A stretch of DNA of 64,000 bases from Sialis fuliginosa (Eukaryota; Arthropoda; Insecta; Megaloptera; Sialidae): contig OY540813.1 in assembly GCA_961205875.1 (NCBI GenBank), forward strand, positions 2,079,001 to 2,143,000. Reading direction: 5' to 3'. How positions within the stretch are numbered: position 1 is the stretch's first letter; each line of letters opens with the position of its first letter. Below the pieces are notes generated by a model, which saw nothing but the letters and a program-made list of their open reading frames with translations, was not told the DNA's origin and ran no database searches. Both the position numbers and the translations under genes were made by a program. Shown here one piece after another: positions 1 to 64,000 of this stretch.

Positions 1-645
1 ATTGTATAGAAAATGACGTGAAAAGTTGTTTGTTTCAAACCGCAGGTCTGTATCTCAAACCGTTCTTGAGATATAGCCTCTCAAAGTTTTAGTTTTTTCA
101 AATTTTTTGAGAAAAAAGGCCATAACTTTTGAACGCGTGGTCGGAATTGATTTTAGTTGACGGATTTGGAATCAGCGTGTCAAAATCTATATAATGACAT
201 GTATAATACCTTAAAACTCGGAAAAAAAAATTTCGCGAAAAATCGAAAAAATTCAAAGGGGTATACCTTAAAAAAATGTCGATTTTTGACGAAATTTTTT
301 TTGTCGAATTTTAAAGTATTATACATGCCAAAATATAGATTTTGAAACGCTGATTTCAAATCCGTCAACTAAAATCAATTCCGACCACGCGTTCAAAAGT
401 TATGGCCTTTTTTCTAAAAAAATTTGAAAAAACTAAAACTTTGAGAGGCTATATCTCGAGATCGGTTTGAGATAGAGACCTGCGGTTTGAAACAAACAAC
501 TTTTCACGTCATTTTCTATACAATAAACATACTTTTAACGAAATCAAAAATTCGAAATTTTTTAGAGAAATTTCCTGCGGTGAACTTCAACTCGTCATAC
601 AAATATCGACTAAAATACAAGAAAATAAGACGTAGAATCATTTAG
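1..645 (-). repeat. Large palindrome (hairpin element), copy 1, left end cut by window
   Basis: Positions 1-14 (ATTGTATAGAAAAT) are the reverse complement of 511-524, and the arms match inward to a centre near 262. The right arm continues to about 645 with AAATATCGACTAAAATACAA and GACGTAGAATCATTTAGTT, matching the left end of the copy near 36300. The centre is an asymmetric spacer of about 75 nt around GTATAC. The mirror-image small ORFs on both strands come from the symmetry and are not genes. It carries no transposase. Its orientation is opposite to the copies at 36.3 and 58.6 kb. Confidence 0.85.
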
Positions 646-1371
646 TTGAGTTAGTACACAATATCTAATAAATATAAATTTACCAATTTCAAGATCTATA
701 TATTTAAAAGTAAAAAATAAAAATAAGTTATTTTAATTTTAATATTCTATTGAATTTTACGTAGAAAAATTCGGATTTTTTTAATAAAAATAAACATTTT
801 TTTCTTTTCGGAAACATAATAACAAATCTTCCATCTTCCAAGAAATAAAGTTGAATGTAAATGTATTAAAAAAATACGGTATTCAATTATAAAAAGACTC
901 TTCTACAAAATATAATGAAGAAGTGAGAGAGTCTATTATAATACATAAAACAATACACTCTCTTTCTATTATACCTCTCTTGTTTTTCTTTGAACCTACT
1001 ATTTTATACATAATTAATTATGAATTTTAAAACATTACAGCTTATTATAAAACATTTTTATCTTATTCTTTAGGGACTTACATGTTCTCAAATTCCCAAA
1101 CCTCTTTAAACTGAAAAAAAATCAGATTTATATTTAAAACAAGAGAGATACCCAGGCCCAGATAGAAGGGCCATTTGGGCCGAGTGCGTGAAGCCTCAGG
1201 GGCCCTAGGCACCTCGAAAAAATTATTTATATTTTATATAAATAATGACATTATATAAATATATGAATTTTTTTTTAATTTTTAAATTTGTAAAGATTGT
1301 AAGTTTTTTTATAAAATTTTCTTACGCTCGTGAAACGGGGGGGGGGGGGGTATAATACATTAAATTAAACA

Positions 1372-1421
1372 AGTGTCCAACACTGGCGTATGATCCAAGA
1401 CTGGTGCCAGTACCTATTTGA
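1372..1421 (-). mobile_element. Fragment of the AGGTACTGG family
   Basis: GATCCAAGACTGGTGCCAGT followed by ACCT is the terminal segment of the TA-flanked family described at 39057-39578. Confidence 0.6.
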
Positions 1422-3600
1422 TTGTTGCCTTAAATATTTTATATTTTAGATCCAATTTTCGTCAGATATTTCAAAATTATATTCAGTATATCCTCAACTC
1501 TGAATTTGTATTTTAAATAAAAGGAGGGGGAGGGGCATGAAAAGTTTACGTACCACTGAATTAAATAAACAAATATATATATATATAGGTTAATTAGAAA
1601 ACCAGTTTTAGCGAGTGGGAGGGGGTGGGGTGGGGATGGGGTGAGATCAAAAATGTTAAATCATGAAATGAATATTTCTTCAGAGAATTTCGACAAAAGC
1701 TTTAAGAAATGTAATAAGCAAATAAATTTATTGTTTTTAAAACAATGTAATTATGAAAATGGCTTCGGTATTCGGTTCGAACCCCAGTCATTCCGCGGGA
1801 GGGTTGATACGCCCACACAGTTAATACAGATTTAATTTCAAGATTTGATTATTACAAATTACATAGAGGTTTAATTGAAATTTTAATGTTAATTATATTT
1901 GTATATAAATGCATACCATATTCTAACATATTTGAGTATAATTATTTTCTACTATGTAGAATTTAACAATGTATGTCAACAGACATTCTTAAAATGAGGG
2001 GGGGGGGGGATTTTAGTATTTTCAGAAATTGGAAGTTAATAATTACAGCTGAATTTTTTTTTTAGGTCCCTGCATTTTTCCATAAGACCTCATGTTAAAA
2101 TATTTCGTTAGTATGTGTTTTCCCCTTTTATTCATTTCTATAAAACACACGTAACTAAAAGCGTGTGTGGAAGATGGACATATACTTTACAATTAAACAT
2201 TTTTAAATACTTTATTATACGTATCGTTTTACCGGTAATAAAATCAATTTTGATAGTTTTCAAAATATTTTTATCGGTAATTTGAAAACTACTAAACCGA
2301 TTTTTACGAGACTTTCACTGATAAAAATTCTAACCTCTTGTATAAATTTATGCTAGATACTTACACGCTACTAAGCAGTAACATAAAACACATAAATAAG
2401 AAAAATTACTGAACTACTGAACCGATTTTTATGAGACTTTCACTGATATAATGTGGCGTCCACTTGTTTAAACAGACGCTTGCGTGGATATTCATTGATT
2501 TGAAGAACAAAACCTATTATTATATTTTCTACACTACAAATGACGTGTGTAGAAGACGGATGGATAACTTTCGTAATAAGTTTTAATATTTTATCAATAC
2601 ACAACAGATAAAAAGATTAATATATCTGCGAAAGTGAAAAATGACCATTTCTTCGAGGAGAAATAAAAAAAATATAAAATATCTAGCAGTAGCATGCATT
2701 CAATATTTAACTCCATGCGCGCTAAATGGCATGAAGAACGAGCGTCTTAACGCAACGTTTTATACCGACGTTACGTTACTTATTACTTTGATCACACACA
2801 AAACGTTTTTTTTTATGATATATTTTGCATATACACATAACTATAATTATAAAAATAAGTGCTCAATAATTTAGTGCATTTACCCTACTTTTTTTCGAAT
2901 AAATATTTTTACGTACATACAAAAATAAAATGTTGATTTTTTTTTACAAAAAATGAAAATGCGAAAAAATAAAACAAAAAAATGATCGTATTAAAAATTT
3001 AATATTCAAAACATTGATTTTTTTTTTCGTGAAAGCAGAAAAATTAAAGCTCGCCATGAGACTGTTTAAACTTTTTACAGTTTTCAGTACAGCAATACTT
3101 CCATTTACGTAGTTAATTAGTTCTATGAAAACAACGTAATTGAAATTGCTCCAAATCTTCCAAAAAATGGGAAAAATTACTGTAATTTAATATTTTATTC
3201 GTAATGTAAGCCAGTCTCGTGCTAAGCTCTGACTCAAGTTGAGTCACTTAACTTTAAATAAGGGCATTATATTTTCAAAAGGTACTTAACTCTTTTTTTC
3301 TTCTTCAAATTTTGATAGTTTAAATTTAAAAAATAAAAATTCGTAACATAAACAAAAAATCAAAATTTGAAGAAAATCATCGAGGTATAGAGTTAGTACC
3401 CATATAAATTTTTAAGCCCTTAAATATACCTTAAAATTATATTCTTGCGATGAAAAACAAAAATTAAAAAAACATTTATATTTATTTATTTTTAATATTA
3501 CACCTAATTAATTTTATACCTATAAAGTAATAACATATATACGGTATATTAGGTACATATAGACATTTATATGGTGTATATTTTGCAGGGGTGTACTTAC

Positions 3601-3683
3601 GTCTGAATCGGCCCCTTTGTCCGCCCCTGGACATGTAAATGTGACATATTCGTGACATCTTTTATGTACTACAAAACTGCAAA
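3601..3683 (-). CDS. Pkc53E: Conventional protein kinase C, 83-nt exon 3 (end of C1A and C1A-C1B linker)
   Basis: On the minus strand an acceptor (TTTGTTACAG|TTTGC) and a strong donor (TCAGAC|GTAAGT) enclose 83 nt. With the single base carried from exon 2 it reads [20 protein letters not shown], then ADKGADSD, residues 73-100. It completes the C1A ligand set: Cys74, His79, Cys82 and Cys90, giving the full HX12CX2CX13CX2CX4HX2CX7C pattern over three exons. The linker after Cys90 is the acidic, hydrophilic stretch that precedes C1B in this family. The exon ends on a codon boundary. Human PRKCA exon 3 is also 83 nt by family knowledge. The next exon, C1B, should start with a residue pair like PR and was not found between 1 and 3600, so intron 3 is at least 3.6 kb. 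Confidence 0.95.
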
Positions 3684-3759
3684 CTGTAACAAAAAAACGA
3701 CATAAATTTATTAGTTAATAAATCATAAAATTATATAATATTTTTCTTATAATTTAAAT

Positions 3760-4093
3760 CAGGGGTTCCCAACATTTTTGTACCCAAGAGCATACTATAA
3801 AATACCGATTTATATATTTTTTTCATATGAATAGAATTTTCAACAGAATCAAAAAAATATTAGATTCAAATTTACCAATAAAAATATATTATATTTTCTA
3901 TAAATTAAATCAGGGGTTCCCAATATTTTTATAACCAAGAGTATATTATAAAATACCGCAAATTTATAGTATTTTTCTTCATATAAATAGAATTTTAAAC
4001 AGAATCAAAAAATATCAGATTTTGTAATTTCGTTTTAAAATCTTATTTAAAGTGGTGCCATAGTGTATGCGGGTATAGGGTTGAGAACCTCTG
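3760..4093 (+). mobile_element. hAT-type non-autonomous element with internal duplication
   Basis: Ends are CAGGGGTTCCCAAC and GTTGAGAACCTCTG, imperfect inverted repeats. The 8-bp duplication ATTTAAAT is present at 3752-3759 and 4094-4101, the hAT hallmark. The first 151 bp are repeated in tandem (second start at 3911). It lies 76 bp from the PKC exon 3 acceptor. Confidence 0.8.
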
Positions 4094-4439
4094 ATTTAAA
4101 TTAAACACATGGTATATTTTAATTACTTATTATTTCTAATTATTTTATTATTAACCCTTATTTTCTTTATTGTTTGGTCCTTGGAAACTAGGATATACAA
4201 TAACATACATACATAGCATGTCCCTTAAGTAAAGTACCATGTTGCAGGTAAAACTACGGATAATTTAAACAGTTATAAATTTTTGGACTATTATTTTATG
4301 GGTACAAATTTACGGGACACATATAGTTTTAAATGTATAGTTGGTGCACTCTTAGGCAGTACCGGCTTTAGGGTGGGGGGGGGGGGGGGGCGAACCAATT
4401 TGAGATAAATATAGTAAATAATTTAGAACTAAAAAAAAT

Positions 4440-4512
4440 GTTTAAAGAAATTCCCTAACTTTCCCTGACCACTTTAGGCTTCCCTGACTTTCCAGAAAGT
4501 GGACACCCTAAT
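4440..4512 (+). repeat. CCCTGACTTTCC repeat-family fragment
   Basis: Shares CCACTTTAGGCTTCCCTGAC and GTGGACACCCTAAT with 34020-34310 and 48290-48580. It looks like one end of a short dispersed element. Confidence 0.55.
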
Positions 4513-4914
4513 TACGACCATACTGTATGTACTAATATCACAACAAAACATGTGTTAACTCCACGAACGGTATGTTTTCGTTTTCGATTAAAACGTTTGC
4601 TAACAAATTGTATTGAAAATAAAATTGAATCTCATATGAAAATATCATCTCTATTCAAATTGCGACGCTTTTCCCAATTCACTAACATTTTATTTGAATC
4701 CGTTCATTCATCGGGATGCTTTCAATTACAATAAAAGGCAGAGGTACTTAACCTGAGGGGTCGGTGTCCCCCTTAAAAGGCTCATATCCGTTTCTGCATG
4801 CACTAATTATTCATTTTTATTTTTTTACGTATTTGGTTGAAAAGTGACTTTTTCATACGAAAATTAAGGCCTATCCTTCCAGAAAATTAGCTGAATGATC
4901 TCGAAAATCTTTAC

Positions 4915-5145
4915 TTTTTTATACCTTGTATATGAAATATAAATAAGTATAGTAAAGCCGATTTTTTTCGAAATCCGGATTTTGATGGAATTATCCATTT
5001 TGGCCTTCCCTTAATCCATTCTGACTATTTTCGCCATTATGGTATATGTGTCTGTCTGTCGGTCTGTGAGCGCTGTAACTCAGATACGACAAATCATAGA
5101 CGGATGAAATTTTATATTTAAGATTAATTTTTTTGTTCCAAAAAT
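4915..5145 (+). repeat. Dispersed repeat, copy 1 (TTGTATATGAAATAT family)
   Basis: Contains CCTTGTATATGAAATA, TTTTTCGAAATCC, TTAATCCATTCTGACTATTT and CTGTCTGTCGGTCTGT. The same order recurs at 59925-60180. No coding capacity is seen. Confidence 0.65.
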
Positions 5146-5300
5146 TCATTTGATATAATTTTATCTATAGTTTATGTCCCATTCATTTTATTCTATCTTA
5201 TTAGTTTGTCAGAAATGTTTTAATAAAATAAGAATGTTGTTAGGATTACGTATAAGAAAGTCCCGTGGTTCCCAAGGCAGATATTTTTATTTATTTTAAA

Positions 5301-5503
5301 CTAGTTGTTAACCGCGACTTCGTCCGCGTGAAATTTGTATTTTTTTAAATCTAATTGATTTTTTTCGGGATACAAAGTAGCCTATGCCCTTCCTTAGTAT
5401 GCAAGCAATCTCCCTGCAAAATTTCATTAAGATCGGTTCAGCGGTTTTGCTGTGAAAAGGTAACAAACAGAAAGACAGAGTTACTTTCGCATATTAGTAT
5501 GGA
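5301..5503 (-). mobile_element. Short Helitron-like element (203 bp)
   Basis: On the minus strand it starts TCCATACTAATATGCGAAAG directly after an A and ends with a hairpin, CGCGGACGAAGTCGCGG, followed by TTAACAACTAG and then T. Start TC, 3' hairpin, CTAG end and A/T insertion site are all Helitron traits. It is far too short to encode a Rep-helicase. Confidence 0.8.
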
Positions 5504-5726
5504 TTATTAAATTTTTTTAAATATAGTTTTTATATGAACGCTATAAAAGTTTGAGAGCTTCTGATTTAGGAAATAGGATTCCCACAACAAAAGCTTGTAT
5601 ATTGTAATTTTGTTTTATTCTTCGATACTTGAACTGAAATAATTTACATATAACAATAGTTTTTATTGCTTAAGAATACTATATTATACTAATCTAATGG
5701 ATAAAAAAGATAAGCAACATTGGGAG

Positions 5727-6082
5727 CGTTCACGTCTGACCAAAAAACGGAACAACGAGCTTTGATTGGTTGATTCATGGAACTTCTGGTGGAATGTACC
5801 AGAAATTAAAAGAATGTCATTTTTTAAGCATGTAAAAGTGAGAAAGAAGTAACTATAAAGAGATAGAAACTAGTGACCAGGCTAACCAAAGAACTTATAT
5901 GTTCACTTCATGTTGAACGTTTCTGCCAGAACACTAGTTTCTATCTCTTTATGGTTACTTCTGTCTCACTTCCTTACTCGCTTAAAAAATGGCATTCTTT
6001 AAATTTCTGGTAGATTCCACCAGAAATTCCATGAATCAACCAATCAAAGCTCGTTGTTCACTGTTTTTGGTCAATCGTGAAC
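5727..6082. mobile_element. 356-bp palindromic MITE in intron 2
   Basis: CGTTCACGTCTGACC at the left is mirrored by GGTCAATCGTGAACG at the right. Inner blocks such as ACTAGTTTCTATCTCTTTAT also match across the centre near 5905. The arms are diverged and no clear target duplication was found. Confidence 0.7.
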
Positions 6083-6427
6083 GTGACCAATAAAAACCAA
6101 CGTGCTTTTTTACGTAGAACCCCGCTTTTATAATTATTATGTCGAAAATAAAAAAATATGTGAAATATTTTAAAATGAAGTAAATCTTATATTCTGATAT
6201 ATGTTGCTTACTTTATAATCACCCTATGTGTAAATGTATAAATACAATACAGTACAAGATGATTCATTTCGGAGATTAAGCACCGGAAACATCCGGAATT
6301 ATTGTGAAGAGATTTGTTTTCAGAATCACCCATGTTTGAAATCATAAAATTTAAATAATCTGAATGTTATGGGTTGTTCTGGACCAAAAACGATTAACTT
6401 CATTTTAATATTGCTTTCTGAATCAGA

Positions 6428-6560
6428 AAAAAAATTGTTCTCTGATTTCAAAATGTTAACTTGATCTTTCCGTTTCAGGTCAAGACAAACACTTTGCTTT
6501 CCGTGTCTGTCTGTCTATCACCTGAATCCTTGTCACACGCATAATTTATAATGAAACTGG
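6428..6560 (-). repeat. AATATCGGTTCAGTGG family, copy F (partial)
   Basis: Reverse-complement fragment with TTTCCGTTTCAGGTCAAGAC, CGTGTCTGTCTGTCT and ATCCTTGTCACACGCATAAT. Confidence 0.55.
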
Positions 6561-6764
6561 TTTGATTGAATGATCGTTGTAAGCAATTTTCAAATATATT
6601 TAAATAAATATGATTTAAATGTAAAATTTCATAGAAAATAATGAAAATTAGTGTTTCTACGGTAAGTCATGAAACTACTTCTTATTTTCTTATCTTTAAA
6701 TTGATATTTCTATGAAAAATTTTAATTTGAACAATGAAATTTGACAAATTTTTTTTGGGTTTTA

Positions 6765-6885
6765 GATTTCGTTAAAAGTATGTTTTTATATTGTTATTAT
6801 ATAGAAAATTACGCGAAAAGTTGAAATTTTCAAACCGCAGGTCTGTATCTCAAACCGTTCTCGAGATATGACCTCTCAAAGTTTT
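6765..6885 (+). repeat. Solitary half-arm of the large palindrome family
   Basis: TTTCGTTAAAAGTATGTTT, ATAGAAAATTACGCGAAAAG and CAAACCGCAGGTCTGTATCT follow in the same order as the left arm of the full copies, then stop within TCAAAGTTTTAAG. No opposite arm follows, so it is a truncated copy. Confidence 0.75.
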
Positions 6886-7304
6886 AAGTACTTTTAATTG
6901 TTTTTTGGTAAAGAATGGGTTGCTAAAATAACCCAATATTGGTATCAAATATAATTGTCACGGTGTAATTATAAATAAATTTTTAATAAGTCTGCTTGGC
7001 TGAAAATGGCGACAATGTGATAACTCTTACTGGAGGAACTCTAAGTAATACTAATTTTTATGTAACCCTGATACTTTTTTCCCGAAAAAAGACTTTCCTT
7101 CCTTCTACAAAATACAAAACTCGACTGTTTATTCACCATTTTCATTTAAAACACAAGCGCACGTACAATAAGTAAATAAACATAGACGGAGACCGAAGAT
7201 ATTCTACATTAAAATTATTTATTCAGGATGGTTTTATGAATATTTAAACACGTTGCCCAAGGGTGCCAACACACTACTGGGAATAAACAGCACAAATGTA
7301 TTAC

Positions 7305-7336
7305 CTTGACATTGGTAGCCCTGCTTGCCGAAACCC
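7305..7336 (-). CDS. Pkc53E: Conventional protein kinase C, 32-nt micro-exon 2 (centre of C1A)
   Basis: On the minus strand the sequence reads TTTGTTACAG|GGGTTTCGGC ... CAATGTCAAG|GTAATA. The acceptor and donor bracket 32 nt. Joined to the TG left by exon 1, the frame reads W-GFGKQGYQCQ and ends one base into the next codon. This supplies Cys71, the third zinc-binding cysteine of C1A, with the required 13-residue spacing after Cys57. From knowledge of the family, vertebrate PRKCA and PRKCB also have a 32-nt exon 2 encoding the same segment, so both size and phase look conserved. It sits 55,500 bp downstream of exon 1 and is far too short for ordinary ORF calling. Its recognition rests on peptide match, splice sites and phase together. 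Confidence 0.95.
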
Positions 7337-8524
7337 CTGTAACAAACAATATAATGTTAATATAATATAATATTCAAATAAATTGATTATTTATCTACTA
7401 TATGTAATATAATAACATTTGTTCAAGTACTATCAATATTGAATTTGTTAAAATGTTAATGTAGTTACACATGTGAAATAAATACAGTAATAACTCCATT
7501 TACGCGGTTAATTGGTTCCATGAAAACAACGCGTAAATGGAACAATCTGTTTTACTGTTAACCAGGGACGTATTTCTAAATTTTGCGCCCTGGGCGAATT
7601 TTTTTTTTAATGTCAAAAACTTAGTATAAACAAAAGTTTAGCAATGAGTGATTTCAGGATAAATTATTTGAGAGCAAGGATTATTAGAAATAGGATAGTT
7701 CGCGTGATTATTTTGTAGTATAGTCCAGGCTGTGGAGGCTAAAACAGGTTATTTTAAGGTACAGTTTTGCTACTCACAGGATTTGTTACAAAATTGATTT
7801 ACAATAATATTCTAAGTTTTATCTGATTTTGGTTATCTGCGTCATGAGTAAACCAATTCTTCAGATTTTCTGATTTTTCTTAAATACCGGTCTAAATAAG
7901 TATTATACAAAAAAAAGTTTCAAATAAAAGTTGTTCGTTATAAAATTCCCTACAACCTCCATTTGAAAAAAAAAAATGTATATTAAAACATAAACAAACA
8001 AATAAAATTTTCATTCGATATTTTACGAAGTAATTATAAAATTAATTCATATTTAAAGTAATCAAATTTGACAATTTGAGTGAAAAGTATAAAAAAAAAA
8101 CTGTTTAAAAAAATATTTTTGAAACATAAGTTCCACACACGTTATAACTAATTACCATTCCAAATCCCGCCGCTCCCGGAGTTTTCACCGGAAGGAAGCG
8201 GTTCCCGGATGAGCGGGGCGTGTTCCGGGATGTGACTCCCCCCCCCCCCCCCCGGCACTCTTTCAACGTAGGAATCAACCGTTTACAATTATTATTGGTA
8301 ATCTGATGTTTAGAAAATTTCCTGAAACCCTGTCTTTTCAATTGATACAAATTGGTTTTCCGATATTGATACGATAAGATTCGAAGGGAAATATTAATAT
8401 GGTAAAATACAGTGAAGCTTGATGGACATGAATGGAATATGAATTATAAAAAAGTTGAATTCAGGGAAATATGGATTTTTGCGATTTAAAAAAAATATGG
8501 AAAAATTTTTAGATCAGAAGTAAT

Positions 8525-8713
8525 GAAATCAAATCTTGATAGATCTGCATTTTGAGACAAAATTATATTTATATTGATCTTTTGAATCTCTATCACGATC
8601 TACAACAATCTTTAGAGATCGTTGTAGATCTTTGCAGGTATCCACAGATCAAAAACGAGTGAAAAAATATGAGTTTGTCTCAAAATGCAGATCTATCAAG
8701 ATCTGATTTGATC
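8525..8713. repeat. Short foldback repeat
   Basis: GATCTGCATTTTGAGACAAA at 8543-8562 is the reverse complement of a segment near 8673-8692, with matching ATCTTGATAGATC flanks. The arms are about 38 bp with a loop of about 110 bp. Confidence 0.65.
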
Positions 8714-9179
8714 ACCACATCTTGTGTTAGGATTTAAGGAAGGATATGTTTGTATTGAAAAATATCATCAAATTACCAGGTTATAAAATACAATAAGGTG
8801 GTCTTTAAAAAATCGTTTCTGTATGGTTCAATCAAAATCTCATATTAAAAAAAATCCAATTTTTTTTTTTTTCTGTATGAATGTAGCTATTGTCAAGCGT
8901 ACTCGATTTTTTGACTGATTTTTAACAATATAGTGGCTCTTGAAAAAAAATTACTTTCTTGATAATTTTTTACATTCAAGGGACTTTAAAAAATGTTATT
9001 TAAAAATAATTACGAAAATTTCCACTAACAAAAATAAAAATCAGACTATTAATGTTAAAGTTTTCGCTTGGACAAGTTTGAAAAAAGTGTGCCGAGAAAA
9101 ACGCGATTAAAAGTTTAAATACATATTTATTAATGAATAAAATAAAAATAAAAAATATAAAAAAAAAACCTAAAGAAAC

Positions 9180-9565
9180 TCAAAAGTATAGAATAATTCA
9201 ATTTAACAGTTTTTGAAGTCGGTTTTATTTTTTTATTTCCAAAAAAAAATTTTTTTATTTGGCACCGACGAAAAAAATTTACATTTAATAATAATTATAT
9301 ACATATCAGCGTTTTTATTTATTTTTTTCTTATAATGTTTATTTTTATTTTTCCTTTCTGAGTGACGTATCTTCCAAATTCATGGTCAGATTCTGATAAA
9401 ATTTACATAGGACCACCTCTGGAGTATATTCTTCCAAACAAACAAAAAAACATCAAAATCGGTTCATATTTATTGGAGTTATACCCTTCTCCTTTTTTGA
9501 AGTCAGTAAATAAAATTATCAAATTCATATCAATGATAATAGAAGGAGTTATTCCTTATTAGTAA
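9180..9565 (+). repeat. Dispersed repeat (GAGTGACGTATCTTC family), copy 1
   Basis: GAGTGACGTATCTTC, ATGGTCAGATTCTGAT, AAATTTACATAGGACCACCT and the CAAACAAACAAAAAAACATC stretch recur at 29440-29545 and 45880-46010. The 66-residue frame here is a by-product of the repeat. Confidence 0.65.
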
Positions 9566-10038
9566 GTTATTTAGGTGAGAAATAATCATAGACAGTATTA
9601 GATGTGCAGTTCGTAATCCCCCGTTGGCGAACAGAAAATCCCATTATCGGCCATTGTTGGCTTCAGCAGGTCACATAGCTAACTGAATTACCACTCTGAG
9701 AAACCCCGTACAAACATACATACATTTATATTATATATTAGTCAGTATGTAATGTTTATTATAGGTTTATCATACCGGATGAATTAAAAGTAACGAACAT
9801 TATTCAAATACAGGATGATTCGAAAGTATGGCTTTGATTTTTGCATTGAATTTTGTATTAAGAGATTTTCAAATGCCATGAGTGTCATGGGACTTTCTTA
9901 TACGTATTACAGAGATTGAACAGTGTGCGTGTTTGCCATAGGGGGACTTTCTTCGTGGGTGGTTCTAATTAATTATGTAAAAAAAATATTTGTGGCTAAA
10001 TCATAAATGATAATAATATACTCGGTTATTTTTATCTA

Positions 10039-10529
10039 AAACAATTTCAATCTAAATCTAAATTTATGCAAACGTCAAAATGACAGTTAATATATCAATT
10101 TAAAAAAACAAAACACGAATTTTTAAAATAAATTGAGATAAATCTTTGTAAGGGAATATTTTACAACAAATGTTGTAGATATTCTATAAAATTTTCACGT
10201 AACATGTGTCGTTCTTGAGATATCTTGAAAAAATAAATATTTTGGGGTGTCACCCCTCCCCCTTACACACGATTTTGAAATGGAACCACCCTTAAGCCAG
10301 ACCCAACCATCCGACCAAGTTTCAATAATATCGGTTCAGTGGTTCATAAGTTATGCGTGTGACAAGGATTCAGGGGACAGACGGACACACGGACACGGAA
10401 CGAAAAGTGTTTGCCTTGACGTGAAACGAAAAGATAAATTTAAAATTTTGAAATCGGAGAACATTTTTTTTGTCTCATTCTAAAACGATCACAAAGCTTC
10501 TCGTATCTTCGATATTGCGCAGAAGTAAA
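10039..10529 (+). repeat. Dispersed repeat (AATATCGGTTCAGTGGTTCA family), copy A
   Basis: Ordered blocks: AATTTCAATCTAAATCTAAA, GGGAATATTTTACAACAAAT, ATCGGTTCAGTGGTTCATAA, GTTATGCGTGTGACAAGGAT and TTCTCGTATCTTCGATATTG. The same order recurs in at least five other places in the window. No reverse transcriptase or transposase frame is present, so the class is unknown. Confidence 0.7.
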
Positions 10530-11124
10530 AAGTGAAAAGTAGTGAACTTGGTCACGTTGGCAACTGATGTATTTATCTCAATTTTGTAAACGATGAACTC
10601 TACAATCGGAACCAAAACAACCAGAAAATTAATTACAGCAACAGAGAAAGTTTTGTTTGAGTTAAAAAAAAAAAACTTTACCAACGCATATATTTTAACT
10701 CTCTATTGGAACAAACTCCAGAGTTTACAAATAAAACAACATTATTTCGAAAAAAAATATTGTTCGTAACAACGGGAGGTTTTTGCCCTTGCGTAGCCGC
10801 GGGGTAGTTTCTTAAAGAAAAAATATATTCCATATTTCTTCACGCCAAATTAAATAAAACTCGATTTTGTAAATAACTCGACAGAAATTAAGTTAGTTCA
10901 AGAAGGAACGCCTTATTTTTTATTTTAGGGGTAAGAAAGTGACGCTCTCTCGCTCAAAAATTGTATAAAACGAATCTGGTTATGTCGCTTTCATTTTTTT
11001 AACTTAATATTTACGACAGACGGTCAGAAAATATTGCTTTAATCTTTCATTGTCTTTTTCATGTACTTGAAAATAACTTCTTTGTTTTTTAAAGAAAATT
11101 TTATTATTTTTGAAGTGGGACTTT

Positions 11125-11850
11125 TTTACAAACAATAATAATAAATCCTTGTTCCATCGCTAACGTTTCTCGGTTTTAGTTTTGGTAACACAAAACTGAG
11201 CAAATTGATAATTTAAAACCACAAAATAATTAATAAACAGTGCAGGTATTAATGAAACAAAAATGATATTTACTTAGGCGTGACGTCATTCACTCTGATT
11301 GGTGTTCCATCTAACATGGCGGATTGCTGTATTTTGTGTTTTTAGTTTAACAAAAATTATATTAATCTCGCTTTTAATATAAAAATAAATTAGTCCAGTA
11401 AAAGAAGCATTTCGACATGAAATTTAGGAGGCAAGCAATTTTATGATTGAGTCTTATAGATTTTGAACCGGAGAATTCGAAAAAAAATAACCCAGACCAG
11501 CGAAAAGTGGTGCAACATCCTTAAAAATGGGGCGTAAGGGTGAAAATCCCATTTCCAACCGTTTTTTCAATTTATCACAAAATCTAAAGCAACGATGGTA
11601 TATTTTTATGGTTGATATATGTTCAGGACACTCAGACGAATCGATTGTGGCCACATATACTAAATTTGGCTAAAAATTACCTCTTCCAGAGGGCTCAAAA
11701 GAAATAGTTTAAAAATTAATAACTTTTGTTAAAATCATCCAAATGACTCGTAATTAATACATTTTTTAGAATCTTTTCAACCTATTTCATTATTTAAAAT
11801 CATTATTTCAGTGATACTTTGTTACTGGCATCATGCCTATTATAGTACAT
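11125..11850 (+). mobile_element. Dispersed element ending TGGCATCATG, interrupted by a 365-bp insertion
   Basis: TAATAAATCCTTGTTCCATC, CGTTTCTCGGTTTTAG, AACATGGCGGATTGCTGTAT and TGATACTTTGTTACTGGCAT match 45030-45369 in order. Between 11391 and about 11755 this copy holds extra DNA that is absent from the 45-kb copy. Confidence 0.75.
11391..11755. mobile_element. Unclassified 365-bp insertion
   Basis: The uninterrupted copy reads ATAAATACATTTTTTAG at about 45285-45301. Here the same sequence is split, with TAGTCCAGTAAAAGAAGC on the left and GACTCGTAATTAATACATTT on the right. AAT on both sides may be a target duplication, but this is not certain. The 66-residue frame inside is not recognisable. 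Confidence 0.6.
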
Positions 11851-12599
11851 ACTAAAGCCACCTCTGTGTTATTGTATAGGCAACATCGCTACACAGTATA
11901 CGTTAGATGAAAGTTATCGATTTGAGTTGTACTTAGGAAGCTCCATTAGAGAGGTGGTTAGCTTACATTAATCTTACCGCGGGCTAAATGGAATCAAACA
12001 TGATGACGGCTTTTTATTTTATAAATAAGGAATATTCCGAGCTTTTATTGTTATGTAGAGTCTCAACCACAACTTTACGCAGCAAAAGCTAAAAGCTTAA
12101 TAACGTGGGTTGTGTAAACCAGTGGTTCCCAAACACAACACGAAAAATTAAAATAAAAAAAAAATTTAGTCCAGTCTTGGTTAATACCTTAATACCCTAG
12201 CTTCCAGCGAATGCTATCAGCTAGGTGTTAAATTGTTCGATATTTTAAAGCAGAAGGGGGTCCCAGGGGGAAAAACAATCCCCTATCTTGCATTGGAGCC
12301 GAGTTATTTACGATTTTGTATAATGAATAAAAAAAATAAAACAAAAATAATTTTATATTTAATGCCCTGTTTACGTATGGAGGGTTGAAATTAGTTTCAC
12401 TCGATCCGAAAAAATTAAACAAATTTTTTATTTTATTTCACCCCCAGTCACATATGGAGGGTTGTAATTAGTTTCATTCGATGCGGCGAGAAAAATACCA
12501 CAGGCGTTGGGGTTTCAGGGAGGAAAACAATCCCCTATCTCGCATAAGAGCCGTGATATTTACGATTTTGTATAATCAATAAAAAATGTCACGTATTAG

Positions 12600-12638
12600 T
12601 TTCGAAATCCACGCGAGCGAAGCCGCGGGTATCAGCTA
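12600..12638 (+). mobile_element. Helitron-type 3' terminus
   Basis: CCACGCGAGCGAAGCCGCGG forms a hairpin and is followed by GTATCAGCTAA, a CTRR-type end. The DNA upstream (12240-12600) contains two related stretches built on GGAGGGTTG...TTAGTTTCA and ACAATCCCCTATCT. Confidence 0.65.
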
Positions 12639-12671
12639 ATAGCAAATAAATAAAACAATATAGTTATGATA

Positions 12672-12790
12672 ACGGCCAACGTTTTGTCACATATTGCAGT
12701 GACATCTTCAGGGCTCTTCTAAAAGAAAAACTAAAATATCCACTGCAATGTGTGACGAAACGTTGATCGATAACACGACCAAATCGACGC
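12672..12790. repeat. Inverted pair of hairpin motifs (possible Penelope-type remnant)
   Basis: On the minus strand, CTGAAGA (12711-12705) precedes a 6-bp stem TGTCAC/GTGACA and then AAACG. On the plus strand, CACTGCAATGTGTGACGAAA at 12751-12770 is the partner copy. This layout recalls hammerhead-ribozyme cores carried by Penelope-like elements, but one core base or pair is off. Treat as suggestive only. Confidence 0.3.
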
Positions 12791-12796
12791 TGCTTA

Positions 12797-13239
12797 TACC
12801 CAGAGAAGCCAAGATCCATATCAAGATCACCGCGGAAGCCTCAAGACTTGTATAAATAAAACAATAGTAATCGATATGGGTTCATAGACACCGCCGTTAC
12901 AAGCGGGTGTTCTAATGTAATTAACCTTATTCATTAACAAGTTTGTACCCAGAAGCCAAGTACCATATCAAGATCACCGCGGAAGGCTCAAGACTTGTAT
13001 AAATAAAACAATAGTAATCGATATGGGTTCATAGACACCGCCGTTACAAGCGGGTGTTCTAATGTAATTAACCTTATTCATTAACAAGTTTGTACCCAGA
13101 AGCCAAGTACCATTCCAAGATCACCGCGGAAGCCTCAAGACTTGTATAAATAAAACAATAGTAATCGATATGGGTTCATAGACACCGCCGTTACAAGCGG
13201 GTGTTCTAATGTAATTAACTTTATTCATTAACAAGTTTT
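12797..13239 (+). repeat. Tandem array, 147-bp unit, 3 copies
   Basis: TCAAGACTTGTATAAATAAA starts at 12841, 12988 and 13135, spaced exactly 147 bp. Units also share CATAGACACCGCCGTTACAA and AAGATCACCGCGGAAG. Copies are nearly identical, so the amplification is recent or homogenised. A 20-bp C run lies 64 bp beyond the end. Confidence 0.9.
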
Positions 13240-13584
13240 TGCCGAAACTTGTATGCGTGTGAATTTTCAATAACATTCCACGAACAAGTGACACGTAATC
13301 TGCCCCCCCCCCCCCCCCCCCCGTCCCTGTCGTTAAAAGTTTGAGAACAAATTTCCACACACTTGCTAGTATTTTGAATTCCAGCCAAGTTGGCGGAGTG
13401 TATTTTATTTAGAAGAGTCCCGGGTGAGACAAAACTTTGAATAAATAAACCAAATTGACCCCATCGATTCAGACTAAATTCTATTTGTTTATCTCATGGG
13501 GGCGGTTGTACTTTTTCTTTTATTTAAAAACACGTAACCTAACCTAACGTAACCTCACCTAGTTTATGTTAAGTCGGTTTTATA

Positions 13585-13625
13585 AATTATTAGCGCATTG
13601 GACCCGGTGTTACCCGGGGATATTA
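13585..13625 (-). mobile_element. Helitron-type 3' terminus (CCCGGG hairpin)
   Basis: On the minus strand, CCCCGGGTAACACCGGG forms a hairpin followed by TCCAATGCGCTAA. Related tails stand at 27908-27938, 43092-43117 and 59620-59650. Confidence 0.65.
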
Positions 13626-13725
13626 ATTTAATTAAACATAAAGTACATAATTATGCCCACCCGACATGCTTGGCCAACATGCCCACCCAACATGCTCACA
13701 ACACATGATTCACCTAAACTTAAAA

Positions 13726-14058
13726 AATTGGAGTCAGTAGGATCGCGCCAAGCTGAGATATTAACTATTCAATATATGTACTTCTTTGTTAGTTTATGAG
13801 TTTTAATTTGTTTTTAAAAAGGGAAGGAAGTCGCGAGGGTTTTTGGGTGCGTGATACTCTTAAAGATAACAGTGTAAGCTGCATTTAAAAAACAAAATTG
13901 GAGTCTGTAGGATCGCACCAAGCTGAGATATTAACTATTCAATATACTTCTTTGTTAGCTTATGAGTTTTAATTTGTTTTTAAAAAGGGAAGGAAGTCGC
14001 GAGGGTCTTTAAGTGCATGATCCTCTTAAAGATAATAGTGTAAGCTACATTTAAAAAA
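13726..14058 (+). repeat. Tandem dimer, 170-bp unit
   Basis: AAAATTGGAGTC recurs 170 bp apart (GAGTC at 13731 and 13901), with GATATTAACTATTCAATATA and AAAGGGAAGGAAGTCGCGAG in both units. A partial third copy lies at 33080-33170. Confidence 0.85.
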
Positions 14059-14060
14059 AA

Positions 14061-14600
14061 CATACGTCTGTCAATGATTCACGGGACAGACAAACAGACA
14101 CGGAAATAAAGTGTTTGTCTTGTTATGCATGCAACTATTTGTCAAAAACTCCATATAAGTTTGATACCCCGTTTGAAAGTGCTCGCAAGTTATACAAACA
14201 GACAAAAAACTAAATTGGTTATATGATATTAGAAATTGAGGCATTCTGTATTTTTTTGTAGTTAAATCATTTTTAGTTCTGAACGCCTCTCCGTTTTTAT
14301 TTACGTAAGAACCTATTGTGATGCAGTTATGAAATTTGTTATACATATACATACGTCTGTCAATGATTTAGGGGACAGACAGACAGACACGTTTGTCTTG
14401 TTATGCATGAAACTATTTGTCAAAAACTCCAAGAGTTCTGTCATATAAGTTTTATACCCCGTTTGAAAGTACAGACAAACAAAAAACTAAATTGGTTATA
14501 TGATATTAGAAGTTGGGGCATTCTGTATTTTTTTGTAGTTAAATCATTTTTAGTTCTGAACGCCTCTCCGTTCTTATTTACGTCACAGACTCGGTCAACA
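14061..14600 (+). repeat. Tandem dimer, 289-bp unit
   Basis: CATACGTCTGTCAATGATT starts at 14061 and 14350. Both units share ACTAAATTGGTTATATGATA and TTCTGAACGCCTCTCCGTT. The minus-strand frames in the two units are alike only because the DNA is duplicated. Confidence 0.85.
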
Positions 14601-16929
14601 TTCTGTATAAACATATATACATAGATATTCATGTATACATAGGTAGGTATAGGAGAATTCCATCAATAAATTTCAATAAAAACACAATATAAGATGAAAA
14701 CAATATGTTTTCCAATATCGGCGTTCGTGCAAAATGTGAAAAAGCGCACACACAATCACAATATTGAGAATTCAATTACTGGCGCAGCTGCCGTATTTAA
14801 ATAAATATCTGCAGCAACGATCATGAGACGAAACCTAATGAAAATGGCATGGGTGGATCTCTGTAATTACATTATGGGGGGTAAGCATTTCAAATACATT
14901 TTCAAGTGGGTAATTATTGTGATTGTTTTGTTCTATCGGTATTATTAAAGAAGGAGGAGTGACGAAAAGGGTATATACTGGCTCTCATTTACCTTTTTAT
15001 GAAAAAAATAAAATCGACTTAAAAAACACTAAAAAAACAATTGTTTAGAAAATATGGCGACTTGATCCTAAATTTTAAGGTTTTACTAAAATTGCTCTAG
15101 TTTCGTTAAATATTAATGAAATTTTATTTTTAAAATTTGTTTTGAAAGTAGAAATAACGAACTTTCTAATGATGTATGATTATTTGAGATTTGGATAATT
15201 TAAAGTGTCATACGCCACATGTCAAAAATTCAAAACTTCAATTGGGGATAATTCAAAAATTTTAAATGGAATGGTATATCAATTAGTACTTTATCTTAAA
15301 AAATATATTTAAATTAACAACTTTTGTTAAGAAAATTATAAATTTTATTAAAAAAGAAAAAAAAAATATAATTGTGGTCTGGAACACCCGGTATATAGAT
15401 ATAACATAAATTCTGAAAGATTTTTTTAAATACTAATAAAGTGAATTCGTATTTAAAATTTAAACTAAATAATAAATCGACAAAAAATAATATTCAATCA
15501 TTTCAGCAATATATTTTCCATTATTGCTAATGTTTTTTTTACTGTAATATCTAAATATCAGATTGATACAATTCTTTGTTCTGCATCGTTACTGAAAATT
15601 GCCTTTCGCCATGATATTGTTTTAACTAAAACCAGTTCGTCGTCATGGAGATTGACCACAAGTTGAAATAGGTTTCAATTTCAATTAAAATCAGATACTT
15701 AATTGACATTCTATCTATTATGTATACCAAAATCAACAAGTAAATCAAAATTTACTTTTTAAAACCTTTTTGTTTGACGTGAATATACTGGGTGGGTATT
15801 TCCGAAACTTGATGTAACGCGCAGATATCAGTTTTGCGCGCTAGTGTAAATTTAAAATCAGTATATCTCGACACTCAGAGCAGCTACCAAGCGGATTTTG
15901 GTCTCAAATTATAGATCTCGATTAGATCTATGAGGTAAAAGTAAAATTGAAACATTTAACTAGTTTTAATGAGTGATAAGTTTAATTTCATAAAAAAAAA
16001 ATTTTTTGTATGTCCACGATTGCGCTTGTAAATATGAATTATTTGAATTGAAAAATAATTACAGTATATAAGAATATATTCTGTACGACTTATTCTTGGT
16101 CATAAAATGTCAAAAAGGCTGTCGAACTCAAAATTTAGTTTGACCGCCATTTTGAAAGATATACAATTATTTTTGGTTAAAATAATAATAAAAAAGGTTG
16201 TAGAAAATTTAATTATCTGTTTAAAATGCGAAAGACGGGGTTGATTGAACATTCCGTTCATTAGATACAGAGTGTTTACAAAATCCTTGTAAAATTAAAC
16301 ATTGGGCTCTTGTTCCGGAGCAAACTTTGCTATAGGGAGTTTTCAGGAAATAAAAATCTGGACATGTTCTAATCACTGTTTAAATTTGGCACCTCATACA
16401 TTTTCCTTGTACTTTTTCCTTTATTTCCTGGGCTATTAACGTTTTTTTTTAATTTTTTTATTAGTTTTTTTAAATTGAATAAAAAAAAAAGTTAATTTCG
16501 TATTAATTAATTAATTCTTTTTATGTTCGTACAAATCTATATTATACAATACTAGTCTGAGTTTTATTTAACCCCACTGCTACGTATTCACGCCAATCCC
16601 TCGACTGTGCATTCCGACAGAGTCGTTTTTTTTTAATATTTAAAGAAAATTGCAGTTATGAATTTTTCCTGGGTTATCAATAGGAAGCACAATTCTGATT
16701 GATTTTTTGTATTGTTTATACTCTGACTATATTTTTCAAACAATGTGCAATAGTTTTGCTATTGTTTTTTTTTTTTTTTTTTAATAATACCGGGAATTCT
16801 TGTTAGGTCAGGTCAATATGATCTTTTTTTTCTAAACATACATATCTCTAATGAGTCAATACACGCGAACTACATTACCGACTGATTGTAAGCATAACAG
16901 CAACATTGATATAATAATAAAGAGTTTTT

Positions 16930-17135
16930 TTTTTTGTCGCACAGAGTAGAACATTCAACAGGCAGCAGCATCGAGCGGCGGAGGCTGTGCATGGAGCACA
17001 CGGGCTGCAGAGCGGCGCGGTCGATACCTCATACACACCCACCCGCGCGCACACCCCCGCCGTGCCGTATTGTGCAGCGTGCCCAGGACTTGCATTATGT
17101 ATGTGTGCGAAATGCGAAATTAGCGCGAGGATTAT
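16930..17135. other. GC-rich island preceded by an acceptor-like tract
   Basis: About 200 bp of clearly higher GC (GCGGCGGAGGCTGTGC, CCACCCGCGCGCACACCCCC) in an AT-rich intron. On the plus strand it follows TTTTTTTTTTTGTCGCACAG, which resembles a 3' splice acceptor. No confident donor or recognisable peptide was found on either strand. It could be a non-coding exon, a promoter or enhancer, or the end of an unclassified element. Confidence 0.35.
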
Positions 17136-18290
17136 TAGGGTATCATGTTTTGTAGGAGGTCTGTTATGTTGTGCCAGAGGTCAGGGACGGATACACGGGG
17201 ATATGTACTTTTAAAATCTGGATTCTCAGGAACCGACGTACTCTACCGTTTTCGAAAGGAATTTGTGTTAGTAGGTTTTGAGTTATTAGGGTATCATGTT
17301 TTGTAGGAGTTCTGTTTTATTATTATAAAGAAATGTCGTAAAAGCTGTAAGAGAATGACACTCATGAGTAGCGTTAGGTTAGCATTGTGCTAAATCAAGG
17401 TTAGTATATGTATAGGTTGCCTCATAACTTTTTGACCAATCAGCGGCTGCGTGTGATGACGTCACCCTGAGGAACCTTTAAACGTTGTTTCATATATTAA
17501 GTTTTTTTTCAAATTATTTCGAATTTTTGGATATTTGTATTTAAAAAAAGTAAATATTATTGTTTATTACAGAAGCACAAATTATTACATATAATATTTC
17601 TTCATAAAAACTTTAAAATGATGTCAGAAATCAATGCTTAAAGAAAATACATTTCTTGGTTACACATAAAAAAACACTTGTTTAAAACTATAATTTATAA
17701 TAATAAAATAATAAAAATTTAGATTTAAAACTCAGGGCACTATCAATATCAAATGAAAATATTTAAAAACAACTTACAATAAATCAGCTTAACTAAAATA
17801 AAGAGTAAATATAGTTTGACAGCCATTTATAATGTCAAAGAGTTCCTCACGATGACGCGTTCTCCCCTCTCATGCCACTCCCCGCCAGAGTTATGAGGCA
17901 ACCTATTACTTTACTAACCTTGGTGCTAAATGACGTTAAACTCTCGAATGCGTTTTCTAACCTTAAAACGTCTTGTTAGACAAAATAAAAAAACACGTGT
18001 TTAATGTTTTTCGATGTACTACGTGAGTGCAAAGTTTCAAGAATATCGGCGAATGACACTTAAGTAGTGATACTTGTAAGTTTAGGGTATCATGTTTTGT
18101 GTTTCGACATCCGATGGTCTCAGGAATCGATGTATTCTACCATTTTGGATAGAAATTTGTTTTAGTAGGTTCTGAGTTATAAGGGTATCATGTTTTGTAG
18201 GAGTTCTGTAATATAAAATAGGTCAAAATCAGGCATCGACATCCGATGTTCTCAAGAACCGATGTACTCTATCATTTTAGAAAATTCTAA
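17136..18290 (+). repeat. Diverged repeats with the AGGGTATCATGTTTTGTAGG motif
   Basis: AGGGTATCATGTTTTGTAGG occurs near 17136 and 17286, a shorter form near 18084 and again near 18181. Between them lie variants of CTCAGGAACCGACGTACTCT. One unit of the 46.5-kb tandem family (17340-17395 plus 17932-18085) is embedded here and split by a Mutator-like element. Confidence 0.7.
17396..17922 (+). mobile_element. Mutator-like MITE, copy 1
   Basis: Long inverted ends (CAAGGTTAGTA ... GGTTGCCTCATAACT, mirrored by AGTTATGAGGCAACC ... TTACTAACCTTG) enclose 527 bp. A perfect 9-bp duplication GTGCTAAAT lies at 17387-17395 and 17923-17931, as expected for Mutator-like elements. There is no transposase. 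Confidence 0.85.
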
Positions 18291-18716
18291 TACCGGTATT
18301 ACGGCATGTTTTTAAAACCTGGATACTGATATTTAATTTTTTTTCAGTAATTTTCAAATTTATAAGCTAAGCAAGCGCTTGAAAAAAATCAGACTAGATA
18401 TTTTTTTCATATAAATGTTATGAGAGTGTCAACAAGAAATCTTGAAGTTTTCCCCTCTCCAACGAGATCGGTGTCACCTCCTCTAAGGTGGAGAAGAAAC
18501 AAGAATAACTTTTTCACTGAAAAACTCAAGAAATCAGCGAAATACTGATTTCTGTTTGTTCACCGATCTTGTTGGAGGGAGAGAAACTTCAGGATATCTT
18601 CGTAACACCCTAAAGAACTATTGTATGAAAAAAACTATCTAGTCTGAATTTTTTCTAAAGCTCAAAACACTGGAATTAAAAATATGAACGATCGAAATTC
18701 GTTCGTAAATCAATAA

Positions 18717-18963
18717 ATGTCTTATATTTTTTGTGTCGTAGTACTTATCATTTTGTAATCATTAGGAGAAAAAAACACGAACAAAATAAAAGGCTATAAA
18801 TTAAAAAACAAACTATATTTGCGGACTTTGGTAATTTAATTGATTAAATAAAGAGTTACTTGTTTTATTAGTAACATGAGTTCATGAGAATTACAAAAAA
18901 ACAAGTCCATTAATAAAAAAAACCGTAAACTTGCTCTTATAGTGGCCATAACTGGTGCCTTCA
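18717..18963 (+). mobile_element. AGGTACTGG family, 3' half
   Basis: TTGTGTCGTAGTACTTATCA, AATAAAGAGTTACTTGTTTT and GTGGCCATAACTGGTGCC match the right half of 39057-39578. The left half is missing. Confidence 0.7.
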
Positions 18964-19511
18964 CCTTAAATGTGTATCGCGACTAGGGTTAAATAAAAAG
19001 AAGAAAACAACATCATCATATATTCCAGCCAAAGTAAAAACAAGGAAATAAAGAACATAATAAGGATTATTTAACGTAGAGAGTTATTCAGCATACAAAT
19101 GAAGATCATTTGGAAAAAACATTTTTGGGAAGCGGGTTCCAGATTGATGAAACTAAGCAAAAGTTCTGCCAGACATAAATTAACTTTAAAAACATAGAAC
19201 GTAACAACCTGTTCTTGGCCTTCTTCCTGCTTTTAAAGTTCTTTATGCTATAAAAAGATTTCTGATGTACAGTATCTCACAAATTTAAAACCATTTGATT
19301 GATTTAGGTATGTAATAAAATCGTTTATTGGAACATAAATTTTAATTGTTTAATTTCAAACGAGAAAAAGTAAAATTATATATATTTTAATGATATAATT
19401 TATTCCAACATTTGCGATGTTTTTATGTATATAAAAATCTTTTTAATGGGAAACATTAAACGCGTCCTTTGAAAGAAATACTGATATTAATTAAACGTAA
19501 TACATATATCA

Positions 19512-19540
19512 TCCTTAATATATATAAAGCTCAACGTCTC

Positions 19541-19578
<38 letters not shown>

Positions 19579-20406
19579 CGTTAGTTACCTTATCACTCGA
19601 GAACCACTTATCCGATTGACGTGTTTTTTTTTTTAATTCATAGGTACGCTCTCTGGCCAGGTTATAGGCTATATTTTTTTAGGTTAGATAACATAACAAC
19701 AAAGCAGTGACGATAATAGTAAATCAAGTCGGAAAAAATTTTGCCGTCGGCGCGCTGTTTTGTAATACGCTGCCTAAACCGTTCAATATAGAACAAAATA
19801 ATGTATTAAAGAATTGTGTAGAATCAAAAGTTCTACAATTAAGTCAGCGACACGATATGTCTAACTTTTATATTTAAGCCACAATGACTGCTTTTATGTT
19901 ACAAAAAAAACATAAAATATTTGGGTTTTGTTTACATGGACTTATGACCTGCAAAACATTAATCCTTATCGAAATAAATGATTTCATCGTCATAAGTACT
20001 TAATGTAGATATAGTTTGCCATTTACAGCATCCAATTTGGTCGTATAGTTTAGAAAATATCTTAAAATATATTTATAAAGGTAACATTTTAAATGTATGG
20101 TGTCGTGCCGCATCGAAGCGAGTACATCAGACTGGATTCGCTTACGTTCGGTAGATATTCGGAGTCCCTCGGCTGACGTTTGAGTTAATTTTGTTTTCAA
20201 TAATTAACATTTAAATTTAAACAGAACACAAATTATTTGTACTTTTTTCTTCTGATTCGTTTTTGTTAGGTAATTTAGGTATTGATAAATTATTATTACA
20301 ATAATAACTAATCGTGTTTGTACTTAATTAATTAAACTATATTTTTCAAAAATCCTAAACAATAATTCCGTAGTCTACGCGAGCGAAGCCGCGTGGGCCC
20401 AGCTAG
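19512..20406 (+). mobile_element. Non-autonomous Helitron, copy 1 (895 bp)
   Basis: Starts TCCTTAATATATATAAAGCT directly after an A and ends with hairpin CTACGCGAGCGAAGCCGCG, then TGGGCCCAGCTAG and T. A (TCTG)n run stands near the start at 19540-19577. It is nearly identical to 23227-24109 apart from run length and a few bases, while the outer flanks differ, so the two inserted independently. The 66-residue minus frame inside is not recognised. Confidence 0.85.
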
Positions 20407-20544
20407 TTTAGTATATATGTTAAGGCCTCTATACAACACCCAATCTGCAACACCCCCACTCTACCTCCCGACAAATCGGCCCTGCAGATTGGATGGTGTA
20501 CAGAGGCCTTTAGAGCTAATTGTTTTTGATTTTAATTAATTAAT

Positions 20545-20830
20545 TAATTAATAAAGAGGGGGGGGGGGCACTCTGACAACGACTTTGAAAACAAATATAT
20601 CGTGACTGAAGTGTTAAAATCAAAAGGTCTTATACATTTTTTTATTGCATTTTAGGAAAATTTAAGTGAAAATTTTTTTTGAAATAGGTTCAAAAGATTG
20701 TTTTTTTTTTAAATTTATATTTTTGGGTTATCAATCTACGTCCATAGATTCATTTTAATTGGTATATAAATGAGAGAAGGGGGTGCTCTGATATAGACAG
20801 ACAGACAGAGCGAAACTATAAGGATTCCTA
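20545..20830. other. Unclassified AT-rich stretch with G run and CAGA run
   Basis: Contains G11 at 20558-20568 and GACAGACAGACAGAG near 20797. No element end identified. Confidence 0.4.
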
Positions 20831-21164
20831 GTTTTCTACGTAACCCTAAAAATATCACTAAAAAATATTAATATTTAAAAAAGTATAAGTTCATGTAGTG
20901 TTATATATTTTTGTGCTATTTAACTCAAATTCATGGCCTTTTATTATATAAATATATATTATAGTTAGAACAATTAGTATGTGGAACAAAATTCAAGGTA
21001 ACGGGAAATTTTTCTACGAATTATGTTTTTTTATATTCAAGGCCGAAAAGTACGAATCTCTTTGTAAATAAAAATCTCGTTAAATATAAAAAAGTAATTC
21101 TATAATTCTTCTAAATGATATTTGATGGGTTTTTTTCGTTGTTTAGGAATAAAAATAAAATTAT

Positions 21165-22068
21165 TTTATTTTGTTCATGTTTTTTCTCCAGTAATGGCAA
21201 AAGTAAAACCAGTAATGAGCACGCAGTGATGGACACTTGCTAATGATAAGTACTACGACACAAAAGATATAAAAAAAAATCATCAAATTTAAAACAATGT
21301 AAAGCAATTGCTATGATAATATAATAATTAATAAATAAATTATACTAATAATTAGTTTAAATGTCCATCATTTTGACACCTATTGGCCGATTGTCATCAA
21401 ATCACGCTGTATGACAGTTAAATGTAGGGTCGAGTGGGGTAAAAAAAAAAGTAAAAGTGAAACAAGCTTGCAACTAAAAAACTAAATTGTTTATAGGAGA
21501 ATTATAAAACTGACATCATCATTAAAGGTTTGTTAAAGCGACCTGAAAATATGAATCGCCTAATAAGTGATATGTCACCCCTACAGATTTCCCTGTTAGT
21601 CGATGTCAAAACGTGTGAATTAAATTTTAATTATTTGTACATAACTTTCTGTATAGCTCAGATATTAATTAAAGTTACAATTTCAGATTGATATGCCACA
21701 AAGAATATAAATAAAAGTTGCCTTTGTAGCTTTTATTTTAATTTTTCGAGAAATATTTTCCATTAGAGGCCTGTTTCACTTTTTCCCAAATTAGAGGTTA
21801 AAAATGAAACACACTTTTTTCATTTTTAAAATCCCTGTTGTATCGTAAGTATTTAAAATGGTTATTCATAAGCGCATCTAGTAGAACAAATTAAAGTATG
21901 AATTTGTATCGTTAACTGTCAAAAAACATGAAAGATTTGTATTTTGTTTCACTTTTACCCCAGTTGACCCTATATAGATTAATATTCAGAAATGGTAGTT
22001 ATCAAATATCAACACATTTAATTAAAAATTTGCCATTACTGGGGTCCTTTCCAAGACTGGTGCCACTA
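21165..22068 (-). mobile_element. AGGTACTGG family copy, split by a 544-bp insertion
   Basis: CAGTAATGAGCACGCAGTGA, ATAATTAATAAATAAATTAT and TTTGACACCTATTGGCCGAT match other members. It is interrupted at 21427-21970 inside AAATGTATATAGATTAATA and ends AAGACTGGTGCCA. Confidence 0.8.
21427..21970. mobile_element. TA-flanked MITE with GGGTCGAGTGGGG ends
   Basis: Ends GGGTCGAGTGGGGTAAAA and TTTTACCCCAGTTGACCC are inverted repeats, with TA on both sides (21425-21426, 21971-21972). Uninterrupted host copies near 41225 and 53927 read AAATGTATATAGATTAATA, proving insertion at TA and giving exact edges. It contains no transposase. Confidence 0.9.
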
Positions 22069-22664
22069 ACAGATATTATTGGCAAATACACACGCATGCA
22101 CGTACGAATAATAATTGAAACTGATGGGTGATAAATTCTTCAGGTGAATTAATAAACGCAGCTGGAGTCAGAGGTGACGATAATGAAATTATTGTAAATT
22201 ACTTGTCACAAACTGATGGAACTGTTAGAGCTTTAAGGCGTCAGACGTGTTCTACAACTTGTGCGGGGTGGTGTCGATTCAATTTGTGCTAGCAATGCCA
22301 ATAAACTTGCGTGAGTCACCCACGAATTTGTCAAACATCACAAGCCAATGCGACTAACTCAATATTACGTTACAATTAATTTTATTCACAACGTACTATC
22401 AGATTCAAAAGTGGTCTGCCGTCCTAAAGGTCAGATCGAAAATATTCATCGGTTATATTTTTCTGGGGCGGAGTTTGTATAGTGCAGAGGGGATGGTCCC
22501 ATTTCAAGATCATCAAAATCCTGTGTAAGGGGGGGGAGGTGCCATAAGAAGAATACCGGCCTGTGATCATTCCCTCTGCCCCGCGGCTACACGTTAAGCT
22601 CCCTCCTTACCGCACGCCGCGACACGGGCTCTGGCCGCGCGAATAATATGTTCCCGTATGTATA

Positions 22665-23150
22665 TTTCAAGATATTTTCTAAGCTATTCGATTAAATTGG
22701 ATGCTGTAAAGGGCAAATTATATCTAGATTAAGTACTTATGACGATGAAATCATTTATTTCTATAAGGATTAATGTTTTGCAGGTAATAAGTCCACGTAA
22801 ACAAAACCCAAATATTTTAAATTTTCTTTGTAACATAAAAGCAGTCATTGTGGCTTAAATATAAAAGTTAGACATATGGTGTCGCTGACTTTATTGTAGA
22901 TCTTTTGATTCTATACAATTATTTACTTCATTATTTTGTTCAATATTGAACGGTTTAGGCAGCGTAATGCAAAAGGCAAATTTTTTTCCGACTTGATTTA
23001 CTATTATCGTCACTGCTTAGTTGTTATGTTACCTAACGTAACAAAATATAGCCTATAACCTGGTCAGAGAACGTACCTATGAATTAAATTAACGTAAATC
23101 GGATAAGTGGTTCTCGAGTGATAAGGGCACAAACGAACAGACAGATATTT
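22665..23150 (-). mobile_element. Older inverted Helitron copy between the two young ones
   Basis: Reverse-complement blocks AAGTACTTATGACGATGAAA, CAATATTGAACGGTTTAGGC and AGTGGTTCTCGAGTGATAAG match the young copies with many substitutions. It lacks the CTAG-side terminus. Confidence 0.75.
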
Positions 23151-23226
23151 TGAGGTTAACTATTAGTAAATCATTTAATCAAACATTGTCCCATCTAATA
23201 CAGGTCGTGTAGTAGAAGTGTCTTTA

Positions 23227-24109
23227 TCCTTAATATATATAAAGCTCAACGTCTCTCTGTCTGTCTGTCTGTCTGTCTGTCCGTTAGTTACCTTATCACT
23301 CGAGAACCACATATCCGATTTACGAGTTTATTTTTTTAATTCATAGGTACGTTCTCTGGCCAGGTTATAGGCTATATTTTTTACGTTAGGTAACATAACA
23401 ACAAAGCAGTGACGATAATAGTAAATCAAGTCGGAAAAAATTTTGCCGTCGGCGCGCTGTTTTGTAATACGCTGCCTAAACCGTTCAATATAGAACAAAA
23501 TAATGTATTAAAGAATTGTGTAGAATCAAAAGTTCTACAATTAAGTCAGCGACACGATATGTCTAACTTTTATATTTAAGCCACAATGACTGCTTTTATG
23601 TTACAAAAAAAACATAAAATATTTGGGTTTTGTTTACATGGACTTATGACCTGCAAAACATTAATCCTTATCGAAATAAATGATTTCATCGTCATAAGTA
23701 CTTAATGTAGATATAGTTTGCCATTTACAGCATCCAATTTGGTCGTATAGTTTAGAAAATATCTTAAAATATATTTATAAAGGTAACATTTTAAATGTAT
23801 GGTGTCGTGCCGCATCGAAGCGATGTACATCAGACTGGATTCGCTTACGTTCGGTAGATATTCGGAGTCCCTCGGCTGACGTTTGAGTTAATTTTGTTTT
23901 CAATAATTAACATTTAAATTTAAACAGAACACAAATTATTTGTACTTTTTTCTTCTGATTCGTTTTTGTTAGGTAATTTAGGTATTGATAAATTATTATT
24001 ACAATAATAACTAATCGTGTTTGTACTTAATTAATTAAACTATATTTTTCAAAAATCCTAAACAATAATTCCGTAGTCTACGCGAGCGAAGCCGCGTGGG
24101 CCCAGCTAG
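23227..24109 (+). mobile_element. Non-autonomous Helitron, copy 2 (883 bp)
   Basis: Same start, body and CTAG end as the copy at 19.5 kb, with a shorter TCTG run (23257-23280) and about ten scattered differences. Flanks are A before and T after. Confidence 0.85.
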
Positions 24110-24420
24110 TATTAATATATACCATACTCAATCAAATTATTCAAATACGGGTAAATAAACAAACAACGTAGGTCTGTCTGATTCGTATAGCAAATTATCT
24201 AAAGAGATACAACAATATTGGGAGGTGTTGTACAAACGCCCGCGTCGTGACGCCCAGCGTCAACACCCCCCCCCCCTTCCCCCCAAACCCCTCTCGTTCA
24301 TACTTTATTTGGGTAACAGTATCATATCCACCTTTTATCTGGAATGATCGATTCTCTCCCTTATAATCAAGTCAAGAGATTAGCCTACTTCATTGAAAAT
24401 TGAATTTTTCTTAAGGAGTA

Positions 24421-24880
24421 AGGCGGCTATTACACTATCAAAGAAATATGATAAAATTTCTTTGATCAAAGAAATATGACAGTGTAATAAGTCAACTTTT
24501 ATAATATTTACCTTCATAATATTTCTATGATCATAGTTAATGACAGTCTCTTATATTTGATCAAAGTTTTTTGACGTCAAAAATAAAATGGCGACTATTA
24601 AGTTATCACTGACAGTTACAGTTACATAATTATTAATATACGAATATCAACAAAATCCAGTATTATATGATAATCTTCTTATTTATTATAAAAACCACAA
24701 TACACGGTTGTAAATTCAAACCTCGATCGCGTCAATAGACGAACATCCACACACTGATGTTCAAAATGCACCAAAAAAGAAGAAAATATCCCTAGATAAT
24801 ATTGAGAAAATATTATCAAATATTTTATGTAGTGTAATAAAACAATCAAGAAATATGATCAAATCTTTGTGTTCCATTTT
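24421..24880 (+). mobile_element. Harbinger-like MITE, copy 1 (right end decayed)
   Basis: Left end GGCGGCTATTACACTATCAA follows TAA. The body (ATGATCATAGTTAATGACAG, CCTCGATCGCGTCAAT, CCTAGATAATATTGAG) matches 32423-32927 in inverse orientation. The right terminus after GTAGTGTAATA is lost. Confidence 0.75.
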
Positions 24881-25739
24881 TTTGTGGTACAGAACCCTAA
24901 TATTTTTACATAAACTAAAAATGTAATCAAAGCCAAGATTGCATTAATTATTAACTAAAATCTGATTAATAACATATTTAAATTCGACACCCTATATAAA
25001 CTATATTATGATAAATGGGAAAAATTCATTCCATGTTTTAATTTAGATTGTTTATAATTACTGTCGAGTTAACCTCTAGAATCGACTCCAGTTGTATTTA
25101 TTGTGCATTCAACTGTATAAGTTTTGTCACTATATCTACATGTATGCATTCTATATGAAGTTTTTTCACGGTTTTTGTTATCATGTATAACTCTAGTGTT
25201 TTTTGTAAACAATGTTAAAGACTTGAAAACTCTTTTTGAAGTAGTGAGAGGCATTTTTATAAAGCGTTCAACATATTTAGCTCGCATATGTAAACTGAAA
25301 TGTGAATAATTCACAATTTGTAGACAAAATATATACAAACAAAGCAAAAATGTTCGCGGGTTTTAACATATTTTATATAAACATATCATATATAAATGGT
25401 GATTCAAAATATAATGTACAAATATATACAACGTTTTAGTATATGGAAATATCGGTATGGAGAACCATACATGACTTCCATGTTTTTTCTATCTTTTTAA
25501 ATAAAATTTTTTTGAATTACATATGAATATAATCTACTACTATGAATATAAATTTCGTAATAGATAAAAAACAGATATACTTACGACGGTTACAGCAGTT
25601 ACTGCCATTTGTATATAAACATAAATGTTAATGTCAAAAACATAATACATATTCGTAGAACAACTAATTTGACAATCTGAATTTAGTTGCATTTGTTTCC
25701 AAGGCAACATGAATTAATGACGTATTAATTAGTATTTAA

Positions 25740-26010
25740 AATTCAAATTTTAAGTGTGTTTTTCACCCCTTTATTGGCTGTTTGGACAAGTACAAATAAT
25801 AAATGTCCCTTAGATTCAATTGAACTGCAAATGTACCAAATCTTGTCAAAATTAGTGAGATAATACTCGCAATGTTCACTTTTTAGACGAAAAAAGTTAC
25901 AAAATTTCGAATATTTCCAAAACCCCTGATCCGATTAGCACCAAAATCAATAGGTCTGGAGTACTCAATAAGACAAACATTTTCCCCAAAAATAATTCAG
26001 ATCTTCTCCA
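25740..26010 (+). repeat. Dispersed repeat (CACCCCTTTATTGG family), copy 1
   Basis: TCAATTGAACTGCAAATGTA, AATTAGTGAGATAATACTCG and AAAACCCCTGATCCGATTAG match, inverted, 56640-56875. A short part recurs at 53405-53480. Confidence 0.7.
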
Positions 26011-27003
26011 AATTTTAAATGGGCTAAAAAATTTTTTTGTAATGAGGTACCACACCAAAAAATTCTGTTTCTGTTGTCTTTACCATCCTCCAAAGGCTGT
26101 CCATTATTTTTAAAATCATCCTGTATAAGTACACATATTTATACTTATAAAATATTTTGAATTTCATATTAGGTACATGGGCTGCTATGGACATTGTTTA
26201 CATATTCTCTACATTGCTTTGGAGACTTGAAACTGGTAATGTTATACGAATACATTATTTTATTATTAACTTTATTTCAAATTTTTATGCAAATAAAAAT
26301 TTTCTAAAGAAATCTTAATAATAACAAAACATTTACATATTTAAATTGTTTAGATTTTCAGTTTTCATTTGATACCCCACTCGTTTGAATAAAAAAATTT
26401 TTTTTTTGGTAAGTAACCCTTTTGTCCCCCTTAAAAAGTGTCAAAAAATTAAAATTTTATTTTTATAAATCAGGTATATTATTGATCCACAATTTACTAT
26501 AATTACGCCAAATCTCAGATATATAGGTCAAATAGTTCGGTAGCTAGAAGGCTGACAGACGGACAGACAGACATTGTTAATCGGACGCCAAATTGTAACA
26601 AATATTTTCTAAAAAAAATTGGGGGGGGGGAGGGGTAGACCTCCCCGTATTTGTCAATATACACTATTTAATTTAACAATTGTGATACACATAAAAAAAA
26701 TTACCAAAAATAACCCCCCACCCCCGATTTTTTTTCTGGGTGCGCCAATGTAACTAACTAATTAAAACGATATTTCAAAATGGTTGTATATTATTTACTG
26801 TGTAAATGTATAACTTAATAACAACGACTCCGTTTGATTTACATATACAAGATTTAATTACCCCAATTAATGATTTGTTTTTCCATCTAGCTCACTGGAA
26901 TCATCGCTAACGCGATCACAGAGCGAAGCAACGGGCGTTCAATTTCCTACACTGGACGACTAATTTGATTTTAAGCCGTATATACGAATGTCCCGCCCGA
27001 CAA

Positions 27004-27603
27004 TTGAGACATTTGACAGCTGTCACGGTTCATTTTGTGTCCAAATAAATAAAGAAAATCTACAAGTTGTAATTCATAATACAGGCTGTTTCTTAAATAA
27101 CCAACCATACTCATTATTTGGTTTATTTGAAACAAAAATAGTTTTGTCCGGAAATTAAAACATTTGACAGCTGTCACGGTTCATTTTGTGTCCAAATAAA
27201 TAAAGAAAATCTACAAATTGTATTTCATAATACAGGCTGTTCCTCAAGTACCCAACCATACTCATTATTTGGTTTATTTGAAACAAAAATAGTTTTGTCC
27301 GGAAATGGAAACATTTGACAGCTGTCACGGTTCATTTTGTGTCCAAATAAATAAAGAAAATCTACAAGTTGTATTTCATAATACAGGCTGTTCCTTAAGT
27401 ACCCAACCATACTCATTATTTGGTTTATTTGAAACAAAAATAGTTTTGTCCGGAAATGGAAACATTTGACAGTTGTCATGGTTCATTTTGTGTCCAAATA
27501 AATAAAGAAAATCTACAAGTTGTATTTCATAATACAGGCTGTTTCTTAAATAACCAACCATACTCATTATTTAATTTATTTAAAACAAAAAAAATTTTGT
27601 CAG
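27004..27603 (+). repeat. Tandem array, 151-bp unit, 4 copies
   Basis: GACAGCTGTCACGGTTCATT (last copy GACAGTTGTCATGG) starts at 27015, 27166, 27317 and 27468, each exactly 151 bp apart. All units contain AATAATGAGTATGGTTGG on the minus strand. Minus-strand frames running through the units are a by-product of the repeat. The last unit diverges after 27570. Confidence 0.9.
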
Positions 27604-27739
27604 AAAAATATTTGTATAGAAAGATATAACCGATGAATTTAAATTTGGAATCTGTTGTAAGCGATTGATGCCTTTAGGGTTGCAGACGAGTTCTGCAGGC
27701 GACTGTATACATAAAATTTTTTATCTAATAAATTTTTCT

Positions 27740-27891
27740 GGAAATAATTTTCGGAATATAAAGTAACTTATATGTCCTTCCTCAGGATGCAAGCTATCTC
27801 CATGCCAAATTTAATCAAAATCGGTTAAGCGGTTTAGGTGTGAAAAGGTAACAAACAGACACACTTTCGCATTTATAATATTAATATGGAT
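27740..27891 (-). mobile_element. Helitron-like 5' part
   Basis: On the minus strand it begins TCCATATTAATATTATAAAT, then GCGAAAGTGTGTCTGTTTG, a lepidopteran Helitron-type start. The 3' terminus is not adjacent. Confidence 0.6.
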
Positions 27892-27907
27892 ATGGATTAA
27901 ATTCATA

Positions 27908-27938
27908 TCTCCGGGTAACACCGGGTCTAATGTGCTAG
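27908..27938 (+). mobile_element. Helitron-type 3' terminus ending CTAG
   Basis: CTCCGGGTAACACCGGG hairpin followed by TCTAATGTGCTAG. The following bases are the target duplication of the hAT element at 27944. Confidence 0.65.
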
Positions 27939-27943
27939 TCCAT

Positions 27944-28503
27944 CAGTGGCGCAGTGAGCATAATTTGCGCCCGGGGCACGGTACCTTTTTGGCCCCCTCG
28001 AGAAACATAAAGTAATATAATATACAGTGTATTCCAAGTTGATTAAGACATAGGAAATTTAACATGGGGACAATTAGAAATGTTGTAGTAACCTCAAATT
28101 TAACGATGTGTGATTGGTGCATTTTGAAATGCAGCCACATAATTTAGTAAAATTGTAATTAGTATTTTGAATTCAAATTTATATCTGCCAAAAAATAATA
28201 TTATAATTTTATCTAGGATGCTTAAATTAATGAAATTAAAGTTGAGAACAAAATACTGTTGATTAATTTAAAATTTATCAGTTAGTTTCGAGGCGGCATT
28301 TCAAAATGCACCAATCACACATCGTTAAATTTGACCAAAGGTTACTACAACATTTCTAATTATCTCCATGTTAAATTTCCTATGTCTCAATCAACTTGGA
28401 ATACACTGTATAGAATATCGTCGTCTTGAAGACCATTTGGTGCCCCTCTGCGAGTGGCGCCCGGGGCATGATATACCCCCTCCCCCCCCACGCCACGCCA
28501 CTG
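27944..28503. mobile_element. hAT-type element carrying a nested palindrome
   Basis: Ends CAGTGGCGCAGTG and CCACGCCACTG, with the 8-bp duplication TAGTCCAT at 27936-27943 and 28504-28511. About 384 bp of its interior (28025-28408) is a second element. Both sides of the nested insert carry GCGCCCGGGGCA-like sequence. Confidence 0.85.
28025..28408. mobile_element. TA-flanked palindromic MITE nested in hAT element
   Basis: CAGTGTATTCCAAGTTGATT and its reverse complement form the ends, with TATA on both sides. The arms remain complementary for more than 100 bp (AATGCACCAATCACACATCG and partner). No coding capacity. Confidence 0.85.
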
Positions 28504-28807
28504 TAGTCCATAATATATTTCAAACGAAGACATCAATTTTAATGTGCAGTGGTCATAATATATCACAAAAAACGCAACTTGTATGAACAAAACTGTTTGT
28601 TTAGTGAATTCCAACCTTTACTTGAGACACACGCCCGCCCTACGTCTACTATATTAACAGATAACAAAAACAGAGTGGTTTAACATTCTAGTCCAGATAT
28701 TTAATATAACAAAAAAGTTACGCGCGCCACCTTAAAGAAAACATATCTGAAAAAGCAATTAAGACAGACACAAGTGTGGAATCACTAAACTATAGGAACA
28801 ATGGGAC

Positions 28808-28972
28808 CAGTGGCGTGACCAGGATTTTTAAGAAGGGGGGGAATTTTTTATAAAAAATAACATATATATTTTTTACATATGTATTATTTGGTATACAAAT
28901 TTTGTCCCTTGTTGGTTACAAAAATGGGGGGGTCAGGCCCCCTTGACCCCTTCAAAATTGATAACGCCACTG
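28808..28972. mobile_element. hAT-type MITE, 165 bp
   Basis: Ends CAGTGGCGT and ACGCCACTG, with a perfect 8-bp duplication AATGGGAC at 28800-28807 and 28973-28980. The interior has G7 runs. Confidence 0.9.
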
Positions 28973-29399
28973 AATGGGACCTTCAAAGCTGGGTTTAACT
29001 TGAAATGTGACGCCTACCCTCTCTTATTAATATTATATGAATATCTAAAATATTATCTACATATTGTTTTGCCAAATAATTTGTTTAGTGACATAGAACT
29101 CGGGAACTATAAATTGCACAAACATCAGAATGGTCTTAGAATGTTTCAAATATAGTCTAGTTTTACGTATTTAAATTTCAAATCTTTTCGATGAATAGTT
29201 TGATAAATAGAGCCGTTTAAGTAAAGATAATAAAATTGCAAAAAACTAACCTGACGAATTCTTATGTTAAAAAATATAAATTTTTTTTTTAATTCTGAAA
29301 AGTATATAATAATTAAAATTATGATAAATTAAATAACACTGACATAAAAAAATGATAAGTTTAAATATTATATACATAATTAACAGTATTTTTAGTATT

Positions 29400-29550
29400 T
29401 TAAGAGTTTTTTTGAACTCGGTAAAAAGTGTTTTTTATTTTTTCTTTCTAGGTTACGTATCTTTGAAGTCCATGGTCAGATTCGGATAAAATTTATATGG
29501 GACCAACTCGGGAGTATACTCTTTCAAACAAACAAAAAAAGTCTGTTAAA
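29400..29550 (+). repeat. GAGTGACGTATCTTC-family repeat, copy 2
   Basis: Carries GTTACGTATCTTTGAAGTCC, GGTCAGATTCGGATAAAATT and the AAACAAACAAAAAAAG end, then breaks off. Confidence 0.6.
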
Positions 29551-30214
29551 AAAGTAATATTTTTGCCCTTGTTGCACTGCTCTATTACAGTTTTTCTTTA
29601 GAAAAAAATAAAAATAAAAAACATGTTCTAAAATTACATAAAAACAAGTAAACCTTACAAACGACCATAACAAGAGGGGAGGGGGGTAAAATATAAAACT
29701 TTTTGGACTCTTTTCTCGCTGGGATCTCTTTATTATCCGATTATCTGCACTGAGGATTACAGGACAAAAGAAAGCAACGCGTTTGTATAAAAACATCGTG
29801 CTTTTTATGAAGGGGGGGGGGGGGGTCGTCTAATTAACTGATTGTTCTCGAGATTGCGAAACGCGAGATGAAATGAATATTGAGTAAATAAAGGTCACGC
29901 TATAAATAAATATAAAACAAATTGAAATATGTAATTTAAAAACGACTTCCGCCCCCTTAAATTTAATTATGAACATTATTATTGTCGAATAGAAGGGTGC
30001 TTTTGTAGATAAAACATATTTTAGTAATACTTTTACTTACTTTTATAAGCTACGAAAAATTTAACTTTTTTTTATGGCCTTTGCTTTCTCATTTAGCCAG
30101 AATTTTTTTTTTTTTAAATTTTGGTAACGCTTTCATATACGGACTAGCATTGGATGTTATGTATCCATAGTCTTTCCTAATCTAAGGCTCAAACGATCGA
30201 AAAACCTTTGAAAT

Positions 30215-30740
30215 CAAGGTTAGTAAATGACAAGGTTGCCTCATAACTCTGGCGGGGAGTGGCATGAGAGGGGAGAACGCGTCATCGTGAGGATCTCTTT
30301 GACATTATAAATGGCTGTCAAACTATATTTACTCTTTATTTTAGTTAAGCTGATTTATTGTAAGTTGTTTTTAAATATTTTCATTTGATATTGATAGTGT
30401 ACTGAGTTTTAAATCTAAATTTTTATTATTTTATTATTATAAATTATAGTTTTAAACAAGTGTTTTTTTATGTGTAACCAACAAATGTATTTTCTTTAAG
30501 CATTGATTTCTGACATCATTTTTAAATTTTTATGAAGAAATATTATATGTAATAATTTGTGCTTCTGTAATAAACAATAATATTAACTTTTTTTAAATAC
30601 AAATATCCAAAAATTCAAAATAATTTGAAAACAACTTAATTTACGAAACAACGTTTGAAGGTTCCTCAGGGTGACGTCATCGCACGCAGCCGCTGATTGG
30701 TCAAAAAGTTATGAGGCAACCTTGTCATTTACTAACCTTG
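30215..30740 (-). mobile_element. Mutator-like MITE, copy 2
   Basis: Inverse-orientation copy of 17396-17922 with terminal repeats of about 34 bp that match perfectly (CAAGGTTAGTAAATGACAAG ...). The 9-bp duplication CTTTGAAAT is at 30206-30214 and 30741-30749. Confidence 0.9.
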
Positions 30741-31178
30741 CTTTGAAATATCACTCATCTAAATTCTAAACCAATCCATAGATAACATCACATAATTAAT
30801 ACCCCGTTGAAAGTGCTTGTAAGCTAACTAGGTGCTTTATAATACCGGCAATAAATTACCATCGTGGACACCCATTTGAAACTATATTCCTGTTCTCGTA
30901 TGAGAAATAATGAATTGATAAGTTGCCCGACATGATGGCTGTTGAGCAACACACATCCATTTGTGGGAGACAAATGTAACAACAGAGCCTGCTGGTCCAG
31001 AGATGATTCATGTGCAGAGTGTATTAGCTTGTATACTCGTGTGTTGTTGTCGCATTATTGGCAATTTTCGTATTTTTTCACTGTTCGTTAAATTCTGATG
31101 AAAGTCCGATATTAAAGTAGGGTTTTTTTTGCAATTGTTAAATGACGATTATTCTTAATGTTTTTTTATTTATCTACG

Positions 31179-31958
31179 CCACTGGAGACACTATAAAATT
31201 TATATTTTAAGTGATTGAGGGGTTAAGACTTTTTTAGGATTTTTTTTAGAATAATAAAAAAGCAATCAAATGAAATTTGGAAGGTTTATTGTACATTGTA
31301 CATGTCTTAAAACAGACAAAAATTTACTTTTAATGCAATATAAAACCAAAAATGTGACTTTAGCGTTGCTGCATCTTTTTTGTTATGTGCTCCATCAACA
31401 TCCAGAACAAGAAAAAAATGTCTCGTTATTTACACCAGATTATTAAAAAAATATCGATTTTTGCAAGTTTTCTATCACTTTGAACAAAAAATCGCGTTTT
31501 CGATGAAAAAAACGTCCTTAAATTGTTTATAAAAACCGTAATTACTAAACAATCGTGTGTATTTCGATGTAAAATCTATCTAAGAAGTTACAGTTAAAAT
31601 TTCAAGTCGATCGGATGAAAAATGGCCAAATACGTTATCCGCAGTTTTTAAAAACGTGATTTCGATAAAAATTAAGTTAAAGTTTGAAAACTGTTTTACT
31701 ACATGCAAACGTCGACCTTTCTTCAAGATTATTTCGGTTTGGCGATTTTCGGTTGCTTATTTTGCTTCTGTTTTGGCTTGAGACCGAAGTACCCCCCCCC
31801 CCCACTTGCACTATAAGCTAAATATGAAAATTGAAGACCCTTAATTTTTATCACCTTTTTTTGGTTGCTCCTTCAAATTTGCTGTCACCAATCTACACTT
31901 TTTTATCACCTAGGGTAAATGTCCCCTTTACTCCCACTTGGTACGCCACTGCCAATAC
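31179..31958. repeat. Unclassified repeat-like block with CGCCACTG ends
   Basis: TACGCCACTGG near 31178 and TACGCCACTGCC near 31946 resemble hAT ends but face the same way. In between lie AGTCGATCGGATGAAAAATG and C12 at 31792-31803. The boundaries are uncertain. Confidence 0.35.
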
Positions 31959-32422
31959 CCATTTTTTGCGACTGCCATTCTTCATATAGTAGGAAAGAAT
32001 AGCCGTAATAAAATTGTATAAATGGTACTTCAGTATTACCAGCTGAAATGTTTCTTTGGCGTGATTAAAACAAGTTATGAGAACACAAAGTTCCTTGTTG
32101 TTGTCGTCGCTTGTTTCCAAGTTACACACAGCATATCTGTAGACATCTCTTAACACAAATGTTGACACTTGTTGTCCCAACTTGTGCAAAGTTTTTAATG
32201 TATCTGGACATAACTTCTTCTTGTTCAGATTTCAAGTTACTTATTTCATTAATAATACTCCCATTATCAATTCCAAGTTTAGGTAGTTCTCGAGCTACAA
32301 TACTATCAAAAAGTTACGCTCATAATACCATGGTAAAATATCGAAAATAATTGCATTGCTACAGAAAATTTGTGATCAAGTCTATACCCAAAGCCGTCTA
32401 CTGTTGTATTAGTACGTATAAG

Positions 32423-32927
32423 GCGGCTATTACACTATCAAAGAAATATGTCAAAGATCTTTGATAAAGATTTGATCATATTTCTTTGATAAAATATGAG
32501 ATTTTGTTCTATTACACTACATAAAATATTTGATAATATTTTCTCAATATTATCTAGGGATATTTTCTTCTTTTTTGGTGCATTTTAAATATCAGTGCGT
32601 GGATGTTCGTCAATTGACGCGATCGAGGTTTGAATTTACAACCGTGTATTGTGATTTTTATAATCAATAAGAAGATTATCATATAATACTGGATTTTGTT
32701 GATATTCATATATTAATAATTATGTAACTGTAACTGTCAGTGATAACTTGGTAGTCGCCATTTTGTTTATAACGTCAAAAAACTTTGATCAAATATAAGA
32801 GACTGTCATTAACTATGATCATATAAATATTATAAAGGTAAATATTATACAAGTTGACTTTATTACACTGTCATATTTCTTTGATCAAAGAAATTTTATC
32901 ATATTTCTTTGATAGTGTAATAGCCGC
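32423..32927 (-). mobile_element. Harbinger-like MITE, copy 2 (complete)
   Basis: Ends GGCGGCTATTACACTATCAA and TTGATAGTGTAATAGCCGCC are perfect inverted repeats. TAA stands on both sides (32420-32422, 32928-32930), fitting the 3-bp TWA duplication of PIF/Harbinger. Internal hairpins of AAGAAATAT/ATATTTCTT lie near each end. No transposase. Confidence 0.85.
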
Positions 32928-34019
32928 CTAAGGGCAGTTTTCTTTATTTTATGACTAAACGCTTCGACAAATTTTGATGAAAAACTACCAAACAGTAAAG
33001 GGTTATTATTCTGATATGTGATAAAAAGTTCGTAATGATTGAATGTTTTGTTTTTGAAATACAAATTGTCTTAAAATTAATGATGTAAGCTATATTTAAA
33101 AAAAGTTGGAGTCTGTAGGATCGCGCCAAGCTGAGATATTAACTATTCAACTTATTTGTTAATTTATCAATTTTTATTGACTCTTTCGGTGATTTTTGAA
33201 CTTTTTTTTAGGGGGAGGGCGGAAAATAAATCTCATCCAGAGTCTGGAGTACTCACTGAGACAAATATTTTATACAAAAATAATTCAATTCGGTGTATTT
33301 TTACAGTAGTTATCGTGAACGAAAGACAATTCTACACCCACACGGAAAACAACTTTTCTTTACATTTTGAAGGTAGTACAATCAGAATCTGCACATAAAT
33401 TTTTAACGGTATTAAAATACTTACATTTCTTTCAGAATATGGAAGTAAAATGCATATTTTTGCAATTTAATGTAGCCCTTCCCTCGTATGTTTTATATAT
33501 TATTATGTAGACATTGAGTTTTTTTTCTACACGACTTATAAAAGTTTTTCCTTTTATTCCAGTACTGTCATTATGCGCCCATCTTTTAGAACAAATCTTT
33601 TATTATTTAAATATAGTAAAGTAATTCTAGAAACAACAAACGACTCTCCTTCTGTTGTTTTGTTGTAAAGACAATGTGCTTGCAAACATATCTTTTATTT
33701 AAATTGCTTTTCTTTTGTGGAACAGTTTCTCAATTCAAAACATGTTATATAAAGTAACTTAAGTTTTATGTTATAGATAATCATTTTTGTATTATTTTAG
33801 GGAGGATTTTTCTTTCTTGTTTCGCTGAAAATCTTTTTGAAGACATTCATATTGATTTGTTTTCAATAATGTGTTTTTTATGAGAGCGGAAACAGTGATT
33901 CTGTATGAATTTTTAAATTGAATTGTATAGTAGGTAAGTTACAGTAGATACATATATATTTGAAAAATGTAGATATTAAAATTCTAAACATGAAATGTGT
34001 ATTTGTTTTCAATACTTTA

Positions 34020-34310
34020 TACAGAGTCCAGGGTGTTCACTGGTTTTTGGAAATAAAATTCCCTGACTTGGAAGGCCCCCGGGGGCAAGAATGTGCAGAA
34101 ATAAAATTTGAAAAACTTTTTTTTTTGGTCATAACTTGAAAATTTTACACTTGTTACTTTTTTTGCTCTTCAACTTAAATTTATACACTTTTTTTCCTGA
34201 CTTTCAAAAAAAAATTATAAAATTACCTGACTTTTCAAAAATTTTTAATAAATTCCCTGACTTTCCCTGACCACTTTAGGCTTCCCTGACTTTTTTTAAA
34301 TGTTCTTTTT
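34020..34310 (+). repeat. CCCTGACTTTCC repeat family, copy
   Basis: Starts CCAGGGTGTTCACTGG and contains repeated TTCCCTGACTT motifs and CCACTTTAGGCTTCCCTGAC. Matches 48290-48580. Confidence 0.65.
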
Positions 34311-34690
34311 ACTTCCTCGCAATATCGAAGATACAAGAAGCTTTGTGATCGTTTTAGAATGAGGCAAAAAAATTGATGTTTCTATTTCAGGTTAAAATAA
34401 ACATTTTTCGTTCCGTGTCTGTCTGTCTGTCTGAATCATTGAACCGATATTAATGAAACTTGGTTGGATGGTTGGGTCTGGCTTGAGGATGGTCCTATTT
34501 TAAAATCATCAAAATTGTATTTTTTTAAGATATCTCCAGAACAACATATGTTACATGAAAATTTTATAGAATCTTTTTTGTAGAGCATTCAATTTCTTAT
34601 AATATATGTCTACAACGTTTGTAGTGAAATATTTCCTTACAAAGATTTATCTCAATTTGCTTTAAAAACTCGTCATTTGTTTTTTTTAAC
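34305..34690 (-). repeat. AATATCGGTTCAGTGG family, copy B
   Basis: Reverse-complement copy: starts TTCCTCGCAATATCGAAGAT and ends near ATTTGCTTTAAAAACTCGTC. Confidence 0.65.
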
Positions 34691-34913
34691 ACGAGGAAGC
34701 ACTGTGCATTAACTTGGCAGATGTTTTTTTAAAATTTCCTTAGCCCTGGATGTTTTTTAATGTGATACAAAAATCACCCATAGTTAGTTTTTAATTTTTT
34801 GCCTGACTTCGGTTATAACGACATAAAACCTGTGGTTCATAGAATGTCGCTATAACGAAAATCGACTGTACTTCATTTACACGAATTCAAATTAAAATGT
34901 TAAAAATTGCTGT

Positions 34914-35414
34914 AAGAACAAGATTTACTGTTTTTGTGATTGACGGGCTTATTTTTTGTAATTCTCATCAACTCATTTTACTAATAAAACAAGTAACTCT
35001 TTATTTAATCAATTTAATTACCAAAGTCTGCAAATATAGTTTGTTTTTTAAATTATAGCCTTTTATTTTGTTCATGTTTTTTCTCCAGTAATGAGCACGC
35101 AGTGATGGACACTTGCTAATGATGATAAGTACTACGACAAAAAAGATATAAAAGAAATAATCGTCAAATTTGAAACAATGTAAAGCAGTTGCTATGATAA
35201 TATAATAATTAATAAATAAATTATACTAATAATTAGTTTAAATGTCCACCATTTTGACACCTATTAGCCGATTGTCATCAAATCACGCTGTAAGACAGTT
35301 AAATGTCTATAGATTAATATTCAGAAATGGTAGTAATCAAATATTTCTAATTGAGTACATTTAATTTAAAAATTACCATTACTGTGGTCACATCCAAGAC
35401 TGGTGCCAGTACCT
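34914..35414 (-). mobile_element. AGGTACTGG family, near-full copy
   Basis: Starts within AAGAACAAGATTTACTG and ends GACTGGTGCCAGTACCT before TA. Orientation is opposite to 39057-39578. The outer 25 bp of the left end are missing. Confidence 0.8.
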
Positions 35415-36296
35415 TATTCTATTTCAACAGAAAAAAAACCCGCGCCGCATTTTTATTTACATTTAAAATATGTATATAATATAAAATATGACAATCCAGG
35501 CGGCGGTTTCTTTCTTTCTTTTTGATTTTTTTTTTGCACCACCAACATCACCGTGGCTGCCAATCTGAAATGTCAACGCGCGTGAAGCCGGAGGACAAAT
35601 AGCATAATGACATACATACAAAGAAACGGGTAAATGCGGCGTTTTCCGTGCGTCCGTGTGTCTGTGCGTGCACCAACATTGACCTTTCGCTGTACGCATG
35701 AACGTCGACTAAATCTCCGTGGGAGGGTCTCCCTTACACCCCCCCCCCCCTCCCCCCCCCACACACACACATACACATACGCGAGCATATACAAATTTCG
35801 GGTTAGTTTTGCGAGTAAGCAAATATATTTACATGTAGTATAATGTATGAAATGTACATATATCGTTGGATATGTATATATATATATATATATGTTTATA
35901 TACATGTTTGTTCAGATTATTAAGTCAAAGTTCAGATACTGGAAATGCTTTTATGTATAAGTACCTGGTTTTAGGGTTTTTCTCGGAAAAAAAATCAAGA
36001 ATAAGTTCTAATTTTGTAAATAGGTAAAAAAGGTTTGTAAGAAGCTACATTCAAAATCCTGAAATGATTCACCATTTGTGAACAAAGTTATCGTCAAAAT
36101 AATGTCAATTTTTAGCATTGTGAGCGTACATTTATGCGGTTCCAATTTACGCAGATTCACTTTTACACGGTTAAAAAAGTTTGGAAAAAAGGATGGAAAA
36201 AAGGATGAAAGACTTTAAAAACACAACTAATGGTTATGAAACACATTAAGTTCAAGCTTTTACTTTTTTAAATAAATTCTTATATATTTATATAGT

Positions 36297-37066
36297 AACT
36301 AAATGATTCTACGTCTTATTCTCTTGTATTTTAGTCGATATTTGTATGACGAGTTGAAGTTCACTGCAGGAAATATCACTAAAAAATTTAGAATTTTTGA
36401 TTTCGTTAAAAGTATGTTTATTGTATAGAAAATTAGGTGAAAAGTTGTTTGTTTCAAACCGCAGGTCTGTATCTCAAACCATTCTCGAGATATAGCCTCT
36501 GAAAGTTTTAGTTTTTTCAAATTTTTGGAGAAAAAAGGCCATAACTTTTGAACGTGTGGTCGGATTTGATTTTAGTTGACGGATTTGAAATCAGCGTGTC
36601 AAAATCTATATAATGACATGTATAATACTTCAAAATCCGACAAAAAAATTTTGGTCAAAAATCGACATTTTTTTAAGGTATACCCCTTTGAATTTTTTCG
36701 ATTTTTCGCGAAATTTTTTTTCCCGAGTTTTAAAGTATTGTACATATCATTATATAGATTTTGACACGCTGATTCCAAATCCGTCAACTAAAATCAATTC
36801 CGACCACGCGTTCAAAAGTTATGGCCTTTTTTCTCCAAAAATTTGAAAAAACTGAAACTTTGAGAGGCTATATCTCGAGAACGGTTTGAGATACAGACCT
36901 GCGGTTTGAAACAAACAACTTTTCACGTCATTTTCTATACAATAAACATACTTTTAACGAAATCAAAAATTAAAAAAAAATTTGTGAAATTTCCTGCAAT
37001 GAACTTCAACTCGTCATACAAATATCGACTAAAATACAAGAAAATAAGACGTAGAGGTATTATAGT
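36297..37066 (+). repeat. Large palindrome (hairpin element), copy 2
   Basis: Full copy: 36309 (CTACGTCTTATT) pairs with 37054 and the arms match almost perfectly to a centre near 36682. It shares TTTCGTTAAAAGTATGTTTA just outside the inner block with copies 1 and 3. Beyond the right end, the next 200 bp (to about 37265, ending CTTCGCCACTG) matches the right flank of copy 3, so the palindrome seems to be part of a longer element. Confidence 0.9.
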
Positions 37067-37265
37067 TTTATAACTGAACGTGTAAATTAATATTAAATGT
37101 TATTTTTGACTTTTGGTTAAAATGTTTGAGTTGCGCATAAAGATGAATATTCTAATAATATTTTTAAATTATTTATTAACTGTAAACACAGATTTGTATT
37201 AATTTACCCATAAAGTAAGGGAAGCACTGCTTCCCCTGCTTCCATGGACGCTTCGCCACTGATGT
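37067..37265 (+). repeat. Right flank shared by palindrome copies 2 and 3
   Basis: TGAACGTGTAAATTAATATT, a middle containing AAATTATTTATTAACTG, and the end GGAAGCACTGCTTCCC ... CTTCGCCACTG recur at 59358-59510. The terminal CGCCACTG resembles hAT-type ends (CAGTGGCG). It may be the outer end of the larger element that carries the hairpin. Confidence 0.7.
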
Positions 37266-38103
37266 ACAATTCATAATATATATAGTATTTAACAATAATA
37301 TATTTATTTGTTATATTTGCAGCTCTTCGCGACCCCCTTGTGGGAAGGCCACGGCTCCCTAGGGAGCTGCGGCCCACTAGTTTATGAACCACTGGTCTAT
37401 ATCATAACAGAAATCTGTATTACCTATCTGTGTTATTTACCTAACCTAACTTGATGGTGTTATTTTCACTAACCTAAATTCCACGCGAACGAAGTCGCGG
37501 GTAATTATTATATTTATAAGCACAAATTTCACGACGTCATAACTTTGAAATCATAAAGAAGAAAAAACAAACAAATAAATGTCTAAAAATTCCCGTTTAC
37601 GATAATTGATATTTACGTAAAAAGTTCATAATGTCTTTAATTCTGAACAAACCTGTATATTATCATATTTCAAATATCAATATTTGAAAAGCCTACATAT
37701 CTATTAAACTGTCACATGTAACTAAATAATGCTAGTAGCAATAAAAAATAAAATACACAAAATGGAAAAGCGTCGCACACACAAAACTCTCGAGAAAAAC
37801 CTTTTAGTAATTCTCGCGTCGATCGACGAGCAATAAAAAAACGGTGTGGATCGTTTTAGGATATTCAAATATGCATATAAAACGTTCAACGCGATCGCGG
37901 TGATTTTAATTCTATCAACTATGTACGATGATTTACAAATAGGCTTTTCATTGGAAATGCAGAGAAAGGTTCTATTGTAGTAGGTACCTATGTATAACCT
38001 CCCTACTAGAGCTTTCAATACCCGTATATGTGTAGTAACGAAATATAATAGTCTATAGAAAATACTGGTATTTAATTTAATTTTAAATAATAAATAATAC
38101 AGT

Positions 38104-38395
38104 ACGAGGGTTGCTATTTATATTTCTAGCTTTGGTAACATTGAGTGTTGCCAGGTGCCATCTGTCGTTTTCATTGGAAACTAGACAATATAACCTTCTT
38201 CAGAACATTTTGTAAATTGAGCGCGATTTGTGTTGTTTACAGTTTTTCTTGAAAAAGTCATCTCGGCAAAGAATGGGATTAACTAGTGAACATTTTCGTG
38301 CGATTATTTTTCATAACTTTCGACGTGGATTATCAAGACAAGAGTGTATCGATGAACTTAATTCTTTATACGGTGATAAAGTATTGGTATAACAA
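38104..38395 (+). mobile_element. mariner element, 5' fragment
   Basis: Starts ACGAGGGTTGCTATTTATAT at a TA, a mariner-type terminal repeat. The start of a transposase follows at 38273. It is cut at about 38395 by the AATATCGGTTCAGTGG-family repeat, so the catalytic domain and 3' end are gone. Confidence 0.75.
38273..38392 (+). pseudogene. Truncated mariner transposase, N-terminal 39 codons
   Basis: ATG at 38273 opens a frame beginning MGLTSEHFRAIIFHNFRRG and continuing through LSRQECIDELNSLYGD, then three unrelated residues and TAA. This matches the first helix-turn-helix of mariner transposases (EHFR..I...F..G.....EC...L...YG). The DDD catalytic domain of the roughly 345-residue enzyme is absent, so it cannot be active. 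Assignment rests on motif recognition. Confidence 0.8.
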
Positions 38396-38655
38396 CAATT
38401 GACAATTTCAATCTAAATTTAAATTTATTCAAACGTCAAAATGACATTTAATATATCAATTTAAAAAAACAAAACACGATTTTAAAAATCAAAATTGATA
38501 TAAATCTTTCTAAGGGAATATTTTACAACAAATGTTGTAGACTTATATTATAAGAAATTGAATGCTCTACAAAAAAGATCCTATAAAATTTTAACGTAAC
38601 ATGTATCGTTCTCGAGATACCTTGAAAAAATAAATATTTTAGGATGTCACCCTTC
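38396..38655 (+). repeat. AATATCGGTTCAGTGG family, copy E (5' part)
   Basis: Begins ACAATTTCAATCTAAATTTA directly where the mariner fragment ends and stops near AAATATTTTAGGATGTCACC. It either truncated the mariner or inserted into it. Confidence 0.65.
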
Positions 38656-39056
38656 CAAAATGCACCAATCACGTCGTTATATTTATCCAAAGGCTACTAG
38701 ATATACAACACTTCTAATTCTTCTGTTTAAAAACCATTTAAAAACATGTTAAAATTAATTATAGATCGATTATAAATTTGACAAAATATATTTCGCGTTT
38801 CGATAAAAACATATCACTTTTTGATTTCTATTAACGCCGGACGCGTCAAACGAAAAATGGTCATTTTTGTGTACGATGGACACATAATGAGATAATGTAT
38901 CGACAGAAACGGGCCCATCTCGCTAATAATAAATTGCGCGTTTGATTGAATCCAGTTTGGCAATCTGCCAACAACCCTTGCTGCCATCATAGGCGCCTCA
39001 ATTTCTCGTACAAAAAAAACTTTTTAAGGATTATTTTTTTTTTGTTAAAATATATA

Positions 39057-39578
39057 AGGTACTGGCACCAATCTTGGATATGACCCCGGTAATGGCTATT
39101 TTTAAACTAAATGTACTGATTTCTGAATATTAATATATTTATATATGCATTTCACTGTTTTACAACGTGATTTGATGACAATCGGCCAATAGGTGTCAAA
39201 ATGGTGGACATTTAAACTAATTATTAGTATAATTTATTAATTAATTATTATATTATCATAGCAACTGCTTTACATTGTTTCAAAATTGACGATTCTTTCT
39301 TTTATATCTTTTGTGTCGTAGTACTTATCATTAGCAAGTGTCCATTACTACGTGCTCTTTACTGGTTTTACTATATCCATTACTGAAGAAAAAAACATAA
39401 ACAAAAGGCTATAATTAAAAAAAAAAAAAATTCGGGCTTTGGTAATTAAATAGATTAAATAAAGAGTTACTTATTTTATTAGTAATATGAGTTCATGACA
39501 ATTACAAAAAAGAAGCCCATCAATCACAAAAAACAGTAAACCTTGCTCATATAGCGGCCATAACTGGTACCAGTACCT
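39057..39578 (+). mobile_element. AGGTACTGG family, complete copy (522 bp)
   Basis: Inverted ends AGGTACTGGCACC and GGTACCAGTACCT with TA on both sides, consistent with a TA-target (Tc1/mariner-type) MITE. The interior has ACAATCGGCCAATAGGTGTC and TTGTGTCGTAGTACTTATCA. It is the reference for at least eight copies or fragments in this window. Confidence 0.85.
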
Positions 39579-39723
39579 TATCAAATTAAAAACATGGTTT
39601 TTAAAGTAAATTAACAATAAGATAACTTTACCCTATTTGGCATATTTTAAAGAACTTATCATTATCTATCATAATGTATATCTTCTTCCCACCAATTTAC
39701 CGCAAATTTCGACGCCTTCGCTA

Positions 39724-39871
39724 CAGTGGCGTACCCATGATTTATAGAAGGGATATTTTTAATGGGGGACAATTGACAATTTTTTTAACATATACATTAT
39801 ACGTTATAATAATCTGGTTAAGACAATGCGGAAGGGCTAGCCCACCCCCTCCCCTTTTGGTAACGCCACTG
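39724..39871. mobile_element. hAT-type MITE, 148 bp
   Basis: Ends CAGTGGCGTACC and GGTAACGCCACTG. The flanks CTTCGCTA and CTACACTA match at 5 of 8 positions, a decayed 8-bp duplication. Related to 28808-28972. Confidence 0.7.
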
Positions 39872-40135
39872 CTACACTAACGGCAAAGAGAATAACAAAA
39901 CCTAAAATCCCGGGTTCAGTGAACCGGTAAATAATGGATAAAAAGGAAAATGCTTTTTGTATTTACATATTTCTTTTTCATCGCCCTGTTTTGTTGTATA
40001 ATACAAGGCCGCCTACACTTACGCTTAACTTAACTTGTTAATATTGGAAAATGAATGATGAATAATGTGTTTTCTGATCGGGAAAATGGTAAGCCTTCAC
40101 TTAAAATGGTGGTTCGAAGCAGTTCTGGAACTTCT

Positions 40136-41344
40136 TTGGTTTTTTTGGATTAATGGGCTTGTTTTTTGTAATTCTCATGAACTCATGTTACTAATAAAAC
40201 AAGTAACTCTTTATTTAATCAATTTAATTACCAAAGTCACCAAATATAGTTTGTTTTTTAAATTATAGCCAATTAGAATTTTGAAAAAATCAATTTTTTC
40301 TATCTCAAAGTAGAATATTTCAAAAGTATTCTCTGAAAATTTTAGACAAATGTCATGTCCATAGACGATTCAGTGTAAGTTCCAAAATAAATTTTTTATC
40401 TGCATGCAAATCGTACTCAAAACTTTAAACGCGTTTTTCTCGAAACCATGTTTTCGAAGTCGTTGATCACTGTAACTTGAGAGCGGCTTTGCCGATCGGT
40501 TTGAAATTTTTCTCACTTATTCTATACATAATTGTCCTCAGGATGGACGAAGGATTTTTTTTGGACGATTATTATTTTTTTTATAGCCGAAAATGCGAGT
40601 GAAATTTTAGTCGATTCAATATCTGCCATTTTCTGAAAATTTAAAATTTTTCAAATTCCTTCGTTCATTCGGAACATCATGTCATTAACTAATGATCCCT
40701 TTTGTTTTTTTTATTTCAGATGAACTAGTGACGAGCAGCAGTAATCACGGCAAAACACTCATTTTTTTGGACCCCTCCCAAATTTGTTGTATCCTACTTA
40801 TTTTTTAATATTTTGCCATAAAAAAATTACAATATTTTCTGTAAATATATATCTTTAATGTGGAAAAACATTTGTTATTAATTATTTTAATGCGTGGCCA
40901 AAAAAAAATCCTAGAAAAGAGCCAACTGGGTCTACCCTCTTAAATAAAAAAAAGATTTGATTACAATGTTTTTTCTCCAGAAATGCAAAGATAAAACCAG
41001 TAATGAGCACGCGGTGATGGACACTTGTTAATGATTACAAAATGATAAGTACTACGACACAAAAGATATAAAAGAAAGAATCGTCAATTTTGAAACAATG
41101 TAAAGCAGTTGCTATGATAATATAATAATTAATAAATAAATTACACTAATAATTAGTTTAAATATCCACCATTTTGACACCTATTGGCCTCATGTCATCA
41201 AATCACGCTGTAAGACAGTTAAATGTATATAGATTAATATTCAGAAATGGTAGTAATCAAATATCAACACATATTTCTAATTCAGTACATTTAATTTAAA
41301 AATTACCAATACTGGGGTCATGTCCAAGACTGGTGCCAGTACCT
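40136..41344 (-). mobile_element. AGGTACTGG family copy split by a 670-bp insertion
   Basis: The host continues from AAATTATAGCC at 40270 to TGTTTTTTCTCCAG near 40966 and ends GGTGCCAGTACCT. The gap is element 40271-40941. Confidence 0.8.
40271..40941. mobile_element. Nested element with AACTGGGTCTACCCTCT end
   Basis: The right end AACTGGGTCTACCCTCT mirrors the left end AGGGGGCAGACCCAGTT seen intact at 50272. Its own left end has lost about 12 bp. The interior contains GTTGATCACTGTAACTTGAG and no recognised protein. Confidence 0.65.
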
Positions 41345-41910
41345 TATCTATTTATGAAATTTCGTTAAATTTATCAGTAGTTACATAAACAGGTTTGATG
41401 AGATTCCGATACCCGACGTCAAGTATAAACAAAAGAAAATGTTGCATTTCATTCTCATTTTCTTTTGTTTGAATTTTCACAGCACACGTAGCATTTATAA
41501 AGTATTCACCACGTATTTAAACAGACATGTGCCATAGAGGAAAAGCTCTTTAATCAAATACACCGATTTAACGAAACCTCAAAGTTTTCATGAATTCAGC
41601 GAAATTTCGTGAATCTAGGTCGACTAGATCACGAACGAGAAGTCCTCAGATCGATGACGTCATCGTCAATAGTGTTTTGTCTGTGCACAGCCGACCTTGA
41701 TTTTTTTTGTCGGAAAACGCAGACTCGACGATTTTCGCATAGAGAACTTCCGTCAATTGTTTTATTAATAAGAATTAATAAATCATTTTGCGGAGTAGCT
41801 AATTTATAAAGTTAATTTCAGTGTTGCATTGAATTTTACGTAGAGTATAAAGTCTTGGATAATGCACCAGTTTTGGACACACGTATAATTGAATCTTCTA
41901 TATCTCTATA

Positions 41911-42732
41911 CAGGGTGGCGCAATGAAAACGAAACGGTCGCGTTTTTGGTCAGTTAAAATAATATTTTGAAAAAACGCTCGGACACGTCGATTTTGCAAG
42001 AATCTTTTCAACCCTCTGCGCTATGAGCACAACCCTTAAAATTTTAAATAGCATGATAGGGCAAGTGATACCTCATTTGAAAGGTTTTTTCATTCTGAAC
42101 AAGGTGCTTTTTGTTTTTTTCAAATCTGTTTAATTTTAGTCAAGTTATTTACATTTTTAATTCCATGAATGCATTTATTTTCTGATCAACAAAACAAAGT
42201 AGGCTTATTATCGAGGAATGTCGCCAACTAACTCCCCAAACGTTTCAACAAGTGAGAAATAATTTTGAGCATAACTTGTATTTTTGTATGAAAGCTAGCG
42301 GAGCTCAATTTGAACATTTATTGAATTAATTAAAGTTTTGGATGTTAGTAAATTTTTGTGAATTATCTGAATTATAAGAAAATAAGCCTCCTTTGTTTTG
42401 AGTTTTAGTTCTGAATGTTTTTTGTTGATCAGAAAATAAATGCATTCATGGAATTAAAAATGTAAATAAATTGACTAAAATTAAACAGATTTGAAAAAAA
42501 CAAAAGCACTTTGTTTAGAATGAAAAAACCTTTCAAATGAGGTATCACTTGCCCTATCATGCTATTTAAAATTTTAAGGGTTGTGCTCATAGCGCAGAGG
42601 GTTGGAAAGATTCTGGCAAAAATTTTATTGCAAAAGATGTTCCCCTTGAAAGCAAAATCGACGTGTTCGAGCGTTTTTTCAAAATCCTATTTTAACTGAC
42701 CAAAAACGCGACCATTTCGTTGCGCCACCCTG
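41911..42732. mobile_element. 822-bp palindromic element with CAGGGTGGCGCAA ends
   Basis: CAGGGTGGCGCAATGAAAAC at the left and TTGCGCCACCCTG at the right, each next to TATA. The arms stay complementary for about 330 bp (for example CTCTGCGCTATGAGCACAAC and its partner near 42580) around a short loop near 42330. No coding capacity. Confidence 0.85.
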
Positions 42733-42889
42733 TATATAATAATGAATGTTTGTATAGGGAAATAATTTTTCTGTGCATTTTCGTAGCTATTAATATTTTA
42801 TTAAAATCTAAAATTGAACATCAAAAGATTTTTATTTTTTGATTTTCATACAAATTCAAAGACGGGACCTGGTGTTTCCTGGGAGTTTA

Positions 42890-43387
42890 AAATATAATTT
42901 TACACGATTTTCTCAATAACTACTGAACAGATTTCATTCCGGTTTTCACTAATGGATATATTAGATTTAGGTGTATATTTTATCCGAAAAAAAAAACAAT
43001 TCGCAGTGAACTGTGTGTTGGGTGGGCATGTTGGGTGGGTATATGGAATATTTTAGGTTACTATGATGTGTATATATTAATTAATTAACCAGAGTAACAC
43101 CGGGTCAAATGCGCTAGTTATGAATATTTGTTAATATTTGATTACTGCCATTACTCAACCTTAATTTCTGCACGATTTTCTCAATAACTACTGAACAGAT
43201 TTTATTCCGGTTTTCACTAAAAGATAGAGTTTTTCACGAGGAAGATTTAGGTATGTATATAATTTGTGGATATTTTGAGAAAAGTCGGGAAAAAAAAATT
43301 AGCGATGTGTTCAAAGTTCAAATAATGTTTTATAGTTTTATTACAGATTAAATTAATATCGCTCGGGTATCACCGAGTCCAATGTAT
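42890..43387 (+). mobile_element. Two tandem Helitron-type tails
   Basis: ACGATTTTCTCAATAACTAC occurs at about 42904 and 43172. The first copy ends with a hairpin tail ACACCGGGTCAAATGCGCTAG at 43097-43117. The second ends GGGTATCACCGAGTCCAATG near 43383. Confidence 0.6.
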
Positions 43388-43836
43388 ACAAAAAGGGTTG
43401 ACAAACTCAGTAGTGTATTTAATTTCACAAACTAATTAATAATGTATTTAGTTTTCTAATTATTATTCGAGGTTTTATATATGTACATATATACTGTATA
43501 ATACATATCATAAAAACGTTTGTTCGGATATTATATGTATAACCGACCGAATGTAAATCATTAGAAACGGGCTCCAGTGGAAAATAAACAAAGCAATACA
43601 GTTTAAAGTTTAAACAGACAGAGCCTACTTGTTCTTTTATTATTAAGAAATAATCTCTTGTTTGAGTAATCCGCGATCTGCAAGACATTATACGAAAAAT
43701 AAACGATATTTATTCTGTAACCATAAACCTGTGGTTTCTAAAATGTTTATGTAGGTACATCGTACATGCATGTAGTACATTCTATACAAAAATATCTACA
43801 GTATTTTTCCGTACCTCAAAAAAAAACGAAACCCTA

Positions 43837-44215
43837 AAAAAATATTCCATAAAATTTTCACGTAACATGTGTCGTTCTTGAAACAATAAATATTTTAGGA
43901 TGTCACCCCTCCCCCTTACGCATGATTTCTATTATTTTGAAATGGGACCGTCCTCAAGCCAGACCCAACCATCCGACCAAGTTTCAATAATATCGGTTCA
44001 GTGGTTCATGAGTTATGCGTGTGACAAGGATTCAGGGAACAGACACACACACACACACAAACAGACGGACAGACAGACAGACACGGAACGAAAAGTGTTT
44101 GTCTTGACGTTAAACGGAAAGATCAATTTAAAATTTTGAAATCGGAGAACATTTTTTTTGTCTCAATATAAAACGATCACAAAGCTTCTCGTATCTTCGA
44201 TATTGTGAGGAAGCA
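43837..44215 (+). repeat. AATATCGGTTCAGTGG family, copy C
   Basis: Same block order as the 10-kb copy, with a longer CA/CAGA run near 44044-44087. The 3' end, CACAAAGCTTCTCGTATCTT, is repeated once more at 44339-44375. Confidence 0.7.
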
Positions 44216-44503
44216 ACTGTACTTTCCTCATTTTTTATTTATTTTTCAGTCGATTACTTTGACTACAATACCTTTTCTTATAAAATACGTTCAAAGAAAA
44301 CCTCAAACATTTGTTTGTTTGTCTCAATATAAAACAATCACATAGCTTCTCGTATCTTCGATATTACGAGAAAGTAAAACTTTTGAAGACCACTGCTCTA
44401 GGCAAATGCCTCGGTCACTAAAACCTCTACTGTTTATCGACCACTGGTTCATAAAAAAATCGTTGAAAGATAAAGATAAAGGATGAGTAAACGGTAAAAT
44501 CCG

Positions 44504-44794
44504 TTGATGGAGAAAAGACCCTTTTGTAATGAAAGATTTTCAGAGAGCGTATGGGGGTTGAAGAAAAGGACGAAAATCTCTTTTCCCAAACCGAAAACTG
44601 TCTCGATGCAGCTGAGGATTTATTTATTTTCTTTAAACGATCTGGCGGCCAATATTTTTGTGAACCAGGAAGCGATTATAACACGAAATCAATATATTCA
44701 CTTTTGTGTACGTATTTTTATAACTGTACAATCAATACCTTGCGGTAGTGTCAATCAGATACAAAAACATGTGTTTGTTTTTATCAAATACTAA
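44504..44794 (+). other. Unrecognised open frame, 96 codons
   Basis: An open frame starting MMEKRPFCNERF with no recognised domain and no second copy noticed in the window. No splice signals or polyadenylation site support it. It is more likely chance or decayed element sequence than a gene. Confidence 0.15.
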
Positions 44795-44811
44795 CTTCGC
44801 TCGCCTAAATA

Positions 44812-45630
44812 TAAGTTAGATATATGGTATCGCGGAATTTATTTTGGATATTTTGATTCTACACAATAGACATGATGCCTAATTTTTAAAAACTATTCTA
44901 TGATGATCTTACGTGTCTCCTATTTCCAAAAAAATACTTATTTCTGCTGAAAATAAAGGTTTAATCACAAAAATTGACTCTTTTAAAACTAATGGCGCAT
45001 TTGTGACGTCACGCCTATGTAAAGACTCCTTGTCAACAATAATAAATCCTTGTTCCATCGCTAACGTTTCTCGGTTTTAGTTTTGGTAACACAAAACTGA
45101 GCAAATTGATAATTTAAAACCACAAAATAATTTATAAACAGTGCAGATATTAATGAAACAAAAATGATGTTTACTTAGCCATGACGTCATCCACTCTGAC
45201 TGGTGTTTTATCAAACATGGCGGATTGCTGTATTTTGTGTTTTTATTTTAACAAAAATCATATTAATGTCGCTTTTAATATAAAAATAAATACATTTTTT
45301 AGAATCTTTTTAACCTATTTTATTATTTAAAATTCATAATTTCAGTGATACTTTGTTACTGGCATCATGCCTTTACTATATTATTTTTTTCAATATTGAA
45401 CGGTTTAGGCAACGTATTGCAAAAACGCGCTAGCGGTAAACTTTTTTCCGACTTGATTTACTATTATCGTCACTGCTTATTCCTTATGTTACCTAACGTA
45501 ACAAAATATATACTAAAACCTGGTCAAAGAACATATCTTTGAATTAAAAAAAAAACACGTAAATCAGATAAGTGGTTCTCGAGTGATAAGCGCATTTACG
45601 AACAGACAGACAGACAGAAAGACGTTGCAT
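44812..45630 (-). mobile_element. Helitron-like remnant, split by insertion
   Basis: Left part resembles the ATATAAGTTAGATATATGGT block. Right part carries CAATATTGAACGGTTTAGGC, ACTATTATCGTCACTGCTTA and AAGTGGTTCTCGAGTGATAA. These are the reverse complement of blocks in the 19.5-kb Helitron. Confidence 0.7.
44871..45369 (+). mobile_element. Element with ATGATGCC/GGCATCAT ends inside a Helitron remnant
   Basis: Short inverted ends CATGATGCC (44871) and GGCATCATG (45361-45369) enclose about 500 bp related to 11125-11850. Helitron-family sequence lies on both sides (44812-44870 and 45385-45630), so this element inserted into an older Helitron copy. Confidence 0.65.
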
Positions 45631-45839
45631 AAGAATTGTCGTTAAATTATATTATTGTTGTGTTTGAAAAGTAAATTTTTTATAGGTAGAGTTACTACTG
45701 TCCGTGGTATGAATATTGACCAGAAAATTATAGTTTATTCTAAACAGTATTTTTCTTGATAAATTCTCAAGAAAAAATAAAATAAAACCGATTCAAAAAT
45801 ACCCTAACAACACTGAAAAGTATAAAATAATTAAAAACA

Positions 45840-46015
45840 GTTTAATTTTTTTCTTAAAAAGTTTTTTGTTTTTCCCTTTTGAGTGACGTATCTTCGAAGT
45901 CCTTGATCAGATTCTGATGAAATTTATATGGGACCCCCTCGGGAATATATTCTTTCAAACAAACAAAAAATCATCCAAATCTGTTCAAATTTGTCGGAGT
46001 TACCCCGAACATACA
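45840..46015 (+). repeat. GAGTGACGTATCTTC-family repeat, copy 3
   Basis: Carries TTTTGAGTGACGTATCTTCG, GATCAGATTCTGATGAAATT and TGTCGGAGTTACC, in the same order as the 9.2-kb copy. Confidence 0.65.
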
Positions 46016-46499
46016 TAAAAAATATACATAGTCGAATTAAGAACCTCCTTCTTTGAATTCGATTAAAAATGTATCAATTGGACGCTTAAGGGTCAAATAA
46101 ACGTTAAAATTTAAAATCAATTTGTTTATTAATATGACACAATTAAGAGCACATGCATAAATTGACATTCTAGGGTTAAAATGTCAATAGAATCGCATTC
46201 ACATCAATAAATCAAACTGATTTTTCACAGCTTTGAACAAGTAATAGAATTTAAAAGAAAAACACGCTGGCCTACATTAATTCTAGGTTCTTAGGTTTTT
46301 TAACTCTAAAGCAAAAGCTAACTCTATTTTATAAAATCGTAATCATGTATTTAATAAATTTTAAATAAAGTTTTTGAAACTTCTACGATTTTGTTCACCA
46401 TTTTGTATTTGCTATTCTGAATCTCGTTAAACTAATGTAAAAATCGTCATTAGCGTTCTCAAAAACACGCAGATTATGAAATTATGATAGAGAAATGTC

Positions 46500-47790
46500 G
46501 TAAAAGCTTTAAGAGAATGACACTCATGAGTAGCGTTAGGTTAGCATTGTGCTAAATGATGTTAAACTTACGTTTTCTAACCTTAAAACGCCTTGTTAAC
46601 CAAAATAAAAAAACACGTGTTTAATGCTTTTCAATGTACTCATACTACGTGTGTGAAAATTTCAAATCAGTGAATAGCACTCATGAGTAACGTTAGGTTA
46701 GCATTGTGTTAAATTTTCGAATGCGTTTTCTAACCTTAAAACACCTTGTTAACCAAAATAAAAAACACGTGTTTAATGCTTTTCAATGTACTCATACTAC
46801 GTGTGTGAAAATTTCAAATCAGTGAATAGCACTCATGAGTAACGTTAGGTTAGCATTGTGTTAAATTTTCGAATGCGTTTTCTAACCTTAAAACACCTTG
46901 TTAACCAAAATAAAAAACACGTGTTTAATGCTTTTCAATGTACTCATACTACGTGTGTGAAAATTTCAAATCAGTGAATAGCACTCATGAGTAACGTTAG
47001 GTTAGCATTGTGTTAAATTTTCGAATGCGTTTTCTAACCTTAAAACGCCTTGTTAGCCAAAATAAAAAAATACGTATTTAATGTTTTTCAATATACTACG
47101 TGTATGTAAAATTTTTAGAATATCAGCGAATAGCACTCATGAGTAGCGTTAGGGTAGCATTTTGTTAAATCGTGTTAAATTTTCGAATGCGTTTTCTAAC
47201 CTTAAAACGTCCTTGTTAGCCAAAATAAAAAAGAACACGTGTTTAATGTTTTTCGATGTACTACGTGAGTGCAAAATTTCAAGAATATCGACGAATGGCA
47301 CTCATGAGTAGCGTTAGGTTAGCATTATGCTGAATGACGTTAAACTTTCGAATGCGTTTTATAACCTTCAAACGCTTTGTTAGTCAAAATAAAAAAACAC
47401 GTGTATTTAATATTTTTCGATGTACTACGTGAATGCAAAGTTTCAAGAATATCGGCGAATGGCACTCATGAGTAGCGTTAGGTTAGCATTGTGCTGAACG
47501 GTGTTAAACTTTCGAATGCGTTTTCTAGCCTTAAAACGTCTTGTTAGCCAAAATAAAAAAAAACACGTGTATTTAATGTTTTTCGATATACTACGTGAGT
47601 GCAAAGTTTCAAGAATATCGACGAATGGCACTCATGAGTAGCGTTAGGTTAGCATTGTGCTGAACGGTGTTAAACTTTCAAATGCGTTTTCTAACCTTAA
47701 AACACGTGTGTTTAATCTTTTTTAATGTACTACGAGTGTGCAAAATTTCAAGAATATCGGCGAATGGCACTTAAGTAGTGTTACTTATCA
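46500..47790 (+). repeat. Tandem array, 152-166-bp unit, about 8 copies
   Basis: CACTCATGAG starts at 46521, 46678, 46830, 46982, 47134, 47299, 47463 and 47629, with a diverged ninth at 47768. The spacing is 152 bp in the middle and 164-166 bp on the right, so two unit variants were amplified separately. Each unit has GCGTTAGGTTAGCATT and, in most units, the palindrome AACACGTGTTT. A lone related unit stands at 17340-18085. Confidence 0.9.
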
Positions 47791-48289
47791 ACCACAAAAA
47801 TTATGTTGACCAGAATAATTAGTATTGATTAAAAAACGGAAATTCATATACAGCAAATTCCAGCTGAATGATCAAATATAATATATTGTAAGCATTTAGC
47901 ACTGTAATGTCACGTGACATGTAAACCCGAATTGGCACGGTTAAATAATGTTTGTACAGCACGGTAATCAGCGATGTAATTAGTCCTAATATTCACCCCG
48001 GGAAATATTGAATTGTGTGTACTCTGTGTAGGGGTGGGGGGGGGGGGATGTACAGTTACAACATCGCTTTCGATAATGTTTAATGGAATATTCAATTTTC
48101 AGTTTTTTTTTCCGGCTGAAACAAATGAAATTTTATGTAAACGTATGTATAGTATCTAGTGGACATTTTGATCTTAATCGTGGACGCCCAATCAATGCTG
48201 CCACTACAATATTTTTTCTGGTAATTTAAAAAATATTTTTTTTTATTATTTGCGAACATAATGGCTCTCAGTTTTTTTAATTCTGTTCT

Positions 48290-48580
48290 TCAGTAAGTTT
48301 TTTGAAAATAAAATTCCCTCACCACTCGGGGGCAAGAAGTGATTGAGGGGCCCCTAGAATATGCAAAAAAAATGTGAAGACTTTTTTTTGCTCGTCAACT
48401 TAAATTTATACACTTTTTTTTTCTTCACTGACTTCCCAGAATTTATAATAAATTCCCTGACTTTCAAAAAAAAAATTTATAAATTCCCTGACTTTTCAGA
48501 ATTTTAATAAAATTCCCTAACTTTTCCTAACCACTTTAGGCTTCCCTGACTTTCCAGAAAGTGGATACCCTAATGTATTT
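48290..48580 (+). repeat. CCCTGACTTTCC repeat family, copy
   Basis: Contains AATTCCCTGACTTTC runs, CCACTTTAGGCTTCCCTGAC and GTGGATACCCTAAT. Confidence 0.65.
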
Positions 48581-48659
48581 AAAAAAATCGAAGGTTTAGT
48601 CTTAAAAAATATTATTTCTTATTTTAATCTTGTTATATCTATCACAATTTACTACTGGA

Positions 48660-48715
48660 ACTGTTAGGCTCCTGATGAGGACTTCTAGTGTGGTCGAAAC
48701 ACGCATCGAGTGACG
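48660..48715 (+). ncRNA. Hammerhead-like motif (degenerate)
   Basis: CTGATGA at 48672-48678 is followed 17 nt later by GAAA at 48696-48699, the two invariant blocks of a hammerhead ribozyme core. The intervening GGAC/GGTC stem is weak (one G-U and one mismatch), and CAC/GTG after GAAA could form a short stem III. The U before the cleavage base is missing, so activity is doubtful. Penelope-like elements carry such motifs. Confidence 0.35.
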
Positions 48716-49664
48716 TTTTCTTGTGGTTTATTTAATTTAAGTGATATAACAATTTGATAAAAATTTATTAAGTAATTTAGAACTAAAAAAAGTGTTTTTA
48801 ATTAAAATAAATATGGTCTGGAAAAAAGTTAGTTGAAAGAATTAATAAATGAAATTTAAAAAAATCTGCATATTTATTATTTATAAAGATCAAAAACTAC
48901 TTGGTCTCATCACCCAAAAATACTAAATTTACATATATTTAATTTATTTAAGTATTCGATCATTTTTGAACTCAATTTTTGAAAATAGGACAGAATGTAT
49001 CCTTTTCCAATTTCTGAAACCTTTTTTGCAATCAATTGTTCGACCCTCCCCCCTCCCCTCAACCTCAAAACCCTAATTTTCCTACTATACAATGTATTGC
49101 TTGCAAAATAATAATTGTAAAAAGAAAAAATATTTTTTAATTTTAATTTTTATTAACTTTACATCTATAATTTTTACCATGGTGGACCCTCAAAAAATTT
49201 ATAACAAATCATGCGGACACCCTTCCGATAGAAATACATCATTTAGATTTAGCACGACAATGTACAATTAGAAACCTTAAAGGATCCACCGCGGACCATA
49301 GGTTGAAAACCTCTGATCTAAATAATATGAAAGTTTTAATAACCTAAACTATAAACTATATAACGCACATTATAAGAGCAAACTCAAGTTTGTGTGAATT
49401 ATAGTTCGCTAAGCAAAAGACTATTTTTTATGGCACAAATATCCAAGACGGTTGAAGTAATTACACGAGCTAATTACCCTACGTACGTCGAGGGTTTGTG
49501 CGAAGAGGGGGGGGGGGGGTACACGGGGGCAATGCAAATGTGCAGCAGCACACAGCGCGGTCAATAATACCTAACCTAACCACTGACTGACTTATACTTG
49601 ATATTAGCGGTACTCAAACGTATACAAGGGGACCACCAGATCCTAGTTGCACCAATTTGCTTAA

Positions 49665-50267
49665 CACTAACTAGAAAGACGGGAGCAGTGATTTGACGGT
49701 AATTTCAATTTCAATATTGAATAATTCAAAAACTATTTGACTTACCGTACTGAGACTTTGTGACTTTTATTAATACTAGTAGTTAAATGATACTATGTAT
49801 CAAAATAATTCACATGTCTTTTCTTTATTGTTTAAAATATTGATATACCGACAAAGACGGCGGCGGTCTTTTGACGGTTATGATCTGATAAATGTTTTTA
49901 ATTGTTTTTGAGAGGGTACAACAATAATGAATTGTAGTATATGAATTGCTTTTATTTTATCAGTCAAAGAAGGGTCAGTATAGTTTCGACCGCCTGTAAT
50001 TGTGGATCGATATTATTGTGAGTAATTTGTGAAGAAATGTCTCGAGGGCTTCGAGATAACGAAATACTTTCTATTTTGCAAAATATACCCGAAGATGAAA
50101 TGTAAAAATTGTGTGTGAATATTAAAATTAATCATACATTAGATCTTGTTTTATTTCTTTACTTTACATTTTTTTCGCCACTCATAAAAAAAGATATTTA
50201 CTAAATTTGTAGTCATTTGACCGGTCGCCGTCTTTGTAGGTAGGTAGATTTTCCCGTCTTTCTAGTG
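49665..50267 (+). mobile_element. piggyBac-type MITE, 603 bp
   Basis: TTAA at 49661-49664 and 50268-50271 flanks inverted ends CACTAACTAGAAAGACGGGA and TCCCGTCTTTCTAGTG. A second internal inverted pair, GACAAAGACGGCG and CGCCGTCTTTGT, is also present. A short frame at 50037 looks like a residual transposase start. Confidence 0.85.
50037..50105 (+). pseudogene. Residual piggyBac transposase start (22 codons)
   Basis: MSRGLRDNEILSILQNIPED-EM then TAA, in the acidic style of piggyBac N-termini (LTDEEI..-like, then PEDE). Everything after codon 22 is lost. The short length keeps this tentative; the host element's TTAA ends support it. Confidence 0.45.
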
Positions 50268-50271
50268 TTAA

Positions 50272-50985
50272 AGGGGGCAGACCCAGTTAGAATTTTGAAA
50301 AAATCCATTTTTTTGCATTTTCTCAAAGTAGAATATTTCAAAAGTATTCTCTGAAAATTTCAGACAAATGTCCTGTCCATAGACGATTCAGTGTAAGTTC
50401 CAAAATATTTTTTTTATATTCATAGAAGTAGGTTATATCAGGCCCGGATTTACCATGCAGGCAGAGTAGGCAACTGCCTAGGGCGGCAAGAATTGAAGGG
50501 CGTCAAATTTTGGTGGAAACTTTGAAAACTTGTTATATTCGTGGGAATTGAATTTGATTTTGATTCCATTATCGATGAGTTTGCCATCCGAAAATCGAGA
50601 CGTAAAAATTTCAACACATAAGCAATAATTTCTCTATACATGTAACTCAAGCATGACTAAAAAAAAAAAGGTCTTCAGTTTTTAGTTTTTATGTTTCCTA
50701 ATGTAACTTTATAAAAATTTATAAAATTTGAAACTGATGTAACCAAAAAAAAAGATCCTGAGTTTTATATTTTGACATCTATGACTTAAACTGTTAGTTT
50801 CGAGAGGGGGGGGGGGGCAATTTTTGTAACTGCCTAGGGGCGGCAAATTTCAAAATTCGGGCCTGGGTTATATAAATAAAAATAAAAAATTTTAATTTAT
50901 ATTTAAAAATTATACAAAAAGATAGAAAGAACATGGAAGTCATGTATGGTTCTCCATACCGATATTTTATATTTAAAATATAATA
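50272..50985. mobile_element. Relative of the 40.3-kb element, itself interrupted by a hAT element
   Basis: AGGGGGCAGACCCAGTTAGA, CAAAGTAGAATATTTCAAAA and CATAGACGATTCAGTG match 40271-40400. The copy then diverges. The segment after the hAT insertion (AACATGGAAGTCATGTATGG) recurs inverted at 25443-25500. The right edge is uncertain. Confidence 0.5.
50439..50865. mobile_element. hAT-type MITE, 427 bp
   Basis: Ends CAGGCCCGGATTT and AAATTCGGGCCTG, with a perfect 8-bp duplication GGTTATAT at 50431-50438 and 50866-50873. Both ends contain AACTGCCTAGGG. G12 lies at 50806-50817. Confidence 0.9.
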
Positions 50986-51554
50986 GTAGTAACGTTAGAC
51001 GAGAATTCCGGCCGGCATTTCGGTACACCAATAATTACGATTATTAGAGAGAAATTCTGAGGTGGATTTAGTCGTTTTTGCTTCTGAACAACACCTATAA
51101 CACTATCACAGTCATTTTACCTCCCACATACTATTTGGGACATTATTAATGACTATAACTATGGAGAGAATTTTCGCTGACATTGCATCCGATATTTGAA
51201 CTGCTAGATGCGGTGGGCGGGGTAGAGGGTATTTGCGTGGGGGGGGGGCGAAGGGTTCGGCGTGCGAATAATGTAAATACTGGCACCAAAGTTCACACAA
51301 TTCCATTGGTTAATTATTCAAATTTATTTTATTAATCTACAGTTATTTAAAATTATTAATTTTCGAATTTCCTTCCGAAGTTATTTTATATTGTTTCGAA
51401 TCTAAATTTTGACGTTCTTAATAAATTGTATCTGTTTGCCTGTCTGTATAAGCTGTAATTCTGGGAAATTGTATATTTAGAATTACTTTTTGAAAACGAT
51501 TTTTACCCGGAAACGGATGTTTACTCGTGTCAATTTTTGTATTATTTTTTAAAC

Positions 51555-51975
51555 GATTTTTTAAAGATAATTGAGATAAATCTTTGTAAGGGAATATTTT
51601 ACAACAAACATATTATAGGAAATTTAATTCTCTACAAAAAATATTTTATAAAATTTTCACGTAACTTGAGATATCTGAACAAATAAATATTTTGGGATGT
51701 TACCCCTCCCCCTTGCACACGATTTTGAAATTGGACCGTCCTCAAGCTAGACCATCCAACCAAGTTTCATTAATATCGGTTCAGTGGTTCATGAGTTATG
51801 CGTGTGACAAGGATTCACTCGACAGACAGACAGACAGACACGGAAAGAAAAGTATTTGTCTTGACCTGAAACGGAAGGATCAATTTAAAATTTTGAAATC
51901 GGAGAACAATTTTTTTGTCTCATTTTAAAACGATCACAAAGTTTCTCGTATCTTCGATATTGCGAGGAAGCAATA
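51555..51975 (+). repeat. AATATCGGTTCAGTGG family, copy D
   Basis: Same blocks as copies A and C, with CAGACAGACAGACAGACA at 51822-51840 and the TCTTCGATATTGCGAGGAAG end. Confidence 0.7.
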
Positions 51976-52168
51976 CGAAGGGCATTAAATTCTGTGTTTT
52001 TCATAATCGTTCTAGCGATAAAAATCTTCAGATAGCTTTCAAAGTTACCTATTTTTAAATATTAGAACCACCTACTTTTATTTTGCTTTTCAACAATGAC
52101 AAGTCTAATATTTTTACAACATATACTAAAAATACATGTCTAGAGATATTTAAAAAAATAAATGTTTA

Positions 52169-52641
52169 AGGTACTGGCACCAATCTTGGATAATACCCCA
52201 GTATTGGACACTTGTTTAATTAAATGTAGGTACTAAATTAGAAATATTTGATTAGGAACTGACATTACTGAATTATAATCTATTAAAACAGCTTAATTTT
52301 GAATATTAATCTATATACATTTAACTGTCTGATTTGATGACAATCGGCCAATAGGTGTCAAAATGGTGGATATTTAAACTAATTATTAGTGTAATCTATT
52401 TATTAATTATTATATTATCATATCATCTGCTTTGCATTATTTCAAAATTTGCTATTATTTATTTAATAACTTTTGAATGTAGTACTTATCATTTTGTAAC
52501 TATTAGCTAGTGTCCATCATTGGTTTTACTTTGTCCATTACTGGAGAAAAAAAACATAAACAAAATAAAAGGTCATAATTTAAAAAAGCAATCTATATTT
52601 ACAACTTTGGTAATTAAATTGATTCAATAAAGAGGTACTTG
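52169..52641 (+). mobile_element. AGGTACTGG family copy (right end lost)
   Basis: Begins AGGTACTGGCACCAATCTTG after TA. The right end stops in AATAAAGAGGTACTTGT where a GTGTGAC-family element begins. Confidence 0.75.
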
Positions 52642-52976
52642 TACAAATTTCATGTTTTTTTTACCCTCCCTCCAGGCCTTGTCACAGGTTGTTACATTCG
52701 TGTGACCTTCCCCTCCCCTGTTGTGACGTAACACACGTATCGAAACAATAAGTAGGTATTCAAAATCAACGAAAAAAAAAAAACAAAATAAATATTTTTT
52801 CATTTTCAATTACATGAAATTTTCCTAATCACGTTTAAACATTTCCTCAAATTTTTGCTCTAAGAATTCATATAAAATTCATATGACGTCACGAAGCTTA
52901 TGACTCCCCCCCCTTGTCACACTTTGTAGACCCCCTCCCCCCCCCCAACGTGTGACATAATTTATTGATAACCCCT
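52642..52976. mobile_element. GTGTGACGTAATTTATGGAT family, decayed copy
   Basis: TTGTCACAGG, CGTGTGACCTTCCCCTCCCC and ACGTGTGACATAATTTATTG match the 57.1-kb element in order. The left end is missing. Confidence 0.65.
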
Positions 52977-53404
52977 AAGAAAAAAAAACGAAAAACTATT
53001 TTAAAAAACTTGATTTTTCCGGTTACGTTTATACGTCAATGTCCTTCTATAAATTGATTTCTATCTTGTTAAAATTAATAAATGATTACACAGAAGTATT
53101 CACACAGTACAAGTTAATTGGTTGTTAATATTGACATAAAGTAAACACCATAGTAGCGGAAAACACGCAAGAATTGGAAAATTGTCATTAACGTAAAACA
53201 AATGTTGACTTATCCAGTTTTTATTTTATTTTAAATACAGTAAATCAAGATTTATTCATATTTTCTCAATTAAATAAAATCTGGGATTATTTATAAGAAA
53301 TTCTTCTTAAAGTTCAAATATACGACTCCCTTCATTTACGCAGTTAATTGGTTCCATGAAAATAATGCGTAAATGGAACAACGTTGTGTTTTTTAAGTCT
53401 TTTT

Positions 53405-53480
53405 TTATACGTGTCTAAACAGCCATTGAAGGGGTGAAACCCACCCTCAAAATTTGAATTTTAAATACGAATTCATGTTG
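53405..53480 (-). repeat. CACCCCTTTATTGG family, fragment
   Basis: Contains CAGCCATTGAAGGGGTGAAA and CACCCTCAAAATTTGAATTT. Confidence 0.55.
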
Positions 53481-53589
53481 TCTTGGAAATAAACGCAATT
53501 AAATTTAAATAGTTATTGACATTAGGGATAACAGAAAACTAATAATAATTCATAAGGTTTTATTTCTGACAATTTTTTTTATATACATA

Positions 53590-54039
53590 AAGTATTGGCA
53601 CCAGTTATGGCCGCTATAAGAGCAAAGTTTAGTGTTTTTGTGATTGACGGGATTTTTTTTGTAATTCTCATGAACTCATGTTACTAATAAAACAAGTAAC
53701 TCTTTATTGAATCAATTTAATTACCAAAGTCCGCAAATATTGTTTTTTTTTTAAAAACTACGACACAAAAGATATAAAAGAAAGAATCGTCAAATTTGAA
53801 ACAATGTAAAGCAATTGCTATGATAATATAATAATTAATAAATAAATTATACTAATAATTAGTTTAAATGTCCACAATTTTGACACCTATTGGCCGATTG
53901 TCATCAAATCACGCTGTAAGACAGTTAAATGTATATAGATTAATAATCAGAAATGATACTGCTCAAATATCAACAAATATTTCTAATTCAGTACATTTAA
54001 TTTAAAAAAAAACTATTACTGGGGTCATATCCAAGACCT
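53590..54039 (-). mobile_element. AGGTACTGG family copy (internal deletion)
   Basis: TATTGGCACCAGTTATGGCC at one end and GGGGTCATATCCAAGACCT at the other. The GAGCACGC segment near the middle is missing around 53750. Confidence 0.75.
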
Positions 54040-55481
54040 TATTAAGAAAAAATATTCACATAAACTATATAGAAACAATAAATAATCAGTATTCAAGTAT
54101 TTATAGTCATACCACGTTAAAAAGTTGGTTGTGTGGACCTCAAGGGTCGAACCTACGTCTTGTTTTATTTTTCTGTTGCCTTATGATTATTAAGTACTTT
54201 ATTGAGACATTCTGGATTAGTATTAATTTGTGTAAATAATGCAGTTATAGAAAAAAAACCATCTTGTGCGTCTGGAAAGAATTTATAAACGATAACCGGT
54301 AACTATAATGATTTATTTATGAATTCAAATGATTTTTCTTGACTCATACGTCATTGCAATCAAACGCAAATATTTTTCTTTCAATATTTGAACGCTTGAG
54401 AATAAAATGTTTACTTTTAGAACTATCAAAGTTTAATTTGTGATCTTATGTATTTATTCAAAGGCCTAATTAACTAACTGATGCTTCTTATGCTGTGTTT
54501 AGACCAAAAAAAAAAAACAGCAACACATTTCGTATTTAAAAGTGTAAAGGGTTTATTGCACTTTTTTTCGGTCTTAGAATTTTTTTAGAGTTGTCTGTCT
54601 ATCTATCCGTCAAGACCTTCTTTCTCAGGAACGGCTAGAGGTATCAAGTTGAAATTAATATCAAATACTAAGGTCCAGATCCCCACAGTCCTGTAAAAAA
54701 TTCAAGTTTCTATTTCAATCCTTTTTTATATAGAAATAGTTTATTTTTATAATTATGAAAGTTCATTTAAAATCATCAAAAGTTTTTGAAATATATATGT
54801 ATTTTCCCTTTTTAATATCAGTTAATGTTTATTAGTTCAATATGAGCAACGGTAAACAAAAAAAATAATTACAACAGAGCGCCATTTTCATTATTGAAAC
54901 TGAGCAAACTTTTAGTTCGCATATTAACGAATTTTTGTTAAAATAGGTATATACAATTAATTTTTAATTAAAGTTATATTCATAATTTTTCTCAATGGCA
55001 TCGTTAAGGGGGACGGGCAGAAATGACCGTAACTACTAATTTTTACACCATTTCGCCAATTTTTATTCGATTACGTTAAAATTTTAACACAATAAAGAAG
55101 GTAGATAAAGATACAAATTTAGTAAATTGCATTAAAATATGACAAAAATTGTTTGTGTAACAGCACTTTGAATTTTGAAAATTGCTAAAAAAAATAGATT
55201 TTTCTTCGTTTAAAACATGATTTTCGAAGAGAATAGCTTTATGAATGTGTATAATTCAAGGATTTTTATTTAAATTAGGGACCCATAGCTACATTACGAA
55301 TGATATTTGGTTGAAGTATTTGATTTTAAAAAATATATACGAATTTGAATGTTTGTATATCGAAAAAAAACGTTTTTTTGCAATATCGCAAAAACAAAAG
55401 CTGATTAAGCAAAACGCTGGTCATTTTTGGATTCAGCGTGCCCAAATTATCTTGTCTACCCTGCAGCAAAACGGCTGTTTA

Positions 55482-56020
55482 AGGTACTGGCACCAGTCTT
55501 GGATATGACCCCAGTAATGGTTATTTTTTAATTAAATGTACTGAATTAAAAAAATTTGTTGATATTTGATTACTACCATTTCTGAATGTTAATCTATATG
55601 CATTTAACTGTCTTACAGCGTGATTTAATGACAATCGGCCAATAGGTGTCAAAATGGTGGACATTTAAACTAATTATTAGTATAATTTATTTATTAATTA
55701 TTATATTATCATAGCAATTGCTTTACATTGTTTCAAAGAAGATTCTTTCTTTTATATCTTTTATGTCGTAGTACTTATCATTAGCAAGTGTCCATCACTG
55801 CGTGCTCTTTACTGATTTTACTTTATCCATTACTGGAGAAAAAAAAACATAAACAAAATAAAAAAAACTATATTTGCGGACTTTGGTAATTAAACTGATT
55901 AAATAAAGAATTACTTGTTTTATTAGTAACATGAGTTCATGAGAATTACAAAAAAGAAGCCCGTCAATCAAAAAACAGTAAATCTTGCTCTTATAGCGGC
56001 CATAACTGGTACCAATACCT
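55482..56020 (+). mobile_element. AGGTACTGG family, complete copy
   Basis: AGGTACTGGCACCAGTCTTG after TA, ending AACTGGTACCAATACCT before TA. It lies directly against the end of an unclassified element (about 55005-55480, GGGGACGGGCAGAAATGACC). Confidence 0.85.
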
Positions 56021-56639
56021 TACTTTCTTTATTTAATTCACATGAAAAGCAAAGAAGTTTCACTTCAACCGTGCGCTTATGTGGGTGAGGCATTACAACT
56101 TTTTTTTATATATAAATAAATTAATGTTTAATTAATTAATATACAGCTGTCTATAAAGTAATGATGCATTATTTATATAAATATGAAAACAATGAATCTA
56201 TCAGAATGTTGTCGTATGTAGTAAATATGTCGACGGATATGTTTATTAAAACATGTAGGTTTGATACTTTCACTTGTAGGTCACTGTTAAAGCGCAAGAT
56301 AGAACATGGTGGGTATGGTTAATAAACTCTAAACGGTTTGAACTTGAAATAAATATAGTGTGGCTTAAAAATAGCCACCTAAATTTAACAGCAGCAGAAA
56401 AGTGTTTCTTAAACTTTTCTATCGAAAATCAAAAAAAGTGTATTTTATTTTTACTTCGAAAATTTGTGTCCGTGATAAAACCAGATTCTAATTGTATCTA
56501 CTACCTTCAAAACGTAAAGAAAAGTTGTATTCCGCATGGCGGCTGTGCGTGTGTCTGGATGTAGAATTTTAGTACTGTAAAACTGCACTGAATTGAATTG
56601 TTTTTAGGGAAAATGTTTGTCTCATTGTCAATGAGTACC

Positions 56640-56875
56640 TACCTACTCCAGACTGTATATATTTTGGTGCTAATCGGATTAGGGGTTTTGGAAATATTTT
56701 TATCGTCTAAAAAGTGAACGTTGCGAGTATTATCTCACTAATTTTGATAAGACTTGGTACATTTGTAGTTCAATTGAACCTAAGTGACATTTATTATTTT
56801 TACTTGCCTAAACAGTTATTGAAGGGGTGAAAACCACCCTCAAAATTTGAATTTTAAATACTATATTAATATAAT
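56640..56875 (-). repeat. CACCCCTTTATTGG family, copy 2
   Basis: Reverse-complement copy with TGCTAATCGGATTAGGGGTT and CGTTGCGAGTATTATCTCAC, ending CACCCTCAAAATTTGAATTT. Confidence 0.7.
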
Positions 56876-57133
56876 ATAATGTGTATTCTGTTTTTGACAT
56901 TAGGACATTAGAAAACTAATATTTATAATACAAAGGTGAATTTTATTTCTGACAAATACCATTGAAATTTTTCATATATTAAAAATTATCTTTTATATGT
57001 AACAAAGGCGACGTCGCATTTACCAATTTCGCACACACTAATGAATGCCAATAAAAAACGATATCCTCGTGAATAAGCAGTACAGAAAAAATGTGACGCA
57101 AGTCAGAGAAAAAATTGTTTTAATCACATATAA

Positions 57134-57476
57134 GGGGTCATCCATAAATTACGTCACACGTTAAGTGGAGGGAGGGGGTTGACGAAGTGTGACATTGTGT
57201 GACAAGGGGTCCTAAATTTCGTGACATCACATTTCAAAATATAATATACTAGCTTATTTGTAGACGTTTTAAAGCTCTACAACTTTTCAATACAAATAAT
57301 TCATGTATTTCGGAACTTCTGTTTTAATTTAATAATTTTAAGGTGTAAAATTGCAAAATATATGACGTCACACTAGGTAGGGGGGGGGGGGTCACACAAA
57401 TGTGACCAGCTGTGACAAGGACGGGAGTGGGGTCAAAAATCATGAAATTCGTGTGACGTAATTTATGGATGGCCCC
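57134..57476. mobile_element. TAA-flanked MITE with GGGGTCATCCATAAATTACG ends
   Basis: Left GGGGTCATCCATAAATTACG and right CGTAATTTATGGATGGCCCC are inverted repeats. TAA is at 57131-57133 and 57477-57479, pointing to PIF/Harbinger-type integration. Internal GTGACAAGGGG/CTGTGACAAGG motifs and G12 at 57380-57391. No transposase. Confidence 0.85.
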
Positions 57477-58609
57477 TAATGAGATAATAATTATAATTTT
57501 TAGGTGGTTTTCGACATCGTTCTGAAAAATCCAGTTGATAATATTTAGTATGTTTTCTACTTAAATATATTTTTAATAGGTAAATAAAAATAGCATAATG
57601 TGCAGGTACTTATATCATCTACATAAAAAGTGGCCACTCTTTATAGCTACTTAACAAACTAGTTTGAAGTTATTTTTACCAAATACTTTGCATATTTATC
57701 CTTAAATAAAAATCACAATCGTTTTCCGAATAACTAAATTTACAACCCAACATTATTACACCAACATAATTATTTCTATACATGCAAGATATACTTTTAT
57801 GAATGAATTTAAGAAAATCATGTAACATGACCAATATTTGTATAAGTATATGCTATATTTATTTTTATTTTGCTAATAATAAAGTTATTTTCGTGTCGGA
57901 TGATATATGTTTTCAACAGTGTAACAACAAAAACTTCTGCGAAACTAAATTTGCTTTTCTAATTTACGCTCAGAAATAAAATTACTGTACGTGTTGCTCT
58001 GACAAATTAACAAATGCTTGTCACATAATAAAATAACTGTATATAAATTCTATTTTCAAAACTTATAATGGTCGTTGCTATATTAATTTTGTTTTACAAA
58101 AATACTTGTAAATGGACCACGCATCTGATTCGAAAACAGAGCCGTGTCAAAAGAAAGAGATAGAAACAGGTTTGGAATATACATGTCCTTTTCTTAAACA
58201 GGAGTGTAACTATTTCATTCTTGGCCCCGAACATTAAAAATATTCATAGATATAAATAAAGAGGTTAAAAAAAAAACAAATCAATCAATTATTGATTTCT
58301 AAATAATATAAGTTCCGAACTTTTTGACTCAATTTTAATATCTTGTTCATCCTTTTTCGTAGCTTCGTAATGTAACCTAATATCAAAAAAAATATTTAAA
58401 ATTGTGTTAAGTAAATCTTGTATGTGCTGTTTGTAAATGCAGCAATCCACCTCATCATTTTGTAGCAACCACATGGGAATTGATTTAAAACTATTTTTTA
58501 TTAATATTTATTTAATATTTTTGGTAGCAAAAAGGTTATTTTTCCGGAATATCCGTTCATAATTTTGCAAATTTCTATCAGATAAATTGATGTTTTATTT
58601 ATTTTAAAT

Positions 58610-59357
58610 AACTATAATACCTCTACGTCTTATTTTCTTGTATTTTAGTCGATATTTGTATGACGAGTTGAAGTTCACTGCAGGAAATTTCACTAAAAAA
58701 TTTCGAATTTTTGTATGTTTATTGTATAGAAAATGACGTGAAAAGTTGTTTGTTTCAAACCGCAGGTCTGTATCTCAAACCGTTCTCGAGATATAGCCTC
58801 TCAAAGTTTCAGTTTTTTCAAATTTTTGGAGAAAAAAGGCCATAACTTTTGAACGCGTGGTCGGAATTGATTTTAGTTGACGGATTTGAAATCAGCGTGT
58901 CAAAATCTATATAATGACATGTATAATACTTTAATATCCGACAAAAAAATTTCGTCAAAAATCGACATTTTTTTAAGGTATACCCCTTTGAATTTTTTCG
59001 ATTTTTCGCGAATTTTTTTTTTTCGAGTTTTAAGATATTATATATGTCATTATATAGATTTTGACACGCTGATTTCAAATCCGTCAACTAAAATCAATTC
59101 CGACCACGCGTTCAAAAGTTATGGCCTTTTTTCTCCAAAAATTTGAAAAAACTAAAACTTTGAGAGGCTATATCTCGAGAACGGTTTGAGATACAGACCT
59201 GCGGTTTGAAACAAACAACTTTTCACGTCATTTTCTATACAATAAACATACTTTTAACGAAATCAAAAATTCTAAATTTTTTAGTGAAATTTCCTTCAAC
59301 TCGTCATACAAATATCGACTAAAATACAAGAAAATAAGACATAGAGATATTATAGTT
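58610..59357 (+). repeat. Large palindrome (hairpin element), copy 3
   Basis: AACTATAATACCTCTACGTC at 58610-58629 is mirrored, with few changes, at 59338-59357. Arms of about 370 bp meet near 58984. It is in the same orientation as copy 2 and shares its right flank. Confidence 0.9.
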
Positions 59358-59510
59358 TTATAATTGAACGTGTAAATTAATATTTACATAAAGATGAATA
59401 TTATAATATTTTTAAATTATTTATTAACTGAAAACACAGATTTGTATTAATTTACTCATAAAGAAAGGGAAGCACTGCTTCCCCTGCTTCCATGGACGCT
59501 TCGCCACTGG
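59358..59510 (+). repeat. Right flank of palindrome copy 3
   Basis: Matches 37067-37265 with an internal deletion of about 45 bp after TTAATATT. It ends at the same CTTCGCCACTG terminus. Confidence 0.7.
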
Positions 59511-59614
59511 TTTATATTATTTACTTTTCTAATAAAAAACTTATTGCACAAAAATCACAAGATAGATATGCAAAAATATATCGGACAATGTTTAATAGGT
59601 TTATTACAGATTAT

Positions 59615-59655
59615 ATTTGTATCCCCGGGTAACACCGGGTCCAATGCGCTATAGT
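59615..59655 (+). mobile_element. Helitron-type 3' terminus (degenerate)
   Basis: CCCCGGGTAACACCGGG hairpin, then TCCAATGCGCTATAGT. The CTAG end seems disturbed. Confidence 0.5.
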
Positions 59656-59924
59656 AAGGTATATGTTATACTTAACAAAATCTTTATTGCCCGGTGTACG
59701 GTTCTGCCTAACCCATTTTTATGCGATTAATTAAAAAATTACAATTTCATTAGAAATATGTAGGAGACGCACTTATGGTTACATGTTTTTTAATCAATTT
59801 ATTAATAAATAGCACTTTATTTTCCACATGCTTCACTTAACTAATGAATGATGTATTATTAACATGGGTGAACAATTTATCACAAAATATACCCGTAAAT
59901 TTTTCCACGATATTTTTACTTTCT

Positions 59925-60180
59925 TATACCATGTATATGAAATATACATATAGTATAAGTAAGTATACTGAAGCCGATTTTTTTCGAAATCCTGATTTTG
60001 ATGGAATTATCCATTTTGACCTTCCCTTAATCCATTCTGACTATTTTCGCCATGATGTCTGTCTGTCGGTCTGTAAGCGCTGTAAATCAAATACGACAAA
60101 TCGTAGAAAGATGAAATTTTATATTTAAGATTAATTTTTGTCTGGGAAGAAAACGTCCTACTTTTTGAAAACGATCTTTC
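59925..60180 (+). repeat. TTGTATATGAAATAT family, copy 2
   Basis: Shares ATGTATATGAAATATA, TTTTTTTCGAAATCCTGATT and CTGTCTGTCGGTCTGT with 4915-5145. GGGACTTTCTTATACG motifs follow at about 60387, 60448 and 61629. Confidence 0.65.
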
Positions 60181-60540
60181 AACCGGATACGAATGTTTAC
60201 CTACGTCGATTTTTGAATTTTTCAAATTACTCTAAAACAGTGCGAAATAGAGTAAAATGGTCAAGTTAAAAATTGTAGGTAATATCAATATCTATAATTT
60301 ATGTTCTATTCATTTTTTCGTAAAAACGAATTTTTGAAGAAAAAAAATTTATTATAATTCAAATGATTCATAACAGAGTGTGTCATGGGACTTTCTTATA
60401 CGTATTACAGAGATTGAACAGTGTGTGTGTTTGCCATAGGTACTATGGGACTTTCTTATACGTAATACTGAGAGTGAACAGTGTAGATGAATCTAAAGAA
60501 AAATATTTTTGTATAAAAAATGAAAAAATATAAAAATAAC

Positions 60541-60583
60541 AAACAGACAGACAGATAGAGTTACTTTCGCATTTATAATATGG
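60541..60583 (-). mobile_element. Helitron-type 5' terminus
   Basis: On the minus strand ATATTATAAATGCGAAAGTA and ACTCTATCTGTCTGTCTG, the typical start sequence. The partner end is not clear. Confidence 0.5.
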
Positions 60584-62836
60584 TGTACGAACACATACAT
60601 AATATATTATACAATTACGAAAAACCTTGACAATTCGAAACGTGTAATTATAAAATTTAAAAAATAATAACTTGAATCTCCCAAACCGGTATTAGGTATA
60701 AATACTTTTATTTTAACTATAAAATATTGCAATTTGTAACTACCATACAGAAATAGGATACTTTTGAATGAAAATAAGTAAAAACTAGAATATGTATTAT
60801 TATAAAAATATTTTACGTAATATGCAAAAAGAAGACAGATACATAATAATATATTTATAAGTACTTATAAAAATATACATTATGTAAAATATGTGGGTAC
60901 CAACATTAAATTAGATTTCGTTATTTAAAATTAAAATTATCACAATTTTATCAAAATTAAATGCGGTTAAAAAGTTTCGCAATTTCTTAGAAGATAAATT
61001 ATTGTAATTATTATTAATTAAGTTAACTTTAATAATTATTATAATTTGACAATTGAAATGCAGAAGTGGTCGACCAGTTTTCATTGAAATTCGCTTATCA
61101 CAAACTTAGTAGGCTCCTCCCATTTGATTATTATAATATTTAAATAATTTCTCCATGTACTAAACAAAGATATTTTGAAACTCATTGGCTAGATAAAGAA
61201 GTACTCTTCGTTTATAATACTTATATATATTTGGGCGATTAAATTTATTATGTAATCTATTGAAAATTGTATAAGTAAATTTTGTGGCAATAAATATATT
61301 TTGATATTCCGAATTTTAGTATTTAAATATGTTAAACTTGATATAAAATTAATTAATGAAATGGACGTAAATTTGTGCTTTTATTTAAAATTATGTAACT
61401 ATATAAGCTCCGCCCTAGAAAAAGATGATGTTTGTCTTAATACTTTTGAATCTGTTGTAAACGATTCTGACCTTTACGGTGGCAGACGACTTCTGAAGCC
61501 GATAGTACATAATATTATCTGTACTGTGTAAGTGGGCAGAAAGAATAATTGGGCGTCACTACCAATTAATGTCTTTCCAATTTGAAGTAATTTAATTTTT
61601 AACAACCGACAGTAAAAAAAGATACCACGGGACTTTCTTATACGCTATACTTTCCGGCAAACTGTTAAAACAGAAAAAAGTAAATAAGACATAAATTATA
61701 GATAATAATATTCTCCATAACTTTTATCTGAAACTTTTTTCTAATTTGCACCTTGTCAAAAAATAATTCGAAAATTCAAAAATTGACAAGAGTAAACATA
61801 CGTTTTCGGTTGTAAGATCGTTTTCAAAAATATGAGGTTTTCTAAAAAAGGTGAAAATTAATATTTTAATTAAAATATTTTGTGTATCTAAATGGGAGGG
61901 GGGGAGGGGGGGGGGGGCTAAATGGTCAATATTTTTAATTTACACTGTATAAAAAATTTGATAGAAGCAAGATTAAAGAATAAGATTTAGATAAGTTCGT
62001 GCCCCCCCCCCCCCCCCCCCCCATTTAACCCTTTTAGCTACGTCCTTGTGTTCAACACAAGGTATTCTGTTCATTGTGAGTGTTAGTATGAATCAATAAT
62101 ATCAATATTTACATTTAAAAAGATAAATTTTGCGCCGTCTTTGTAGAAAATTGTTATTTTACATTCAATATCTCGTTTTTCATACAAAAAATTCTTCATA
62201 TTTTAGGTTTATTTACATAGGTATGTATATTACAGTTAAAAAAACTATCCATAGGCGTGACTACTGTGGGGGAAATGTGTCTTAAATAATAATTGTAGAG
62301 CTTCATAACAAAAGGAGACCGAGACGAGTTTTAGATAAATCTGTCTCGTTTCATGTAGAGCCCATTTTTTTTTCTCAAATAAATTTTATAATTCAATATA
62401 AACCTGTTTGCAATTATCGATATTTTTATCACATTTATTTAATATTTTTAGGTATTATGTGGTATGCGATAATTTTATAGTATTTTTACGTAATTAATAT
62501 ATGTTTATGTAATTTAAAAAAAAAAAAAGATTAATATTAAAACTATTAATAAATCAATGTGTATTATTTTAGTATCACTCACAGTTATGACAACTTGTAT
62601 ACTAAATTTAGATTTTGCTTAATGATACCTTATTTAAAACAATGAGGAGAGGGGGGTATAATTATTTTACATGTATTATATACGTAAAATATTAAATAAA
62701 TTAAAATATACACATGGAAATTACATTCAACAGCATATTTTGGACCGTATCCAAATCAATAATACCATTTATTTAGAGTGTAAACCGGGAAAAATCCTTG
62801 AAAATTGTACAACAATAAAAAACAAACTTTACTTAC

Positions 62837-63021
62837 CAAATGAAGTCTTTGCAGTGCGAACAGAAGGTCGGCTGCTTAAAGAATCGTGGCATAAATTTAT
62901 GACCCTTAACATTATAGACATTCTTTTTCTTAAGAGCGCCCTTTCGGCCCCTTAATTTGAACCCGAATTTAGAATCGCTGCCATCATCGTTATTTAAAGT
63001 ATTATTATCTTCCTCAGCCAT
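62837..63021 (-). CDS. Pkc53E: Conventional protein kinase C, coding exon 1 (N-terminus, pseudosubstrate, first half of C1A)
   Basis: This exon encodes residues 1-61 and two bases of codon 62 of a Ca2+/diacylglycerol-activated Ser/Thr kinase that moves from cytosol to membrane. Seen: an acidic N-terminus (MAEEDNN...), then the pseudosubstrate around residues 24-33, [10 protein letters not shown], where Ala29 stands in place of the phospho-acceptor and keeps the kinase inactive. The C1A zinc finger follows, with His41, then Cys54 and Cys57 in the HX12CX2C pattern and the family-typical run [17 protein letters not shown]. The exon stops inside the Trp62 codon at a strong donor (TTTG|GTAAGT, intron from 62836). 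The start is the ATG at 63021-63019 in a good insect context (GAAAATGGC); the TTG two codons upstream is not used. Catalytic, C1B and C2 regions lie outside the window. Assignment to conventional PKC is firm; Pkc53E rather than another insect paralogue is inferred. Confidence 0.95.
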
Positions 63022-63420
63022 TTTCAACCGAAATTTTAAACAACAATCACTTTAAATCACTCCGACATAGCCCGGTGTATTGATAACAAACGCTTTTTTA
63101 CTTTTTTATACAGATTTTATTGAGAAGTTTGCTCTACGAGACTTGTGCAAGTCCTCATCAAACAACTGTCGTCTGTCAAATGTCAATTTTATACAGAGAG
63201 ATGCTTTCAAATACATTTTAGGTGAGAGCGCATGTTTATAATACGTCCGCGGAGTTTTGCGTATGTTTATCTCAGTCGCACGCATGTGGGTGGACAAGGA
63301 TGGTGTATTGCGACGTAGCGATCAAGGCTCACTGTGATTGTGCGTACTGCGCATGCGTCATCTATGGTAGTTGTACGGATTCATAATACGGGTTATGTAA
63401 AATGTTTATAATTATTTTCG
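63022..63420 (-). promoter_or_regulatory. PKC 5' UTR and probable core promoter
   Basis: The DNA directly upstream of the start codon (higher coordinates) has no strong acceptor, so the 5' UTR is probably continuous with exon 1. Two TATA-like boxes are seen on the minus strand: TATAAAAT at 63193-63186 and TATAAAAAAG at 63110-63101. A GC-richer block at 63240-63370 contains TGCGCATGCGTCA at 63348-63360, close to an NRF-1/Ewg site. The transcription start cannot be fixed from sequence; either TATA box would give a 5' UTR of about 60-150 nt. Confidence 0.45.
63057..63068 (-). other. Three-codon upstream ORF in the putative PKC leader
   Basis: On the minus strand an ATG at 63068 reads ATG TCG GAG TGA (Met-Ser-Glu-stop), ending 35 nt before the PKC start codon. 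It lies in the leader only if transcription starts upstream of 63068, for example from the TATA box at 63193. Such minimal upstream ORFs can lower translation of the main frame; that role is inferred. Confidence 0.3.
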
Positions 63421-64000
63421 TTGTTTTGTAGGTATGTGATTGTTGAAATTCATAATTGATTTCAACAATGGATTTTTAAATTTAGGAGATGGGGATTTTA
63501 ATAAAAGACAACACATTAAAAAGGAATTTAAATGTATTCAAAATAACATAGTCGTACTTTTAAAAACATTATTTTATCAAACTATAAAATCTAATATATA
63601 TAATATTTAGATAAAAACAAATCTACGTACTATAATCAAACTTAAACTCAAGTTATAATTATTATATATATTATACACATTGGACGAAAAAACAATAATT
63701 TTTTACTTAACATTACAAAAAAATAAATACTAATTTATAATATTAAAAAAAATTACTGACATTCGTACTTTTTTACAAAGCTTTTTTAATTGTTACATTT
63801 GGTTAAACTTTCCGTTTCATTATTACCAACTGCAATAAGTTAAATATCCGATTATTACAATTATTGGTAAAGTGCAACTAACAAAATATATTAGAATATT
63901 TTTTAATCTAAAATTTCTAAAACAAAATTATAATTACTTCTCTTTTAAATACTAAAATCGATATATTTCATTTCTAATATATATTATATTACAGTAACTA
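63421..64000. other. AT-rich DNA upstream of PKC, no feature seen
   Basis: Very AT-rich sequence with TA-rich stretches (63590-63680, 63960-64000). No open frame, repeat unit or mobile-element end could be recognised. Confidence 0.5.

Follow-up and report, generated by a model that had tools for sequence, protein, structure and literature searches.

The conventional PKC locus

The window analyzed here is a 64,000-nt stretch of the 392-Mb Sialis fuliginosa genome (C5:2079001-2143000) and contains no N. Three putative coding exons of a protein kinase C (PKC) gene were located in it, all on the minus strand. Exon 1 (window 62837 to 63021, 185 nt) carries the ATG start and ends in phase 2 within a tryptophan codon (ATG...TTTG/gtaagt). 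It encodes the N terminus, including a stretch that aligned with ARKGALRQKNV of PKC beta and which we take to be the pseudosubstrate, followed by the first 22 codons of the C1A domain. Exon 2 is a micro-exon of 32 nt (window 7305 to 7336; ttacag/GGG...CAAG/gtaata) running from phase 2 to phase 1 and encoding (W)GFGKQGYQCQ(V). Exon 3 (window 3601 to 3683, 83 nt; ttacag/TTT...GAC/gtaagt) runs from phase 1 to phase 0 and encodes the end of C1A and a linker. The repeat-rich intron 1 (window 7337 to 62836) measured 55,500 nt, in agreement with the 55.5 kb given in a preliminary description of this DNA. Intron 2 (window 3684 to 7304, 3,621 nt) lies at C1 codon 32 in phase 1, a position common to other C1 domains of the genome.

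When joined, the three exons gave 300 nt, or 100 codons free of stops, with the complete pattern HX12CX2CX13CX2CX4HX2CX7C. The micro-exon would supply WGFGKQGYQC, the stretch of C1A that includes the third zinc-binding cysteine. Pfam identified C1_1 over residues 41 to 91 of the joined product (71.7 bits; cutoff, 26.5). Of the 43 solved sequences matched at an E value of ≤0.001, PKC beta (3pfq) was the best (E value, 6.2e−51), followed by the C1A domain of PKC gamma (4e−33); with respect to vertebrate PRKCA, PRKCB, and PRKCG, PKC beta and gamma are nearest to this C1A among solved structures. The proposal that these exons join in phase to give a complete C1A domain of a conventional PKC was therefore borne out by the canonical borders, the full Cys/His motif, the domain match, and the presence of the remaining conventional PKC exons downstream.

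To locate the remaining exons, the reading was extended 100 kb downstream of the window, with a further 10 kb taken upstream, and the downstream search used a PKC alpha query sequence. Exons collinear with PKC alpha were identified by similarity on the same strand as far as C5:2025579, and the frame of the last exon closes in TAA at the expected place. The gene thus extends on the minus strand from the ATG at window position 63021 (C5:2142021) to a stop at about C5:2025576, a span of approximately 116 kb. With the remainder of the gene following it on that strand, exon 1 does not stand alone. Beyond exon 3, the model continues with exon 4a (C5:2072613-2072502) or exon 4b (C5:2060515-2060404), each of 112 nt, running from phase 0 to phase 1 and encoding C1B, and then exons 5 (129 nt), 6 (154 nt), and 7 (229 nt); all are on the minus strand and bounded by GT/AG. 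Exons 1 to 7 joined gave 308 open codons whichever of 4a and 4b was used, and Pfam identified two C1_1 stretches in the product, followed by a C2 domain at residues 176 to 280. Exons beyond exon 7 were positioned by similarity alone. A kinase segment of approximately 100 residues scored 172.7 bits with 4ra4 ("Protein kinase C"), 170.6 with PKC alpha, 170.1 with PKC beta, and 144.8 with PKC eta, and Pkinase_C was found at the end of the gene (C5:2025606-2025728). The PKC alpha query left its residues 293 to 314 uncovered across the 174 kb searched, and the gene model is incomplete at that point. Overall, the gene is almost certainly the conventional PKC of this genome (Pkc53E/PRKCA type), with the three window exons as its coding exons 1 to 3 and the 32-nt exon as an ordinary exon between two old introns. 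Another candidate conventional PKC, lying near C5:1944000, was set aside on inspection, its kinase piece not appearing PKC-like to us.

Exons 4a and 4b shared 19 of 37 residues. Because the use of both, or of neither, breaks the reading frame, they are probably mutually exclusive. Like the S. fuliginosa gene, Drosophila Pkc53E encodes a conventional PKC with two C1 domains, and its isoforms vary in these domains according to PMC10318518. The reverse complement of a fly primer specific to isoforms C/E reads WQNVTF, resembling WETWTY of exon 4b, and that of the F/B primer reads EPFTYAG, with a weaker likeness to KLHTYGS of exon 4a. PRKCB is listed together with Pkc53E and pkc-2 in a survey of tandem duplicated exons (PMC9741552). 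By analogy, exons 4a and 4b probably represent a long-standing insect feature rather than a new one. Within the diacylglycerol-binding domain, they offer a choice of isoforms that can be put to the test, like the one reported at the isoform level for Drosophila Pkc53E.

A second 32-nt exon and the age of the structure

Exons 2 and 3 of vertebrate PRKCA are given as 32 and 83 nt in length, and on this basis the exon structure had been said to appear very old. Vertebrate PKC exon sizes were not found in the literature looked at, which makes no claim that they, or a PKC micro-exon, are absent from print. In PMC6537413, exon 2 of PKC theta is given as the N-terminal V1 region. For the fly, PMC10318518 describes a deletion of the first three exons of Pkc53E that takes 76 residues of isoform B, in which C1a occupies residues 45 to 110. 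In S. fuliginosa, exons 1 and 2 encode 72 residues and C1A begins at residue 41; the boundary of the fly deletion would fit an intron after the micro-exon.

Looking for the micro-exon in paralogs of the same genome gave an inexpensive test of its age. Genome-wide, 25 C1 matches were identified. The DNA around 22 of them was read (19 plus the 3 of the conventional PKC gene), and the other 3 were assessed from the match table, where they were unbroken over codon 22. Two matches end at the tryptophan codon 22 with TG/gt, one in the conventional PKC gene and the other at C9:19951034. The latter gene contains a 32-nt exon at C9:19954117-19954148 encoding (W)GLGKQGYQCQ, identical to the conventional PKC micro-exon at 27 of 32 nt and sharing its codon position, its phases, and the upstream donor (TG/gt) at the tryptophan. 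The phase at the start of the following exon also matches, and joining the pieces yields the same C1 pattern. The kinase segment of this gene matched PKC eta best (182.7 bits, versus 158.9 for PKC alpha), which assigns it to the epsilon/eta type of novel PKC. It thus resembles the conventional PKC gene in its 32-nt micro-exon, codon, and phases but differs in having short introns around that exon (3,018 and 1,803 nt) and a kinase nearest to PKC eta. Given this recurrence at the same place and in the same phases, the claim of great age gained support, and the 32-nt exon looks like an old feature of the PKC gene family.

The distribution of the two flanking introns accounts for the existence of so small an exon. 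A donor one base past codon 32 was found in 8 of the 25 C1 matches (two each on C4, C1, and C5 and one each on C9 and C10), and each of the two micro-exons has it at its 3′ end. The phase 1 intron at codon 32 thus occurs in many C1 domains of the genome, and the phase 2 intron at tryptophan codon 22 occurs in the conventional and epsilon/eta-type PKC genes. The micro-exon is the piece left between these two old introns, whose spacing is 32 nt. The C1A domain of a delta-type gene on C4 has the codon 32 intron and is unbroken through codon 22, lacking the first intron; therefore, either loss in that gene or two separate gains must be assumed. On the simplest reading, an old C1 intron at codon 32 was accompanied by one at codon 22 before conventional and epsilon/eta-type PKCs separated, and the delta type later dropped the latter. 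Two independent gains of an intron at the same codon and in the same phase are less likely. A more elaborate history would add to the loss in the delta type that the micro-exon, older than the split and kept in both lineages, was never absorbed as intron 1 of the conventional gene grew to 55.5 kb, possibly since frame-breaking skipping or inclusion of the exon sets the level of the kinase; taken as a whole, this history is a long shot.

Regulation through the micro-exon was also considered on its own. If the exon is left out of the conventional PKC transcript, the frame shifts and a stop follows after seven further residues, and skipping of the 32-nt exon in the epsilon/eta-type gene likewise gives an early stop. 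A skipped transcript would therefore be unable to make the kinase. Since 32 does not divide evenly by 3 and early stops arise in both genes, it could be argued that skipping acts as a poison event, with a decay-prone, frame-shifted transcript tuning the PKC level from either gene. However, the same is true of every exon with a length not divisible by 3, and the downstream 112-nt exons of the conventional gene also shift the frame; such regulation is considered very unlikely. The 32-nt exon is presumably an ordinary coding exon in constitutive use, and both it and the gene are ordinary, with nothing outside known biology.

Controls on the micro-exon and its detectability

Two controls were used to assess whether the micro-exon could have arisen by chance. 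In the first, all AG...GT candidate exons of 9 to 199 nt and of the right frame class were collected between exons 1 and 3 (n = 8,103). Of these, 1,082 stay open, and only 2 restore the Cys/His spacing, one of which is the micro-exon at 7336 to 7305. The other (10414 to 10383, also 32 nt) restores the cysteine alone, and its residues, QTLFVPCPCV, are unlike those of PKC. In the second control, the micro-exon residues were identical to GFGKQGFQCQ of PKC beta at 9 of 10 positions, whereas the highest identity reached by each of 200 first-order Markov sequences stood at 1 in 10 sequences, 2 in 129, 3 in 55, and 4 in 6. The 9/10 identity, compared with at most 4/10 in the controls, together with the candidate exon count, ruled out a chance match.

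The splice sites themselves are adequate and unremarkable in strength. By a simple consensus count, the donors of exons 1, 2, and 3 each scored 7 of 9, a value reached by 3.2% of GTs between exons 1 and 3. As the splice sites are not outstanding, the case for the micro-exon rests on its coding match, from which the splicing of exons 1 to 3 to one another is predicted.

With exon 1 and the micro-exon 55.5 kb apart across an intron full of repeats, and with a further 32-nt AG...GT stretch (10414 to 10383) restoring the cysteine spacing, the sequence at 7336 to 7305 could be a decoy or a second copy, with another exon within the intron used instead. This is extremely unlikely: the competing stretch has no PKC-like residues, and a search of the window with the micro-exon as the query gave an E value of 2.5e−6 at 7335 to 7306, the next matches being four residues within exon 1 (0.18) and alignments with gaps (5.8). 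The recurrence of a 32-nt exon in the epsilon/eta-type paralog also argues against a decoy. That the exons are a PKC fragment or pseudogene with no working gene is scarcely credible, for although the 64-kb window carries just 100 codons of the gene and no C1B, C2, or kinase exon, exons for these domains and the tail follow in order downstream on the same strand, the reading frame is open through exon 7 with each C1B choice, and the last exon stops where expected.

The micro-exon had been described as having no signal on the scale of an open reading frame, and indeed its frame is open for just 40 codons. Similarity searches detected it with an E value of 0.003 using a PKC beta query in the 64-kb window and of 0.84 using the PKC alpha query in 174 kb, and the 25 C1 matches listed across the genome did not include it. 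The earlier suggestion that automatic annotation would pass it over therefore holds for similarity searches run exon by exon on a whole genome; annotation programs that link exons or draw on RNA sequencing may behave differently. For annotation, its position is of practical value, as a gene model without the 32-nt exon loses both the zinc site of C1A and the reading frame.

Content of intron 1 and the remainder of the window

The window was also searched for other genes, including any nested in intron 1. Ten of the 20 longest stop-to-stop reading frames of the window (at least 90 amino acids) were compared with Pfam, and no match was found at an E value of ≤0.05, a comparison that short exons would escape. 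No RNA genes were identified in the window at the gathering threshold, no tRNA was identified there in a search under the bacterial code, and no relatives were found in viral contigs. A bacterial promoter scan of 62900 to 63700 was set aside as inapplicable to an animal gene.

Several repeats were found. Three related, long, near-perfect palindromes resembling fold-back mobile elements lie at window positions 1 to 524, 36308 to 37055, and 58713 to 59251, with arms of 237 to 371 nt that are 91 to 97% complementary and separated by gaps of 6 to 65 nt. Within intron 1, tandem arrays were identified at 12804 to 13238, 27002 to 27601, and 46521 to 47703, with units of approximately 147, 151, and 152 to 164 nt, respectively. 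Two further segments, 19675 to 20407 and 23377 to 24110, lie 3.7 kb apart, share 99 to 100% identity across blocks of 300 and 286 nt, and are each directly preceded by GTCT runs; they represent either a duplication of recent origin or a pair of young repeats.
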